Assembly (NCBI RefSeq): GCF_900120175.1
Contig: NZ_FQLF01000004.1
Span: 62,001-126,000 of the forward strand
Reading direction: 5' to 3'
Length of the DNA: 64,000 bases
DNA from: Oceanicoccus sp. KOV_DT_Chl
GTDB lineage: Bacteria; Pseudomonadota; Gammaproteobacteria; Pseudomonadales; Dasaniaceae
In this document: positions 1 to 64,000 of the stretch, in pieces
Layout: every line of letters starts with the position of its first letter
How positions within the stretch are numbered: position 1 is the stretch's first letter
Made by a program: the position numbers and the translations under genes
The notes under the pieces: model-generated
Database searches by the model: none
Seen by the model: only the letters and a program-made list of their open reading frames with translations
Told to the model about the DNA's origin: nothing

Positions 1-1
1 T

Positions 2-820
2 ATTCTCACTGAGATGCGGGAAAAAGGTCGCGACTTTGGTGATGTGTTAACCGAAGCGCAGCAGTTAGGCTATGCCGAAGCTGATCCAACCTTTGATGTG
101 GAAGGTATTGATGCTGCGCATAAATTAGTGATTTTAGCTTCGTTGTCTTTTGGAATCCCACTGCAATTTGATAAGGTTTTTACCGAAGGTATTACTAGAA
201 TATCTACTGAAGATGTCAACTATGCTGAGGAGCTTGGTTACCGCATTAAACATTTAGGTGTCGCACGCAAGACCGAGAAAGGTGTTGAGTTACGGGTGCA
301 CCCAACACTGATTCCTGAAAAACGTTTAATTGCCAATGTGAACGGGGTGATGAATGCGATTCTAGTGAAAGGTGATGCGGTTGGCCCCACCTTGTTTTAT
401 GGCGCGGGCGCAGGCGCAGAGCCGACTGCATCAGCTGTAGTGGCTGATGTTATTGATGTGGCGCGAACGCTGAGTGCCGAACCAAAACACCGTGTTCCTC
501 ATTTGGCATTTCAGCCCAATCAGTTAAGTGATACGCCAATTTTAAGTATGGATGACGTTGAGACCGCCTACTATTTGCGCATCTCAGCGTTGGATCGCCC
601 CGGGGTTTTATCTAAAGTTGCACAAATTCTTTCTGAGGCCGCAATCAGTATTGAAGCTATTATTCAGAAGGAGCCACCAGAAGATCAGGATCATGTGCCT
701 TTAATTATTCTGACCAGCCGTGTTGTGGAACGTAAATTAAATACGGCTATTACAGATATTGAAGCGCTGCCGAGTATATTCGGTCAGGTCACACGAATTA
801 GAGTTGAGTCATTGGGTTAG
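2..820 (+). CDS. hom: Homoserine dehydrogenase, C-terminal part (5' end outside window)
   Basis: The reading frame is open from base 2, before the first in-frame ATG at 14, so the gene starts upstream of the window. What remains (about 272 residues) is the catalytic-domain end of homoserine dehydrogenase followed by an ACT domain beginning around the 'YYLRISALDRPGVLSKVAQ' stretch. The enzyme reduces aspartate semialdehyde to homoserine in the threonine/methionine pathway in the cytoplasm; the ACT domain normally mediates threonine feedback (family knowledge). The stop is 49 bp before thrC, so the two form a hom-thrC pair typical of Pseudomonas-type gammaproteobacteria. Confidence 0.96.
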   Translation: MLTEMREKGRDFGDVLTEAQQLGYAEADPTFDVEGIDAAHKLVILASLSFGIPLQFDKVFTEGITRISTEDVNYAEELGYRIKHLGVARKTEKGVELRVHPTLIPEKRLIANVNGVMNAILVKGDAVGPTLFYGAGAGAEPTASAVVADVIDVARTLSAEPKHRVPHLAFQPNQLSDTPILSMDDVETAYYLRISALDRPGVLSKVAQILSEAAISIEAIIQKEPPEDQDHVPLIILTSRVVERKLNTAITDIEALPSIFGQVTRIRVESLG

Positions 821-869
821 GCTGGCGACTTAATTCAGAAAGATAAAATAAATTCAGGCAAGGTTTATC

Positions 870-2267
870 ATGAAATACATAAGTACTCGCGGCAAGGCGC
901 CGGCGTTAAATTTTGAACAGGTTTTATTAACTGGCCTTGCTCCCGATGGCGGGCTATATGTACCGGAAACACTGCCACAATTTTCGCAACAGGAAATCGC
1001 TTCCTGGGCAGGGCTAAGTTATACCGATTTGGCGTTTAAAATTGTGCAACCCTTCGTCGATGATTGTATTCCCGCTGACGATTTGAAGGCGATTATTGAT
1101 GATACCTATATTGATTTTCGTCACCCCTCAATTGCACCGTTAGTGCAGCTGGATAAAAATGAATGGGTACTGGAATTATTTCAGGGCCCCACGTTAGCGT
1201 TTAAAGATTTTGCGCTGCAAATGTTGGGTCGTTTGTTGGATTATATATTGGAGCGCCGCCATCAAAAAGTTGTCATTATGGGGGCTACTTCTGGTGACAC
1301 AGGTTCGGCTGCAATTCAGGGCTGCAAACGTTGCAGTAATATCGATATTTTTATACTACATCCTCATCAGCGCGTATCCGACGTGCAGCGCAAGCAAATG
1401 ACCACTGTGCTGGCAGACAATATTCACAATATCGCCGTGCAGGGTAACTTCGACGATTGCCAATCGATGATTAAGGCCAGCTTTAACGATAAAAGTTTTT
1501 TGCCAGAAGATCGTCAATTGGTGGCAGTTAATTCGATCAACTGGGCGCGGATAATGGCGCAGATCGTTTATTATTTTTATGCGTCGTTATCACTGGGCGG
1601 TCCCTTGCGACCAGTTGCATTTTCTGTTCCCACCGGTAACTTCGGAGATATTTACGCTGGTTATTTAGCGTCAAAAATGGGTTTGCCGATTGATCAATTG
1701 GTAGTTGCAACCAACACCAATGATATTTTGCACCGTTGTATTTCCGCTAATGATTTTTCCAAGCAGCCATTAGTACATACATTGTCACCAAGTATGGATA
1801 TTGTGATTTCCAGTAATTTCGAACGTTTATTGTTTGATTGCTATGGTCGTGATGGTGCTGCTATTGATGATTTAATGACTCGTTTCCAATCGGAAGAAGT
1901 TTCGATTGCTGATAGTGCTTTTAGTAATGTGCAGGCATTATTTGATAGCTATATGGTCGATGATAAACAGACCGTGCAAACTATTGCTGATGTCTATGAG
2001 AGTACTGAATATTTATTAGATCCCCACTCCGCTATTGGTGTTGAGGCTGCGAGAAAAGTCCGTCGTCGTAATGATATTCCAATGATTACCTTGGCGACTG
2101 CTCATCCGGCAAAATTCCCGGAAGCGGTAATGAAAGCGGGCTATCCACAGGAACCACAATTACCGCACCATATGGCTGATTTGTTTGAGCAGGAAGAGCG
2201 CTGCACGGTGTTGGCTAATGATTTGACGGTAGTGCAACAGTTTGTGGCTAATAATATTACTGCCTAA
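870..2267 (+). CDS. thrC: Threonine synthase
   Basis: A 465-residue PLP enzyme converting O-phosphohomoserine to threonine. The N-terminus 'MKYISTRGKAPALNF' and the segment 'LFQGPTLAFKDFALQ', which carries the PLP lysine, are characteristic of threonine synthase, as are 'GATSGDTGSAAI' (phosphate binding) and 'SVPTGNFGDIYAGY'. Length matches the long gammaproteobacterial form. ATG start with an AGGCAAGG-like purine stretch just upstream. It follows hom by 49 bp, so the two are probably cotranscribed. Nothing odd is seen. Confidence 0.97.
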   Translation: MKYISTRGKAPALNFEQVLLTGLAPDGGLYVPETLPQFSQQEIASWAGLSYTDLAFKIVQPFVDDCIPADDLKAIIDDTYIDFRHPSIAPLVQLDKNEWVLELFQGPTLAFKDFALQMLGRLLDYILERRHQKVVIMGATSGDTGSAAIQGCKRCSNIDIFILHPHQRVSDVQRKQMTTVLADNIHNIAVQGNFDDCQSMIKASFNDKSFLPEDRQLVAVNSINWARIMAQIVYYFYASLSLGGPLRPVAFSVPTGNFGDIYAGYLASKMGLPIDQLVVATNTNDILHRCISANDFSKQPLVHTLSPSMDIVISSNFERLLFDCYGRDGAAIDDLMTRFQSEEVSIADSAFSNVQALFDSYMVDDKQTVQTIADVYESTEYLLDPHSAIGVEAARKVRRRNDIPMITLATAHPAKFPEAVMKAGYPQEPQLPHHMADLFEQEERCTVLANDLTVVQQFVANNITA

Positions 2268-2280
2268 TTCTGCTACTGCT

Positions 2281-2297
2281 TCGGGGGCTTCCCCCGA
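2281..2297 (+). terminator. GC hairpin between thrC and recJ
   Basis: A perfect 7-bp stem, TCGGGGG / CCCCCGA, with a 3-nt CTT loop lies 13 bp after the thrC stop and 16 bp before the recJ start. No T-tract follows, so it is either a weak or Rho-assisted terminator or a 3'-protecting hairpin with read-through into recJ. Confidence 0.5.
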
Positions 2298-2313
2298 TCA
2301 CGTTTGGAGAGCA

Positions 2314-4053
2314 ATGCAAACCATAATAAAGCGTCGTCCCCAATCAACAGATAAGCAGCTGCTTGTCGAAGGTCTTTCCCCCTTGTTGCAACGCATCTAT
2401 AGCGCCAGAGGTATTACCTCCGGGCAGCAAGTGCGCGCTGATTTATCCTTGCTATTAAAGCCTGACACTTTAAAAGGATTGCCTGCGGCGTTGCAATTGT
2501 TGCAAACAGCTCTGCAACAGCAACAGCGTATTTTAGTGGTGGGTGATTTTGATGCCGATGGTGCTACTAGCAGTGCATTAGCTGTACTGGCTTTGCGCGC
2601 AATGGGTGCTGGTTTTGTTGATTTTTTAGTGCCCAATCGTTTCGAGTATGGCTATGGTTTGACTCCCGAAATTGTGGCAGTCGCAACCCAGTATTCGCCG
2701 GATTTAATCGTCACAGTTGATAATGGTATTTCCAGTATTGCGGGTGTTGAGGCTGCCAATACTGCGGGTATTAAAGTACTGGTAACCGATCACCATTTGC
2801 CAGGAGCGGTATTGCCAGCTGCCGCAGCTATCGTTAATCCGAATCAGGCCGGCTGTACGTTCGCCAGCAAGAATCTGGCGGGTGTTGGGGTGATTTTTTA
2901 TGTAATGTCAGCTCTCCGTACTCATCTACGTCGGCAACAATGGTTTAAGCAGCAGCAGATTGAAGAGCCTAATATGGCGGAATACCTTGATTTGGTGGCG
3001 TTGGGTACTGTGGCCGATGTGGTGCCGCTTGATCACAACAATCGAATATTAGTCGCCCAGGGCTTGCGCCGAATCCGCGCCGGTAAAACCCGTCCTGGTA
3101 TCAAAGCACTGTTGGAAGTCGCCAATCGTAGCGTCCACCGTTTAGTGAGTGCAGATTTAGGTTTTGCTATAGGCCCACGTTTGAATGCTGCTGGCAGGTT
3201 GGATGATATGTCACTGGGGATTCAGTGTTTGCTCACCGATGATCCCTATCAGGCAAGAGATATTGCCCAGCAGATGAATGACTTGAATCAGGATAGAAAA
3301 GCTATTGAAGGCAGTATGCAGCATGAGGCTTTGGCAGGTTTAGCCAACCTGAAGATGGAGGAAGGCAGTTTGCCTATGGGCTTGTGTATTTATGATGCTG
3401 CCTGGCATCAGGGCGTTATTGGAATTTTGGCCTCACGAATTAAGGATCGTTATCATCGTCCGGTCATCGCCTTTGCTGATACTGATGATAGCAATGTCAT
3501 TAAAGGTTCGGCGCGCTCTATTGCCGGTTTACATATTCGCGATGCGCTGGATGCAGTCGCTGCTCGTTATCCCCATTTGCTGAATAAGTTTGGTGGTCAT
3601 GCCATGGCTGCGGGCATGAGCCTTGAAAAAAGCAATTACCATGAGTTTGCGCAAGCTTTTGATTGGGAAGTGCGTCGACAACTGACGGAGGACGACTTAC
3701 AGGCAAAGCTGCTCAGTGATGGCGAGTTGATGCAGCAGGATTTTAGGCTTGAAATCGCCGCGGAATTACGCGATGCCGGCCCCTGGGGGCAGCACTTCCC
3801 TGAGCCAGTGTTTGATGGTCAGTTTTACTTGATACAGCAGCGTCTGGTCGGCACCAATCATTTGAAGATGGTGTTAGCGCTGGATGCTGAGGGCAGCCAG
3901 TTAATGGATGCGATCGCATTTAATATTGACTCTAAACTGTGGCCAAATGCAGCGGTTCAAAAAGTACTGGTGGCGTATAAGCTGGATGTGAATGAGTTTC
4001 GTGGCAAGCAATCTCTGCAGTTATTGGTTGATCATATAGAGGCTGTTGGATGA
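2314..4053 (+). CDS. recJ: Single-stranded-DNA-specific exonuclease RecJ
   Basis: DHH-family 5'-3' ssDNA exonuclease used in recombination and mismatch repair. Visible motifs in order: 'VVGDFDADGATSS' (metal-binding Asp), 'VTVDNGISS', 'VTDHHLPG' (the DHH motif), 'ALGTVADVVPL', and in the DHHA1 domain 'KFGGHAMAAG'. I chose ATG 2314 because GGAGAG lies immediately upstream and the product (579 residues) matches the family; a longer reading frame back to 2242 overlaps thrC and has no homologous look. It follows thrC, an arrangement common in Pseudomonas-like genomes. Confidence 0.95.
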   Translation: MQTIIKRRPQSTDKQLLVEGLSPLLQRIYSARGITSGQQVRADLSLLLKPDTLKGLPAALQLLQTALQQQQRILVVGDFDADGATSSALAVLALRAMGAGFVDFLVPNRFEYGYGLTPEIVAVATQYSPDLIVTVDNGISSIAGVEAANTAGIKVLVTDHHLPGAVLPAAAAIVNPNQAGCTFASKNLAGVGVIFYVMSALRTHLRRQQWFKQQQIEEPNMAEYLDLVALGTVADVVPLDHNNRILVAQGLRRIRAGKTRPGIKALLEVANRSVHRLVSADLGFAIGPRLNAAGRLDDMSLGIQCLLTDDPYQARDIAQQMNDLNQDRKAIEGSMQHEALAGLANLKMEEGSLPMGLCIYDAAWHQGVIGILASRIKDRYHRPVIAFADTDDSNVIKGSARSIAGLHIRDALDAVAARYPHLLNKFGGHAMAAGMSLEKSNYHEFAQAFDWEVRRQLTEDDLQAKLLSDGELMQQDFRLEIAAELRDAGPWGQHFPEPVFDGQFYLIQQRLVGTNHLKMVLALDAEGSQLMDAIAFNIDSKLWPNAAVQKVLVAYKLDVNEFRGKQSLQLLVDHIEAVG

Positions 4054-4207
4054 CATGTCATTAACAATCTAACTAATGACTATTAATGTGTAATGCGCTT
4101 GTACTATAGTTATCCTATAAAGGTTGTCGAGTGCTAGCCATCTACGACCGTTTTAGCTAATACCCCAAAATTGGTAGAACAATAATAACGTTGAAAGGAA
4201 AGTGATA

Positions 4208-5425
4208 ATGTCAAAGTGCCCAGTCCATATAGATTTGGTTGATCCGGATATTTACAGAGAAGGTGTACCCAACCACTTCCTCAAAGAGTTACGCGCGGAA
4301 GCGCCGCTGGCCTGGTATGACGACAAGTCAACAGGCGTGGGGTTTTGGGCGGTTACCAAGCATGAAGATCTCGATTATATTTCCAAGCATCCACTGATTT
4401 TCTCCTCCGCCGAAAAGACCTGTCTGATGAGAGAAATGAATGAAGAGGCGGTGGCTATGCAGCGGCTGATGATGATCAACATGGACCCGCCGGATCATTT
4501 ACAAAATCGGCGCATCGTTAACAAAGCCTTTATCCCAAAAGTTATTGAGTCGAAGCTGGCTAATATCAAAGATATTTCCAAAGAAATTGTCGATAAGGTT
4601 GCGGCAAAAGGTGAATGTGAATTTGTTACCGAAGTGGCAACTGATTTGCCATTGATTGTGATCTGTGAACTGATGGGTGTTAAAAAAGAAGATCGACAAA
4701 TGATTTTTGATTGCACTAATACCATGGTATTTGCCGATGATCCTGATATGTCCACCAGTGAAGAAGATGGTCAGATGGCAGCTGCACAAATTTATACCTA
4801 CGGTATGCAGTTATTAGCTGAACATCGCGAAAACCCTACCGACTCTTTGACTGGAATATTGGTTGATTCTGTCGATGGTGAAGGCCTCAGCGAAGATGAA
4901 TTCTGTTCATTCTTTTTGATTTTATTGGTGGCTGGAAATGAAACCACTAGAACTGTGACGGTTAATGGTATGCGCTTGTTGATGGAGCATCCTGAGCAGT
5001 TACAAGCTATTGCCGCTGATATGTCGTTATTACCTAATGCGGTTGAAGAAATGCTGCGTCACCAGCCGGCGGTTATTCAATTCCGTCGTACTGTGATGGA
5101 AGATGTTGTGGTTAGTGGCCAGCAATTAAAGAAAGGCGATAAGGTGATTATGTTTTACCCATCGGCAAATCGCGATGAGGCTTTATTTGATGAAGGAGAT
5201 GCTTTTGATATTTATCGCAACAATGCCGACCAGCATCGCAGTTTTGGCATAGGCGAGCATTTTTGTCTGGGGTCGCATTTGGCTCGACTGGAATTGCGAG
5301 TCATTTTTGAAGAAGTGATTTCGCGAATGAAAAATCCAAAATTTGCTGCTCCAGTAAAGCGTTTGCGCTCTAATTTTATTAATGGCATTAAAGAAATGAA
5401 AATCACCTTTGATCCCGAAGTGTGA
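4208..5425 (+). CDS. Cytochrome P450
   Basis: A soluble bacterial P450 of 405 residues. Signatures: I-helix oxygen-activation motif AGNETT at about residues 242-247, ExxR as E281-M-L-R284, and the haem loop FGIGEHFCLG with the cysteine ligand at residue 353. 'MINMDPPDHLQNRR' is the usual C-helix region. General style resembles the CYP124/125/142-type families that oxidise sterols and branched lipids, but the substrate cannot be read from sequence. Start: GAAAGGA 8 nt before ATG 4208; the in-frame GTG two codons upstream is less well placed. No ferredoxin or ferredoxin reductase gene is adjacent, so the redox partner must be elsewhere. Confidence 0.93.
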   Translation: MSKCPVHIDLVDPDIYREGVPNHFLKELRAEAPLAWYDDKSTGVGFWAVTKHEDLDYISKHPLIFSSAEKTCLMREMNEEAVAMQRLMMINMDPPDHLQNRRIVNKAFIPKVIESKLANIKDISKEIVDKVAAKGECEFVTEVATDLPLIVICELMGVKKEDRQMIFDCTNTMVFADDPDMSTSEEDGQMAAAQIYTYGMQLLAEHRENPTDSLTGILVDSVDGEGLSEDEFCSFFLILLVAGNETTRTVTVNGMRLLMEHPEQLQAIAADMSLLPNAVEEMLRHQPAVIQFRRTVMEDVVVSGQQLKKGDKVIMFYPSANRDEALFDEGDAFDIYRNNADQHRSFGIGEHFCLGSHLARLELRVIFEEVISRMKNPKFAAPVKRLRSNFINGIKEMKITFDPEV

Positions 5426-5461
5426 TTTCTATTCAATAGCAACATCAATAGTAATAAAAAA

Positions 5462-5486
5462 GGCGCTCATAATGAGCGCCTTTTTT
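5462..5486. terminator. Bidirectional intrinsic terminator between P450 and mdh
   Basis: The 8-bp stem GGCGCTCA / TGAGCGCC with a 3-nt TAA loop is followed by TTTTTT on the plus strand and preceded by AAAAAA (T-tract on the minus strand). It sits between convergent genes (P450 stop at 5425, mdh stop at 5504) and can end transcription in both directions. Confidence 0.9.
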
Positions 5487-5503
5487 ATTGCGTGCTCTGT
5501 CTA

Positions 5504-6484
5504 TTAAGGTAATAGGTGAGCAACAGCATCGCGTTCTTCAGTCAATTCTTTTTCAGTCGCTTGCATTTTTGCACGGCTGAAATCATTGATTGATAAGCCC
5601 TGTACGATTTCCCACTCGCCATTGTTGCAGCGACAAGGGAAAGAATAGATCAGGCCTTCAGTAATACCGTAAGAACCGTCAGAGTAAATCCCCATGCTAA
5701 CCCAGTCATCGCCGTGAGTGCCTAGTGCCCAGTCGCGCATATGGTCGATGGCAGCATTTGCAGCTGAGGCCGCAGAAGATGCGCCACGCGCTTTGATGAT
5801 GGCGGCACCACGTTGCTGAACCGTAGGGATAAAGTCGCTTTCGTACCAAGCCTGATCAACCTGATCGATAGCGGCAGTGCCCGATACTTTGGCAGAGTAC
5901 AAGTCAGGGAACTGTGTTGCAGAGTGATTACCCCAAACGACCATGTTAGTGACGTCATCAACGGTCTTGCTTGTTTTCTGGGCAATTTGTGTTTTGGCGC
6001 GGTTGTGATCCAGACGCATCATTGCAGTAAAGTTACGTGGGTTGATGCTGGGAGCATTGCGCTGAGTGATCAGGGCATTGGTGTTAGCCGGGTTACCGAC
6101 AACCAGTACTTTAATGTTTTTACTGGCATTCTGGTCAATGGCTTTACCTTGCACAGAGAAGATAGCAGCATTGGCTTCCAGCAAGTCTTTACGCTCCATA
6201 CCTGGTCCACGAGGACGAGCGCCTACCAATAATGCGTAATCAGCATCTTTAAAGCCAACATTCGGATCATCCGTACATACCACACCCGCTAACAATGGAA
6301 AGGCACAATCGTCCAGTTCCATTTTTACCCCTTCCAGGGCCTCTAAAGCAGGAGTGATGTCCAGTAATTGCAAAATAACAGGCTGGTCAGCACCTAACAT
6401 GGCACCAGAGGCAATGCGGAATAACAGTGCATAGCCAATTTGGCCTGCTGCACCTGTAACGGTAACGCGAACGGGTTGTTTCAT
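5504..6484 (-). CDS. mdh: Malate dehydrogenase
   Basis: A 326-residue NAD-dependent malate dehydrogenase interconverting malate and oxaloacetate in the TCA cycle. The N-terminal NAD-binding segment reads '[19 protein letters not shown]', the substrate-binding region '[10 protein letters not shown]', and the catalytic histidine lies in '[11 protein letters not shown]'. This is the cytosolic-type MDH found in many bacteria rather than the E. coli 312-residue type. ATG start with AGGAC about 8 nt upstream. It is transcribed divergently from ttcA across a gap of about 300 bp that contains a candidate structured leader (see separate entry). Confidence 0.97.
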
Positions 6485-6520
6485 GGGTTGAGTCCTGTAG
6501 TTGGAATGTTGCTTATTTTA

Positions 6521-6605
6521 GCTACCATCGTTAAAGGGTAGCCCTGAATCGGGTTTGCGGGCAGGGAGTCTTTCAACGTTGCGGGTCTCGCAACGAGTGG
6601 CTACC
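6521..6605 (-). promoter_or_regulatory. Candidate structured 5' leader of mdh with alternative stems
   Basis: On the mdh sense strand three segments can pair in two exclusive ways. GGTAGCC (6605-6599) can pair with GGCTACC (6543-6537), enclosing a perfect 7-bp hairpin CGTTGCG/CGCAACG (6595-6589 with 6583-6577) and a smaller CCCTG/CAGGG pairing (6566-6562 with 6546-6542). Alternatively GCTACC (6542-6537) can pair with GGTAGC (6526-6521). The element lies 37-121 nt upstream of the mdh ATG. This three-segment design is typical of riboswitches and attenuators, but I do not recognise the class and the second hairpin is not followed by a T-tract. Function is inference. Confidence 0.4.
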
Positions 6606-6681
6606 TGGGCCGGGTAAGGCCGCATTGGGCGGGTGTGGAGCCGAATGCCTTAAAATCGGGGGCAATTCTAGTGATTTGCCG

Positions 6682-6710
6682 GTTAAATTTCCAGCCTAAT
6701 TAATCATCAA
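6682..6710 (-). promoter_or_regulatory. mdh: Candidate sigma-70 promoter for mdh
   Basis: On the minus strand TTGATG (-35) and TTTAAC (-10) are separated by 17 bp. The -10 matches only 4 of 6 consensus bases. If used, the mdh leader would be about 190 nt and would contain the stems listed at 6521-6605. Confidence 0.3.
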
Positions 6711-6787
6711 TAGCGATTTCCTTGTTGCGGATTTTTTCAGCAAAATTGCGTAGAATGCGCCGCACACAGAAACCGGGTGGTAATAGC

Positions 6788-7678
6788 GTGTTAGAACTGT
6801 CGAAAAAAGAGAAAACCGAATTCAATAAGCTGCAAAAGCGGCTGCGTCGCTATGTCGGGCAGGCGATCGAGGAATACCGCATGATTGAAGCGGGGGACCG
6901 GGTTATGGTATGCCTTTCCGGCGGCAAAGATTCCTATGCCATGCTTGATATATTGATGAACCTGCAGCGCAGTGCGCCAGTAGCCTTTGAGCTGGTGGCA
7001 GTCAATATGGACCAGAAGCAACCGGGTTTTCCCGAGACTGTATTGCCAACTTATCTTGATGCGTTAGATATTGAGTACTATATCGTTGAGAAAGACACTT
7101 ATTCTGTGGTTAAGCAAAAAGTCCCTGAAGGTAAAACCACTTGCGGCCTCTGTTCGCGTTTGCGGCGTGGAACACTCTATGCCTTTGCTGAAGAAATTAA
7201 CTGTAACAAGATTGCACTGGGCCACCATCGCGATGATATTGTCGAAACGCTGTTTTTGAATTTATTTTATGGTTCTAAATTATCGGCAATGCCACCTAAG
7301 TTGCTAGCCGATGACAAACGCAATGTGGTGATTCGCCCTATGGCTTACTGTAAGGAAGCCGATCTGGAAGAGTATGCACAGCTGAAACAGTTTCCTATCA
7401 TCCCCTGTAACTTGTGTGGCTCTCAAGAAAATTTGCAGCGACAAAATATCAAAACCATGTTGCAAGGTTGGGAAAAAACACAGCCTGGCAGAGTCGCTAG
7501 TATTTTTGGCGCGCTACAAAACGTAGCGCCCTCGCAGTTGGCTGATGCCAACTTATTTGATTTTTCCAGCCTTCGTGTTGACCGCGCCGGAGAGCGAGAA
7601 GAATATGCTTTTGCTGAGGCAGAAATTACTGCGTCGGCAGTCGATGTGGTACGTTTTATTGATGCTTTAAAAGCCTGA
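6788..7678 (+). CDS. ttcA: tRNA 2-thiocytidine synthetase TtcA
   Basis: ATP-dependent thiolase that makes 2-thiocytidine at position 32 of certain tRNAs, using an iron-sulfur cluster. The PP-loop SGGKDS is at residues 44-49, and the paired cysteines appear as C119-G-L-C122 and C207-N-L-C210. I place the start at GTG 6788 ('[19 protein letters not shown]'), with GGTGG 8 nt upstream, giving 296 residues, close to the family norm; a TTG at 6722 would add 22 residues of basic, unconserved-looking sequence. Single gene, divergent from mdh. Confidence 0.95.
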
Positions 7679-7802
7679 TTGCTGCCTATAATTTATCCTT
7701 GCTTATCAACATAGCGCCGATTATATAGCCATAAATGGAATATAACTGATCCCGCACTATACTTTTGTCTTCGATTAGCCCGTTGCGAAGAGTTTTTTAT
7801 TG

Positions 7803-10100
7803 ATGTTATTTTCCGCTGCCTCGCAGATTTTGCCAGGACAACTTAAAACGGTATTTGGATTTTATCCTATAGCTATTACCAGCTCATTGTTGTTGGTGCT
7901 GCTGAATACGTTAATGCTGTCGCCGCTTGAAGATGTGGGTTTTCATGCGTGGTTGTGGTTTGGGGCCGCTGTGCTGATATCAATTGTCCGCTATCAATTC
8001 TATTTGCAATATCTGCGCGCGCCGTTGTCCCGGTCATTACTTGCTTGGCTGTTTTGGCACACAGTGTTTGCTGCTATCACTGGTTTGGTCTGGGGGTACG
8101 CTGTATTGTGGTTGATGCCAGCAGATTCTATGGCACACCAATTGTTTTTTATTATTGCCATAGCAGGTGTCTGTTCCGGGGCATCCAGCACGCTGTCATT
8201 AACACCTTTGGCTTTTATATTTTTTATGGCCAGTTGTCTGGTGCCGCTGTCTACTGCACTCTATTTTTTGGATAAGCAAACGGGTTGGTGGCTGGTTAGC
8301 CTGTGTTACATATATATGATTTTTATGTGGACAACTTGTTTACGAAATTACCAAACCGCTTATCAAAACTTGCAGCAGTCCTGTTCACTCGATGAGCAAC
8401 AACAAGCGTTGATCGAATCCCGGCGGCGACTGGATTTACATTTTGATCGCAGCCCGTTGGGTATTATTGAGTGGGATATCGATTTCAGCATTAGTCGTTG
8501 GAACCCCGCTGCCGAATTAATATTTGGTCGCCCCAGTGCTGCCATGTTAGGCCAGAATTTCTCGAAGCTATCCATGTTGCAGCAGGGAGTAGAGTATTTT
8601 GAAAAATTGACTGCGGCAGAGCATTTTTTAACCGCAACGCTAGCCAGCCAAACAGGTGATGGTAAAACCATTAACTGTGAATGGACTAGTGTGCCAATGC
8701 GTTTGGCCGATCAACAATTGGTTGGCTATACCTCTTTTGTACGTGATGTGACCAAGCGTATTCAGCGTGAAGAATTAATCACTCGTCAAGCTTATTATGA
8801 CGCGGTAACGGATTTACCTAATCGCAATTATTTTCAAGACCGCTTGCAGCAAAAAATTAGTATGGCCAATAGAACCAGGCAATACAATGCAGTGTTTTTT
8901 GTTGATTTGGATCACTTTAAAGATATCAATGACTCCATGGGGCATTCTTTTGGCGATATCGTGTTGGCGCAATTTGCAAAACGTTTACAGGCGCGCTTAC
9001 GCCAATATGACACATTAGCTAGGTTTGGTGGCGATGAGTTCGTGGTGCTATTAGAAGCATTGGATCCTGATTACGAACAGTCACAATTAATGTCAGCCCA
9101 GGTTGCGCGCTCGTTGCAATTATTACTACAAGATCCTTTCAAGCTCGATGATACTGAATACTCCTTAACCTGTAGCGTTGGGATAACATTATTTAATAGT
9201 GATCAATGCAGTGAGGATGAGTTATTAAGGCAGGCCGATCTTGCTCTGTACGAGAGTAAGCGCAAGGGACGGAATAATTACACCTTTTTCGAAACCGAAA
9301 TGAGTCAACAAGCGGCGCGTCACTTGCAGCTGTTAAACAGTTTACGTGGTGCCATTAGTCGAGATGAAATGTCACTGGTGTATCAACCAAAAGTATCAAT
9401 GCGTGATAACACTTTAATGGGAGCAGAGGCATTACTGCGCTGGAATAATCAGGACTTTGGCGCCGTTTCGCCGGCTGAATTTATTCCGGTATTGGAAGGC
9501 TCGGCCTTGATTTCGCAAGTGGGTTTGTGGGTGTTGGAAAGCAGTTTTCAGCAATTGGCGCAATGGATGCGTGACGGTCTATGGCACAGTGATATGCGGC
9601 TCGCTATCAATATCAGTCCCAAGCAGTTATTGGAAGCACATTTTGTTGAGCAGGTCGAAGCCGCGCTGGCTGTCAGTGAATTACCCGCGTCGTTAATCGA
9701 ATTTGAAATCACTGAGAATGTACTGGTTGAAAATGTTGAGCGGGTGGGGCTGGTTTTGGCTACTTTAAACCAGTTAGGTATTAGTTTCTCAATTGATGAC
9801 TTTGGTACCGGTTACTCGTCGCTAGCCTATTTAAAACAACTACCCATTGACGTACTGAAAATTGATAAATCATTTATTGATCATTGTACCGAAGAGGGCA
9901 ATGACCAGGCTATTGTGCGCTCCATTCTTAGTATCTGTAATGAGCTGGGTTTAACCTCAGTGGCAGAAGGGGTTGAGACTGCTTTGCAGCAGCAGCTGTT
10001 GCAGAAAATGGGCTGCGATTTGTTACAGGGCTATTTGTTCAGTCGACCCATTGCGGCGGCCGATTTTGCCCAATTGTTAGTTGAATCTCCTCGCAGTTGA
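7803..10100 (+). CDS. Membrane PAS-GGDEF-EAL cyclic-di-GMP enzyme
   Basis: A 765-residue signalling protein. Residues about 15-190 form a membrane module with several hydrophobic helices. A PAS domain follows (about 210-320), then GGDEF with an intact signature G409-G-D-E-F413, preceded by an RQYD inhibitory I-site exactly five residues upstream. The EAL domain (about 520-760) has the EAL signature at 542-544 and 'DDFGTGYSSL'. Both catalytic signatures look intact, so it may make and degrade c-di-GMP; which dominates is not visible. Start ATG 7803 follows a TTG one codon earlier. It stands just upstream of the flagellar cluster, so a role in the motile/sessile switch is plausible but unproven. 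Confidence 0.9.
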   Translation: MLFSAASQILPGQLKTVFGFYPIAITSSLLLVLLNTLMLSPLEDVGFHAWLWFGAAVLISIVRYQFYLQYLRAPLSRSLLAWLFWHTVFAAITGLVWGYAVLWLMPADSMAHQLFFIIAIAGVCSGASSTLSLTPLAFIFFMASCLVPLSTALYFLDKQTGWWLVSLCYIYMIFMWTTCLRNYQTAYQNLQQSCSLDEQQQALIESRRRLDLHFDRSPLGIIEWDIDFSISRWNPAAELIFGRPSAAMLGQNFSKLSMLQQGVEYFEKLTAAEHFLTATLASQTGDGKTINCEWTSVPMRLADQQLVGYTSFVRDVTKRIQREELITRQAYYDAVTDLPNRNYFQDRLQQKISMANRTRQYNAVFFVDLDHFKDINDSMGHSFGDIVLAQFAKRLQARLRQYDTLARFGGDEFVVLLEALDPDYEQSQLMSAQVARSLQLLLQDPFKLDDTEYSLTCSVGITLFNSDQCSEDELLRQADLALYESKRKGRNNYTFFETEMSQQAARHLQLLNSLRGAISRDEMSLVYQPKVSMRDNTLMGAEALLRWNNQDFGAVSPAEFIPVLEGSALISQVGLWVLESSFQQLAQWMRDGLWHSDMRLAINISPKQLLEAHFVEQVEAALAVSELPASLIEFEITENVLVENVERVGLVLATLNQLGISFSIDDFGTGYSSLAYLKQLPIDVLKIDKSFIDHCTEEGNDQAIVRSILSICNELGLTSVAEGVETALQQQLLQKMGCDLLQGYLFSRPIAAADFAQLLVESPRS

Positions 10101-10429
10101 TTCTTTAATAGTCACTTTTCGAATACATTCGTCTGTAATTGGCTGGTGATTTTTCACTTGCCAGTATCCAGTTATCCGATCCAAACCTTTATCGTTTCAC
10201 ATCGCTTTATCACTAAAGACAGTGTTTTCACTGCCTTGCAAAGCCATGCCATCAAGTTGGCCCGAATTATGCAATTTCCTACCGTTAAGCGGCTCTGAGT
10301 CTCCAATCTGTCAATTACTTGTCGATGGTTACCGCTGGTTCACAACGCTGTTGAGGCTAGCCTCCTGTTGGGTGTCAGTAGTTTGACTTGGGTCAGGATC
10401 ATTTACTCTGTTTGCTCCAGGTATTACAC
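10101..10429. other. fliE upstream region (329 bp)
   Basis: No gene. It carries the sigma-54 promoter listed separately and, in the transcribed leader, a perfect 12-bp palindrome GAGGCTAGCCTC at 10353-10364, which could be a regulator site or a small RNA hairpin. Nothing else was recognised. Confidence 0.5.
10257..10274 (+). promoter_or_regulatory. fliE: Sigma-54 promoter of fliE operon
   Basis: TTGGCCCGAATTATGCAA has GG (10259-10260) and GC (10271-10272) separated by exactly 10 bases, and surrounding bases fit TGGCACG-N4-TTGCA well. Expected transcription start is near 10284, giving a leader of about 145 nt to fliE. In Pseudomonas and Vibrio, fliE operons are RpoN and FleQ/FleR class genes, which supports the call. 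Confidence 0.8.
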
Positions 10430-10819
10430 ATGAATGTCTCTAACCGAACCGATATAAATTCTTTGTTGATGCAAATGCGTGACATGAAGGCGCAGGCAGG
10501 GGTTGATGTTTCTGCTAACACTATCAATCCGCGCTCTGATGTTGAAGCGGCGTTAAAAGTCGGAGGTAGCAACCGCGTTGAGGGGAGTAATAGTGTTCCC
10601 AGTTTCAGCGAGATGTTTGGCAATGCCGTGAACTCGGTGAATGAAACACAGAAAACGTCGGCAGCACTGGCTACTGCTTACCAACAGGGTGATGCCGGGG
10701 TGAGTTTAACCCAGGTGATGGTGGCATCCCAGAAAGCGTCGGTCTCATTTCAGGCGATTACACAGGTACGTAACAAGCTGGTTGAGGCTTACAAGGATGT
10801 GATGAATATGCCAATTTAG
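10430..10819 (+). CDS. fliE: Flagellar hook-basal body complex protein FliE
   Basis: A 129-residue protein that joins the MS ring to the proximal rod. The C-terminal half ('FGNAVNSVNETQKTSAALATAYQQGD... VMVASQKASVSFQAITQVRNKLVEAYKDVMNMPI', quoted in part) is the conserved FliE signature. The start ATG 10430 gives the normal length; an upstream in-frame TTG at 10388 adds 14 hydrophobic residues without a homologous look. First gene of the fliE-J cluster, under the sigma-54 promoter. Confidence 0.95.
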   Translation: MNVSNRTDINSLLMQMRDMKAQAGVDVSANTINPRSDVEAALKVGGSNRVEGSNSVPSFSEMFGNAVNSVNETQKTSAALATAYQQGDAGVSLTQVMVASQKASVSFQAITQVRNKLVEAYKDVMNMPI

Positions 10820-10926
10820 CGGCTATATCGCGTAGCAGTATTGTTAGCCGTTATTTTTTTTCAGCAAGCTGGTAGTTAGTAAAACAATAACCGAATCATC
10901 ATTAAGTAGTCGTTAAGAGGTTAAGA

Positions 10927-12600
10927 ATGGCAGCGTTACCCGATAATGCAGCGCCACCACAGAGTGATTTCCTGCAAGGGATAAGTGGTTTAGGTATATT
11001 TCGTCAGCTAGGGTTGATGATTGGCTTAGCGGCCAGCGTGGCGATTGGGTTTGCTGTGGTGCTTTGGTCTCAAGGTGAAGATTATAAGCCGCTCTACGCC
11101 AACCTCGATAAGATGGACCCCTCCGATGTGCTCAATATTTTGCAGAGCAATCAAATTGATTACAAAGTTGATGAAAACAGCGGCGCCTTATTGGTGGTCG
11201 CTGATCAAATACATAACGCACGCTTAAAGCTGGCGGGGGCGGGTATCTCGCCTGACGGTAGCTTCGGTTTCGAAATGCTCGATAAAGAGCAGCCGCTGGG
11301 TACTAGCCAATTTATGGAGAATGCGCGTTTCAAGCGTGGCCTTGAAGGGGAGTTAGCAAGAACTATTGCCAGTATCCGAGCGGTAAGGGCAGCCCGTGTA
11401 CACTTGGCCCTGCCAAAAACATCAGCCTTTATTCGCGACGTGCGTAAGCCGACGGCGTCAGTATTCCTGGATTTATACACCGGTAACGGGCTTAGCAGCG
11501 AACAGGTGCGAGCGGTAGCCAATATGGTGGCCTTTAGTATTCCTGCGTTAACCATTGATAATGTGACGGTAGTTGATCAGCGCGGCAACTTGCTGTCCAA
11601 CTTTGATGTCGATAAAGATATGGCGATGGCCAATAAGCAACTGGACTATGTACACCAGCTTGAGTCCCGTTTAGTTAAACGTATCAGTTCAATATTGGAG
11701 CCTGTGTTAGGTCCGGATCGGTTTCGTGCTGAAGTCAGTGCCGATATCGATTTTACTCAAGTAGAACAAACCGATGAGCTGTTTAACCCTGACTTACCCG
11801 CTATTCGCAGCGAACAAACCGTTGAGGAGGCCCGTGGTAGTGGTGGTGCTGGCGGGATACCGGGTGCGTTGAGCAATCAGCCTCCGGCCGATGGGCAGGC
11901 ACCGGAAGAAGCGGGCCCTGGCGAGGGGGCGGGTGGTATAGCGAGTGCAGGAACGAGCCGCCGCCAATCAGTTCGTAATTATGAATTAGATCGCACTATC
12001 AGTCATACGCGGCATCAGGTAGGGCGGTTAAATCGTTTGTCGGTTGCCGTGTTAGTTGATAACGCCGCATCGACTGATGCGGAAACCGGTGAGGTGAGTT
12101 CGGAGCCGCTTTCAGATGCGGAGCTGGATCAATTAGCGACACTGGTGCGGGATGCCGTAGGGTTTGATGCGACCCGTGGCGATAGTGTCAATATCGTTAA
12201 TTCTGCTTTTATTCCTAAAGAAGTAGTTGAGCCAGTGCCGTTTGAAGAAGTCCCCATTTGGCAGCAGCCTGAGCTGTTTAGCTATGTGAAGCAATTAGCC
12301 GGTTTTTTGTTTGTACTGTTGATGGCGATTTTGGTGCTGAGGCCGGCGATGCGGGGTTTGACTGATACTTCCAAAAATATGCGTGAGATGGAAGCGCAGC
12401 GTGCGCTAGGTGAATTATCGGGAGATTTAGGCGCCGATTTGTCTGATGAAACAGTGACTTTATCAGGAGGTGATAGTTTAATGTTAACTGGGCCCAGTGA
12501 GAGTTATGATCAGCAACTCAATGCAGTCAAAGGGTTGATTGCTGATGACCCTGGCCGAGTGGCGCAAGTAGTGAAGAAGTGGGTAGTATCGAGTGAGTAA
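10927..12600 (+). CDS. fliF: Flagellar MS-ring protein FliF
   Basis: A 557-residue inner-membrane protein that forms the base of the flagellar motor. One transmembrane helix is near residues 28-47 and a second near 452-472, flanking a periplasmic region with a low-complexity Gly/Pro/Ala-rich linker at about 300-340. The C-terminal cytoplasmic tail binds FliG. 'DGSFGFEMLDKEQPLGTSQF' and 'RVHLALPKTSAF' are family hallmarks. AGAGG lies 7 nt before the ATG. It overlaps fliG by 8 bp, which suggests translational coupling. Confidence 0.97.
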   Translation: MAALPDNAAPPQSDFLQGISGLGIFRQLGLMIGLAASVAIGFAVVLWSQGEDYKPLYANLDKMDPSDVLNILQSNQIDYKVDENSGALLVVADQIHNARLKLAGAGISPDGSFGFEMLDKEQPLGTSQFMENARFKRGLEGELARTIASIRAVRAARVHLALPKTSAFIRDVRKPTASVFLDLYTGNGLSSEQVRAVANMVAFSIPALTIDNVTVVDQRGNLLSNFDVDKDMAMANKQLDYVHQLESRLVKRISSILEPVLGPDRFRAEVSADIDFTQVEQTDELFNPDLPAIRSEQTVEEARGSGGAGGIPGALSNQPPADGQAPEEAGPGEGAGGIASAGTSRRQSVRNYELDRTISHTRHQVGRLNRLSVAVLVDNAASTDAETGEVSSEPLSDAELDQLATLVRDAVGFDATRGDSVNIVNSAFIPKEVVEPVPFEEVPIWQQPELFSYVKQLAGFLFVLLMAILVLRPAMRGLTDTSKNMREMEAQRALGELSGDLGADLSDETVTLSGGDSLMLTGPSESYDQQLNAVKGLIADDPGRVAQVVKKWVVSSE

Positions 12601-13612
12601 CGACGCAAACAAAGCCAAGATTAATCTGACCACATTGGATCAGGCGGCGATTTTAATGATGTCACTGGGAGAGGCCGAGGCGGCAGAAGTGTTAAAGCAT
12701 CTTGGCCCTAAAGATGTGCAGCGTATAGGTTCTGCAATGACGGCGTTAGAAAATGTGCCTCAGAGCCACGTTGAATTTGTGATGGGCAACTTTCTCGAAG
12801 AAGCGCGTAATATCACCGGCTTGGGGATGGGCTCGGATGGCTATATTCGCAATATGCTGGTAGCAGCGCTTGGTGAAGACAAAGCGGGATCATTGGTTGA
12901 CCGTATTCTTTTGGGTGGCAATACCAGTGGTCTGGATACCTTGAAATGGATGGACCCGCGTTCGGTGGCTGACATTATTCGCAATGAGCACCCGCAGATT
13001 CAGGCGATTGTTATTGCGCATCTCGATGGCGATCAATCCGCTGAAGTATTAACCAACCTGCCAGAAAAAGTGCGACTGGATATTATCATGCGGGTTGCAT
13101 CACTGGATGCGGTACAGCCTTCCGCCTTGCAAGAATTGAATACCATTCTGGAAAAACAATTCTCAGGTAACGCCGGTTCACAAGCTAAAGCGATGGGTGG
13201 TACTAAAGTGGCCGCCGAAATTATGAATAACCTCGATACCAGTATTGAATCTGAATTGATGGAGTCGATTAAAGAAATTGATGAGGATATGGGTGCGACT
13301 ATTCAGGATCAAATGTTTGTCTTTGATAACCTGAAAGCTGTTGATGATCGTGGAATTCAAGCGTTGCTGCGCGAAGTCTCTTCTGAAGTGCTTATTCTTG
13401 CTCTCAAAGGTTCTGACGAAGAGTTGCAGGAAAAAATCTTTGGCAATATGTCGAAACGTGCTGCTGAATTACTGCGTGATGATTTGGAGGCCAAAGGGCC
13501 GGTCAAACTCAGCGAAGTTGAAGGTGCACAGAAAGAAATTCTGCTTATTGCTCGTCGCATGGCCGATGCCGGCGAGATAATGTTGGGTGGTAGCGGTGAA
13601 GAAATGGTTTAA
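12593..13612 (+). CDS. fliG: Flagellar motor switch protein FliG
   Basis: A 339-residue rotor protein that transmits torque and switching. The N-terminal domain binds FliF; the C-terminal domain carries the charged torque-helix region ('MFVFDNLKAVDDRGIQALLREVSSEVL') and ends with 'ARRMADAGEIML'. GTG start inside the end of fliF (8-bp overlap). Full length for the family. The product meets FliM and FliN, whose genes are not in this window. Confidence 0.97.
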   Translation: MSNDANKAKINLTTLDQAAILMMSLGEAEAAEVLKHLGPKDVQRIGSAMTALENVPQSHVEFVMGNFLEEARNITGLGMGSDGYIRNMLVAALGEDKAGSLVDRILLGGNTSGLDTLKWMDPRSVADIIRNEHPQIQAIVIAHLDGDQSAEVLTNLPEKVRLDIIMRVASLDAVQPSALQELNTILEKQFSGNAGSQAKAMGGTKVAAEIMNNLDTSIESELMESIKEIDEDMGATIQDQMFVFDNLKAVDDRGIQALLREVSSEVLILALKGSDEELQEKIFGNMSKRAAELLRDDLEAKGPVKLSEVEGAQKEILLIARRMADAGEIMLGGSGEEMV

Positions 13613-13680
13613 TACTTGAACCAAGGTATTAACGTGATTCTAAATCAATGCTCAATCTTTTGTAAACCAGGTAGTAACTT

Positions 13681-14433
13681 GTGACGCGAATTCCTTCCAA
13701 TCAATCCAGTGCTTATGGCGCTTGGCAAATTCCTGAAGTTAAGGATGGCCAGATCGTTAAGGTCGAAAAACTACAAAACCGCGGTCCTCGTGGTGAGTTG
13801 ATTAATGTTGATAAAAACGAAGTTATTTATAGTTCAATCACTGCAGCACAGCTTGAAGAAATTTCCAGTCAGGCTTACAACGATGTCAGTGAGCAAGCGC
13901 GTAAAGAGGGTTATCAAAAAGGCCATGCTGAAGGCCATCAAGCAGGTATGCAAGCAGCTAGCCAAACGGTAAAAAAACAATCTCAAGGTTTGCAGGCTGC
14001 GGTTGCAGAAATTTATAATTTTTTAGCGGGTCAGGATGACGAAGTCGAGCAGGCATTGATGAATGTTGCGACCTGTATTGCATCGGCAGTATTGCGACGC
14101 GAATTAACCATCGATAGTTCGCAGATCTTGCAAATCGTTACTGAAGCCGTCGCCATGCTGCCAATGGACGCTAGTAATATCACTGTTTTTTTGAGTGAAC
14201 AGGACCATAAATTATTAACTGCGGAGCCTGACGAAATCCCTTCTAATTGGCAGCTTCAGGTCAAGCGAAATCTTACGCCGGGTGGTTGTCAAGTTCGCAG
14301 CCAGTACAGTGTTGTCGATTTCACTTTGGAAGAGCAATTCCAGCAAGCAGTGAATGAAATTGTTGAGCGTCGCTACGCCGAGTTGGCGCAAGCGGCCAAG
14401 CAGCGTTTGGGCTCGGCTGATGATGAAGCTTGA
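13681..14433 (+). CDS. fliH: Flagellar assembly protein FliH
   Basis: A 250-residue regulator of the export ATPase FliI. It shows the FliH plan: a variable N-terminus, a central helical segment containing glycine-spaced repeats ('EQARKEGYQKGHAEGHQAG', GxxxG-type), and a conserved C-terminal domain with 'LTPGGCQVRSQYSVVDFTLEEQF'. The start codon is GTG 13681. It sits between fliG (68-bp gap) and fliI, and its stop is 5 bp before the preferred fliI ATG. Confidence 0.93.
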   Translation: MTRIPSNQSSAYGAWQIPEVKDGQIVKVEKLQNRGPRGELINVDKNEVIYSSITAAQLEEISSQAYNDVSEQARKEGYQKGHAEGHQAGMQAASQTVKKQSQGLQAAVAEIYNFLAGQDDEVEQALMNVATCIASAVLRRELTIDSSQILQIVTEAVAMLPMDASNITVFLSEQDHKLLTAEPDEIPSNWQLQVKRNLTPGGCQVRSQYSVVDFTLEEQFQQAVNEIVERRYAELAQAAKQRLGSADDEA

Positions 14434-14438
14434 ATGTT

Positions 14439-15832
14439 ATGGCTGCTATTAAACCGCGTCGTCCGTTTACTGATCGCTTGGCACAGTATCAGCTTTCTGA
14501 GCATCATCTTGCTCATCCCCATATTTCCGGGCAGTTAGTCCGAGTAGTAGGTATGACTCTTGAGGTCGTTGGTCTGGAGCTGGCGATTGGTTGTCGCTGT
14601 TTAATCTTGAATACCGACCAACGAAGTATAGAAGCTGAAGTGGTTGGTTTTGCTGAGCACAAATTATTTTTAATGCCAATCGAGCCTGTTGCGCATTTAA
14701 AACCCGGCTTACGCGTTGTCCCTATTGGTAGCGACGATAAAATTCCAGCGGGTATGGAATTATTAGGTCGAGTGATAGATGGTGCGGGTAGGCCTTTGGA
14801 TGGTAAAGGGCCGCTAGGTAATACACAAACCGTGGATATGCAGGCTGAATTAATTAACCCGTTGGAGCGCAAGCCGATTTCAACAGTGTTAGATGTTGGT
14901 ATCCGCGCAATTAATTCGGTATTAACTGTGGGGCGAGGTCAGCGGCTGGGTTTGTTTGCAGGTAGTGGCGTTGGTAAAAGTGTTTTATTGGGTATGATGA
15001 CCAAATTTACCGAGGCCGATGTGGTGGTGGTGGGGCTGGTGGGCGAACGTGGTCGTGAGGTCAAAGAATTTATTGAGCAAGTGCTGGATGAGGAGGGTTG
15101 CGGCGTTCAGTGGTGATAGCATCCCCCGCAGATGATGCGCCATTAATGAGGATGCGAGCGGCGATGCTGGCGACCCGGGTGGCGGAGCAGTTTCGCGATG
15201 AAGGTAAGCATGTGCTGTTATTAATGGATTCCTTAACCCGCTATGCTCAAGCGCAGCGTGAAATTGCGCTGTCCATTGGCGAGCCGCCAGCCACTAAAGG
15301 ATACCCGCCATCGGTATTTGCAAAAATTCCACAGCTGGTAGAGAGGGCAGGCAACGATGCTGAAGGCAAGGGGTCTGTCACCGCATTTTATACGGTGCTG
15401 ACTGAAGGAGACGACCTGCAAGATCCGGTTGCTGATGCTGCCCGAGCCATACTCGATGGTCATGTGGTGCTGTCACGGGCGCTGGCTGATGAGGGGCACT
15501 ATCCGGCAATCGATATCGAAGGTTCAATCAGCCGTGCAATGCCTAATATTGTTGCGCCGGAGCATTTAGCATCGGCACAGCGGTTGCGGCATTTGTATTC
15601 TCGCTATCAACAAAGCCGCGATTTAATCAGTGTTGGAGCTTATGTGGCAGGGAGTGACCCGGAAACGGATGCGGCGATAGAGCGCTTGCCCGCTATTAAA
15701 AAATTCTTACAGCAAGGGCTGAAAGAATCCATGAGTGTGGCAATGAGTGTTGCGGAGCTAAAAAGTATCTTAACCCCTCCCAAACCAGCTGCAACTCAGC
15801 AGGCTGAGTTGCCTGCAGTAAAAGCACGTTGA
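14439..15832 (+). pseudogene. fliI: Flagellum-specific ATP synthase FliI, split by a -1 frameshift
   Basis: Type III export ATPase that powers flagellar protein export. Residues through '[22 protein letters not shown]' read in one frame (14439-15116, Walker A G175-SGVGK-S181), then the protein continues without loss in the -1 frame from TTG 15098 as '[23 protein letters not shown]... QLVERAGN' to 15832. The break is at GAGGAGGGTTGCGG (15089-15102); one extra T (GGT TTG) would restore a product of about 465 residues, the normal length. Both halves are otherwise intact and conserved, so a sequencing or assembly deletion is more likely than decay. ATG 14439 is preferred over TTG 14430. Confidence 0.92.
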
Positions 15833-15846
15833 GCCGGTAGAGTGCC

Positions 15847-16287
15847 ATGGCCGAAAAACCCTCTAAACGCTTACAGACAGTACTTAGGCTGGCTAAGCTA
15901 AAAGAGCAGCAGGCAGCGGAGAAGCTCGCCAATGCGATTCGGCTAGTGCAGGCGCAGAAAGCGCAGTTGCAACAGCTTGATCAGTATAAGGCTGAATACG
16001 GCAATCAATTTCAACAGTCCGTTGCGCAACAGCTTAATGTAGCCAAGTTGGCTAATTTCCAGCGTTTTTATCATAATCTGGAGCAGGTGGGGGAAACCCA
16101 GCAAGAGCGACAGGTGCTGGCTGAACAGCAACAAGATCAGGCCAGAGCGCTCTGGCAGCAGCAATATTCACGGCATAAAAATATGCAATCTCTGATTGAG
16201 CGCAAGCAGCATCAAGAACAGGCGTCTGAGGATAAAAAACTGCAACGTGAACAGGATGATCGTAAATATCCTTCTGACCATGATTAG
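15847..16287 (+). CDS. fliJ: Flagellar export protein FliJ
   Basis: A 146-residue, highly charged, Gln-rich coiled-coil protein with 'TVLRLAKLKEQQAAEKLANAIRLVQAQKAQLQQLDQYKAEY' type heptads (quoted in part). In the family it is the central stalk of the FliH-FliI export ATPase and a chaperone escort. It lies 14 bp after the fliI stop and has a suitable length. Sequence conservation in FliJ is low, so position in the operon is a main support. Confidence 0.88.
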   Translation: MAEKPSKRLQTVLRLAKLKEQQAAEKLANAIRLVQAQKAQLQQLDQYKAEYGNQFQQSVAQQLNVAKLANFQRFYHNLEQVGETQQERQVLAEQQQDQARALWQQQYSRHKNMQSLIERKQHQEQASEDKKLQREQDDRKYPSDHD

Positions 16288-16415
16288 CTTTTCTGGCTTG
16301 GTTAATGGGTATTAGCTTATTTCAATTTATTGATTCGCTTGTGTATTTTCTTGGCTATGGTCTATATTCATTGATAGATTTCAACATACTCTCAAGTTTA
16401 TAACGGAGCCCAGCT

Positions 16416-16721
16416 ATGGCAATCTCTTCTTCAATTACGGCAGATTCCAACGAACTAACTATTACTATTGAAGGACGCTTTGACTTTAGTTCGCATCAGG
16501 AATTTCGTCGCGCCTATGAAGGTTTGGCCACTAAGCCAGATAGCTATGTGGTGGATATGAACGCAACCGCTTATTTGGATAGTTCAGCCTTGGGGATGTT
16601 GTTGTTGTTAAGAGATTATGCTGGTGGTGACAGTGCAAATATCAGTATTGCTAATTGTAATGATGATGTGAAAAAGATCCTTTCAATTTCTAATTTTGAA
16701 CAACTCTTTAAAATTAAGTAG
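16416..16721 (+). CDS. STAS-domain anti-sigma-factor antagonist-like protein
   Basis: A 101-residue single STAS domain. The segment 'DMNATAYLDSSALGMLLLLRDYA' contains the expected phosphorylatable serine (S56 or S57). CGGAG precedes the ATG. Its neighbours are a REC-PP2C-HATPase protein and an Hpt protein, the same trio found between fliJ and fliK in Pseudomonas. By analogy with SpoIIAA/RsbV and the HsbA/HsbR systems, its serine would be phosphorylated and dephosphorylated by the next gene's kinase/phosphatase domains; this is inference. Confidence 0.9.
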   Translation: MAISSSITADSNELTITIEGRFDFSSHQEFRRAYEGLATKPDSYVVDMNATAYLDSSALGMLLLLRDYAGGDSANISIANCNDDVKKILSISNFEQLFKIK

Positions 16722-16787
16722 CTCGGCTCGGCTATTCAGTATCCCAGGGCTTATCCATTCAGTCTCTATAGATGAGCCCGTGCTGCT

Positions 16788-18497
16788 ATGTTAAATTCCA
16801 GTCCCCTCGGTAAGATTAAAATTCTCATTGCTGATGATAGCAATACTGATCGCTTACTACTCCAGACTATTCTGAAAAAGCAGGGCCATGAGGTCGTGGT
16901 TGCTAGCGATGGCCTTGAGGCCGTTGATGTTTTTCTAGCGCAATCACCAAGCATTGTATTGATGGATGCGCTGATGCCCAGAATGGATGGCTTTGAGGCC
17001 GCGCAAAAAATCAAACAGTTAGCGGGTGAAGATTTTGTGCCGATTATTTTTCTCACCTCGTTACAAGAAGCTGATTCGCTAGCCCGTTGTCTGGATGCTG
17101 GCGGGGATGATTTTTTATCCAAGCCTTATAATAGCGTCATTTTACAAGCCAAAATTAATGCATTTTCACGCATGCGCGAAATGCATAGAACGGTTAAGTC
17201 GCAGCGTGATGAAATTTCTGCTCACAATGATCGCTTGCTTCGTGAGCAGGAAGTCGCGAAAAGAGTGTTTGATAAAGTCGCCCATGAAGGGTGTCTTGAT
17301 GCCTCTAATATTAAGTATGCGTTATCGCCCATCGCTATTTTTAATGGTGATGTAGCCTTGGCTGGTGTTAGTTCTGCTGGTCACTTAGTGGTTTTGTTAG
17401 GAGATTTTACCGGCCATGGTTTGGATGCCGCAATCGGTGCTATGCCTTTGGCACAAAGCTTTTATAGCATGTTGGAAAAAGGCTTTTCCATGCAGGATAT
17501 TTTGGCAGAAATTAATAGTAAATTGCATGAAGTGTTGCCGGTAGGTGTATTTTGTTGTGCCATTATGGCTGAAATTAATTTTACTGCTGCAACCATGCGG
17601 GTGTGGAATGGCGGTTTACCAGATGCATTTATATATCGGCCATCATCAGCGGATATTACCCGGCTTGCTTCCCAACATCTCCCCTTGGGTGTCCGTGCAC
17701 AACTGGATTTTAATAATAGTGTGATGACCTATGGGATTGAAACGGATGATCGATTGTATTTGTGGTCGGATGGCATCCATGAAGCGACCAATGAAAGTGG
17801 TGAGATGTTTGGTGAGCCGCGACTGGTTCAGGTTTTTGAAGATAATACCGATGCTGAGAATTTATTTACGGAATTGAATATCGCTGTTAACTCTTTTATT
17901 GCAGAGGATTCCGTTGGTGATGACATTTCGTTAGTTGAAGTAAAAATGGTCCCTCCAGAGCAATTTAAGGTTGAGCGCCCCCAGATTATTGGTGAGCAGC
18001 AAGCAGGGCCAAGAGATTGGTCGCTCAATTACCAACTGCGGCCGGATACACTACGTGATTTTGATCCTTTGCCAATGTTACTGTACGTATTAATGAGTGT
18101 ACCTTTTTTGCGTAACTCTGGAGGCCAAATCTATACGGTCATGGCGGAGCTCTATGCCAATGCCTTAGAGCATGGCGTTTTAAAACTGGAGTCTGCAATG
18201 AAAGACTCCACTGAGGGTTTTAACCAATATTATCAATTACGCAAGGAGCGGCTGGAGCAGCTTACCGAGGGTTTAATTAGTGTGGAGCTGGACTATAAAG
18301 GCAGTCGCCATGGCGGTGTTTTACGTATCATCGTGGAAGATAGTGGTGAGGGTTTTAATCATCAGGGGTTGTTAATGGGCTCACCCGATCAGCCGTATTC
18401 AGGGCGCGGCATCAATCTATTGCTTTCGATCTGTGAGTCTGTAGAATTTTTTGGTCGGGGTAATAGGGTCTGTGCCACATTTGTTTGGGGTGATTGA
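16788..18497 (+). CDS. Response regulator with PP2C phosphatase and HATPase (RsbW-like) domains
   Basis: A 569-residue three-domain switch protein. REC domain residues 8-125 with phospho-acceptor D60 ('SIVLMDALMPRMDG'), a short coiled linker (about 130-165), a SpoIIE/PP2C-type serine phosphatase (about 175-390; 'GDFTGHGLDAAIGAMPLAQ', 'LWSDGIHEATN', 'VGDDISLVEV'), and a C-terminal anti-sigma-kinase-like HATPase domain ('AELYANALEHGVL', 'EDSGEGFNH', 'GRGINLL'). The architecture matches HsbR-type regulators of Pseudomonas. It probably acts on the STAS protein encoded just upstream and takes phosphoryl groups through the Hpt protein downstream (inference from position). Confidence 0.92.
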   Translation: MLNSSPLGKIKILIADDSNTDRLLLQTILKKQGHEVVVASDGLEAVDVFLAQSPSIVLMDALMPRMDGFEAAQKIKQLAGEDFVPIIFLTSLQEADSLARCLDAGGDDFLSKPYNSVILQAKINAFSRMREMHRTVKSQRDEISAHNDRLLREQEVAKRVFDKVAHEGCLDASNIKYALSPIAIFNGDVALAGVSSAGHLVVLLGDFTGHGLDAAIGAMPLAQSFYSMLEKGFSMQDILAEINSKLHEVLPVGVFCCAIMAEINFTAATMRVWNGGLPDAFIYRPSSADITRLASQHLPLGVRAQLDFNNSVMTYGIETDDRLYLWSDGIHEATNESGEMFGEPRLVQVFEDNTDAENLFTELNIAVNSFIAEDSVGDDISLVEVKMVPPEQFKVERPQIIGEQQAGPRDWSLNYQLRPDTLRDFDPLPMLLYVLMSVPFLRNSGGQIYTVMAELYANALEHGVLKLESAMKDSTEGFNQYYQLRKERLEQLTEGLISVELDYKGSRHGGVLRIIVEDSGEGFNHQGLLMGSPDQPYSGRGINLLLSICESVEFFGRGNRVCATFVWGD

Positions 18498-18562
18498 TTG
18501 TGCTAACCAATCATCGACTAGGGCCTTGATATCGTCTAGGCTAAGAAATTAAGAAACCAGGT

Positions 18563-18576
18563 TTGATTTTGATCAA
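18563..18576 (+). promoter_or_regulatory. FNR/Anr-like palindrome upstream of Hpt gene
   Basis: TTGAT-TTTG-ATCAA matches the FNR/Anr consensus TTGAT-N4-ATCAA exactly. It ends 17 bp before the Hpt start codon, too close to act as a classical activator site, so it would be a repressor position or a chance match. Confidence 0.3.
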
Positions 18577-18593
18577 TAATAAGAGGGTGTGCA

Positions 18594-18935
18594 ATGGAGC
18601 AGGCAACAGATCACATCGATTTAGAGGCTTTGAAAGAGCTACAAGCGGTGATGGGTGAAGAGTTTTCGTTGTTGATAGATACGTTTACCAGTGACAGTAT
18701 TTTACGTATTGAAGGTATTAAAGCTGCTGTAGCCAGTGCGGATCCAGAAGCCATTCGGCGCGCGGCTCACAGTTTCAAAGGTAGTGCGGGTAATATGGCT
18801 GCCATTCGCCTGACTGAATTGTGTCGTTCCATGGAAGAAATTGGCTTTCAGGGTAGCAGCGACGGCTGTGCAGAATTACTGGTCAGTATCGAGGCCGAAT
18901 ATGAACAGGTCAAAACGGTGCTGGCCTCGTTATAA
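18594..18935 (+). CDS. Hpt-domain phosphotransfer protein
   Basis: A 113-residue stand-alone histidine phosphotransfer protein. The signature 'RRAAHSFKGSAGNMAA' places the phospho-histidine at H59. Such proteins relay phosphate between hybrid kinases and response regulators. GAGGG lies upstream of the ATG. Its location after the REC-PP2C protein suggests it feeds that REC domain, as proposed for the flagellar-cluster Hpt gene of Pseudomonas. Confidence 0.93.
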   Translation: MEQATDHIDLEALKELQAVMGEEFSLLIDTFTSDSILRIEGIKAAVASADPEAIRRAAHSFKGSAGNMAAIRLTELCRSMEEIGFQGSSDGCAELLVSIEAEYEQVKTVLASL

Positions 18936-19011
18936 AGTCTCGTTGTCAAAACACCCTATCAAAGCCGCTTATAAGATTCAGGTCAGTGTTGTTTTTGCTA
19001 AATCTGTAATG

Positions 19012-19029
19012 TTGGCCATGTAATTGCAT
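19012..19029 (+). promoter_or_regulatory. fliK: Sigma-54 promoter of fliK
   Basis: TTGGCCATGTAATTGCAT has GG (19014-19015) and GC (19026-19027) with exactly 10 bases between and fits TGGCACG-N4-TTGCA closely. It lies 47 bp upstream of the fliK ATG (19077), giving a leader of roughly 40 nt. It implies that fliK is transcribed separately from the signalling trio upstream. Confidence 0.78.
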
Positions 19030-19076
19030 TTATCCCGTTAGTCACACTTATATGATGATTAATTTTGGGGAATACA

Positions 19077-20558
19077 ATGAACTCTACAGGTCAGGGACTT
19101 AGTTCAAATCCTTTGTTGGGTAAGGTGGATCTAGCTGCCAGTGCTGATCGGGGTAAGTCCCTGGATGCGTCACTAGCTGCCTCCAAGTCACTCAATAATA
19201 AAGACTTTTCCAATATAATGGGGCGGCAGCTGAGCGAAAATAATGTGCCGACCACGCAGGCCGCTGCGGTAGTTTCCAGTCCAGCTTCCATTCCCTCAAT
19301 ACCCATATTTGCTGCTCATAGCCCTGTGACGTTGTTTGCCGCTGCCGGCGGCAAAAGCTTGCCAGTTGATGGCCTTGGCTTGCCGCCAGAGCTCACGACG
19401 GATATCGTTTCGACCGCTGCCAATGCTGGTATGACTGTCTTAGGGAGGGCGAATTCCAGCAGTGATCAAGGTGCTGCGACTTTAAGTCTGCAGGCTGCTA
19501 CGGAGCCATCAGCGTTGATTGCAACCGATGAAAATCCACTGACGGGTGATGAAGCGGTTACTCCAATAGCTATTGCAGCCGACGATGCATTGGATGTCGA
19601 TGCGGCATCGGCAGTTATTAGTAGTGGCGGGGTACCTGCCAATACACCCCAAATGACCAATGGTGCTAGTAAGGTTGGATCGCAACCGGCTAATACTGCA
19701 TCGCAGGGTTTTGCTCAACCGGGTAGCTCGGGGGTAATGCCGTCATCAGTGGCGGGGCCCGTGGCTGATATTTCCGCAGCTGGGGCGTCACAAGGGTTGC
19801 TGGCAACACCTGCTGATATCTCTGTGACTGTAGCAGCGGCGACGTCGCCTATGTCAACCACGGTTGCCGGGGGGGCTGAGGCTGCTGTAGTGCAGACTAA
19901 CAATGTATTGCAGCAAGCCGGTTTGGCTGGAGCAGTTGCCGCGAACAGCAGTAATGCGTTTAAAGCGGTGATGGAGCAATCCACAGCAGGTAAGCTGATT
20001 ACTGAGTCCGTGGCTGCTGCGGTAAGCGATGATACTATTGACTCTGCCAGCCCATTGCGTACGGATAACACGCCAGCGGCGAGAGCTGCAGCTGCTACCA
20101 GCACTGTGCATACTTCAGTGCCTGTCGAAGTCGGTAAGCAGGGGTGGAGTGAGACTGTCATGCAGCGAGTAATGTGGATGAGCTCGCAGAATGTTTCCAA
20201 GGCTGAAATCGCTTTGGATCCACCGGAGCTAGGCCCTTTGCAAGTTCGTATCAGTTCTAGCGGTGATCAAACCAGCGTGGTTTTTACCAGTTCCCATGGG
20301 GTCGTGCGTGATGCGCTTGATCAAGGTTTGCCAAGGCTGCGTGAAATGATGGAAAGTCAGGGTTTGGATTTAGCTGATGTGGATGTTTCCGACCAGCAAG
20401 CCCAGCAGCAGCGCTCAGGCGCTGAAGGGTCACAAACTGACGGCGCTAATAATAGTAGTACTGCAGATAATTTGATGGCAACTGAAGAGCAGGTTGACGA
20501 TTTAAGTGAGCAGGCGGTAGTAATTAGTCAGTCGTCATTGGTCGATCAATACGTTTAA
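19077..20558 (+). CDS. fliK: Flagellar hook-length control protein FliK
   Basis: A 493-residue protein with a long Ala/Ser/Thr-rich, low-complexity N-terminal region (residues about 1-350, the secreted ruler part) and the conserved Flg_hook C-terminal domain (about 360-450: 'AEIALDPPELGPLQVRISS', 'VVFTSSHGVVRDALDQGLPRLREMM'). It measures hook length and switches export specificity. ATG 19077 follows GGGG by 6 nt; an in-frame TTG at 19065 is less likely. Preceded by its own sigma-54 promoter. Confidence 0.93.
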   Translation: MNSTGQGLSSNPLLGKVDLAASADRGKSLDASLAASKSLNNKDFSNIMGRQLSENNVPTTQAAAVVSSPASIPSIPIFAAHSPVTLFAAAGGKSLPVDGLGLPPELTTDIVSTAANAGMTVLGRANSSSDQGAATLSLQAATEPSALIATDENPLTGDEAVTPIAIAADDALDVDAASAVISSGGVPANTPQMTNGASKVGSQPANTASQGFAQPGSSGVMPSSVAGPVADISAAGASQGLLATPADISVTVAAATSPMSTTVAGGAEAAVVQTNNVLQQAGLAGAVAANSSNAFKAVMEQSTAGKLITESVAAAVSDDTIDSASPLRTDNTPAARAAAATSTVHTSVPVEVGKQGWSETVMQRVMWMSSQNVSKAEIALDPPELGPLQVRISSSGDQTSVVFTSSHGVVRDALDQGLPRLREMMESQGLDLADVDVSDQQAQQQRSGAEGSQTDGANNSSTADNLMATEEQVDDLSEQAVVISQSSLVDQYV

Positions 20559-20572
20559 AGTTTCTCCATTCA

Positions 20573-20598
20573 AAGGCACTGGGATTGGCTAGTGCCTT
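20573..20598. terminator. Hairpin after fliK
   Basis: An 8-bp perfect stem AAGGCACT / AGTGCCTT with a 10-nt loop lies 15 bp after the fliK stop, in the gap between convergent fliK and the phospholipase gene. No T-tract follows on the plus strand. Confidence 0.5.
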
Positions 20599-20646
20599 AC
20601 AGCAACTAATTTCACTTCTACCTTAAAATGGCTGGCTGCTAGCAGG

Positions 20647-21645
20647 TTACAGCCAGTCATTTAATAAGACCCCGACACCTATACGTCGAACGATCACATC
20701 GTGGTCAATCAGGCTTTCTCCATAACCGTTGTAATACTGTATATAGCCCTTAAAGCGGTCCCCCACAGGAAAAGTCCAGTCTAATTGGATGGCGCCTTTA
20801 TTATCTTTGCGCAAATTATTCATCAGAGTGACGCCGAGGTTTTGCTGATCCCATTTATAGGTGAGCTGAAGGTCTCCGTAACCCATATATTCCAGAATGT
20901 CCGGATTGTCGTCGTCTTCCTCGTCCTCGGGAAGTCGATACCAGGCACGGCCGATGACTAGCAGATTGTCTTTAGCAAAGGTGGTACTGGTAATGATTCG
21001 GTTCCAGCTGCGTGACAGCAATTCACCACGACCATTGGATTCATGATTGAAGCCAATGCTGACTACGCTGTTATTGAAACCGGCGATGTCGAAGTCAGTA
21101 TCCCAGCGCAGGAAAATTTCGGGTTCGTAATTGGTTTCACGAAACGGAGCTGATTGATCCGAGTTGTAAAGCTGCCACCAGGATTGTTGGCTATAAGCTC
21201 CCCATAATTCGCCACCTAATACGCCTTTAGCAATCCGGGTTTTAAAGCTGAGTTGGAATTTCGCCTCGACGGCGTCCATTTCAGCCTCGGGAAAAATATT
21301 ATTCCAGGTGCCGCTATCAATATTATCGTTATAGGTAGCGATCAGCATGTAATTGGGGCGGTATGAGCTCATCGTGAACGGATTGGATTCTGTTCTATCC
21401 TCGCTTTCTAATCGATAGCTCACCGCTTCCTCTGCAGTGGTCACGGGTGTTGTTGACGCTGTGACTTGTTGCTCGCTGATAGTGGGCTCAGCGTCTAACT
21501 TTTGTTTACAAGCATTACGAATCGTTTTGACGGTGGTATTGTCAGCGGCTTGTTGTAATTGAGACAGCAGGCAGGCTTCAAAGGTTTCTGCGGCTGAGCT
21601 TGTCCCGGAAAAAATAAATGGCAACAGCATTAAATAGGGTTTCAT
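20647..21645 (-). CDS. pldA: Outer-membrane phospholipase A (OMPLA)
   Basis: A 332-residue outer-membrane beta-barrel phospholipase A1. A signal peptide is visible at residues 1-18 ('MKPYLMLLPFIFSGTSSAAE'). The catalytic block 'GFNHESNGRGELLSRSWNRI' carries the His-x-Ser pair and the downstream Asn of the OMPLA triad. An N-terminal extension of about 60 residues precedes the barrel and contains two Cys. In the family the enzyme hydrolyses phospholipids in the outer leaflet when membrane asymmetry is lost. ATG start; monocistronic, convergent with fliK. Confidence 0.93.
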   Translation of the reverse strand: MKPYLMLLPFIFSGTSSAAETFEACLLSQLQQAADNTTVKTIRNACKQKLDAEPTISEQQVTASTTPVTTAEEAVSYRLESEDRTESNPFTMSSYRPNYMLIATYNDNIDSGTWNNIFPEAEMDAVEAKFQLSFKTRIAKGVLGGELWGAYSQQSWWQLYNSDQSAPFRETNYEPEIFLRWDTDFDIAGFNNSVVSIGFNHESNGRGELLSRSWNRIITSTTFAKDNLLVIGRAWYRLPEDEEDDDNPDILEYMGYGDLQLTYKWDQQNLGVTLMNNLRKDNKGAIQLDWTFPVGDRFKGYIQYYNGYGESLIDHDVIVRRIGVGVLLNDWL

Positions 21646-21796
21646 GGGGCAGTCACTGGGAGCAGTATTGGGTTAATTATTTTTCATGTGAGTGTGGCCG
21701 TTTCGGCGCGTCACGCTGGCAGCGGATAATGACATAATAAATCGGTAAAATCTGTCTATACTTAATTATCGCCTATTAATTTTGGAAACTACTGTT

Positions 21797-22300
21797 GTGA
21801 ATGAGCATGTGACTACTGATTATCCATTTGATGCCGGTGTGGTTAGTACAATAGTTAATCAACATATTACAATGCCCGGTGCCTTGTTGCCGATCCTGCA
21901 TGCGCTGCAAAATGAAATCGGTTTTATTCCGGCCGGCGCTGTGCCAATAATTGCTGATGGTTTAAATCTATCGCGCGCAGAGGTGCATGGCGTTATCAGT
22001 TTTTATCATTATTTTAAAACTCAGCCGGTAGGACGGCATACAGTACAAATTTGTCGCGCGGAGTCGTGTCAGGCGATGGGTAGCCGTCAGTTAGAGCAGC
22101 ATGCTAAATCACAATTAAATATTGATTACCATCAAACCACGGCGGATGGTGAATTTTATTTGGAGCCGGTTTATTGTTTGGGAAACTGTGCTTGTTCACC
22201 TTCGATGCGGGTTGGCGATGCGGTCTACAGTCATGTGTCGGCCAGTAGTTTTGACGCAATCATTGATGAACTAAGCACCACTGCGATTAGGGTAGTTTAG
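21797..22300 (+). CDS. fdsG: NAD-dependent formate dehydrogenase gamma subunit (NuoE-like)
   Basis: A thioredoxin-like [2Fe-2S] subunit homologous to NuoE. Cysteine ligands appear as CRAESC (C-x4-C) and CLGNC (C-x3-C). It passes electrons within the soluble FdsGBA complex. The start is uncertain: I prefer GTG 21797 (168 residues) with GGA 10 nt upstream; TTG 21782 would add five residues. First gene of fdsG-fdsB-fdsA-fdhD-fdsD, the standard order for molybdenum NAD-dependent formate dehydrogenase as in Cupriavidus and Rhodobacter. Confidence 0.93.
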   Translation: MNEHVTTDYPFDAGVVSTIVNQHITMPGALLPILHALQNEIGFIPAGAVPIIADGLNLSRAEVHGVISFYHYFKTQPVGRHTVQICRAESCQAMGSRQLEQHAKSQLNIDYHQTTADGEFYLEPVYCLGNCACSPSMRVGDAVYSHVSASSFDAIIDELSTTAIRVV

Positions 22301-22303
22301 GGT

Positions 22304-23863
22304 ATGACTGCAAAAATTTATATTCCTCGCGATACAACAAGTGTTTCTTTAGGGGCAGATAAAATCGCTACCAAGTTGGCAGCTTACTTTGACGATCAGC
22401 AAATAGCTGTAGAGATTGTGCGTAATGGTAGTCGTGGTCTTTACTGGTTAGAGCCGATGATAGAGGTCGACACTGAGCAAGGTCGTATGGCCTACGGCCC
22501 AGTGACTTTAGATGCACTTGCAGATTTTATTGATGGCGAGTGTTGGCTGGGTAATAAGCAGAATCCGCTCTGTTTAGGTTTAACTGATGAGATTGCTTAT
22601 CTCAAAAATCAACAACGATTAACCTTTGCTCGCGTGGGTGTGATCGATCCCTTATCGTTAGCGGATTATCGCCAATCAGGTGGCTTTATTGGTTTGGAAA
22701 AAGCGTTGATGTTGTCTTCGCAACAGTTGGTCGATGCTGTAAAAGATTCGGGACTACGGGGTCGTGGCGGTGCTGCGTTTCCTACCGGGATTAAATGGCA
22801 GACAGTGTTAGATACGGTAGCAACACAAAAATATATTGTTTGTAACGCCGATGAGGGTGACTCAGGCACCTATGCTGATCGCATGTTAATGGAGTCGGAT
22901 CCATTGAGCTTAATTGAAGGTATGATTATCGCTGGTTTAGCGGTTGGTGCTAGTCACGGTTATATTTATCTACGTGAAGAATATCCGTTGGCGCATCAGC
23001 AACTGAAGCAGGCCATAGCTATTGCGCAGCAACACAATTATTTGGGCGACAATATTGCTGGCAGTGAGCATTCTTTTTCACTGGAAGTACGTTTAGGTGC
23101 CGGTGCTTATATTTGTGGCGAAGAAACGGCTTTGCTGGATAGTCTGGAAGGCAAGCGCGGCATGGTCAGAGCCAAGCCGCCATTGCCAGCAATAAAAGGT
23201 TTATTCGGTTTGCCGACAGTCATTAACAATGTTATTTCGCTGGCGACAGTGCCGTGGATTTTTGCTCATGGCGCTGACGCTTATCAGCAATATGGTATGG
23301 GCCGTTCTCGTGGCAGCCTGGCATTTCAATTAGCGGGCAATGTAAAACGAGCCGGGCTGGTTGAATTGGCTTTTGGCACAAGTTTGGGTGTATTGCTTAA
23401 TCAGTTTGGTGGTGGCACTCGAACCGAAAAACCTATTAAGGCGGTGCAGGTTGGCGGCCCGTTGGGGGCTTATTTATCTGTTGATCAATTGGACATAGCA
23501 TTGGATTATGAAACCTTTACTGCAGCGGATGCAGTATTGGGGCATGGCGGTGTGGTAGTGTTTGATGACTCGGTCGATATGAGTGAGCAGGCACAGTTTT
23601 CTATGGAATTTTGCGCCGTTGAGTCTTGTGGTAAATGTACTCCTTGTCGCATTGGTTCAAGCCGTGGCGTAGAGCTTATCGACACCATTCGCGGCGGTGA
23701 TAATGCGGAATCCAGTCGTGAATTATTAGAAGATCTTTGCGATACCATGGCCAATGGCTCGTTGTGTGCGATGGGTGGGATGACGCCGATTCCTGTGCTA
23801 AGTGCATTAAAGCAATTTCCTGAAGATTTCGGCCTGAACAACATTTCGCAAGGTGACGTTTAA
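22304..23863 (+). CDS. fdsB: NAD-dependent formate dehydrogenase beta subunit (NuoF-like)
   Basis: A 519-residue diaphorase subunit that reduces NAD+ through FMN and a [4Fe-4S] cluster. Motifs: 'GLRGRGGAAFPTGIKW' and 'CNADEGDSGTYADR' (FMN/NAD site), 'GAGAYICGEETALLDSLEG', and the cluster site 'ESCGKCTPCRIG'. About 110 N-terminal residues precede the NuoF core, as in FdsB. It starts 3 bp after fdsG and its TAA overlaps the ATG of fdsA by one base. Confidence 0.95.
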   Translation: MTAKIYIPRDTTSVSLGADKIATKLAAYFDDQQIAVEIVRNGSRGLYWLEPMIEVDTEQGRMAYGPVTLDALADFIDGECWLGNKQNPLCLGLTDEIAYLKNQQRLTFARVGVIDPLSLADYRQSGGFIGLEKALMLSSQQLVDAVKDSGLRGRGGAAFPTGIKWQTVLDTVATQKYIVCNADEGDSGTYADRMLMESDPLSLIEGMIIAGLAVGASHGYIYLREEYPLAHQQLKQAIAIAQQHNYLGDNIAGSEHSFSLEVRLGAGAYICGEETALLDSLEGKRGMVRAKPPLPAIKGLFGLPTVINNVISLATVPWIFAHGADAYQQYGMGRSRGSLAFQLAGNVKRAGLVELAFGTSLGVLLNQFGGGTRTEKPIKAVQVGGPLGAYLSVDQLDIALDYETFTAADAVLGHGGVVVFDDSVDMSEQAQFSMEFCAVESCGKCTPCRIGSSRGVELIDTIRGGDNAESSRELLEDLCDTMANGSLCAMGGMTPIPVLSALKQFPEDFGLNNISQGDV

Positions 23864-26732
23864 TGTTGCAGTTTTTCGATCCAGCCAAAGATTACGGTAC
23901 GCCTGCGGTTGTCACTACTACTGAGCCGGTGACACTGCAGATAAATGGCCAGGCTGTCACGGTGCCTGCGGGTACTTCGGTGATGCGTGCAGCAGCGCTC
24001 GCCAATATTGATATTCCAAAATTGTGTGCATCTGACTCACTCGATGCCTTTGGCTCCTGTCGCGTTTGTCTGGTTGAAATTGACGGACGTAAAGGTTATC
24101 CGGCCTCCTGTACCACACCGGTGGAGCAGGGTTGGTAGTGCGTACCCAAACTGACAAGTTAACCAAGCTGCGTCGCAATGTCCTGGAGCTATACGTCTCA
24201 GATCATCCACTGGACTGTGGCAACTGTGCCGCTAATGGTAACTGTCAGCTGCAGGATTTAACCTTGGAATACGCTGTGACCGATAGTCGCTACACGAATA
24301 CAGCAAAAAATCATTCCACAGCGGCCATTGATGACAGTAATCCCTATTTTAGTTTTGATAGTAGTCAGTGCATTGTGTGTTCGCGGTGTGTGCGTGCCTG
24401 TGAAGAAGTACAAGGTACATTTGCTTTAACTATTGATGGTCGCGGTTTTGATTCGGTGGTTGCAGCCGGTCAGGCACAATCATTTATGGCTTCGGATTGC
24501 GTGTCTTGTGGCGCCTGCGTACAGGCCTGTCCGACGGTAGCGCTGACTGAAAAGTCGATCATCGAAAGCGGTCAGCCTGAGCATTCAGTTGTTACCACTT
24601 GCGCATACTGTGGTGTCGGTTGTGCGTTTAAAGCGGAAGTCAAAAATAATAGTGCCGTGGCTGGTGGCGTCGAAGTTGTACGAATGGAGCCTTACAAGGG
24701 CGGTGCAGCCAATGAAGGCCACTCTTGCGTTAAAGGCCGTTTCGCTTATGGTTATGCAACCCATAAAGATCGAATCACCACGCCGATGATCCGCGACAGT
24801 ATTGACCAGCCATGGCAGCTTGTGAGCTGGGATGAAGCAGTAACGTTTGCCGCTAACAAAATAAAATCTATTCAGCGGCAATATGGTAAAGACAGTGTCG
24901 GGGGTATAACTTCTTCACGTTGTACCAATGAAGAAACGTATCTCGTACAAAAATTAGTACGAGCAGCATTTGGTAATAATAATGTTGATACCTGCGCTCG
25001 TGTCTGTCATTCGCCTACCGGTTATGGGCTTAAAACCACCTTGGGTGAATCGGCGGGTACTCAAACCTTTGCTTCCGTTGAAAAAGCCGATGTCATACTG
25101 GTGATTGGCGCCAACCCCACCGATGCGCATCCGGTGTTTGCTTCACGACTAAAAAAACGTTTACGGGAAGGTGCTCGGCTAATTGTCGCGGATCCACGGC
25201 GGATTGATTTAGTAAAGAGTCCCCATGTTAGCGCTGCGTATCATTTGCCTTTATTGCCTGGGACTAATGTGGCGTTTATTAATTCCATGGCGCATGTCAT
25301 CGTCACCGAAAATTTGGCAGCAGATGCATTTATTGATGAGCGCTGCGATCAGCAGGCGTTTGATAAATGGCAGCAATTTATCCGTCAAACTAAAAACTCA
25401 CCAGAAGCGATGGCTGCCATCACCGGCATCCCCGCTGAGCAATTACGTCAGGCTGCAAGGCTCTATGCCAAGGGCGATAATGCCGCAATCTATTATGGTT
25501 TGGGTGTAACTGAACATAGTCAGGGTTCGTCCATGGTGATGGGTATTGCCAACCTGGCGATGTTGACCGGTAATATCGGTCGTGAAGGCGTGGGCGTTAA
25601 CCCATTGCGTGGCCAGAACAATGTGCAGGGGTCATGCGATATGGGCTCTTTCCCCCATGAGTTGCCCGGCTACCGTCATGTCGCTGATGATGCGGTGCGA
25701 ACGCAGTTTGAAAAAGTCTGGGGCGTTAGCATTGATAATGAGCCGGGATTGCGAATCCCTAATATGTTAGATGCTGCCATATCCGGTTCCTATAAAGGGC
25801 TTTATTGTCAGGGCGAAGATATTGCGCAATCCGACCCGAATACCCAGCATGTTGAGCAGGCATTGCGCAGTTTGGAATGTTTAATCGTGCAGGATATATT
25901 TATCAATGAGACCGCTAAATTTGCCCATGTGTTTTTACCGGGTGCCAGTTTTTTAGAAAAAGATGGTACTTTCACTAATGCGGAACGCAGAATTTCACCA
26001 GTTAGAAAAGTGATGGAGCCATTGGGTGGTAAAGCCGATTGGGAAGGTACAGTAGCGTTATCGAATGCATTGGGATATGCAATGAATTACAGTCACCCCT
26101 CAGAAATAATGGATGAAATAGCATCCTTAACACCAACCTTCAGCGGCGTTAGTTATAAGCGTATCGATGAACAGGGATCATTACAGTGGCCATGTAATGA
26201 TCAAACACCACAGGGTACGCCGATTATGCATGTGGATGAATTCGTCAGAGGCAAAGGTTATTTTGCTATCACTGAATATGTCGCTACCAATGAAAAAGTC
26301 ACTAAACGTTTTCCATTGTTATTAACCACTGGTCGAATCCTTAGCCAATACAATGTCGGGGCACAAACCCGTAGGACAGCTAATAGTGATTGGCACTCAC
26401 AGGATGTGTTAGAAGTACATCCCCATGATGCTGAGGATAGAGGGATTTTAAATGGTGATCGGGTATCCGTGGTCAGTCGAGCCGGAGAGACTGTGTTGAC
26501 TGCGCTGCTAACGGATAGAGTGCAACCCGGCGTGATTTACACCACCTTTCATCACCCTGAAACGGGCGCTAATGTGATTACCACTGATAATTCGGATTGG
26601 GCGACAAATTGCCCCGAGTACAAAGTGACAGCTGTAGACATTAAAAAAGTGACAGGCATTAGCCGCTGGCAAACTCAGCATGAACAGTTTAATACGCAAC
26701 AAAATAAATTATTAACGCAGCCAGAACCATAA
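23863..26732 (+). pseudogene. fdsA: NAD-dependent formate dehydrogenase alpha subunit (Mo), split by a -1 frameshift
   Basis: Catalytic molybdenum subunit, formate to CO2. The first 90 residues (23863-24138) carry a [2Fe-2S] site C55/C66/C69/C83 and end 'TTPVEQG'. The protein resumes in the -1 frame from TTG 24132 as 'LVVRTQTDKLTKLRRN', with a His/Cys3 [4Fe-4S] site (HPLDCGNCAANGNC), two ferredoxin sites (CIVCSRCVRAC, CVSCGACVQAC), a further [4Fe-4S] site (CAYCGVGC) and 'ARVCHSP', where the cysteine is the expected Mo ligand; no in-frame UGA selenocysteine. One extra T in GAGCAGGGTTGGTAG (24124-24138) would restore about 956 residues, normal for FdsA. Likely a base-calling deletion. Confidence 0.93.
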
Positions 26733-26735
26733 ACA

Positions 26736-27578
26736 ATGTCGCAGTCTAACCCAGATAAATTCACCTCCGCTGTAAATAACGGCACTTTATATCACGCTGT
26801 GGTGGTGTGGCCGGAAGGTGATAATTCGGTAGCTGATACGCTAGCGGTGGAGATTCCTGTAGCGCTGGTTTATAACGGCATCTCTCACGCTGTGATGATG
26901 GCAACACCGTCCGACTTGGAAAATTTTGCCTGTGGCTTTAGCTTATCTGAAGGTATTATTGATCGGCCGGAAGACATCTATGAGATAACAATTCATCATC
27001 GCTCGCAGGGCATAGAACTGGCAATCGAGATCTCCAGTCAATGTTTTAGTCGCCTGAAAGATAGGCGTCGCACCTTGGCCGGCAGCACGGGGTGCGGTTT
27101 ATGTGGTGTTGAGGCATTGCAGCAAGTGGCGCTGGATTTAACGGCGGTTAACCCAGAACAGCAATTTTTGATAAGTCATAGTGCCATAGATCTGGCCACT
27201 GCCAGTTTGCAGCATCACCAGCCTGCTCAAAAGTATACCGGCGGGATGCATGGGGCTGCCTGGTGTAATAACCAAGGTCACATTCTTCAATTGTTTGAAG
27301 ATGTGGGCCGGCATAATGCATTAGATAAATTACTAGGTTCACTATGGGGTTGCGAGACAATAAACACCGCTGGTTTTTTATTAATGTCGAGCAGGGCTAG
27401 TTATGAAATTGTACAAAAAGCAGCCCGTGCTAATATCGCGGTGATAGTGACGGTTTCGGCAGCTACATCGCTCGCGGTTGAGATGGCTAATAGGGCCAAT
27501 ATTACGCTGGTAGGGTTTTCAAGAGAAAATAGGCATGTGGTCTATACCCATGCGCAGCGGTTAACTGAACAGTCTTAA
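26736..27578 (+). CDS. fdhD: Formate dehydrogenase accessory sulfurtransferase FdhD (FdsC-type)
   Basis: A 280-residue maturation protein that transfers sulfur to the molybdenum cofactor of formate dehydrogenase. The conserved CxxC is C120-G-L-C123 within 'AGSTGCGLCGVEAL'. Other family landmarks are 'ENFACGFSLSEGII' and 'FEDVGRHNALDKLLG'. It starts 3 bp after fdsA, in the fdsC position of the operon. Confidence 0.95.
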   Translation: MSQSNPDKFTSAVNNGTLYHAVVVWPEGDNSVADTLAVEIPVALVYNGISHAVMMATPSDLENFACGFSLSEGIIDRPEDIYEITIHHRSQGIELAIEISSQCFSRLKDRRRTLAGSTGCGLCGVEALQQVALDLTAVNPEQQFLISHSAIDLATASLQHHQPAQKYTGGMHGAAWCNNQGHILQLFEDVGRHNALDKLLGSLWGCETINTAGFLLMSSRASYEIVQKAARANIAVIVTVSAATSLAVEMANRANITLVGFSRENRHVVYTHAQRLTEQS

Positions 27579-27605
27579 ATCGATAATGTGAATGATTGGT
27601 AAATA

Positions 27606-27854
27606 ATGTCCGCGACAGAATTGGATCACCTGATTAAAATGGCTAACCAAATTGCAGATAATATTGCTATTGGTGAAGAGCAGTCTGTTGCTGCTGGGAA
27701 AGTGGCAGATCATATTCAGCGGTTTTGGGCAAGGCCGATGAAGCAACAGCTTTTCGAACATTGCCGCGCTAATGCTAGCGGTTTAAACGCCTGCGCTGCA
27801 GCGGCTATTGCCAGTTTAGAACAATCAGACAGCAACAAACAAAATAATAAATGA
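27606..27854 (+). CDS. fdsD: Formate dehydrogenase delta subunit
   Basis: An 82-residue FdsD family protein. 'DHLIKMANQIADNI' at the N-terminus and 'VADHIQRFWARPMKQQLFEH' are the recognisable family segments. It is required for active FdsABG complex in known systems. It is the last fds gene, 27 bp after fdhD and 7 bp before purU. Confidence 0.92.
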   Translation: MSATELDHLIKMANQIADNIAIGEEQSVAAGKVADHIQRFWARPMKQQLFEHCRANASGLNACAAAAIASLEQSDSNKQNNK

Positions 27855-27861
27855 GAAGTTT

Positions 27862-28728
27862 ATGAGTGATACATCCATACACAGTTATCGTTTGGTGATT
27901 TCTTGTCCGGATAAAGTAGGTATTGTCGCCCGTGTTACCCGCTTTATTGCGGAGCAAGGTGGCTCCCTAATGGAGGCCAACAACCATACCGATGTAGAAA
28001 ACGGTTGGTTTTTTATTCGCTGCGTGATTAATGCGAATACAGTGGGTTGTTCTTTGCCCGAGTTTCGTCAACGCTTTGCGATCATTGCTGATGAATATCA
28101 GATGAAATGGTATATCCGTGATTCAGAAGTAAAACAAAAAGTGGTACTGCTAGCCAGTCATGCCTCGCATTGTTTGGCAGATTTATTGTATCGTTATCAC
28201 AGCGGGGAATTGGATTGTGAGATTCCTTGTGTCATTTCTAATCATGATAATTTACGCAGTATGGTGGAGTGGCATGGTATCCCATTCCACTATGTGCCCG
28301 TGGATAAAAACGATAAAGAATCCGCTTTTACCAAAATGGAAGAGATTGTTGAGCGTCACAACGCCGAAACAATAGTATTGGCGCGCTATATGCAAATTAT
28401 TCCACCATCCTTATGTGAAAAATTTGCCGGCCGTTTGATCAATATACACCACAGTTTTTTGCCTTCGTTTATCGGAGCAAACCCCTATCAAAAAGCGTTT
28501 GAACGAGGCGTAAAACTTATTGGTGCGACCAGTCATTATGTAACTCAAGAATTAGATGAAGGCCCCATTATTGAGCAGGATGTGGTGCGTGTTAATCATA
28601 ACCACAACAAAGATGAGTTGGTGCGTTTAGGTAAAGATGTAGAGCGCAGCGTATTAGCACGCGCTTTACGTAATCATTTAGCTGATAGAGTGATTGTGTT
28701 GGGGAATAAGACGGTTGTATTTGAATGA
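27862..28728 (+). CDS. purU: Formyltetrahydrofolate deformylase
   Basis: A 288-residue enzyme that hydrolyses 10-formyl-THF to THF and formate. It has an N-terminal ACT domain ('LVISCPDKVGIVARVTRFIAEQGG') and a formyltransferase-like catalytic domain with 'INIHHSFLPSFIGANPYQKAFERG' and 'GATSHYVTQELDEGPIIEQD', which contain the catalytic His and Asp. It begins 7 bp after fdsD, so it is likely cotranscribed with the enzyme that removes its product formate. Confidence 0.96.
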   Translation: MSDTSIHSYRLVISCPDKVGIVARVTRFIAEQGGSLMEANNHTDVENGWFFIRCVINANTVGCSLPEFRQRFAIIADEYQMKWYIRDSEVKQKVVLLASHASHCLADLLYRYHSGELDCEIPCVISNHDNLRSMVEWHGIPFHYVPVDKNDKESAFTKMEEIVERHNAETIVLARYMQIIPPSLCEKFAGRLINIHHSFLPSFIGANPYQKAFERGVKLIGATSHYVTQELDEGPIIEQDVVRVNHNHNKDELVRLGKDVERSVLARALRNHLADRVIVLGNKTVVFE

Positions 28729-28747
28729 TTTTAGTTAAGGTGCTGCG

Positions 28748-29473
28748 TTGCTATTAAATTGTGATCTTGGTGAGTTTGAAAGTGACGAGATTGATGCGGC
28801 AGTCATGCCCTATATCGATCAAGCTAATATCGCCTGTGGATTTCATGCCGGTAACGAGCACACAATGTTGCGTACTTTACAGTTGGCAAAAAAGTACGGG
28901 GTTCATGTAGGGGCACATCCATCCTATCCCGATCGGGAAAACTTTGGTCGCCGTTCAATGGATTGCAGTCGGCAACAGATTACTGATTTGATTCATCAGC
29001 AATTGAACTTGCTGAAAACCTTAGCCGATTCTTTAGCTGTGACGGTGAGTTATGTTAAGCCACATGGTGCTTTGTATAACGATATGATGAGTAATGCCGA
29101 TTTACGCAGTGCCGTGATGGCAGCAGTAGCTGAGTACCCCGCGTTGTTGTTGATGTTACAGGCCACTCCAGAAAATCAAATTCATCAACAAGAAGCCGCC
29201 GGGCACGGTATTACTTTATTGTTTGAAGCTTTTGCCGACCGTTGCTATACCGATGATGGGTTGTTGCTAGCACGTAGCAATCCAGCCGCTGTACATAATC
29301 AACAGAAAACTTTGCAGCAAGTGCAGCAGTTGTGTCAGCACAACAGTGTCACCAGTTTGAGTGGTCAAGCACTACTTGTCGACGCTGATAGTTTATGCGT
29401 GCATGGTGATAATCAGCGAGCGGTTAAAGTTATTTCAGAAATCAAACAGCTTGTTGATGGTTTGATTCGGTGA
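28748..29473 (+). CDS. pxpA: 5-oxoprolinase subunit A (LamB/YcsF family)
   Basis: A 241-residue LamB/YcsF-family protein. 'LLNCDLGEFES', 'DQANIACGFHAGN', 'VHVGAHPSYPDRENFGRR' and 'VSYVKPHGALYNDM' are the family's metal/substrate motifs. With PxpB and PxpC it cleaves 5-oxoproline to glutamate using ATP. The start is TTG 28748, with AAGG upstream; there is no better codon and the N-terminus matches the family at this point. Its stop overlaps the pxpB start (GTGA). Confidence 0.92.
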   Translation: MLLNCDLGEFESDEIDAAVMPYIDQANIACGFHAGNEHTMLRTLQLAKKYGVHVGAHPSYPDRENFGRRSMDCSRQQITDLIHQQLNLLKTLADSLAVTVSYVKPHGALYNDMMSNADLRSAVMAAVAEYPALLLMLQATPENQIHQQEAAGHGITLLFEAFADRCYTDDGLLLARSNPAAVHNQQKTLQQVQQLCQHNSVTSLSGQALLVDADSLCVHGDNQRAVKVISEIKQLVDGLIR

Positions 29474-30183
29474 TAGATGATGTGGCTGCGTGTTCTTTTC
29501 CGCGGGTGGAGTTGGCTGGCGATCAGTCACTAATTGTTTATTTTGGCGATACTATTGCGCCGCATTTATCGGAACAAGTAAAAGCTGCAGATATTTTGTT
29601 CAGGAAATTGTGTGGGCTATATATCATTGATACCGTTCCCTCCTATGCCTCCCTGTTAGTCGTTTACGATGCGTTAAAGATTGATTGTGCATCTATTAAA
29701 ATACAACTTGAAAAAGCACTTGAGCAGCAGGCTACTACCCAAATTCAATCAGAACCTTCAAAACAGGTCACCTTGCCAGTGTATTACAGCCAACAAACAG
29801 GGCCCGACCTCAAACGTATAGCACAAGCCAAAGGTTTATCGGTGGAGCAAGTCATCGAGCTGCATCAGCAGGCCGAGTATCGTGTTTATGCCATCGGTTT
29901 TGCGCCGGGTTTTGCTTACTTGGGTAAAGTGGATAGTCACATTGCAATGCCAAGGTTGGCCTCACCTAGAGCCAAAGTACCTAAAGGTGCAGTGGCTATC
30001 GCGGATCAACAAACAGCGGTTTATCCGGCTCCTTCTCCTGGTGGTTGGAATATTATTGGTCGCTGCCCGCTAGATTTATTTAATCCTGCAGCTGAGCCGG
30101 TGATGCCGATAGCGGTAGGGGATAGTGTTAAATTTAAAGCAGTAAGTCAGCTTGAATTCCTGGATCTTGGTGGCGAGTTATGA
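29470..30183 (+). CDS. pxpB: 5-oxoprolinase subunit B (KipI family)
   Basis: A 237-residue KipI/allophanate-hydrolase subunit 1 family protein. 'YAIGFAPGFAYLGKVD' and 'VPKGAVAIADQQTAVYPAPSPGGWNIIGRCPLDLFN' (quoted in part) are the signature. GTG start overlapping the pxpA stop by 4 bp, and an ATGA overlap with pxpC, so the three are translationally coupled. Confidence 0.93.
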   Translation: MIDDVAACSFPRVELAGDQSLIVYFGDTIAPHLSEQVKAADILFRKLCGLYIIDTVPSYASLLVVYDALKIDCASIKIQLEKALEQQATTQIQSEPSKQVTLPVYYSQQTGPDLKRIAQAKGLSVEQVIELHQQAEYRVYAIGFAPGFAYLGKVDSHIAMPRLASPRAKVPKGAVAIADQQTAVYPAPSPGGWNIIGRCPLDLFNPAAEPVMPIAVGDSVKFKAVSQLEFLDLGGEL

Positions 30184-31145
30184 GCGCTAACGGTTTTACC
30201 GTGTTGAAGCCAGGTGTTTTAAGTTTGCTGCAAGACTCTGGCCGCTATGGATCTCATCGCTTGGGTTTGACCAGTGGCGGGCCAATGGATAGTGAGTCTT
30301 TTTATTGGGCCAATAGACTTTGTGAAAATTCACCGTCAGCCACGGCGATTGAGATCTCTGTCGGTGGTTTGGAGTTAGTGGCCAATACCAATACAGTGGT
30401 AGCGTTAGCCGGTGCAGATATGCCTTTCAGTATCAATGGGAAACAGAAATCTTTATGGCGGACTCATCGGGTCATGGTCGGCGATAAACTGGTCATCGGT
30501 TTTGCAACTCAGGGGAGTCGGAGTTATTTTGCTGTCGCTGGCGGTTTTGCCATTGTGCCGCAGTTTGGTAGTACTTCAACCGTTGTCCGTGAAAACGTTG
30601 GCGGTATTTCAGGTGCGGCTTTAGCAGCGAATGATTTATTACCTTGTCAGGCGCATTCAATAGATTATTTGCTACGTTTGGATGAATCCGCGCGCATATC
30701 ATTTACCCGAACGATAACATTGAGGGTAGTGTTAGGTTATCAATATCGTTACTTTAATCACGATCAGCAGCAACGTTTTTTTGCCAGCAGTTATCAACTC
30801 TCTGCGGGTAGTGACCGAATGGGTTATCGCTTACAAGGGCCGAAAGTCAACATAGACGCTGAGGATGATGGCAATGATGCAGTGGCGTTATTGTCCGAGG
30901 GGATTTGTCTTGGTGCCATTCAAATTCCTGCTGATGGTCAGCCTATTATTTTACTCAGTGACCGCCAAACAATAGGGGGATACCCCAAGCTGGGTGCTGT
31001 CATTAGCAGTGACCTGCCACGCCTGGGGCAATTGTCACCAGGTGCGAAGATCAAATTTGAAGCCGTTAATATTGAGCAAGCACAAAGATTATTTCGTGAG
31101 TATGATCAGAAATTAAACGATGTGGTTCTACAGAGGGTAGGTTGA
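30180..31145 (+). CDS. pxpC: 5-oxoprolinase subunit C (KipA family)
   Basis: A 321-residue KipA/allophanate-hydrolase subunit 2 family protein; 'VLKPGVLSLLQDSGRYG', 'GLTSGGPMDSESFYWAN' and 'SAGSDRMGYRLQGP' mark the family, and 'LLSDRQTIGGYPKLGAVI' the C-terminal end. Overlaps pxpB by 4 bp (ATGA). The pxpABC order is complete. Confidence 0.94.
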   Translation: MSANGFTVLKPGVLSLLQDSGRYGSHRLGLTSGGPMDSESFYWANRLCENSPSATAIEISVGGLELVANTNTVVALAGADMPFSINGKQKSLWRTHRVMVGDKLVIGFATQGSRSYFAVAGGFAIVPQFGSTSTVVRENVGGISGAALAANDLLPCQAHSIDYLLRLDESARISFTRTITLRVVLGYQYRYFNHDQQQRFFASSYQLSAGSDRMGYRLQGPKVNIDAEDDGNDAVALLSEGICLGAIQIPADGQPIILLSDRQTIGGYPKLGAVISSDLPRLGQLSPGAKIKFEAVNIEQAQRLFREYDQKLNDVVLQRVG

Positions 31146-31208
31146 CAGTAATGACTAGCTTATACTGTCGTGTATTTATTGTTGAAAGAACTCGAAAGAA
31201 TCCTATTT

Positions 31209-32525
31209 ATGGCCCGTCCCGCGAAAGCTGAAATAAACCTTAAAGCACTGCTGCACAATTACCGTTTGGCTGAAGAGTTGTCTAACGCAGGACAGTGCTT
31301 GCCAGTGGTAAAAGCTAATGCATACGGTCATGGCGCGGTTGCTGTAGCTACGGCCTTGGCTGATGTGGCACCGGCTTTGGGTGTTGCCTGTATTGAAGAG
31401 GCGATTGAACTTAGGCAAGCAGGTATAAAGCTGCCTATCTTGTTATTGGAAGGTCCGTTTTCAGCAGATGAAATTGCGGAAGCTGCAAGTCTGAATTTTT
31501 GGTTAATGTTGTCTACATCACAGCAAGTAGACTGGGTTTGCCAAAATGCTACAGCAGCGCCATTAACTGTCTGGTTAAAAGTTGATACCGGCATGCATCG
31601 CTTAGGTGTGACTATCTCGCAAGCCGCTGAGTGTTATCGTCGGCTGGAAGCTTGTAATCATGTTCAAGGTGATATGGTTTTGGCCAGTCACTTTGCCAGC
31701 GCTGATGATTTAAATAGTTCTAGCCCTAAACTCCAGCTTAAGCGTTTGCAGCAGTTGAATCAGCCTTTAGGTGCGGAGTTGAGCATGGCGAACTCGCCGG
31801 GCTTGTTAGGCTGGCCGGATTCCCGTTTACAGTGGAATCGTCCCGGTTTTATGTTGTATGGAAACACGCCGTTTTCGTGCTCGCATCCGCAAGCTGACTT
31901 ATTGCAACCTGTAATGAGTTTGAGTTCAGCTGTCATCGCTCTTCGTGAAGTGGCGATAGGTGAAGCTGTCGGTTATGGTGAAACCTGGCGTGCAGAAAGG
32001 CACTCCATAATTGCAACTGTAGCTATTGGTTATGGTGATGGTTATCCCCGGCATGCAAAAAATGGCACGCCGGTAGCTATTAATGGTCAGCGTGCAACAT
32101 TGGTAGGGAGGGTGTCGATGGATATGATTACCGTTGATGTTACTGATATTCCCAGTGTAAAACTTGGCGACGAAGTTTTATTATGGGGAGAATCAATTAC
32201 AGCTAATGAAATTGCGCAATGGGCTGATACCAGTGCCTATGAACTGTTAACGCGCATGTCCCTGCGTACACCCGAATACATAAATACTAAGGTCAAATTT
32301 TTGTTAGTGAAACTTTATAAAAATCGCTCTTTTCGAACTATTTTTCTGGCAATTTTTGCCACGGCTACTTTTGTGGGTTCGGCAATATGGGTGTTTGATG
32401 TTGATCCGCGCTTAATGCTAAATTTTTTCCTAGCCAGTTTATTAGGGCTTGGGATAATTGTCATGGCCGCTTTGGCTTTCACCGGCTTGCGGATGTTGTT
32501 GCGCAAGTTGTTTGGTGGCAGTTAA
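31209..32525 (+). CDS. alr: Alanine racemase with C-terminal two-helix membrane extension
   Basis: Biosynthetic PLP alanine racemase making D-alanine for peptidoglycan. 'MARPAKAEINLKALLHNY' and 'VVKANAYGHGAVAVA' (PLP lysine) open it; 'AIGYGDGYPRHAKNG' and 'RVSMDMITVDVTD' complete the active site. The family normally ends near 'YELLTRMSLRTPEYI' (residue about 358). Here the frame continues about 75 residues with two hydrophobic helices ending 'MLLRKLFGGS'. Losing one T from TTTTT (32298-32302) would stop Alr at 'KFC' and leave the tail as a separate gene starting at TTG 32301 or GTG 32307, with AAGG 8 nt before the TTG. So this is either a true fusion or another homopolymer error. Confidence 0.9.
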   Translation: MARPAKAEINLKALLHNYRLAEELSNAGQCLPVVKANAYGHGAVAVATALADVAPALGVACIEEAIELRQAGIKLPILLLEGPFSADEIAEAASLNFWLMLSTSQQVDWVCQNATAAPLTVWLKVDTGMHRLGVTISQAAECYRRLEACNHVQGDMVLASHFASADDLNSSSPKLQLKRLQQLNQPLGAELSMANSPGLLGWPDSRLQWNRPGFMLYGNTPFSCSHPQADLLQPVMSLSSAVIALREVAIGEAVGYGETWRAERHSIIATVAIGYGDGYPRHAKNGTPVAINGQRATLVGRVSMDMITVDVTDIPSVKLGDEVLLWGESITANEIAQWADTSAYELLTRMSLRTPEYINTKVKFLLVKLYKNRSFRTIFLAIFATATFVGSAIWVFDVDPRLMLNFFLASLLGLGIIVMAALAFTGLRMLLRKLFGGS

Positions 32526-32660
32526 ATTTTGTTTAAGTTGTTTGTTAGTATTATCAGATAAGTTAAGAATAACTCGATGTCCAGCAATGACTAAATACTC
32601 TAAGCCTGTATAGTAGAGCTGCTACTCTCAAAGGGACGGAATAATATTCAAGGAATAGTT

Positions 32661-33083
32661 ATGGAAATAAATTGCAGATATACTTTTCTTGTATGCCTGG
32701 TGTTGCTTAGCGCATGTACAAATTCAACATCCGACACCAGAATCACACCGAGTTATTATTTTAAAGATACTGTTGATGGCGGCAATGATGCTAAAACTGC
32801 GGGCTGTCATAAAGAATACATTAGTTTGGCTGGTTGTAATGCGGATAATGCTCGAACAGTTGTCAGTGCAGTGGGTGACTCTTGTTTAAGCGATAAAGTT
32901 ATTAATGAGTACCGTACTAGCAGCTGTCATCAGCACAATCCCAGTGCAGATATCTCATCCCGTAATTGTGACACTGCCTGTGGTTCAATGAGCGGAAGAT
33001 GTGTTACTAAGACGATTGATTGCACTGCAGGCACCGCAACTAAGGTAGATTCTGCTGAGTGTGAGTGTTATAAAACAGAATAG
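32661..33083 (+). CDS. Hypothetical cysteine-rich lipoprotein
   Basis: A 140-residue protein I do not recognise. The N-terminus has a lipoprotein signal with lipobox 'LLSAC' (lipidated Cys about residue 19). The mature part holds about eleven cysteines, many spaced as in small disulfide-rich domains ('NCDTACGSMSGRCVTKTIDC'), and is otherwise polar. A periplasmic or outer-membrane location with disulfide bonds is likely. AAGGA precedes the ATG. It is monocistronic between alr and a convergent lactonase gene. Confidence 0.75.
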   Translation: MEINCRYTFLVCLVLLSACTNSTSDTRITPSYYFKDTVDGGNDAKTAGCHKEYISLAGCNADNARTVVSAVGDSCLSDKVINEYRTSSCHQHNPSADISSRNCDTACGSMSGRCVTKTIDCTAGTATKVDSAECECYKTE

Positions 33084-33124
33084 TAGTTGGATATTGTAAT
33101 GTGCTAATCAACATTTTATCGCGC

Positions 33125-33994
33125 TCAGAGTAAGATTCGGTGCTCGGCTTGGCCCCGTACATTGCTTGCTATGATAAAAGTTTTTCCTCCATGAGGTTGT
33201 TCTTTAAGTGCCTGGGTTGAAAGGCCTTGTGTTGCTGACGTTGCGTAAAGGCTGCTTAAGTTCTTCCCGCCAAAAGCAGGGCAAGTGATGTGTGATGTGG
33301 GTAGCGAGATGGCCGTTACAATATGGCCGTTGCTGTCATAGCAGGCTACTCTGGATGCACCCCATTGTGCGTTCCAGAATTGTCCTGATTGATCAATTAC
33401 AGCACCGTCAGGGTAAATGCCTTGGCCAGAAAAATCGATATAGACAGTGGGTTCCCCCTGAGGCCAGCCGTGTGTGTCATTAAGTGCTTGTCGCCAGATT
33501 ATTCCCTTGGTGGTATCGGTAAAAAAACCGTAACGGCGATCTGGCGAAAAACAAATCGCATTGGGTATAGTGAGTGCATTAAAAAGTTGCCGTACTTCGC
33601 CTTGGTAATAACGATAAATGGCGCCAACATCAGCGTCGGCATTTTTACCCATGGTACCGATCCAAAACCCGCCCCAGGGATCGGCGCGGCCATCATTTGA
33701 ACGGTTGTTGGGCTTGTCGGCTTCAAGCGGGCAAATTCTTTCACATGAGCCGCTTTCGATATGTAGCTTACTTAGAGCGGATTCACTGGCAATGAGTAAG
33801 TGGTCGTGGTCTATCCAGCCAGCAGCTGATACATGCTCCTTGAAAATAATTTGCTGTTTACTGTCGTCCTCTGTGCTCGTTAGAAGTTTTTTGCCAATAA
33901 TATCAAACCAAAAAAGCTGTTGCCTTAGTGGGTGCCACAAGATGCCTTCTCCCAACGTGCATATCCGCTGATCAAATACGTTGGTCGTGTCCAT
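33125..33994 (-). CDS. SMP-30/gluconolactonase family protein
   Basis: A 289-residue six-bladed beta-propeller of the SMP-30/LRE family. Metal-site segments are visible: 'LGEGILWHPLRQQLFWFDI' (Glu ligand), 'NRSNDGRADPWGGFWIGTMGK' (Asn/Asp), and 'YPDGAVIDQSGQFWNAQWGASRVACYD' (quoted in part). Members hydrolyse sugar lactones; the exact lactone is unknown. ATG start. It ends facing the lipoprotein gene and is 46 bp downstream of the GcvR-like gene on the same strand, so the two may be cotranscribed. Confidence 0.9.
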   Translation of the reverse strand: MDTTNVFDQRICTLGEGILWHPLRQQLFWFDIIGKKLLTSTEDDSKQQIIFKEHVSAAGWIDHDHLLIASESALSKLHIESGSCERICPLEADKPNNRSNDGRADPWGGFWIGTMGKNADADVGAIYRYYQGEVRQLFNALTIPNAICFSPDRRYGFFTDTTKGIIWRQALNDTHGWPQGEPTVYIDFSGQGIYPDGAVIDQSGQFWNAQWGASRVACYDSNGHIVTAISLPTSHITCPAFGGKNLSSLYATSATQGLSTQALKEQPHGGKTFIIASNVRGQAEHRILL

Positions 33995-34040
33995 AAATCT
34001 TCTCTAGCGCTATTAGACGGTGCGTTCAATGAGTGGCATT

Positions 34041-34559
34041 CTAATCTTCGAGGGTGATATCAACTGACAGCTGATTAGCGATTTCTTCGAGCTTATCACT
34101 GAGCTGACTAATATTCAGTGTAATTGGTACCTGAATACTGGCGTTAGCCTCAAATAACGGTTCTGCGGTCATGGGTGCACTAGTAACCGCAGTATTCATT
34201 TCACATACGTTGATATTAAAAGCAGCCAGTGCACGGGATAGTTCTTTGACTATGCCGGGGCGGTCATTGCCGAGAAGGCTAAGTTGTTGTAGCTTAAAGT
34301 CACCGGCCTCAGCACTTAGGTTTTGTTGTTGGATGCTGACGGTTAGTTCTTCGCCCGTTAAATCTGTTAATGCAGTCATCAGGCCAGCATGTTGCTCATT
34401 GCTGACTTGTACCTTGGCAATTCCGGTGAAGTAGCCTGCTAATTGATTCATCCGGCTTTCCTGCCAATTGCCACCATATACGGTGACAGTATTGGATACT
34501 TTTTCAACCAAGCCGGGTTTGTCCGCGCCGACGAAGGTAAAGACTATTGAGTGGGACAA
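34041..34559 (-). CDS. Double ACT-domain protein, GcvR-like
   Basis: A 172-residue protein made of two ACT domains ('VFTFVGADKPGLVEKVSNTV' and 'LSLLGNDRPGIVKELSRAL'), the plan of the glycine cleavage system repressor GcvR. The start is TTG 34559, strongly supported by GGAGG at 34570-34566 six bases upstream. It may regulate one-carbon flux through glycine cleavage, which would fit the nearby formate and formaldehyde genes, but no target is visible here. Confidence 0.85.
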   Translation of the reverse strand: MSHSIVFTFVGADKPGLVEKVSNTVTVYGGNWQESRMNQLAGYFTGIAKVQVSNEQHAGLMTALTDLTGEELTVSIQQQNLSAEAGDFKLQQLSLLGNDRPGIVKELSRALAAFNINVCEMNTAVTSAPMTAEPLFEANASIQVPITLNISQLSDKLEEIANQLSVDITLED

Positions 34560-34793
34560 GTGCAGCCTCCAGTAGATGAGTGTTGTTGGTTAGATTATTT
34601 TCTCAGCAGGATACTAATCAATACTTAATAATTGCTTACTTAACCATCCTAACTATTTATTGTTATCATTATAGACTGTGCTGGCGCAAAATTGCCTTTA
34701 TATTACTGCAGTAGTCGAGGAGATCGGGTGTTGATGCCTAGCGACTGATAATAAAGCCTCAGGACAATTAATCTGTCGCATTTATCATAATAA

Positions 34794-35927
<1,134 letters not shown>

Positions 35928-35937
35928 GGGTGCTATT

Positions 35938-36771
35938 GTGAAAGAGATTGCGAGTAATAAAGTATCCGGTGGTTGGCAAAAGCGCTACCAGCATACGTCA
36001 GAAGTCCTTGCCTGTGACATGGTGTTCTCAGTTTATTTGCCACCGCAAGCGGCCACACAAAAGGTCCCGGTGTTGTATTGGTTGTCAGGCTTAACCTGTA
36101 ATGATCAAAATTTTGTTACCAAGGCAGGCGCGCAGCGCTATGCAGCCGAATACGGCGTGGCCATTATTGCCCCTGATACCAGCCCGCGTGGTGAGTCGGT
36201 AGCTGATGATGACGCCTGGGATTTCGCTCAAGGCGCAGGGTTTTATCTTAATGCGACCCAGTCGCCCTGGTCAGACAACTTCCGCATGTATGATTACATT
36301 GTGGAAGAGTTACCTGCATTGATAAACCGCACTCAGCCAGTAGACTCTGCCCGGTGCGGTATTTTTGGGCATTCAATGGGGGGGCATGGCGCGTTAACGA
36401 TTGCTTTGAAAAATCCTGATAAATATCGCTCAGTGTCGGCTTTTTCTCCTATTTGTGCGCCGATGCAATGCGCGTGGGGTGAAAAGGCCTTTAGTCAATA
36501 CTTGGGTTCGGATCGAGAGTTGTGGCGGCAATATGATAGTTGTGAATTAATTTCCAAAGCCACTCAAAAAATACCGTTGCTGGTTGATCAGGGTGGTGAT
36601 GATGAGTTTTTAGAGCAGCAGCTTAAGCCTGAGGTATTACAGCTGGTCTGCGCTGAACATAATCACCCATTAACCTTGCGGATGAAAACGGGATACGACC
36701 ATAGTTATTATTTTATAAGTAGTTTTATTGGTGATCATATCAAGCATCATGCAGAAGCATTGAGTCTATAA
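35938..36771 (+). CDS. fghA: S-formylglutathione hydrolase
   Basis: A 277-residue alpha/beta hydrolase of the esterase D family, releasing formate and glutathione. The nucleophile is in '[10 protein letters not shown]', the acid in 'DQGGDDEFL' and the histidine in '[13 protein letters not shown]'. GTG start, preceded by AGGGG. It immediately follows frmA, with which it forms the formaldehyde-detoxification operon; yheU follows by 6 bp. Confidence 0.96.
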
Positions 36772-36777
36772 GGACTT

Positions 36778-37014
36778 ATGTCAGAATCTAATGAAGAATA
36801 TATAGACATCCCGTACCAGCAATTATCAGTTGAAGTATTGCAGGCATTAATTGAAGAGTTTATTACCCGTGAAGGCACAGATTACGGTGTGCACGAATAC
36901 TCGCTTGAGCAAAAAGTCGCGCAGGTAGAAAAACAACTGAGTTCAGGCAGGGCATTTATTGCATTTGACCCGGTGAGTGAAAGCTGCAGTGTGTTATTGC
37001 GTGAAAATAGATAA
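36778..37014 (+). CDS. YheU family protein
   Basis: A 78-residue protein of the YheU (UPF0270) family: 'IDIPYQQLSVEVLQALIEEFITREGTDYG' (quoted in part) and 'GRAFIAFDPVSESCSVL'. No biochemical function is established for the family. It begins 6 bp after fghA and is probably cotranscribed. Confidence 0.92.
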   Translation: MSESNEEYIDIPYQQLSVEVLQALIEEFITREGTDYGVHEYSLEQKVAQVEKQLSSGRAFIAFDPVSESCSVLLRENR

Positions 37015-37074
37015 AAGCCGATGTGGATTAATATCCGAATGTCAAAGTTCTATAATTATGCTTGATCGTAGCTA

Positions 37075-37470
37075 TTACAGTTTCGGTTCATGTATTGATA
37101 GTAAGTCTATATCAGCTAAAAAGCTCTGTGCGTAGAGTAGCCAGTCCAGCAGTGTTTGATGAACAATAATCATTTCAGTTTTCGTTTTATTTTCTTGAGT
37201 TGCAATGATTTCTGCTTGTTGGGCAATGATCGACACGATATCACTTACTTCATAGACATCTAAGTCCAGGGCAATTAATTTATCCTGTGCATTGTTTATG
37301 TGTTGCAGTCGTTGCTCGGCGATGAGGTTTTGAATACGCAAAGCTGTGGCCGGATGGTTATCTCTCAGTAATTGGAATGATAGTTCCAGGCAGTCGAGGC
37401 TGAAATAGTTTGCCGCTATTGCTATCGGGTCGATAGGCTGGGAGTGATGAAATAACGTAGCCTTGTCCAA
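37075..37470 (-). CDS. Hypothetical protein
   Basis: A 131-residue, mostly helical, acidic protein without signal peptide or transmembrane segment. I do not recognise a family. The start is TTG 37470 with GAGG 8 nt upstream. It is convergent with yheU (60-bp gap) and divergent from tusA. Confidence 0.6.
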   Translation of the reverse strand: MDKATLFHHSQPIDPIAIAANYFSLDCLELSFQLLRDNHPATALRIQNLIAEQRLQHINNAQDKLIALDLDVYEVSDIVSIIAQQAEIIATQENKTKTEMIIVHQTLLDWLLYAQSFLADIDLLSIHEPKL

Positions 37471-37652
37471 AATAGAAGCCTCATTGGTCGTGGTAGTTAT
37501 GTCGTGATGCTATTTTTGTCAGGATGATTGCGTTTCGTTTTTTCGCTATGGCCTGAACATCCAGATTAATTAGCCAAAACGATAGCAGGTATCGCTTGAT
37601 AATTCTGCATGATAACGGACAATACGAAGAGATGGTAATGTTAGAATAATAT

Positions 37653-37889
37653 ATGATTTTTTCTACTGAGAAAACGCTGGATACCAGTGGTTTGATGTGC
37701 CCGGAACCGGTGATGATGTTGCATAATGCTATTCGCGATATTGATGTAGGCACCGTACTGGAAGTCATTGCCACTGATCCTTCGACGCAACGTGATATCC
37801 CCAAATTTTGCAGCTTTCTGGGTCATGAATTGTTGCGCCATGAAGAGCGTGATAACAAATTTTACTTTTATATCCAGAAACAGGGATAG
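37653..37889 (+). CDS. tusA: Sulfur carrier protein TusA
   Basis: A 78-residue TusA/SirA protein. The persulfide cysteine is C16 in '[15 protein letters not shown]', and the C-terminal half '[21 protein letters not shown]' is characteristic. It relays sulfur for tRNA 2-thiouridine and, in some bacteria, influences molybdenum cofactor use, relevant to the Mo formate dehydrogenase in this window (inference). Monocistronic. Confidence 0.93.
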
Positions 37890-37909
37890 CTATCTTTAGC
37901 TGCGAGTTT

Positions 37910-38611
37910 TTACTCGTCAAATAGCAATGCTATCGCGGCCATAGCTTCCGGGTCTTCTGATTTCAGCTGATTGGCAATTCGATATTGAAAAAAGTAGCGA
38001 AAGTTTGGATTCTCTTTGGCTGGGTAAAGACAATTATCTCCCGGTAAAACCGGGGTAACATCTACACCGGCTTCATCAATTAACATGGCCAGTATCTTGC
38101 CATCTCCCATTAATCGCCAGCTCACCACTTCTGTCAGTATCAGGCTGTGTTCATCGTCAGCGGTAAGCATCGCATGGGTGCCAATGCCATCCGGAATTTC
38201 TTGTAAAATTCGATCGCTGTTGGGCAGTTTATCCGAATGGTTGCTGGCAGTTTCCAGCTCCATTATTTTGTGTGCTGGTGGTGTATAAAATACTTGCTCG
38301 GTGGCGAGATCGTAATAACCTTCGTATAGCCCCAGGTCAGTATCGTTTAGCTCATCACAAGGGACTACCTTGTTTAGCCAGGGGACCAGGCCGACCACTT
38401 CGCCGTTTTCACGGATGCCCCAGCATAAAATTTTCATTGTGTAGAATTTATCAGCACTGGTTTGGCTGGTGGAGTAGAGCATGCATAAGCCATCATATTC
38501 AGGGGATAACCGAATAAAGCGCTCATGTTTTAGGGTGGAGTAGGTTTTACCAGAAAACAGATCAACGACGTTGCTGCTGGAAGATGAGTCGCTATGCATT
38601 GAAGTGCTCAT
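37910..38611 (-). CDS. Conserved hypothetical protein
   Basis: A 233-residue cytoplasmic protein I cannot assign. No signal peptide or transmembrane helix. Two parallel segments, 'KILCWGIRENGEVVGLVPWLNKVVPC' and 'VSWRLMGDGKILAMLIDEAGVDVTPVLPGDNC' (each quoted only in part of their extent), look like an internal repeat of a beta-rich domain. Start ATG 38611 is fixed by GGAGG at 38621-38617; the frame extends four residues further but without an RBS. Convergent with tusA. Confidence 0.7.
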   Translation of the reverse strand: MSTSMHSDSSSSSNVVDLFSGKTYSTLKHERFIRLSPEYDGLCMLYSTSQTSADKFYTMKILCWGIRENGEVVGLVPWLNKVVPCDELNDTDLGLYEGYYDLATEQVFYTPPAHKIMELETASNHSDKLPNSDRILQEIPDGIGTHAMLTADDEHSLILTEVVSWRLMGDGKILAMLIDEAGVDVTPVLPGDNCLYPAKENPNFRYFFQYRIANQLKSEDPEAMAAIALLFDE

Positions 38612-38797
38612 TCGAACCTCCATTTAACCGCTTGGATAATACCCCCAGTGCTTTCTAGCGACCAGAAGTTCTAGTGTCGATTATATGCAGTTACAGCCGG
38701 AAGCTTTTTTGCTTCTTTATCGATGATGATTCTTTTTATGACTGTTTGTTCGATTATAGCTATTTTACATCAATCTGCTAGTTCTTTTATCGCTCAT

Positions 38798-39370
38798 TTA
38801 TATAAGCAATAATCCTTCCATCGCATTGATAAATAAGGCTCTTTTCTGTGGTTGATGACGATATATCTGTAATAGAGTGATACTGGTGCGTGCAATGATA
38901 ATTGTACTTAGCTTGGCATCGCCATTTCTTAGTACCCCCTGGCGTTGAATTTTATTCACGATAGGCTGCATGGCCTGTACAAATTTATCGTGAGAGTGCT
39001 GAATGATATGTTGATATTGCTTGCCAATTCTAATCGCCAATATCATCCCGTCAGCATGGCTTTCCCACATATTGACATAGATGTTCAATAGCTCCCGCAT
39101 GAGTTCCCGGCCATCGATTTGTCGCAGTTTTCGCAACTGGCTTTCACCTGCAAAAAAAGCAGGGCAGGTGAGTTGTTCCAGTACCGCTTCTTTATTTTCA
39201 AATAGTCGATAAAAAGTACTTCGCGCTATACCTGATTCTTGCAAAATGTTTTCGACACTAACGTTTTCAAATCCTTGGTCAACAAATAAGGTGCCACAGA
39301 TGCCAAGTACTTTTTGTTTACTGCGAGTGACCCTCGGCTGCAGGCTTGAGGTGGTAGGAGGCGTTTTCAT
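38798..39370 (-). CDS. TetR/AcrR family transcriptional regulator
   Basis: A 190-residue regulator. The N-terminal helix-turn-helix reads 'GTLFVDQGFENVSVENILQESGIARSTFYRLFENKEAVL', a textbook TetR_N domain (quoted in halves). The C-terminal ligand domain is helical and unassigned. It is divergent from an RND efflux operon across 203 bp, so it most likely represses that operon; candidate operators are listed separately. Confidence 0.9.
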   Translation of the reverse strand: MKTPPTTSSLQPRVTRSKQKVLGICGTLFVDQGFENVSVENILQESGIARSTFYRLFENKEAVLEQLTCPAFFAGESQLRKLRQIDGRELMRELLNIYVNMWESHADGMILAIRIGKQYQHIIQHSHDKFVQAMQPIVNKIQRQGVLRNGDAKLSTIIIARTSITLLQIYRHQPQKRALFINAMEGLLLI

Positions 39371-39400
39371 ACTTGTATTCTCTTTACTAAATCAGTAATC

Positions 39401-39549
39401 GAACAAAATGAATGTGAAGTGTTTTGTTTGGCCAATTTGGCTTGCCAAGTAGGCCTGTAAAGGAGATTACCATAGCATAAAATAGAACACTGTTGTTTCG
39501 TTATTTCGGTTGCTGTGGTTCAATCAGTGCGTCTATCTAGTATTGAACC
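39401..39549. promoter_or_regulatory. Candidate TetR operators between regulator and RND operon
   Basis: The divergent gap contains a perfect 8-bp inverted repeat GGTTCAAT (39517-39524) / ATTGAACC (39542-39549), 25 bp before the efflux ATG, with a further related half-site AATCGAACC at 39563-39571. A second repeat, AACAAAA / TTTTGTT with a 13-bp spacer, and a TTGGC-TT-GCCAA near-palindrome lie closer to the regulator start. Which of these binds the TetR protein is unknown. Confidence 0.4.
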
Positions 39550-39573
39550 TTAGTCATTAAAGAATCGAACCTT

Positions 39574-40779
39574 ATGTCAATGTTAAAGCAGTTAATAAGC
39601 CGGGTGAAACACAGCAATTTGGTGCGCCCTGCTGGAATAATAGTCGTCGCTTTTATTATTGCTGGAGTCATTATCGCCACCAAGCCGGTGATAGATACCC
39701 AGCCAGTGGTACGTGTATTACCTACTGTGGTTATTACAACGGTCACCCCGGAATCCATGTTGTTACACGTTGAGGCACAGGGTGTTGTTAGTCCACGTTC
39801 CGAAGTCCAGTTAATGTCAGAAGTTGACGGTCGGGTAAAAAACATGAGCCCGAATCTGGTGGTCGGAGGATATATTCATCACGGCGAGTTGTTACTGTCT
39901 CTGGATGATGAAGATTATCAGGATGCCGTTTCCTTAAGTGAGGCGGCTAGAGCTAAAGCGGAAGTAGAGTTTGAGTTGGCTAGTGCTGAGCTTCAGCGTC
40001 TGGAAAAACTTTATAGCAAAAAATTAGCCAGTGAATCGCAACTTGACCAGGCGCGGCGTACCGCGAAAGTGGCTACGGCAAATTTTAATGAGAGTCATAT
40101 TCGACTAAAACGGGCGCAACGAGATCTTGCCAGAACACAATTGTTCGCCCCTTTTGACGGGCGGATTCGCCAGGAACAGGTTGAGAATAATCAATTCATT
40201 CGCCGTGGTGAGTTGCTGGCAACAGTTTATGCCACTGATTATGTAGAGGTTCGTTTACCTATGAATGACCGGCAATTAGCTTTTCTGGATCTATCGCTCA
40301 GCTCAGCTAATTATCTTGCCGTTGAGACACAGATGGATGCTGTGGTAGCAGGAGAGTTTGCCGGTAAGCAGTTTCAGTGGCCGGGAAAGCTGGTTCGACT
40401 AGAAGCTGAGTTGGATACGGATAGCCGAATGGTTTATGCAGTGGTCAGGGTCAGTAATAGCGTTGATATACAGTCAACTGCTTTGCAAGTAGGTATGTAC
40501 GTAAATGTCAGCATTGCTGGTCGTAAATATGACAATATTATTCAGTTACCGCGAAGTAGTTTGTATCAGCATAATCAGGTGTTGGTATTGGATGAGGCTA
40601 GTCGATTACGGGTGAGAGATATTGATATTTTGCGTATCGATAAAGATCAAATACTTGTTCGGTCAGGATTATCATCTGGTGAAAAAATAGCACTAATGCC
40701 GCCTCCTTTTGTAATTGATGGGGTTGAGGTGATGGCGGTTACTAGTTCACTCTCCATTCAGGCTGAGGAGGGGTTATGA
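39574..40779 (+). CDS. RND efflux periplasmic adaptor (membrane fusion) subunit
   Basis: A 401-residue adaptor with an N-terminal transmembrane anchor (residues 20-38), a biotinyl-lipoyl-like hairpin ('VVSPRSEVQLMSEVDGRVKNMSP' and 'QLFAPFDGRIRQEQVENNQFI', in part) and a coiled-coil alpha-hairpin with 'KAEVEFELASAELQRLEKLYSKKLASESQLDQA' heptads between them. It links the pump to an outer-membrane channel, which is not encoded here. Its stop overlaps the pump start by 4 bp (ATGA). Confidence 0.93.
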   Translation: MSMLKQLISRVKHSNLVRPAGIIVVAFIIAGVIIATKPVIDTQPVVRVLPTVVITTVTPESMLLHVEAQGVVSPRSEVQLMSEVDGRVKNMSPNLVVGGYIHHGELLLSLDDEDYQDAVSLSEAARAKAEVEFELASAELQRLEKLYSKKLASESQLDQARRTAKVATANFNESHIRLKRAQRDLARTQLFAPFDGRIRQEQVENNQFIRRGELLATVYATDYVEVRLPMNDRQLAFLDLSLSSANYLAVETQMDAVVAGEFAGKQFQWPGKLVRLEAELDTDSRMVYAVVRVSNSVDIQSTALQVGMYVNVSIAGRKYDNIIQLPRSSLYQHNQVLVLDEASRLRVRDIDILRIDKDQILVRSGLSSGEKIALMPPPFVIDGVEVMAVTSSLSIQAEEGL

Positions 40780-43700
40780 ATAATCCTATACGTTGGTTTG
40801 TTGATAATCCTGTTGCGGCCAATCTATTGATGTGGATTTTTATTCTTGGCGGTTTGCTATCTTTGCCGAGTATTTATCAGGAAGAATTTCCCATTATCGA
40901 AGCCAATACGATTAGTATCAATGTTGCCTATCTGGGCGCTACGCCGCTTGAAATGGAACAAAGTGTTTGTATTCGTATTGAAGAGGCCATTGAAGGTGTA
41001 GCAGGGGTTAATAAGTTAAGGAGCAGGGCACAGGAAAATAATTGCCGTGTGGACGCTGAACTCATGTCTTCAGCTGACAAATCCAGTGTCATCACTGATA
41101 TTAAAAATCGAGTGGATACCATTTCAACATTTCCTCGTGATGTAGAAAAACCTGCTGTGTCTGAGATGATATTTGCTTCCAAGGTAATGCAAGTTGCTAT
41201 TGCAGGTGATACTGATGAACGTAGCTTAAAAAAGTTGGGCGAGCGAGTTAGAGATGAACTGTTAGCCAAGCCGGGAATTTCACAAGTGACTCTAAATTAC
41301 GTGCGTCCTTATGAGTTTAGTATCGAAGTCCCTGAGAAAAATTTAAGGCGTTATGGTTTAAGTTTTCAGGAAATTGCAGACGCCATTCGCAACAGTTCTA
41401 TTGATTTGCCAGCAGGCAGTATTCGAGCTACCAGTGGTGAAGTGATGCTGCGCACTCGCGAGCAATCTTATAGCCGAGAAGAATTTGAACAAGTAGTGGT
41501 ATTTACGCGTAAAGATGGTACCCAATTAAAGCTTCGGGATATAGCTACTGTATTGGATGGTTTTGAAGATAGTGAAATGCTTGCTCGCTTTAATGGTAAA
41601 CCGGCCGTTATTGTGGACGTACAGCGGATCGGTGACGAGGATATTGTTGCTATAGCCAAACAAGTAAAAAGCTATGTTAATGAGATGCAGGGTTGGCTGC
41701 CAGTGGGCATTGATGTGTTGATATGGAGTGATGAGTCAGACGATTTGATCGAGCGACTCGATGTGTTAACAGATAATGCTTTGAGTGGCTTGTTGCTAGT
41801 ACTGGCGGCATTGGCTCTTTTTTTAGATCTGCGTTTGGCATTCTGGGTGGCAGCTGGATTGTTGATTGCGATGTTGGGTGCTTTGTCTTTATTTCCACCA
41901 CTGGGTATTTCTATCAGTACCTTATCAGTCATCGCCTTTATTATGGTTATTGGAATTTTAGTTGATGACGCAATAGTGGTAGGGGAGAGGGTTTTTTCTT
42001 ATCAGCGTCAAGGCTTTAGTTGGCGTGATGCGGCTATAAAAGGTACACAGGAAGTGTCAGTGCCGGTTATTTTTGGCGTGCTCACTACGGCGGCTACTTT
42101 CTTGCCATTGATGAATATACCTGGTCATCTCGGGCCATTTTTCCTGGTTATTGGTGTCGTTGCAATATTAGCGTTGTTGTTTAGTGTGCTGGAGGCGCAG
42201 TTGATATTGCCAGCGCATCTTGCCCACCCCACAACCAAATCAGATCAAGACAAGCCTTTGTCGGCGGGGGTAATTACCAGAGCCTGGCGGCGCTTACAGC
42301 AAGCTTTGAGTAATGGACTTGAGCGTTTTGTGCAGCAACGTTTTCGTCCGCTGTTAATAAAGGTCTTAAGGCAGCCATTGACTACTTTAGCAATTGCTTG
42401 TTCGGTTGTGATTATCAGTATCGCCATGTTGATCAGTGGCTGGATTAATGTGCAGTTTTTCCCCGCTATTGCCGGTAACAATATTACGGTGCGACTGGCT
42501 ATGCCGGAAGGAACACCCATTGATGTTACTAGTCAGGTAGTTACAAGATTAGAACAATCTGCCGTTTTGCTGGAACAGGAATTAAATGCCAAATACCCGT
42601 TAACATCGGGCAGTCATCTTCGATTCTCGTTGTCCTCAATCGGGGGTAGTACCGGTGTTGGTTCACATGGCGGTATTTCCACTAGCGACGCCAATATGGC
42701 AGAAATAATTTTGGAATTAGTTAGTGCAGATAATCGACCGGCAACGCCGGAGATCGCTAATCGCTGGCGTGAATTAGTAGGACCAGTCCCGGAAGCGGTA
42801 GAGCTGGCTTTTACTGCCAGTGAGGTTTCAGTTGGTGCTCCTATCGATATTGAATTTCGAGGCAGAAATATAGATCAGCTGCGTGCCGTGGCAAGTGAAT
42901 TGAGACAGGCTTTAGCTGTTTATCCTGGTGTTTTTGATATCAGTGATAGTTTTCGCGGGGGGAAGCAGGAGATCCAACTGAAATTATTACCTGAGGCGCA
43001 AACGCTTGGAATCACTGCAGCAGATTTAGCGCGTCAGGTAAGGCAGGCATTTTATGGCGAAGAGGTGCAGCGGATACAGCGCGGCCAGGATGATTTGAAA
43101 GTAATGCTGCGTTATCCAGCAGACCAGCGCCGGTCAATTAGTAATCTGGAACAAATGCGTATTCGTAATCAGCAAGGCGTGGAAGTTCCTTTTTCCCGTG
43201 TGGCTAGTTATACCTTGGGTCGAGGCTTTTCGACCATAAATCGCGAAGATGGGCAGCGTATAATTCGAGTGACAGCTGATGTGAATAGAGACATCACTAT
43301 GCCTGAGGAGGTATTGGATTCAATTCAGTCCAAAGAGTTACCAGATTTATTAGCTCGTTACCCGCAAGTGCATTTTGCGCTTGGTGGTGAGGCCGAGCAA
43401 AGTAGTGGTGCATTTTACGGTCTGCTTAAAAGCTTTCTGCTGAGCATGGTGTTGGTTTATGCGTTACTTGCTATCCCGTTAAAGTCTTACCTCCAGCCTT
43501 TAGTTATTATGAGTGTGATTCCGTTTGGTGCAATTGGTGCGGTACTCGGTCACTGGTTGATTGGCCGGCCGCTCGCCTTTTTTTCTATACTTGGTATTGT
43601 GGCTTTATCAGGGGTGGTAGTGAATGCCAGCTTGGTATTAGTTGACTATATCAATCGTCAGCGACGGGAAGGTATGCCTTTGATGGATGCATTAATTGAG

Positions 43701-43943
43701 GCCGGTTGTGTGCGTTTTCGGCCTGTATTGTTGACTTCAATTACGACTTTTTTAGGATTGTTACCAATCATCTTATCTCCTAGCCAGGAAATTCAGTTTT
43801 TTATGCCCATGGCCATTTCACTGGCTTTTGGTGTGTTGTTTGCCACGGTGATTACCTGGTTTATTGTGCCCTGTCTATATTTGCTGCTGGCCAGAATCGG
43901 TAGCGATGAAAAAGTCACTTTGATAGCGCCAGTTGAGGCTTGA
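40776..43943 (+). CDS. RND efflux transporter permease
   Basis: A 1055-residue inner-membrane RND pump (AcrB/MexB superfamily) with the usual 12-helix plan: helix 1 near residues 15-33, two large periplasmic loops, and helix IV 'IAFIMVIGILVDDAIVVGERV' with the paired Asp residues of the proton relay. It belongs with the HAE1-like pumps with shorter periplasmic loops often paired with TetR regulators. The substrate is unknown. Cotranscribed with the adaptor. Confidence 0.95.
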   Translation: MNNPIRWFVDNPVAANLLMWIFILGGLLSLPSIYQEEFPIIEANTISINVAYLGATPLEMEQSVCIRIEEAIEGVAGVNKLRSRAQENNCRVDAELMSSADKSSVITDIKNRVDTISTFPRDVEKPAVSEMIFASKVMQVAIAGDTDERSLKKLGERVRDELLAKPGISQVTLNYVRPYEFSIEVPEKNLRRYGLSFQEIADAIRNSSIDLPAGSIRATSGEVMLRTREQSYSREEFEQVVVFTRKDGTQLKLRDIATVLDGFEDSEMLARFNGKPAVIVDVQRIGDEDIVAIAKQVKSYVNEMQGWLPVGIDVLIWSDESDDLIERLDVLTDNALSGLLLVLAALALFLDLRLAFWVAAGLLIAMLGALSLFPPLGISISTLSVIAFIMVIGILVDDAIVVGERVFSYQRQGFSWRDAAIKGTQEVSVPVIFGVLTTAATFLPLMNIPGHLGPFFLVIGVVAILALLFSVLEAQLILPAHLAHPTTKSDQDKPLSAGVITRAWRRLQQALSNGLERFVQQRFRPLLIKVLRQPLTTLAIACSVVIISIAMLISGWINVQFFPAIAGNNITVRLAMPEGTPIDVTSQVVTRLEQSAVLLEQELNAKYPLTSGSHLRFSLSSIGGSTGVGSHGGISTSDANMAEIILELVSADNRPATPEIANRWRELVGPVPEAVELAFTASEVSVGAPIDIEFRGRNIDQLRAVASELRQALAVYPGVFDISDSFRGGKQEIQLKLLPEAQTLGITAADLARQVRQAFYGEEVQRIQRGQDDLKVMLRYPADQRRSISNLEQMRIRNQQGVEVPFSRVASYTLGRGFSTINREDGQRIIRVTADVNRDITMPEEVLDSIQSKELPDLLARYPQVHFALGGEAEQSSGAFYGLLKSFLLSMVLVYALLAIPLKSYLQPLVIMSVIPFGAIGAVLGHWLIGRPLAFFSILGIVALSGVVVNASLVLVDYINRQRREGMPLMDALIEAGCVRFRPVLLTSITTFLGLLPIILSPSQEIQFFMPMAISLAFGVLFATVITWFIVPCLYLLLARIGSDEKVTLIAPVEA

Positions 43944-44040
43944 GAGTTGGTTTTTGCTTGCGCTATATCAATATATTGCGTTGCAGTAAGTATAGAATTA
44001 AAAACGGTTAAGTCCCTATTTTTTTTCTGGAGGCACAATA

Positions 44041-44422
44041 ATGAGTGACATTAGGCATGGGCTAACATTAAGTATTGAAACTGTAGGTAATGAGAGTTTT
44101 TTTGTTAAAGGCTGTTGGCAAATTAACTCATGAAGATTATCAACTAATTGTACCAATGGTTGATGATGCGACCCGGGGCGTGAAAAACGCTCAGTTGGAT
44201 GTATTGGCGGATTGCTCGGATTTGGAAGGCTGGGAGCTAAGGGCCGCCTGGGATGACTTTAAGTTGGGTTTAAAGCACGGTAAAGAGTTTAGGCGTGTCG
44301 CTATTGTTGGTAATAAAAAATGGATGGAAGTTGCTGCTAAAGTCGGCGACTGGTTTGTTAGTGGTGATGTCAAATGCTTCGTTAGTAGCAATGAGGCTAT
44401 GGCTTGGATAAAATCGCAGTAG
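44041..44422 (+). pseudogene. SpoIIAA-like (STAS/UspA-type) protein, split by a +1 homopolymer frameshift
   Basis: The true start is ATG 44041 with GGAGG seven bases upstream, reading 'MSDIRHGLTLSIETVGNESFF' until an early stop. The rest of a SpoIIAA-like protein, 'LLKAVGKLTHEDYQLIVPMVD ... FVSSNEAMAWIKSQ', follows in another frame to 44422. The switch is at a run of seven T (44097-44103); with six T the product is 127 residues and continuous ('NESFLLKAVGKLTHED'). Proteins of this family are small cytoplasmic STAS-fold proteins of unclear role. A base-calling insertion is the simplest explanation. Confidence 0.85.
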
Positions 44423-44491
44423 TTGCTGTGCCTATTTGAATTTAGGTTTGAAAATTTATCGGGTAGTGGGAGATTGACAAACGTTGTTTGA

Positions 44492-45042
44492 ATGAAAAAT
44501 TTACAAAATCAGGTCTTGGTTAAATTTTTATTATTACTGCTGATATTAATTGGTTACTTTGCTTATCTCACGTATAAATTTGATTTTCTAACGGGGGCGT
44601 TGCTGCCTTAATTACATGGAGTTTTTTCGTGCTTTGCACCCCGGTTGCAGATGCCGGATTCTTGTTGGATTTTCCACTGCGTTTATTGTTTGGGATTCGA
44701 ATGGTGTTGTCAGAAATCGTGGTTTGGGTTGTGGCCATACTGATCAATATTATAGCCTTGTTATTTTTTGACGGTTTCTATCAAACTACTGTGCTAACAA
44801 AATTAATGCACGCGATATTGCTAACGCCATTCCCTTATTGGGCGGTAATAGTATTGTCCGGTTTTGGTACATTTTTATCTATTCGCTTTGGTGATGAGTT
44901 GCTAGATGTAGTGCACCATAAAGACCGTGATTTTTTTCATAGTCATCAATTTAAGCATGAGCTTGTGTTGTTTATGTTTTTTCTATTCGTCATATTTGGT
45001 TATTACGAGCTGATTACTTCTTTAGGCCTGCAGTTTGAGTAA
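44492..45042 (+). pseudogene. Conserved inner-membrane protein, split by a -1 frameshift
   Basis: ATG 44492 opens 'MKNLQNQVLVKFLLLLLILIGYF' and stops after 39 residues at TAA 44609. Adding one T to CCTTAATT (44606-44613) gives 'LLPLITWSFFVLCTPVADAGFLLDFP' and a continuous protein of about 183 residues to 45042. Four or more hydrophobic helices are visible, and 'LCTPVADAGFLLDFPLRLLFG' plus 'FGDELLDVVHHKDRDFFH' are segments I recall from a conserved uncharacterised bacterial membrane protein. The second half alone was readable only from an unsupported internal start. Function unknown. Confidence 0.82.
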
Positions 45043-45529
45043 AGCCACTGCAAAAAAGAAGAAATCGGGTCTTATTAAACGGGGTTTTTGCGGTCTGTTT
45101 TAGTTTTTTATCATCCCATGATAAATAGGGTTTTTCGTTGGTGCTATGGTGTCACGGACTAGTGCTCACCAGGTTCATTAACCTTATCTCTACAGATAGG
45201 GGTTGCTTGAGCTTGTGCATTGCTGGCAGTTGGCTGCTGTTATGCCCATACCTTTTGTAAAAGAAATGTCCGAGTCAGTAGTGCAGTCACCAAATCTGCA
45301 GTCTGGATGGCGTTTAATGCTGAGGTAATGATCTACCTGTATTTGTGATATTGATTTACTAAAATATAGTTCGATCATTAAATCATCATTAAATCAATAA
45401 GATAGATGTTTATTGGCTTGGCGAATTACAGAACTCTTCTATACTAAACTTCAAATAACCCGCTTTATTCTACTTTTTTATTGATTTTAGCTTCCTAACG
45501 GATCGGGGTCGCTTGTTGGAGTGCTAAAC
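45043..45529. other. Gap before porin gene (487 bp), with terminator-like hairpin
   Basis: TTTATCAT-CCC-ATGATAAA (45107-45125) is a perfect 8-bp stem shortly followed by TTTTT, a likely terminator for the membrane-protein gene. The remainder is AT-rich and has no convincing gene; a 62-codon minus-strand frame at 45190-45378 lacks an RBS and family resemblance. The final 150 bp should contain the porin promoter, but no clear -35/-10 pair stands out. Confidence 0.5.
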
Positions 45530-46837
45530 ATGTCAAGACCTATTCCCGCCTTACTGGCTACTTTTTGCTTGTTTTCTATTCAATATACACTGGTAACCTA
45601 TGCGGTTGTGGATGCTACGGAGCATGATTTTTCATTTCATGGCTACGCCCGGGGCGGTTTTATGACCAGTGAGGCCGGGGAGACTGCGGCAGAGTTCGCA
45701 GCGCCAGGTGCTGGCGCAAAGTACCGGTTAGGTAATGAGTCTGATGTGCAGTTGCGCTTGCGCCTAAATTACCAGTATGGGGATGTGGCTACGACAGAGC
45801 CCTATGTACAGGCTGAGATAGCAGTAGAGGATTATCAGCGTTTGGGTAACTCTCGTGACTTTACTTTAAACCAAGTGCCAAAAGCCTGGCTAAGATTTGG
45901 CAACGTTTTAGCTGATGATGTTAGCTTCTGGGTGGGGCGTCGCTGGTATAAGCGTAAAGGGAGTTATATTAACGATTATTGGTGGTTAAATTCTGGCCAG
46001 AAGTCCAATCTGGGGCTGGGCGTCGAAGGCATAAAATTAGCCAATTCCGAATTGAATATTGCAGTTTTCCAGCATCGTGATGATGATGCTATTTCGCTTA
46101 ATTCTGCAAATAATAACACCGGCACATTAAAAGCAATGACGCTGGATATCCGGCTTGAAAAAATGGTGATTAGTGAAACCAGTCAGCTCAACTTTTGGGG
46201 GCTGTATGCGGATAGGTCTAAGCACGAAAATTTAGGGTATGAGCAGCAAAGTGGTTGGGGACTTGGTAGCTGGCTAGACCTCACTGATGTAATGGGCGGC
46301 ATAAACACTTTGGCAGTTACGTATCGTGAGGGCGCTGCCATGCATCAGTCGACTTATAATGCTGAGCCGATTAGAGAATCCAGTGGTTATGATCTCGATA
46401 ATGCTAGTCAATGGGAAATAAATAATAGCTGGCTATGGGATGACCGTAGTAATTACGCTGTACAGTGGCTGTTATTGGCAAGAGCAGAAAATTATGGGGA
46501 AAATGGTGTCGATGGTGACACGATATATTGGTATAGCACGGGGGCAAGACCGACATTATATTTAAGTCAACGCTGGAATGTCGCAGCGGAGTTTGGAATT
46601 GATTACGTTGATAATGAAATTCTTGGTGTGCAGGGCAGTGTTGAAAAAATATCGTTTGCATTGCAGTTAAGTCCTGATAAAAAGTTTATGTCCAGACCCG
46701 TTTTACGATTTTTTATGACCTACGCTCAGTGGAGTGATGATCTTGTGGGTTACGTTGGGAATCGACCAGATAATGCGCCGTATGGAAATGATAATGATGG
46801 GTGGACGATTGGCACTCAGATTGAGCATATATGGTAA
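45530..46837 (+). CDS. LamB-like maltoporin/carbohydrate porin
   Basis: A 435-residue outer-membrane beta-barrel with a signal peptide (about residues 1-27) and LamB-family segments: 'FSFHGYARGGF', 'GAKYRLGNESDVQLRLRLNYQ', 'FWVGRRWYKRKGSYINDYWWLNSGQ' and 'GLGVEGIKL'. Length is close to E. coli LamB. ATG 45530 is preferred over GTG 45521 because GGAG lies 8 nt before the ATG. Members admit oligosaccharides; the substrate here is unknown. It is followed 51 bp later by a binding lipoprotein and then a hybrid kinase, an unusual set. Confidence 0.87.
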   Translation: MSRPIPALLATFCLFSIQYTLVTYAVVDATEHDFSFHGYARGGFMTSEAGETAAEFAAPGAGAKYRLGNESDVQLRLRLNYQYGDVATTEPYVQAEIAVEDYQRLGNSRDFTLNQVPKAWLRFGNVLADDVSFWVGRRWYKRKGSYINDYWWLNSGQKSNLGLGVEGIKLANSELNIAVFQHRDDDAISLNSANNNTGTLKAMTLDIRLEKMVISETSQLNFWGLYADRSKHENLGYEQQSGWGLGSWLDLTDVMGGINTLAVTYREGAAMHQSTYNAEPIRESSGYDLDNASQWEINNSWLWDDRSNYAVQWLLLARAENYGENGVDGDTIYWYSTGARPTLYLSQRWNVAAEFGIDYVDNEILGVQGSVEKISFALQLSPDKKFMSRPVLRFFMTYAQWSDDLVGYVGNRPDNAPYGNDNDGWTIGTQIEHIW

Positions 46838-46888
46838 CAACTAGTATGCGCTTGCCCTATTTGCACGATTGATAATGGAGTTGTTTTT

Positions 46889-47974
46889 ATGAAAAAACAA
46901 AATTTTATTTTAAATATGTTTAGGCAGCTAAGGTCGAGTACTTCCTTGTTTCTTTTGTGCAGCAGTATATTTTTATCAGCTTGTACAGAGCAAGAAGCTA
47001 TAATCTATTCTTGGCAATTACAGTCTCAAGCTACGGAATCAAGTAGCGACTTCAAAGAGCTGTTAGTAATGGCTGAAGATATAAAAATAATGAGTTCCGG
47101 GCGGTTTATTATAACGCCAGTGCCTGGCGGGACCATAACCAATGGTCCGGATATTTTTAACGCGGTAAAAGATGGTCGTGTAGCCATGGGGAATGGCTGG
47201 CCCAATTGGTGGTCGGGGCAGCATCCTGCTTGGGGCGTGATGAATGCAGGGCCCTTTGACTTTATGAATCTTGATGCATCTATGATGTTTTTTCTAGCCG
47301 GGGATGGGACGCGTCTGGCGAATGAGTTATCCATGCCGGATGGCGTTATTTGGCGGCCGGCATGGTGGCCGGGAATGGAGTTTGGGTTGTTGTCCAAGGA
47401 CAGTATCCGTTCGATCGAAGATTTAAAGTCGAAGAAGGTCAGAGTAGGACCCGGCCTGCCGAGTGAGTTGTTAGCTGCTGTCGGAGCTTTTTCAATACCT
47501 TTGATACCGCAAGAAATACGTCCTGCATTAGAAAGTGATGAGCTCGATGCGGTTGAGTGGACGACCACATCTGGCGCTTGGGATTTAGGCTTACAGGATA
47601 TTGCCAAGCACGCCATTGTTCCTGCTATATGGCAGCCGGCGGTACTTGCAGATTTTTTAATTAATGAAAAATCCTATACTGAGTTACCTACAGATTTACA
47701 AAAAATTCTAGAAACGGCAATCCGCTCTTATACGCTCACAACAACAATGAAAAACAAAGTAAGTGACATCGCAGCGCTTAAAAAATTTAAGGACTCTGGT
47801 ACAGTCATTAATCGCTGGTCTGCAGAAGATATAGAAACTATGCGAGTGGAATCAGATGTTATTTATAAGCAATATCAGTCGGATAATGATTTTAGTGATA
47901 AATTAATTAAATCCAAGCGCATGTTTAAGCAAAAGTTCAATGAATACTATTTGTTGTTCGGTGCATACGATTAG
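46889..47974 (+). CDS. TRAP-type (DctP family) solute-binding lipoprotein
   Basis: A 361-residue DctP-family periplasmic binding protein, lipid-anchored: lipobox 'FLSAC' near residue 32. Family features are 'IKIMSSGRFIITPVPGG', 'DLKSKKVRVGPGLPSELLAAVGAFSIPLIPQEIRPAL' (quoted in part) and 'DELDAVEWTT'. GGAG lies 8 nt before the ATG. No DctQ or DctM transporter gene is near, so it may serve as the sensing partner of the hybrid kinase encoded 1 bp downstream rather than in uptake (inference). The region is Trp-rich ('NGWPNWWSGQHPAWG'). Confidence 0.88.
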   Translation: MKKQNFILNMFRQLRSSTSLFLLCSSIFLSACTEQEAIIYSWQLQSQATESSSDFKELLVMAEDIKIMSSGRFIITPVPGGTITNGPDIFNAVKDGRVAMGNGWPNWWSGQHPAWGVMNAGPFDFMNLDASMMFFLAGDGTRLANELSMPDGVIWRPAWWPGMEFGLLSKDSIRSIEDLKSKKVRVGPGLPSELLAAVGAFSIPLIPQEIRPALESDELDAVEWTTTSGAWDLGLQDIAKHAIVPAIWQPAVLADFLINEKSYTELPTDLQKILETAIRSYTLTTTMKNKVSDIAALKKFKDSGTVINRWSAEDIETMRVESDVIYKQYQSDNDFSDKLIKSKRMFKQKFNEYYLLFGAYD

Positions 47975-47975
47975 T

Positions 47976-49751
47976 ATGAAACTGCAATACAGCAAAAACG
48001 TTTTCATCATTGTTTCCCTGCTTGTTTTAACAGGGATGTCTTTTTTGGGGTATTTTCGTCTCAATCTACTTGAGCAGAACAGGGTTAGTGCCCTTAATGA
48101 AATGGCTCAATCCGTGGTTCGTAGGGTATCAAAGACTACGGCGCCTACTATTTGGAGCGTTTTTAAAAAATCAACAGGCCGGCATTACGAAGATAGCACT
48201 GCATCTGCGTTACTGGATTTCGAGTTAGAGGAAAATCCTATAGTCGCGATTATTGTGTATGGAAACTTTGGTCATACTTTTATGGGTAGGGTTAAGGATT
48301 CCAGCGGCAACTTAGTTACCTATAATAAAATAATTCACAGCAAGGCAGAAGAAATATTGTCGTCTAAAATGACGCAAGGCGCCATTAAGCAAGGGAGCAT
48401 GACGATAGGCTCTGTTGCTGTTTACTATTCAGAAAAAAATTGGAATGATCAATTTCCAATTAATCCTTTCGTTGAGTTACTAGACCTGCTTATTATTACT
48501 GTGCTGGTAATAGCTATTTTATATTTTGCTCTTCGTATGTCCCAGGCGAAAAGTTCTGCAGAAGAAGCTAATGCGATAAAGGGTCAATTTTTGGCTAATA
48601 TGTCCCATGAGATTCGCACGCCAATGAATGCTATTTTAGGGTTGTTGGAGCTGTTGCGAAAAAGCAAGCTGGATGCTGAGCAAAAAAGATTTTTGGATGT
48701 TATGCATTCCTCTTCTTTTATTCTTATGAATATAATTAATGATGTGCTGGATATTTCTAAAATTGAAGCTGAAAAATTAGACATTGATATCCATGAAGTT
48801 GATTTGATCGAGTTGGTAAATTATTTGACGTTGGCCTTTAAAGAACAGGCAGAAAAAAAGACTATTGACTATACCGTTAATTTAGCTGCAGATGTTCCTC
48901 GGTTAATTTGTGCAGATGATTTTAGGATCAAGCAAATACTAAGTAACTTAATTACTAATGCGATTAAATTCACTCTAAAGGGTAGCGTTACAGTTGAAAT
49001 TACCAATAAGGGAATTGAGGATGGCCGCACTATACTCTGCTTTGATGTTGTTGATACGGGTATCGGTATTAGCGCTGAACATCAACAAAAGCTTTTTCAG
49101 GCATTCACTCAGGCTGAATCTACAACCACTCGCCGGTTTGGCGGCACAGGATTAGGCCTTGCCATCGCGTTACGCCTTGCTCACTTAATGGGAGGGAATA
49201 TTACTTTAGAGAGTGCCAAGGGTGCAGGAAGTAAATTCCACTACCAGCAGCCCGTTGAGATCTTTCATTCGGCCAATCAGCCTTCAATAGTTGCAGGTGG
49301 TTCTGATCTCGCCCCACTATCGATGTCACCGCGGCAGGCTGTGAATAATGATGCTATTAAAATTTTGGTTGTTGAAGATAATCCAACCAATCGTATGGTG
49401 ATTGCCAAGCAACTAGAGAGCTTGGGACATAATGCCGATTTTTCTAATGATGGTATTGCGGGCTTGGCTGCCTGGGAGCGAGGTGCTTATGATCTTATCT
49501 TTTCTGATTGTCACATGCCCAGGATGGATGGTTATGCAATGACTGAGGCGATTAGAGAGCGAGAGGCCGCTTTGTCAGGCCAGCCACGAGTGCCTATTAT
49601 CGCGTTGACTGCGAATGTAATGCCCGCTGATAATGACAAATGCATTAAAGCGGGGATGGATGATGTAGTGAAAAAACCCTGTAGCGCTGCTGATCTGAAT
49701 GAAAAAATTACTAGCTGGCTTCCGCTTGTAACTGTTCAGGTTTCGTCATAA
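47976..49751 (+). CDS. Hybrid sensor histidine kinase
   Basis: A 591-residue hybrid kinase. TM1 is near residues 9-27, a periplasmic domain of about 140 residues follows, TM2 lies near 170-190; no HAMP is obvious. HisKA has H211 in 'FLANMSHEIRTPMNAILG', HATPase has 'NLITNAIKFT', 'DTGIGIS' and 'GGTGLGLAI', and the C-terminal REC domain has D511 in 'DLIFSDCHMPRMDGYAM'. Start ATG 47976 is 1 bp after the binding-protein stop; an in-frame earlier ATG at 47940 overlaps that gene. No cognate regulator gene is adjacent, so output probably runs through an Hpt protein. Confidence 0.92.
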   Translation: MKLQYSKNVFIIVSLLVLTGMSFLGYFRLNLLEQNRVSALNEMAQSVVRRVSKTTAPTIWSVFKKSTGRHYEDSTASALLDFELEENPIVAIIVYGNFGHTFMGRVKDSSGNLVTYNKIIHSKAEEILSSKMTQGAIKQGSMTIGSVAVYYSEKNWNDQFPINPFVELLDLLIITVLVIAILYFALRMSQAKSSAEEANAIKGQFLANMSHEIRTPMNAILGLLELLRKSKLDAEQKRFLDVMHSSSFILMNIINDVLDISKIEAEKLDIDIHEVDLIELVNYLTLAFKEQAEKKTIDYTVNLAADVPRLICADDFRIKQILSNLITNAIKFTLKGSVTVEITNKGIEDGRTILCFDVVDTGIGISAEHQQKLFQAFTQAESTTTRRFGGTGLGLAIALRLAHLMGGNITLESAKGAGSKFHYQQPVEIFHSANQPSIVAGGSDLAPLSMSPRQAVNNDAIKILVVEDNPTNRMVIAKQLESLGHNADFSNDGIAGLAAWERGAYDLIFSDCHMPRMDGYAMTEAIREREAALSGQPRVPIIALTANVMPADNDKCIKAGMDDVVKKPCSAADLNEKITSWLPLVTVQVSS

Positions 49752-49837
49752 TGTTTAAGCTTACACGTTATTTAAGCAATTGCTTTCATTTCGATCTATA
49801 CATACAATTTCCGCAAAATTTTTAGCCAGTATCACTA

Positions 49838-50359
49838 GTGAAAACATCTACACGCCATAATTATGTAAACTACTACTTCGCCTACGGTAGCAATATGAAC
49901 CCCGATCGAATGCGCGCGCGCGGTATCGATTTTAGGGAGGCAGTAGCTGCTAGTTTGCTCGATTTCAAATTGGTTTTTAATAAGCAGGCTACTGCAAAGC
50001 CAGGTATTGCTTATGCGAACGTGGCTTATGCCCGCGGCGAGTGCGTGGAAGGCGTTGTCTATCGATTGGCCACTGCTGAAGATATTACATTGATGGATCC
50101 TTTTGAAGGTAGTCCGGTACGTTATAGTCGTGAGGTCTACAGTCTCCACACTTCAGTTGGGCTGATTCATGCTTGGGTGTATGTCGCTAATAAAGCAATG
50201 CTAAAGGAGGGCTTATTGCCCGAGCGAAACTATTTAAATCATTTATTAGCTGGTAAAGCCTGGCACAGCGAAGCTTATCATCAGCGGTTGCTCAATGAAC
50301 CTTGTGTAGATAGTACAGTTGATAATTCGGGCAAAGACGGATTGATTTATAATGTTTAG
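49838..50359 (+). CDS. Gamma-glutamylcyclotransferase family protein
   Basis: A 173-residue GGCT-like protein. 'YYFAYGSNMNPDRMRARGI' is the substrate-loop signature and 'ECVEGVVYRLATAEDITLMDPFEG' contains the catalytic-type glutamate region. Such enzymes release 5-oxoproline from gamma-glutamyl compounds; PxpABC in this window would recycle it. The start is probably GTG 49838, with no clear RBS, so the N-terminus is uncertain. Confidence 0.88.
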   Translation: MKTSTRHNYVNYYFAYGSNMNPDRMRARGIDFREAVAASLLDFKLVFNKQATAKPGIAYANVAYARGECVEGVVYRLATAEDITLMDPFEGSPVRYSREVYSLHTSVGLIHAWVYVANKAMLKEGLLPERNYLNHLLAGKAWHSEAYHQRLLNEPCVDSTVDNSGKDGLIYNV

Positions 50360-50400
50360 GTTATCTATTTTATTATTACTGCCGTTGAGTTGAGGTAGAT

Positions 50401-51303
50401 TTGTCTAGCCCCGTGTTTCTGATCGACGCCTCTATCTATATTTTTAGAGCTTATTTTGCGATTCCTGATGAGTGGCATACTAAAGAGGGCATGCCTGTTA
50501 ATGCTCTCTATGGCTATGCTCAGTTCATGTTAAAGTTTTTACAAGCTGCAAAACCTGAACAGTTGGTTGTGGCTTATGATGAAAGTCTTGGTAGTTGCTT
50601 TCGAAATGATATCTACCCTGACTATAAAGTGAGTCGAGCTTTACCTGACGATACTTTGGCATTTCAATTACAGGCATGTAAAGCTTTTACCGAAGCGCTG
50701 GGGATTACTTCTTTAGCTGATGCTCGCTACGAAGCCGATGATATTATCGCTACGTTAGCCACACAGGCTCAGCAGCGGCAGCAAGCTATCTCTATAGTAA
50801 GCCGGGATAAAGATTTGGGGCAGTTGTTATTAAATGAGCACGATTGCCTTTGGGATTTTGCCGCAGATAAAAAAAACTATCAGCAGCAATTATATGAGCA
50901 CTTCTTAGTTAGGCCGGATCAGTTGTTAGATTATTTGGCATTACTTGGTGATAGCGTTGACGATATACCCGGTGTCCCTGGCATTGGGAAAAAAACTGCA
51001 GCGAATCTTTTGAGGCAATTTGGGAGTATAGAAAATTTGTTTAATGACTTGGATGCTGTCGCACAATGCGGTTTGCGAGGTGCGAAAAGCATTGCTTTAA
51101 AGTTACAGCACTATCGTCAGCAAATTAGTATGGCGCAAGCCTTGGTTCGTTTGGAGACGGCGATACCTCACTTGCTCGATTTTGATACCACTATGCTGGA
51201 GTGGTCGCCGCCGCCAGTTAGTCATGTCAATAATTTTTTTGCTGATTATAGTTTGGAAAAAAGATTTAAATCACAGTTATCACGTTGTTATTGGTGGCAA
51301 TAA
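50401..51303 (+). CDS. 5'-3' exonuclease (FEN/PolI-N-like)
   Basis: A 300-residue stand-alone 5'-nuclease homologous to the N-terminal domain of DNA polymerase I. Metal-ligand acidic residues are in 'FLIDASIYIFRAYFA', 'VAYDES', 'ARYEADDIIATLA', 'VSRDKDLGQLL', and the H3TH segment reads 'LGDSVDDIPGVPGIGKKTAANLLRQFGS' (quoted in part). It is in the size class of small exonucleases such as ExoIX. TTG start with GAGG upstream. It overlaps nothing and ends 3 bp before the pdxB start. Confidence 0.9.
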   Translation: MSSPVFLIDASIYIFRAYFAIPDEWHTKEGMPVNALYGYAQFMLKFLQAAKPEQLVVAYDESLGSCFRNDIYPDYKVSRALPDDTLAFQLQACKAFTEALGITSLADARYEADDIIATLATQAQQRQQAISIVSRDKDLGQLLLNEHDCLWDFAADKKNYQQQLYEHFLVRPDQLLDYLALLGDSVDDIPGVPGIGKKTAANLLRQFGSIENLFNDLDAVAQCGLRGAKSIALKLQHYRQQISMAQALVRLETAIPHLLDFDTTMLEWSPPPVSHVNNFFADYSLEKRFKSQLSRCYWWQ

Positions 51304-51305
51304 GC

Positions 51306-52454
51306 ATGAATGAAATACGCATTGTTGCTGATGAAAATATTCCTAATGTTATTGAACGTTTCTCTGGCTTAGGGTCAGTGAAAACGGTTAATGGGAGGGC
51401 TTTAACGAGTGATCAGCTGCAAGATGTTGATGTATTATTGGTGCGTTCAGTTACACCAGTTGCCGCCTCATTACTGGCCGGCACAGGCGTACGTTTCGTC
51501 GGCACCGCAACTATAGGGGTAGATCATCTGGATACCACTTACCTTGATGATCATGGCATTCATTGGGTCAGCGCGCCGGGTAGTAATGCGGACTCAGTTG
51601 CAGATTATGTGATCAGCTCCCTGTGCCGGTTAGATGGCGTTATTGGGAGTCTGCTGCGAGGCGCTACAGTAGGTATCGTGGGAATGGGAAATGTTGGTAG
51701 CCGTGTTTATCAACGATTATCACGGCTGGGTATAAAGTGTTATGGCTACGACCCTTTGATTGAACAGGATCGTTATCCCGTGATGACTGATCTTGAAACT
51801 GTGTTGGCTGCGGATGTGATTTGTTTGCATACGCCACTGACTACAACGGGTGACTTTCCAAGTTATCATTTACTTGATAAAGAAAAATTGGCGTCTTTAC
51901 AGTCCGGTACTGTTTTAATTAATGCGGGCCGCGGTGCAGTTATCGATAATCAGGCTTTAAAACAATTGTTGGAACAGCGTGATGATTTGTGTGTGGTGCT
52001 CGATGTGTGGGAGCCGGAGCCTGATATTGATATTGAGTTGATGAAGCGAGTGGATATTGCAACGCCGCATATTGCTGGTTATAGCCTGGATGGTAAGTTA
52101 GCAGGTTGCGAGATGTTATATCAGGCGTGTTGTGAATTTTTAGGGGTGTTAGCGTGTGATTCATCCCATGATCAAGGCCAGTTGTTGTCATTACATTTGC
52201 AGAAAACTCACCTACTAGATGAAGGTTTAATAGAGGCCGTACTGGCTTGTTATGATGTGGGGTTAGACGATCAGCGGCTGCGTGGCAGCATATTACATGG
52301 TGCTGATAGCGATCGAGGGTCGATTTTTGATCAGTTGCGAAAGCACTATCCTGTAAGGCGAGAAATCAGTCAGTATCAGATTAACCATACTGGCAAATTA
52401 GTACCGGCATTGCGGGATGCGCTAACGGCTCTGGGTTTTGTGTTGATAGAATGA
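51306..52454 (+). CDS. pdxB: Erythronate-4-phosphate dehydrogenase
   Basis: A 382-residue D-2-hydroxyacid dehydrogenase of the PdxB type, second step of DXP-dependent pyridoxal phosphate synthesis. 'MNEIRIVADENIPNVIERF', 'GTATIGVDHLD', the NAD fold 'VGIVGMGNVGSRVYQRL', and 'VLDVWEPEPDIDIELMKRVDIATPHIAGYSLDGK' with the catalytic His (quoted in part) are PdxB-specific. ATG 51306 is preferred; the frame extends seven residues upstream. Its last 33 bp overlap the antisense gene that follows. Confidence 0.96.
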   Translation: MNEIRIVADENIPNVIERFSGLGSVKTVNGRALTSDQLQDVDVLLVRSVTPVAASLLAGTGVRFVGTATIGVDHLDTTYLDDHGIHWVSAPGSNADSVADYVISSLCRLDGVIGSLLRGATVGIVGMGNVGSRVYQRLSRLGIKCYGYDPLIEQDRYPVMTDLETVLAADVICLHTPLTTTGDFPSYHLLDKEKLASLQSGTVLINAGRGAVIDNQALKQLLEQRDDLCVVLDVWEPEPDIDIELMKRVDIATPHIAGYSLDGKLAGCEMLYQACCEFLGVLACDSSHDQGQLLSLHLQKTHLLDEGLIEAVLACYDVGLDDQRLRGSILHGADSDRGSIFDQLRKHYPVRREISQYQINHTGKLVPALRDALTALGFVLIE

Positions 52455-52619
52455 AAGCGCTTCAGCTTCGAGTGCCTGACACGCATTTTGAATCATTTGT
52501 TCAGTGATAAAAATTTCACGCCCGTCATCATCAATTAGTGCGCATTGAAAAATAGATTCTGTTATTGAATCATCAGCATTATTGTTGCTTGCAGTATTGG
52601 TCAGATATGAAATAGTCAT
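52422..52619 (-). CDS. PA1571-like small protein
   Basis: A 65-residue acidic protein with the segment 'FQCALIDDDGREIFITEQMIQNACQALE', which I recall from the PA1571 family of unknown function. GGAGG lies 4-5 bases upstream of the ATG, strong support for translation. Its 3' end overlaps pdxB by 33 bp on the opposite strand. Confidence 0.8.
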   Translation of the reverse strand: MTISYLTNTASNNNADDSITESIFQCALIDDDGREIFITEQMIQNACQALEAEALSFYQHKTQSR

Positions 52620-52767
52620 TCGGCCTCCTTTATTATGCTTATGTTACGAAGTATATGTGACACTTTTGTGGCAGCCTATGTGCTATTACACAGATAAAAG
52701 CGAGTTTATTTACTATTTTTTTAGTTAATTTTTTACTTATTTGAACGCAGCTAAGTACAGAGGTTAG

Positions 52768-53925
52768 ATGTTTAATTTAGGTTTGGTGGTTAATCCTTTA
52801 GCTGGCATTGGTGGTCCGCTTGCTCTCAAAGGTAGTGATGGTGACGACATAGTGGCTGAGGCTGAACGCCGAGGTGCCGAGTGTCGGGCAATGCAACGGA
52901 CTGCGGAGGCGTTGCGCATGCTGGTTGGGCAGCCCTTGATGGTGTTTTGTTTTGCCGATGATATGGGTGAAACCTCCGCCAAAATGGCTGGGTTGAATTA
53001 TCAATTGGTTGGCCAGTCCGAGCATTTACTTAAGGGGCGGCATAGTACCGCAGCTGATACTCAACATGCGGTTAGCAGGCTGCTTGAGGAGGGGGTTGAT
53101 ATTATTGTTTTTGCCGGTGGAGACGGTACTGCCCGTGATGTATTTCAGGTGCTGGGTAGCGACTTCCCCGTCTTAGGCATCCCCTGTGGAGTAAAAATGC
53201 ATTCAGCTGTCTATGCTATTTCCCCACAAGGTGCGGGTGAAATTATGTTGCGAATGCTGGAGGGGGGATTAGTCGATATTGGTTTGGCAGAGGTGCGCGA
53301 TATCGATGAGCAGGCTTTTCGGCAGGGTGTGGTTCGTTCTAGATTTTATGGTGAATTATTAGTGCCGCGGGAAGGGCAGTTTTTACAGCAGGTGAAATCC
53401 TCAGGCCGCGAAGTTGAAGCATTGGTGGTACAGGATATCGGCGCGGATATTGTTGAATCCATGGGCGCTGATTATTTGTATCTTATAGGCCCGGGCACAA
53501 CCCCTCAGGGAATAATGGAAGAGTTAGGGGTGCCCAATACATTACTGGGTTTTGATGCCATTAAAGGGGGGCAGGTATTGGGTCATGATCTGGATGAAAA
53601 AGGGCTGATCGCATTGGTTGAGCGGCATCCTGGCAAAACAAAAATAATAATTACTGCCATTGGGGGGCAGGGACATATTTTAGGTCGTGGCAACCAACAA
53701 TTAAGTCCGGCAGTGATCAGGATGGTGGGCTTGGATAATTTGATTATCGTTGCGACTAAAACCAAAATCACTGGTCTGTCAGGCCGGCCCTTGCTGGTGG
53801 ACAGTAATGACCCCGAACTGGATGAGGCCTTGTCTGGCTATCGTACAGTCATCACGGGGTATCATGATTCCATAATTTATCCTGTCGGTTATGGGGCAAA
53901 AGCGGTACCGGAGCTTGTTTCATGA
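52768..53925 (+). CDS. ATP-NAD kinase family protein
   Basis: A 385-residue protein with the diacylglycerol-kinase/NAD-kinase fold. 'GLVVNPLAGIGGPLALKGSDG' and 'IIVFAGGDGTARDVFQVLG' are the nucleotide-binding motifs. This branch is annotated as ATP-NAD kinase family; it is distinct from the essential NAD kinase (NadK) and its substrate is unproven. It overlaps the downstream methyltransferase by 4 bp (ATGA), so the two are coupled. Confidence 0.88.
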   Translation: MFNLGLVVNPLAGIGGPLALKGSDGDDIVAEAERRGAECRAMQRTAEALRMLVGQPLMVFCFADDMGETSAKMAGLNYQLVGQSEHLLKGRHSTAADTQHAVSRLLEEGVDIIVFAGGDGTARDVFQVLGSDFPVLGIPCGVKMHSAVYAISPQGAGEIMLRMLEGGLVDIGLAEVRDIDEQAFRQGVVRSRFYGELLVPREGQFLQQVKSSGREVEALVVQDIGADIVESMGADYLYLIGPGTTPQGIMEELGVPNTLLGFDAIKGGQVLGHDLDEKGLIALVERHPGKTKIIITAIGGQGHILGRGNQQLSPAVIRMVGLDNLIIVATKTKITGLSGRPLLVDSNDPELDEALSGYRTVITGYHDSIIYPVGYGAKAVPELVS

Positions 53926-54862
53926 AACAGGTTCTTGAAGCTATTCAAACGGGCTTATCACTAACAATAACAGATGCCCGTCGCTTGTTTCATGGTCGCG
54001 GTCAGTATTATGAAGGTCTTGAATTTATTAATGTTGATTGGTTTTCTCCGGTATTGCTCCTGACCTTATACCAACAACCGGACGCAACTCTATGGGCTGA
54101 TTTTATAAAGCAGCTCGAGCTTGTTAAAGGACAGGTCGATTGTGCGCTGGTGCAGCGGCGTTACATTCGTGGCGCGCCTTTTGAGTGTCTGTGGGCGAAC
54201 CAGATACAGACGAGCAAGGTGGCCACTCAATCAAAGCGTTAGCAGTAGAGCAAGGCATGACGTTCGAGTTAACCTTGGGTGGTAAACAAAATATAGGCTT
54301 CTTTTTGGATATGGCACCAGGCCGCGAATGGCTAAAGCAGCGTAGTCAGGGGATGAAGGTACTTAATCTGTTTTCCTATACCTGTTCATTTTCTGTTGCC
54401 GCAATCGCGGGCGGTGCTAAAACAGTCGTTAATGCTGATATGAGTCGGGCGGCATTAAATGTTGGCCGCCATAATCACCGCCTAAATGGACATGAACAAC
54501 AATTACGTCGTGATATTGAGTTTTTGCCCTACGATATTTTTCGTTCGTGGAAAAAAATTACCAGTAAAGGGCCATACGATATAGTTATCATTGACCCACC
54601 GTCGCGACAAAAGGGCAGTTTTATTGCTGACACGGATTATGCCAAGGTGTTACGGCGATTACCGGCGTTATTGCCTCATGGTGGTCAAGTATTAGCGTGT
54701 TTAAATGCGCCGGAATTGAGTGAACATTTTTTACTGGAATTGATGGCTGAGGAATGTCCGCTAGCGAAGTTTGTTGAGCGGCTATCTAATCGTGCAGATT
54801 TTCCTGAGAAAAACCCGCAGCGTAACTTAAAGATGCTTCACTATTATTTACCTGCTGGCTAA
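53922..54862 (+). pseudogene. Class I SAM-dependent methyltransferase (RlmI-like), split by a -1 frameshift
   Basis: First part 53922-54242 reads through '...YIRGAPFECLW'; the remaining protein continues in the -1 frame as 'GEPDTDEQGGHSIKALAVEQGMTFELTLGGKQNIGFF' (in part) to 54862. One extra G in CTGTGGGCGAAC (54189-54200) would give W-G-E-P and a continuous product of about 313 residues. Motifs: SAM loop 'VLNLFSYTCSFSVAAIAGGA' and catalytic 'DPPSRQKGSF', as in RlmI-type RNA methyltransferases. RNA is the likely substrate, but the exact base is unknown. Its end overlaps the next gene (minus strand) by 4 bp. Confidence 0.87.
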
Positions 54863-55338
54863 GCTCTTTCGTAAGCGGTGCTGAGCATATGACGCACACA
54901 TTGTCCGATCATGATCGAAGAGCCGCTTTTGACCGCCTTGCGTAATTGGCTAATATTGGTTTTTGATTGCTCCAGTATCGAGCTAGGTAGTGATGTGCTG
55001 TCGTCAACGTGACCATCACGGTGTTGAATTAAAGGGTCGCCAAAATCCAGGTCGGAGCGTGATGAAAGGAGCAATAGGCCTTTCTCTGTGAGCGTTACCT
55101 GGTCCAAACCTTCCTGTTTAATCGTTGCATCATATTGTAAGTAACCTTGCTCTCCTAGCCAAACTATCGCGCTGAAGGCGGATAAAAACCGCACACTGTG
55201 TAAGCCAAACTCATCAGGTTCGTCGGACCCGCAAATATCCTCGGTATAGAGAATTATTTTACGAGGGAAACTGTTATAAAGATGTAGAAAGCTCACAGCT
55301 ACATCCTTATAGAAATCATCGATATGGATATCTGACAT
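54859..55338 (-). CDS. Hypothetical protein
   Basis: A 159-residue acidic protein, cytoplasmic by appearance. The middle ('FLSAFSAIVWLGEQGYLQYDATIKQEGLDQVTLTEKGLLLLS', in part) resembles a winged-helix fold, with no family I recognise. It starts 12 bp downstream of the aminotransferase stop on the same strand, so they probably share a transcript. Confidence 0.65.
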   Translation of the reverse strand: MSDIHIDDFYKDVAVSFLHLYNSFPRKIILYTEDICGSDEPDEFGLHSVRFLSAFSAIVWLGEQGYLQYDATIKQEGLDQVTLTEKGLLLLSSRSDLDFGDPLIQHRDGHVDDSTSLPSSILEQSKTNISQLRKAVKSGSSIMIGQCVRHMLSTAYERA

Positions 55339-55350
55339 GCTAATTACTAC

Positions 55351-56565
55351 TCAATAACGGGATAAAAACTCTTCAAGTCGGGTGATGGCATGAGTTAAAT
55401 CATCGACTCTTGGTAAAAACACGATACGAAAATGATCCGGTGTTGGCCAATTAAAAGCGGTACCTTGTACCAATAGGATTTTCTCTTGTTGCAAAAAATC
55501 CAGAATTAATTTTTCATCACTTTCGATGTCAAATATTTTGGGATCCAGTTTGGGAAACATATAAATGGCCCCCTTTGGTTTCACGCAGCTAACGCCCGGT
55601 ATTTTAGTGATTAAATCATAGGCAACATCGCGCTGTTCACGCAACCTGCCACCGGGAAGGACCAGATCATTGATACTTTGGTAGCCTCCCAGGCAAGTTT
55701 GAATGGCATGTTGAGCAGGAACATTGGCGCACAGCCGCATATTCGCAAGTATATCCAAACCCTCGATATAATCTTTGGCGCGATGCTTGGCACCGGTTAA
55801 TAGCATCCAGCCACTGCGGAAACCTGCCAGCCGATAGGCTTTTGATAAGCCATTTAGGGTAACGCACAGCACATTGTGTGTTAGCGTACACATTGGAATA
55901 TGTTTGGCTTCGTCGTAAAGAATTTTGTCGTAAATCTCATCAGCGAAAATAATTAAATTGTGTTCTTCAGCAAGGGCCACAATCTGCAGTAATAAATCTT
56001 CGGAGTAAACAGCCCCGGTAGGGTTGTTGGGATTGATAATCACCAGAGCTTTAGTGTTAGCAGTAATTTTACTGCGCATGTCCTCTACATCAGGAAACCA
56101 GCCTGATTGCTCGTCACATATATAATGTACGGGTTTGCCCCCTGATAAAGACACAGCAGCAGTCCATAGCGGGTAATCAGGAGCTGGAATCAATACTTCG
56201 TCGCCATTATTAAGTAAGGCCTGCATCGACATGGTAATCAGTTCACTGGCACCATTGCCTAGGTATATGTCATCAATGTCTACATTTAGCAAGCCGCGTT
56301 GCTGGTAGTGTTGCATGACCGCTTTACGTGCAGAATATAAGCCTTTGGATTCACAATACCCTTGGCTGCTAGGCAAAAGTCGAATAACATCCTGTAATAT
56401 TTCATCCGGGGCATCAAAGCCAAATGGAGCGGGGTTGCCGATATTTAATTTTAAAATACGATGGCCTTCTTCCTCCATGCGGTTGGCCTCTATCAGCACG
56501 GGGCCGCGGATGTCATAGCAAACATTAGCGAGTTTATTGGATTTTGTGATGGCTGGCTTGTTCAA
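55351..56565 (-). CDS. alaA: Alanine aminotransferase-type PLP enzyme (AlaA-like)
   Basis: A 404-residue class I aminotransferase. 'LANVCYDIRGPVLIEANRMEEEGHRILKLNIGNPAPFGFDAPDEIL' (in part) is the AlaA-type opening; the PLP lysine is in 'TLNGLSKAYRLAGFRSGWM'. It interconverts pyruvate/alanine with glutamate/2-oxoglutarate. The start is inferred as TTG 56565 (AGGT upstream), matching family length; the frame extends 30 residues further to 56655 without an RBS and with an unconserved look. Confidence 0.9.
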   Translation of the reverse strand: MNKPAITKSNKLANVCYDIRGPVLIEANRMEEEGHRILKLNIGNPAPFGFDAPDEILQDVIRLLPSSQGYCESKGLYSARKAVMQHYQQRGLLNVDIDDIYLGNGASELITMSMQALLNNGDEVLIPAPDYPLWTAAVSLSGGKPVHYICDEQSGWFPDVEDMRSKITANTKALVIINPNNPTGAVYSEDLLLQIVALAEEHNLIIFADEIYDKILYDEAKHIPMCTLTHNVLCVTLNGLSKAYRLAGFRSGWMLLTGAKHRAKDYIEGLDILANMRLCANVPAQHAIQTCLGGYQSINDLVLPGGRLREQRDVAYDLITKIPGVSCVKPKGAIYMFPKLDPKIFDIESDEKLILDFLQQEKILLVQGTAFNWPTPDHFRIVFLPRVDDLTHAITRLEEFLSRY

Positions 56566-56705
56566 GGGGTGACCTGTAAAAGTTATAAACCGGTTATTGC
56601 CGGTGAAGTAAAAGGCTAGTTTAAGAAAAAAAAATGATTCACGCCATCTATCCATTCGGTTTATGAGGGTTTAGTGAAAAGAAATAGATTATTGGGGTGT
56701 TTATT

Positions 56706-57104
56706 ATGAGTAATGTTGAGAAGACTGAGCAGGAATGGAAGCAGCAGCTAAGCGCAGAAGAATTTTCTATTTGCCGTCAAAAGGGAACTGAACGGGCATT
56801 CAGTGGTGAGTATTGGGATACCAAGACTCCGGGGGTTTATCTGTGTAAATGCTGCGGCGATAGTTTGTTTGAATCCGGAACAAAGTATGACTCGGGGTCA
56901 GGGTGGCCCAGTTTCTATCAACCCGTCTCCGCTGAAGTTATTGCTGAAGACCGAGATAGCTCTCACGGCATGGTCAGGGTCGAGGTAATGTGTAAGCGTT
57001 GTGGCTCGCACCTGGGGCATGTCTTTAATGATGGTCCCGCGCCAACCGGCTTACGCTATTGTATTAATTCTGCTTCATTGACTTTGCAGGCTGATGGGGA
57101 GTAA
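56706..57104 (+). CDS. msrB: Peptide-methionine (R)-S-oxide reductase MsrB
   Basis: A 132-residue protein that reduces methionine-R-sulfoxide. Zinc cysteines are in '[10 protein letters not shown]' and '[16 protein letters not shown]'; the catalytic Cys is in 'RYCINSASL' near the C-terminus. ATG 56706 is preferred (GGGGTG 6 nt upstream) over GTG 56697. Its stop overlaps the start of the glycosylase gene by one base. Confidence 0.96.
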
Positions 57105-57775
57105 TGAAGGACTTTGATTTTATTTATCATCACGTATTGGAGCGGTACGGTGACGAACGAAAATTCGAGGCGCTGTTACAAACGCCTAAAACAGCCAGCC
57201 AGCTGATTAAACAATCAGATAGTTTTTATTTGTCAGCCATGTCGCGGCGGATTTTTCGAGCGGGTTTAAAGCATGCCTTAGTGGATGCTAAATGGCCCGC
57301 ATTTGAGCAAGCCTTTTTCCAGTTTAACCCTCGTCGGGTAGCGATGATGAGCGATGATGAACTGGATGCTTTGATGGCGAATACCGCAATCATTCGTCAT
57401 TGGGGCAAGATTAAATCGGTTCCTGTCAATGCGGGTTTCTTACTGGCTATCATTGAGGAATATCAGAGTGTTGGCCATTGGTTAGCGCAGTGGCACAGTG
57501 ATGATGTGGTTGGTTTATGGACGGCATTGAAGAAGCAGGGCAGTCAAATGGGCGGCAACTCTGCGGCTTCCTTTTTAAGAATGGTCGGCAAAGATACGTT
57601 TATTTTAACTGAGGATGTCGTTGTGGCTTTAATAGCCCAGGGTATTGTCGATAAAAAACCGACGAGCCAGAAAGATTTAGCCAAGGTTCAGGCCGCATTT
57701 AATCAGTGGATGGAACAGAGTGGGCGGCCTTTGTGTCAAATCAGCCGGATGCTGGCAATGACAGTGAATTACTGA
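57104..57775 (+). CDS. tag: DNA-3-methyladenine glycosylase I
   Basis: A 223-residue Tag-family base-excision enzyme. 'FEALLQTPKTASQL', 'SDSFYLSAMSRRIFRAGL' and 'WGKIKSVPVNAGFLLAI' match the HhH-type glycosylase domain; 'LKKQGSQMGGNSAASFLRMVGKDTF' (in part) is the later part. It is longer at the C-terminus than E. coli Tag, as in other marine gammaproteobacterial homologues. Cotranscribed with msrB (ATG overlaps TAA); convergent with the next gene after 6 bp. Confidence 0.9.
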   Translation: MKDFDFIYHHVLERYGDERKFEALLQTPKTASQLIKQSDSFYLSAMSRRIFRAGLKHALVDAKWPAFEQAFFQFNPRRVAMMSDDELDALMANTAIIRHWGKIKSVPVNAGFLLAIIEEYQSVGHWLAQWHSDDVVGLWTALKKQGSQMGGNSAASFLRMVGKDTFILTEDVVVALIAQGIVDKKPTSQKDLAKVQAAFNQWMEQSGRPLCQISRMLAMTVNY

Positions 57776-57781
57776 GCTTAA

Positions 57782-58555
57782 TTAATCGTATACCGCTTTC
57801 TTTTTCCAGGTGTCATCCGGTTTATTCAGCTCATCCCATTCTGCGTCAGCTGCTGCTCTATTAGGGTCTTCTTTAGCATCAACTTTGGTTGCCTGTACTT
57901 CTAGTTCGGCAATTTTTGCAGTGTACTGGTTAATTCGATCGGTATAGAAGCCGTCGTTGTTTTCCTTTTTCATTTTTTCGATAATCATATGCAAATAGTG
58001 AATGGCAAGCCGCGGCTTGCTTTGCTTTATGGCATTCTGTATCGGTTCAGCCAGTGCATCAACTGAAGTTTGTACAATTAAACGACGCACTTGTTGGCCA
58101 TAGATTTTAGCCTCTTTGCTGTTAACCCTGCCGCTGGCAGCTAGTTTGGCAATAAAATTAAACAAACTAGTCAGCATTTTCTGGACTTCTTTGATTTGCT
58201 CCGGGTCGCTTAATGTAACACTAGGAGCATTCGCCGGTTTTTGCTTGCATTCGGCCATCCGCATATTGGCTTTATCGAGTTTGTCTTTATAGTCCTTGTT
58301 CTTGGAGTTAATTTGGTAGAGTTGAGAATAGACTTCTACCAAGCAGTTACAGACTAACACTTGCAGATCGCGGCTGAGAAAACCTTCAGGGAAGCCATCC
58401 AGCATATAGTCGAAGTTGCGTGAACGGGAATTTAGCGCGGCTTCAAGGCGGCGTTTTTCTTTGTTGTTTTTATCTATAGTCTGCATGGTGATGGCAAGGG
58501 TCACCAGGATGAACAAACCAATCGTGATGATGCCGACGATAACGGTGGTGGACAT
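57782..58555 (-). CDS. Hypothetical membrane-anchored coiled-coil protein
   Basis: A 257-residue protein with a single N-terminal transmembrane helix (residues about 5-25), then a long charged helical region ('QTIDKNNKEKRRLEAALNSRSRN', in part) and coiled-coil stretches up to the C-terminus. No domain family recognised. The N-in or N-out topology is not determinable. ATG start. It is convergent with tag and upstream of the tRNA cluster. Confidence 0.7.
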   Translation of the reverse strand: MSTTVIVGIITIGLFILVTLAITMQTIDKNNKEKRRLEAALNSRSRNFDYMLDGFPEGFLSRDLQVLVCNCLVEVYSQLYQINSKNKDYKDKLDKANMRMAECKQKPANAPSVTLSDPEQIKEVQKMLTSLFNFIAKLAASGRVNSKEAKIYGQQVRRLIVQTSVDALAEPIQNAIKQSKPRLAIHYLHMIIEKMKKENNDGFYTDRINQYTAKIAELEVQATKVDAKEDPNRAAADAEWDELNKPDDTWKKKAVYD

Positions 58556-58698
58556 AATTACTCTCGTATAGCTAAGTGAAATACATAGGCTTTATAACAG
58601 TCGCTGTTACTACAGTATATAGTCTAGCTTTTTTTCGATTATTTTTTAGCTAATAAGCCATAAAAACAGCAACTTATAGAAAAAAATTACAATGGGGC

Positions 58699-58727
58699 TT
58701 GACCTTTGCAAGGAAGCTTCTTATTAT
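58699..58727 (+). promoter_or_regulatory. Strong sigma-70 promoter for tRNA-Glu
   Basis: TTGACC and TATTAT are separated by exactly 17 bp. A GC-rich discriminator (GCGCGCC) follows the -10, typical of stringently controlled stable-RNA promoters. The expected start is about 58735, ahead of tRNA-Glu at 58766. Confidence 0.85.
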
Positions 58728-58765
58728 GCGCGCCTCTTCAACGGACACCGCTGAAGACCTGATGC

Positions 58766-58841
58766 GTCCCCTTCGTCTAGAGGCCTAGGACACCGCCCTT
58801 TCACGGCGGTAACAGGGGTTCGAACCCCCTAGGGGACGCCA
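58766..58841 (+). tRNA. tRNA-Glu (anticodon TTC)
   Basis: A 76-nt cloverleaf: acceptor GTCCCCT pairs with AGGGGAC, the anticodon loop CCTTTCAC carries TTC, the T arm has GGTTCGAACCC, and CCA is encoded. Confidence 0.97.
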
Positions 58842-58964
58842 ATTTTTTACTATGTAATCAACAGCTTATGGTTTTAGTTGTTGCTTGGGCACAATCGGGA
58901 CAATGTGTTAGTTGTTGATGATTGAATACAGTGTCTTACGATATTGTTTAGCCGTCAGTAGAAT

Positions 58965-59040
58965 GCGGAATTAGCTCAGTTGGTAGAGCGGTACCTTGCC
59001 AAGGTACAGGTCGTCGGTTCGAACCCGATATTCCGCTCCA
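58965..59040 (+). tRNA. tRNA-Gly (anticodon GCC)
   Basis: A 76-nt cloverleaf: acceptor GCGGAAT pairs with ATTCCGC, the anticodon loop CTTGCCAA carries GCC, the T arm has GGTTCGAACCC, and CCA is encoded. It lies 123 bp after tRNA-Glu and may share its transcript. Confidence 0.97.
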
Positions 59041-59248
59041 TTTTCTCTTGTCATTTTCTAAGTACAGCCCGTCGATAGTAGTACGCTACTACTCATTTAG
59101 CCTGCTTGTGAAATATCATCCATCGCAAACTGATTCAGATTTCGAGTCTGGCTTTAACTGCGGGCATTTCAAAACTATATAGGGCTTTATAGGGTATACG
59201 GTAAACTAGTGCCACCTTTGCAGCAGGATTCATCATAACTGGAGGAAA

Positions 59249-59334
59249 TGGCGGTGAGTGAGAGATTCGAACTCTCGATACTTGCGTATACACACTTTCC
59301 AGGCGTGCTCCTTCAGCCACTCGGACAACTCACC
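59249..59334 (-). tRNA. tRNA-Ser (anticodon GGA)
   Basis: An 86-nt type II tRNA with acceptor GGTGAGT pairing ACTCACC, anticodon GGA in CTGGAAA, an extended variable arm (GTATACGCAAGTATC), T-loop TTCGAAT and encoded CCA. Opposite strand to tRNA-Glu and tRNA-Gly. Confidence 0.96.
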
Positions 59335-59491
59335 AGAGTTTGGTCTAACGGGATAAGCGATAGGCCATAAAGAGGGGCGCTAATGTACTGGAGAACGGTA
59401 CCTTTAGCAACTCCATATCAATGATTCCCAAGGTCTTTTTAGTCATTTATGCTATTCTTCGCGGCCAGTTTCTATTGTTGTGAGAGTTTCC

Positions 59492-60136
59492 ATGAAGTGC
59501 GCTATTGTCCCTGTCACTGCCTATCAGCAGAACTGCTCAATTTTGGTCTGCGAGCAGACTAAAAAAGCAGCGGTAGTCGATCCCGGGGGCGATTTAGATA
59601 AAATCGAGCAAGCGCTTCAGCAGCTAGGTGTGAAGTTAGAGAAAATACTGCTGACCCATGGCCATATGGATCATTGCGCAATTGCTGACGACATACGGAC
59701 AAAATATAACGTACCTATCGAAGGTCCGCATGAAGCCGACCGTTTCTGGATTGATAAACTACCAGAGTGGTGTGAGATGTCTGGATTTCCTCATGCTGAG
59801 GCTTTTGAGTCCGATCGCTGGCTGCACGATGGTGACACAGTACAATTTGGTGAACAAACGTTGGATGTTAAACACTGTCCGGGACATACACCTGGGCATG
59901 TGGTGTTTTTTCATGCCGGGGTTAAAGTGGCTATTGTTGGTGATGTCCTCTTTCAGGGGTCCATAGGACGCACCGATTTCCCGATGGGTGATCATGAAGC
60001 GTTAATCCGGTCTATTAGAGAGAAGCTTTGGCCGCTTGGCGATGATGTATCCTTTATTCCCGGTCATGGGCCGACCTCTACCTTTGGTCAGGAACGGCAG
60101 ACCAACCCCTTTGTTGCGGATATGCGTTTTGGTTAA
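59492..60136 (+). CDS. MBL-fold metallohydrolase (glyoxalase II-like, YcbL type)
   Basis: A 214-residue metallo-beta-lactamase-fold hydrolase. The metal motif HGHMDH appears in 'LLTHGHMDHCAIADDI', with further ligands in 'VKHCPGHTPGHVVFF' and 'VGDVLFQGSIGRTDFPMGD'. Members hydrolyse thioesters such as S-lactoylglutathione or hydroxyacylglutathione; the substrate here is unproven. ATG 59492 with GAGAG upstream is chosen over GTG 59480. Confidence 0.92.
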   Translation: MKCAIVPVTAYQQNCSILVCEQTKKAAVVDPGGDLDKIEQALQQLGVKLEKILLTHGHMDHCAIADDIRTKYNVPIEGPHEADRFWIDKLPEWCEMSGFPHAEAFESDRWLHDGDTVQFGEQTLDVKHCPGHTPGHVVFFHAGVKVAIVGDVLFQGSIGRTDFPMGDHEALIRSIREKLWPLGDDVSFIPGHGPTSTFGQERQTNPFVADMRFG

Positions 60137-60178
60137 GTGGCAGGCAATTAACCGTTATTACCTTATCGGGAGTTTACT

Positions 60179-60523
60179 GTGCCAGTCATGACCGCGCGCT
60201 GGTTTTTAGCGGTGTCACTAATAGTGCTGCTGCCAATGCCTTTTTATTTCGAAGGTTGGTATAGCTCTACCGTCTTATTCGTCATGGCGTTTAGCACTTT
60301 TTCCTGGTTGTTAGTTGCGCAAGGTATCATCGCTGTGTTGGTCATAGCTGGAATAGCCTATGCCTACGGGCTGCTCAGTGCGATGTGGCCGGCTAAGATT
60401 CGTGGCTCGATTATGGGCTTGGCGGTATTAACCGCGCTCATCGTATTTTCTTCGCTGCCTATCTATCATGACCTTGCAAGTAGGGACGGGACCACTATTA
60501 GCTTTCTCGAGCTCTATCAGTAA
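60179..60523 (+). CDS. Small multi-pass membrane protein
   Basis: A 114-residue, very hydrophobic protein with about three to four transmembrane helices. I do not recognise a family. GTG 60179 is supported by GGGAG 6-7 nt upstream; ATG 60188 is an alternative. It is 42 bp after the MBL hydrolase and probably in the same transcript. Confidence 0.7.
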   Translation: MPVMTARWFLAVSLIVLLPMPFYFEGWYSSTVLFVMAFSTFSWLLVAQGIIAVLVIAGIAYAYGLLSAMWPAKIRGSIMGLAVLTALIVFSSLPIYHDLASRDGTTISFLELYQ

Positions 60524-60644
60524 TTACGCTGTTAATAAATCTTAAATCAGAGTTGCTTGCTGAACTTTGGTCTCAGTGTATAGACTTGAGTGCTTGGCTT
60601 GTTTGAGTCGCACGACAATAATTAATTTAGTGGCGGTATCTTTG

Positions 60645-61709
60645 ATGAAAAAAATATTACTTTCTCTAGTGATTTTAGTCGCAGGTTTTTCTATCTGGTC
60701 GTATTGGTCGATGGATGGCTTTAAATCCATAGAGCCGCATTTTGCTGGTAGTTGCCGAACTGTCACTGGTGAGGGGAGCGCTGAAGATATAGATATTGAT
60801 CGGCAGGCAGGTGTCATGTTTATCTCGGCCAAAGATCGATTGGGAGCCGCTAGTGGCGCTGAAAATAATGGCACAATTTCTGTTTATGATTTAGGCAAAG
60901 CAGCAAAGCAATTCGATATGCTGCCTATATCCTCATTGGATGATTTTAGTCCCCACGGTATTAGTTTGTATCAATCTCCGGAAGGTCTGCGCCGATTATT
61001 TGTGATTAACCATCGCCATTCGGGGGAGGAGTCAATTGAATTGTTCGATGTCGCGGCAGATCACTCTCTAGCGCATGTTAAAACCATCAAACATGAATTA
61101 TTGTTTTCTCCCAATGATTTGGTCGCTGTCGGTATGGAACAGTTTTACGTCGCCAATGATTCCGGCGCAACGACAGGCTTTGAAAAAGGCATGGAGATGA
61201 TGGGTCTTATGTCACTGGCTAAAATTGTGTATTTTGACGGTGAGTCTGCCAAGCCAGTATTGGAAAACTTCCCTACTTCCGGTGGAATTAATCGCAGTGC
61301 CGATGGACATACGCTTTATATTGGTGGTACTTCCAGTAAGACGCTAGAGGTTTATCGTCGCGATATGGCTACAGGTGCTTTAACGTTTATGCAGTCTATT
61401 CCTTTGGCAATGGGTGTTGATAATATTGATGTGGCTGCGGATGGTTCGGTGTGGGTTGCGGGTCATCCTAAAGTGATTGATCTCATTAGCCATTTTACCA
61501 GTAATGGGGATAAGCCGGCTCCGTCCCAAATTTATTTATTGCCTGTGGATACCGTTGCTGCTGATGGTCGTTTAGCTGAGCCAGTGGATTTATTTACCAG
61601 TCTGGGAGATGATTTGTCAGCTTCCAGTGTGGCGGCAGAATTTGCGGGGCAATTTTATGTCGGTGGAATTACCCCGAAAAAGTTTTTAATTTGCCAGCCT
61701 GGTGTCTAG
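60645..61709 (+). CDS. Paraoxonase/arylesterase-like beta-propeller protein
   Basis: A 354-residue protein with an N-terminal membrane anchor or uncleaved signal (residues 4-20) and a beta-propeller resembling serum paraoxonase: 'GSAEDIDIDRQAGVMFISAKDR', 'FSPHGISLY', 'LFVINHRHSGEESIELFDV' and 'SPNDLVAVGMEQFYVANDSGA' (in part) supply Ca-site Asn/Asp residues. Members hydrolyse lactones and aryl esters. ATG 60645 begins a clear signal sequence; the frame extends 26 residues upstream. It ends 16 bp before a large inverted repeat. Confidence 0.85.
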   Translation: MKKILLSLVILVAGFSIWSYWSMDGFKSIEPHFAGSCRTVTGEGSAEDIDIDRQAGVMFISAKDRLGAASGAENNGTISVYDLGKAAKQFDMLPISSLDDFSPHGISLYQSPEGLRRLFVINHRHSGEESIELFDVAADHSLAHVKTIKHELLFSPNDLVAVGMEQFYVANDSGATTGFEKGMEMMGLMSLAKIVYFDGESAKPVLENFPTSGGINRSADGHTLYIGGTSSKTLEVYRRDMATGALTFMQSIPLAMGVDNIDVAADGSVWVAGHPKVIDLISHFTSNGDKPAPSQIYLLPVDTVAADGRLAEPVDLFTSLGDDLSASSVAAEFAGQFYVGGITPKKFLICQPGV

Positions 61710-62028
61710 TGGCTGTAGTTCTTCCGAGCTATTAATATCTACCAGTAGATATTAATAGCTCACAGTTTCGTGGGATTAATAGATAGTCATACGATAGTTA
61801 AAATACCCTTGCATACATCATGTCTGTATTGGTTTTAATTATTATGTTAGTAAAGATTTATGCTCGCTTAGTTTGTTTTGAATATTTCTATCAGTAGAAT
61901 GATGTTAGTCGACAGGCAGCTTGTCTCAATGTTATTTGCATCGCGCTCACTTGATTTTAGCAATATTATTGTTGTCGGATCAGCAGATAGTTAAAAAATA
62001 AAAGTGTTGCCTGCCAGCTAGCCTGGTT
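61710..62028. other. Gap between paraoxonase-like and SnoaL-like genes (319 bp)
   Basis: Apart from the inverted repeat listed separately, no gene or clear regulatory site is visible. The sequence is AT-rich. A weak CCAG/CTGG hairpin lies near the 3' end of the minus-strand SnoaL-like gene. Confidence 0.5.
61726..61761. repeat. Perfect 16-bp inverted repeat (36 nt)
   Basis: GAGCTATTAATATCTA is followed by a 4-nt loop CCAG and its exact reverse complement. It lies 16 bp after the stop of the paraoxonase-like gene and is AT-rich, with no T-tract beyond. It may be a terminator or mRNA-stabilising hairpin, or the binding site of a regulator. Confidence 0.9.
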
Positions 62029-62451
62029 TTATTCGCCTTTTGTCGGTAAGTCCTGGCTCCAATCCAGTATTAATTCCCTTTCATATAAGCGCCAGCCTGC
62101 ATCGGTTCGTCGATATTTATCCTGATAGCGGATGCCCCAATCCAGTTTTCTCTCGATACCGTCTTTATCGTAGATGTGTGTGGCTACACAATAAATCTCG
62201 CCCTCTGCAATATCATCCTCAATGGTAACAATGTGATTGTGTACGGCATGAAAGGTACGCTTGAATTGTTCTACCGCGCTCATTCCTGCAATAATTTCAT
62301 CGGTACCGTTAAAACAAAATTCCGGGCCATATATTTTGGCATCTTCAGTAACGATGCTTTCAAATAATGGATAGTCTCGTTGGTCGACTGCATTAGCATA
62401 AAGGTAGGCAATATCACGGATACAGATACGATCATTGGCATAGTGGGGCAT
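62029..62451 (-). CDS. SnoaL-like / NTF2-fold protein
   Basis: A 140-residue protein of the SnoaL_4-type NTF2 fold. 'RDIAYLYANAVDQRDYPLFESIVTEDAKIYG' (in part) and the C-terminal 'YQDKYRRTDAGWRLYERELILDW' are typical. Members are often accessory to degradation of aromatic or steroid compounds, sometimes as dehydratases; the role here is unknown. ATG start. It is monocistronic. Confidence 0.85.
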   Translation of the reverse strand: MPHYANDRICIRDIAYLYANAVDQRDYPLFESIVTEDAKIYGPEFCFNGTDEIIAGMSAVEQFKRTFHAVHNHIVTIEDDIAEGEIYCVATHIYDKDGIERKLDWGIRYQDKYRRTDAGWRLYERELILDWSQDLPTKGE

Positions 62452-62640
62452 ATTTTAGTTCTCGGGGATTAATGGACTCGCTGCGATTTTATTATAGATG
62501 AATAAAAAATTCTGGCTGTTACGGATATATAATATATTTGTAGACTCTAAAGCGCGTGCTTACTACTTGTCTTTGCTTTTAAGATCCCCATATTCGACAA
62601 GCTATAAAACAGTTAATTAACAATTTGTAAGGAGTGTTTT

Positions 62641-64000
62641 ATGCGATCAATGTTTGGTCCTGCGTTTGGGTTTTTATTTCTGATGATGTTAGTACCCAAT
62701 TTATCCTGGTCGATGTTACCGGCATTGGATAGTCAAGGGCAGCCGCTCCCCAGTCTGGCGCCATTGGTCGAAGAGGTGGCACCTTCTGTGGTTAATATTT
62801 CAACCTATACAACACAAACATTGCAGCAAAACCCGCTATTACGAGACCCTTTTTTCAGGCGCTTTTTTAATGTACCTCCAGGCCAGCAAGTACCGCATAC
62901 CCGTAAAACACAGAGTGCGGGCTCTGGCGTTATTACTGATGCAAAAAATGGCACCGTAGTTACCAATCATCATGTGATTAATGGTGCTGATGAGATACAT
63001 GTGGGCCTTCAGGATGGGCGTTCCTATCAAGCTGAATTGATTGGTTCGGATCCCGATGTAGATATTGCTGTGCTTAAGCTAAAAGAGTTTGGTGAATTAA
63101 AAGCATTGCCAATGGCTAAACCTGATAAGTTACGTGTTGGTGATTTTGTGATTGCGATTGGCAACCCTTTTGGCTTGGGGCAGAGTGTTACCTCGGGTGT
63201 AGTGAGTGCCTTGGGGCGCAGCGGATTGGGAATAGAGGGTTATGAAAATTTTATTCAAACAGATGCCTCAATTAATCCCGGTAACTCTGGCGGTGCGCTG
63301 GTAAATTTAAGAGGTGAGTTAGTGGGTATCAATACCGCTATTATAGCGCCTGCGGGAGGTAACATTGGTATTGGCTTTGCTATTCCTGCGGATATGGCTA
63401 AATCAAGTATTGATCAAATTGTCGAGCACGGAGAAGTTCGCCGAGGCCAGCTAGGTATTATTATCCAGGATTTGACTCGCGATTTAGCCGAGGCTTTTGC
63501 TATTGATAAACAGCAGCAGGGGGTTTTGATTGCCGAAGTTCAGTTGAACTCGGCTGCTGACAAGGCTGGCTTGAGAGCGGGTGATGTGGTGATTAGCGTG
63601 GATGGTGATGTAGTAGAGAATTCTGCCCAGTTGCGTAATGAAATTGGACAGCGTCGAATTGGTGAGAAGGTGTCCCTTACTATTTTACGTGAAGGCCGCA
63701 GCAAAACCGTTAAGGCTACAGTGGCGGAGGCGGTAAGTAAGCAGATATCTAGTGCCACAATACACCCGGCCCTTGAAGGTGCTAGCTTACAAGTTTCCAA
63801 GCAGGGAGGCATAGAGGTCACTGCATTGGCGGAGGGCTCCAGGGCTGCCAGCTCGGGCCTTCGTGCCGGTGATGTGATTCTTTCAGTAAATCGCTATGCA
63901 GTGAATTCGGTCGATGATTTACGTGAGTTGGCGGCACGATACAAACAGCGTCTCGTTTTAAGGATCAAGCGTGGCAATGCTGCTTTTTACTTGGTTTTGC
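62641..64000 (+). CDS. degQ: DegQ/HtrA-type periplasmic serine endoprotease (3' end outside window)
   Basis: An open frame of 453 codons to the window end. It has a signal peptide (residues about 1-25), the trypsin-like triad H111 ('NHHVING'), D141 ('DVDIAVLKL') and S216 ('NPGNSGGAL'), a first PDZ domain (from about residue 275: 'RRGQLGIIIQDLT') and the start of a second ('VTALAEGSRAASSGLRAGDVILSV'). It degrades misfolded periplasmic proteins. AAGGAG lies 8 nt before ATG 62641. The gene is absent from simple ORF lists because its stop is beyond the window. Confidence 0.95.
   Translation, partial: MRSMFGPAFGFLFLMMLVPNLSWSMLPALDSQGQPLPSLAPLVEEVAPSVVNISTYTTQTLQQNPLLRDPFFRRFFNVPPGQQVPHTRKTQSAGSGVITDAKNGTVVTNHHVINGADEIHVGLQDGRSYQAELIGSDPDVDIAVLKLKEFGELKALPMAKPDKLRVGDFVIAIGNPFGLGQSVTSGVVSALGRSGLGIEGYENFIQTDASINPGNSGGALVNLRGELVGINTAIIAPAGGNIGIGFAIPADMAKSSIDQIVEHGEVRRGQLGIIIQDLTRDLAEAFAIDKQQQGVLIAEVQLNSAADKAGLRAGDVVISVDGDVVENSAQLRNEIGQRRIGEKVSLTILREGRSKTVKATVAEAVSKQISSATIHPALEGASLQVSKQGGIEVTALAEGSRAASSGLRAGDVILSVNRYAVNSVDDLRELAARYKQRLVLRIKRGNAAFYLVL

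Follow-up and report, generated by a model that had tools for sequence, protein, structure and literature searches.

Residual indel errors of assembly probably account for five split genes in the Oceanicoccus sp. KOV_DT_Chl genome

We analysed a window of 64,000 nt from Oceanicoccus sp. KOV_DT_Chl (contig NZ_FQLF01000004.1, positions 62,001 to 126,000), in which an initial annotation had reported five genes that change reading frame at one point. All five changes are present in the sequence near the positions given, and comparison with related genomes suggests, with a probability of about 0.96, that residual indel errors of the assembly split these genes. The five would be ordinary cases of a genome-wide pattern, and all of them are most likely intact in the organism. 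The five indels would be expected to be absent from reads of the true sequence.

To locate the changes, we aligned open reading frames (ORFs) of other genomes to the window, permitting changes of frame and using the best 15 references per 400-nt bin and strand, some of which are overlapping loci of one genome. Within the 42,915 of 64,000 nt that the alignment covered, four sense-strand frame changes had support, at 15099, 24127, 44095 and within 54192-54228, all among the sites reported initially; an antisense call at 10609, made with a single reference, was set aside. All pieces described below are on the + strand. The N-terminal piece of fliI (14430..15116) matches positions 1-190 of 414 of the NCBIfam FliI_clade1 profile and 1-67 of Pfam ATP-synt_ab, and a stop closes its frame shortly past the change near 15099. 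The C-terminal piece lies in a different frame (15098..15832) and matches T3SS_ATPase_C and ATP-synt_ab 69-213, the latter domain thus running on across the change. The change is supported by 16 sense references among the best 15 per bin and strand; 21 cover the point, the other five being antisense ORFs. Homologues of fliI (446-524 aa) occupy one frame in 14 of 17 relatives. The gene fdsA is divided into an N-terminal piece with a 2Fe-2S domain (23863..24138; Pfam Fer2_4) and a formate dehydrogenase alpha remainder in a different frame (24132..26732; NCBIfam TIGR01591). Its change near 24127 was backed by 5/5 references (best 15 per bin and strand), and one-frame homologues of 961-1007 aa with 76-80% identity were found in the relatives G005, G008 and G009.

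The RlmI-like methyltransferase gene begins with a piece at 53922..54242 (Pfam PF10672, Methyltrans_SAM, 1-89 of 286) and continues in a different frame at 54185..54862, where the same match resumes (86-284 of 286). The change within 54192-54228 was backed by 8/8 references (best 15 per bin and strand), and 7 of 9 relatives have one-frame homologues of 308-334 aa. The SpoIIAA-like gene starts with 30 aa (44041..44133), assigned from the sequence, that by themselves have no Pfam match; the remainder, in a different frame (44090..44422), matches Pfam PF11964 over 4-106 of 106. A T run is located at its frame-change site near 44095, the change was backed by 4/4 references (best 15 per bin and strand), and 4 of 9 relatives carry the gene in one frame. 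Comparison with relatives, proposed initially as a check, therefore found intact one-frame homologues for these four genes. The fifth, a membrane-protein gene (44492-45042), consists of a 39-aa N-terminal piece (44492..44611), for which no homologue was found, and a C-terminal piece in a different frame (44629..45042). Hexamer scores were highest in frame 0 for the former (0.40) and in frame 2, relative to 44492, for the latter (0.43); when control genes were cut into 117-nt chunks, the highest score went to the true frame in 1422 of 1439. Support for this frame change comes only from hexamer composition. The description of this gene as conserved did not hold, as the C-terminal piece had no match in nine relatives, the plasmid collection, Pfam or NCBIfam. 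Protein evidence narrows each change to an interval, so that the exact base and run at each site are not fixed. Since the fliI and fdsA intervals also contain a G run, their assignment to T runs is insecure, and the claim that TTT became TT three times is not established.

To place these changes in the whole genome, we compared the genome of the window (G000) with G005, a complete genome of the same genus. The reference set was the longest non-overlapping ORFs; G+C-rich Pseudomonas loci were removed as targets, and contigs C3 and C6, which are N throughout, were left out. An event was counted if the reference ORF could not be covered in one frame of the target, and the alignment permitted shifts of one base each way. 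With G005 ORFs as references, G000 had 27 frameshifts (22 deletions and 5 insertions) in 23 of 237 orthologous genes over 215,913 nt. The reverse comparison gave 7 frameshifts in 6 of 242 genes over 217,330 nt, and other relatives had 1 in 46 genes over 37,275 nt by the same test. Per 100 kb of orthologous coding sequence, this amounts to 12.5 frameshifts in G000 versus 3.2 in the reverse direction (Fisher P 0.0005, with bases taken as trials). Four of the 27 frameshifts lie in alignments of <60% identity, and 23 are left without these. Frameshifts were found on all five large contigs (C1, C2, C4, C5 and C7), with densities between 4.7 and 20.4 per 100 kb on individual contigs. The sampled genome rate predicts ~5.4 frame changes in the 42.9 kb covered of the window, where 4 were found. 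The initial claim of an unusual indel rate is thus upheld as an excess over the sister genome and fails as a local cluster. For two of the seven reverse events, G000 is broken at the corresponding position of the orthologue; one of the two falls in a short ORF that is perhaps no gene. Raw alignment counts (31 vs 15) were not used, because most reverse events mirror G000 breaks, the out-of-frame ORF tail staying similar. A stricter junction rule (20 vs 4) was replaced by the frame-change alignment after it overlooked the RlmI-like site. An earlier broad tblastn search with the ORFs of all fetched loci was rejected; antisense ORFs of G+C-rich Pseudomonas loci produced hundreds of spurious frame changes in it, 768 of them in the named loci, and left its controls without value.

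What we take to be decisive support for indel errors comes from a locus that the assembly contains twice, at the start and at the end of C5. Over 2522 columns the two copies differ by 1 mismatch and 28 gap events, 27 of which fall in the end copy; BLAST aligns the same stretch with 7 mismatches and 92 gap columns. ORFs of 195 and 326 aa are open in the start copy and fragmented in the end copy. Of the gaps in the end copy, 14/27 are longer than one base, and only 4 of the 13 single-base losses are in runs of 3 or more, so homopolymers do not account for all errors at this locus.

The sequence context of the frameshifts was also informative. Deletions fell at G/C runs of 3 or more in 16 of 22 cases (3.9 expected; 0/2000 random draws as high), as did 18 of all 27 shifts (5.1 expected); the five insertions alone showed no enrichment at G/C runs. 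Among the 27 shifts, G/C runs of 4 or more account for eleven and A/T runs of that length for two, and deletions avoided A/T runs (mean run 1.36 vs a background of 2.30). Before filtering, there were 16 in-frame stops in G000 (9 genes) and 5 in G005 (4 genes), most of them in ORFs that are short or of low identity. With a minimum gene length of 150 aa, and stops counted if >30 codons away from either end, 188 G000 genes had 1 internal stop vs 25 shifts. This one stop follows an apparent shift by 10 codons, and in the gene pair concerned G005 seems to have the shorter copy.

Some of the indels may nevertheless be real, in the case that the strain is a mutS mutator and the sampled culture or population already has slippage indels, with assembly errors on top; we consider this very unlikely. 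That mutS is truly broken and a mismatch-repair-deficient mutator accumulated the indels by slippage is also very unlikely. It would fit mutS itself, which in G000 matches its family model as two pieces (1-750 and 750-840) that lie in separate open frames, with the frameshift placed at residue 770 of 869, and in G005 is one piece; mutL is whole in G000. Mutator strains with a mutS defect also acquire small indels genome-wide. However, at 12.5 shifts per 100 kb a 2.6-kb gene has about a one-in-four chance of being hit, which makes a split mutS unsurprising if the shifts are errors. The deletions avoid A/T runs although the compared genes contain 281 A/T runs of 6 or more as against 20 G/C runs of that length. 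Mutators raise base substitutions too, whereas internal stops are almost lacking and the twice-assembled locus has a single substitution to its 28 gaps. The broken genes of G000 also include bamA, lpxA, tilS, rseP, sucD, lepA and nadB, each judged at its orthologous locus. The first four are essential in E. coli, and a living cell is not expected to tolerate their loss. Core genes, run context and stops agree with the initial annotation in ranking a repair-deficient strain below read errors.

A reading of the five genes as true, recently formed pseudogenes in an organism undergoing loss of function is highly improbable. Each of the five functions is plausibly dispensable in some niche, but core genes are equally affected, broken and intact genes are alike in identity to G005 (74.2% vs 75.9%, P 0.52), indels far exceed internal stops, and the twice-assembled locus shows different frame changes in its two copies. 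Programmed frameshifting or transcript slippage that restores the proteins at some sites, which the T run of the SpoIIAA-like gene might suggest, has a negligible probability, since relatives' homologues are in one frame at 4/5 sites, leaving no conserved shift there, and changes of the same kind were sampled at 27 places in functionally unrelated genes.

Collectively, these results support the initial preference for read-level indel errors over gene decay, given shifts on five contigs, broken core genes and the gap-rich repeated locus. Such indels would arise in reads and survive consensus building, as single-base changes or longer ones at contig ends. They would mostly remove bases at or near short G/C runs, affect all five large contigs, lie densest near some contig ends and turn a gene that takes one indel into two overlapping open frames. 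The source would probably be a long-read technology. Residual indel errors known from long-read bacterial assemblies (Kastor, PMC12007338; also Polypolish, PMC8812927; Homopolish, PMC8011154; an R10.4 study, PMC9262707) share with our case genes split by small indels genome-wide with deletions in the majority, a tie to homopolymers of two to eight bases, and seeming pseudogenes that are whole in relatives. The Kastor study of a Pseudomonas syringae long-read assembly reports most deletion errors at A/T runs (PMC12007338), unlike the preference for G/C runs here.

The G000 assembly is rated 99.96% complete with 1.42% contamination, and about one in ten compared genes (23/237) is split. Claims of lost functions, pseudogene counts or a mutator genotype drawn from it would be wrong or unsafe; flagella and formate use, as noted initially, should not be called lost, the breaks being almost certainly sequencing or assembly errors. 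Comparing loci written twice at contig ends offers an inexpensive check on such assemblies from their own sequence. In the first 5.2 kb of contigs (9,259 nt, a limit set post hoc) there were 7 shifts where 0.90 were expected, all at the starts of C7 and C4. Four shifts in three genes lie at the end of C5, and none in the first 5.2 kb of its start. Errors may be more frequent at contig ends than in contig interiors, where the window lies (62-126 kb into a 401-kb contig).

The source genome, Oceanicoccus sp. KOV_DT_Chl, comprises 4,825,034 bases in seven contigs (99.96% complete), and its relatives place it in one order with genomes G001-G017. The window corresponds to G000:C4:62001-126000. Five genes lying from 14.4 to 54.9 kb had been described as broken by single-base indels in short homopolymers, taken to be sequencing errors, and all five frame changes were present when open frames were read from the sequence. 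fliI was found in two pieces (14430-15116 and 15098-15832), as were fdsA (23863-24138 and 24132-26732), a SpoIIAA-like gene (44041-44133 and 44090-44422), a membrane-protein gene (44492-44611 and 44629-45042) and an RlmI-like methyltransferase gene (53922-54242 and 54185-54862). For fliI and the methyltransferase, the Pfam profile match carries on from the first piece into the second. One-frame homologues of FliI (446-524 aa) were detected in 14 of 17 relatives, the other three being one truncated by a contig end and two with distant paralogues only. Among nine relatives, one-frame homologues were detected for FdsA in three (the other six have distant paralogues only), for the methyltransferase in seven and for the SpoIIAA-like protein in four. 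The membrane protein, described as conserved, had no homologue in nine relatives or the plasmid collection and no family match in Pfam or NCBIfam; its frame change is visible in hexamer usage only. Proteins of other genomes cover 42,915 of the 64,000 nt, leaving about one-third of the window, including the membrane gene, uncovered. Within the covered part, the supported frame changes were four of the five sites in the initial annotation, and at each of them all sense-strand references covering the point agree.

To place the window in context, 760 kb of this genome (G000) was set against 640 kb from the complete genome of a congener, G005, using stretches picked by synteny where known. The G000 copy was broken by 27 frame changes, 22 of them deletions, in 23 of 237 orthologous genes (215,913 nt), compared to 7 in 6 of 242 genes (217,330 nt) when G005 genes were judged against G000 by the same test. 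Stretches of G001, G004 and G008 gave one frame change among 46 genes (37,275 nt). Frame changes per 100 kb were 15.6 on contig C1, 8.8 on C2, 16.3 on C4, 4.7 on C5 and 20.4 on C7. The window is therefore typical, and the breaks are not special to one 40-kb span. Nineteen of the 23 broken genes could be named through intact G005 counterparts and include those for LepA, RseP, BamA, LpxA, TilS, SucD, NadB and YidD; the remainder are the genes for FliI, FdsA and the methyltransferase plus a short doubtful ORF. E. coli requires BamA, LpxA, TilS and RseP for viability. Contig starts held 7 shifts in 9,259 compared nt against 0.90 expected; all 7 belong to C7 and C4, and the 5.2-kb limit was chosen after the data were seen. 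At the start of C7 (G000:C7:1-1156, L041), nadB has four frame changes in 1.2 kb. In G005, nadB adjoins the RseA-like gene and lepA, which lie at the start of C4 (G000:C4:1-4100, L022), suggesting that C7 and C4 probably adjoin.

Of the 22 deletions, 16 fell at G/C runs of at least 3, where equally long intervals within the same genes would predict 3.9; the deletions shunned A/T runs (mean run 1.36 against a background of 2.30). The insertions (n=5) were without G/C-run bias. In fliI and fdsA, the longest run inside the protein-based interval is of G, which makes the proposed assignment to T runs tentative.

Loci assembled twice were also compared. rRNA operons lie in or beside the ends of C1, C2 and C5. 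Contig ends have operon sequence in common, and the C5 end passes through one such operon and continues as a duplicate of the C5 start; the stretches involved are L217:11342-20000 (C5 end), L215:15715-20000 (C2 end), L032:1-1434 (C1 start) and L039:2501-5021 (C5 start). C5 (845 kb) is either a circular replicon or the product of a wrong turn by the assembler at the operon. Aligned over 2,522 columns, the two C5 copies showed a single mismatch and 28 gap events, with 27 of the gaps in the end copy (7 mismatches and 92 gap columns in BLAST's own alignment). Genes of 195 and 326 aa are open in the start copy and in fragments in the end copy, which has four frame changes across three genes. For the operon copies at the C2 and C5 ends, an alignment of 4,296 columns held one mismatch and 16 gap events. 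Homopolymers do not account for all end-copy gaps: 14 of the 27 exceed one base, and among the 13 single-base gaps 4 lie in runs of at least 3. A ratio of 28 gaps to 1 substitution is not expected from a mutation process; unpolished reads yield such a ratio. Elsewhere on C5, G000:C5:79579-81524 (L189 end, L190 start) holds near-identical direct repeats of a 0.7-kb unit, ~97% alike.

A mismatch-repair-deficient mutator strain, with mutS truly broken, would be an alternative source of the indels. mutS (C1, L219:6235-8826) is indeed split: a single frame change falls at model position 750 of 840 (residue 770 of 869). This carries little weight because a gene of its size would be struck by chance about one-quarter of the time at the sampled error rate. 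mutL is whole. Several findings speak against a mutator. Core genes are broken alongside mutS in the 760 kb compared, and deletions shun A/T runs even though A/T runs of at least 6 outnumber such G/C runs by 281 to 20. In addition, the 188 genes of at least 150 aa contain 25 shifts and a single internal stop, and the copies of the twice-assembled C5 locus differ almost wholly by gaps. The split mutS is no ground for a mutator genotype without reads. Collectively, the 27 versus 7 shifts, the broken core genes and the C5 copies back the original choice of read-level indel errors, and we put the probability that the frame changes are assembly errors stemming from them at about 96%. This sequence cannot support a claim that flagella or formate use has been lost.

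The nearest published account concerns errors that fragment genes in long-read assemblies (PMC12007338), a theme that recurs in other papers. The assembly in that study was without the bias toward G/C runs observed here. Within the window, a pair of neighbouring ORFs (131 and 107 aa) and the ORF after them (237 aa) at 37075-37804 (minus strand) had no NCBIfam match; this stretch is covered by relatives' proteins without a supported frame change. Two tRNA genes lie at 58766-59037 (plus strand).
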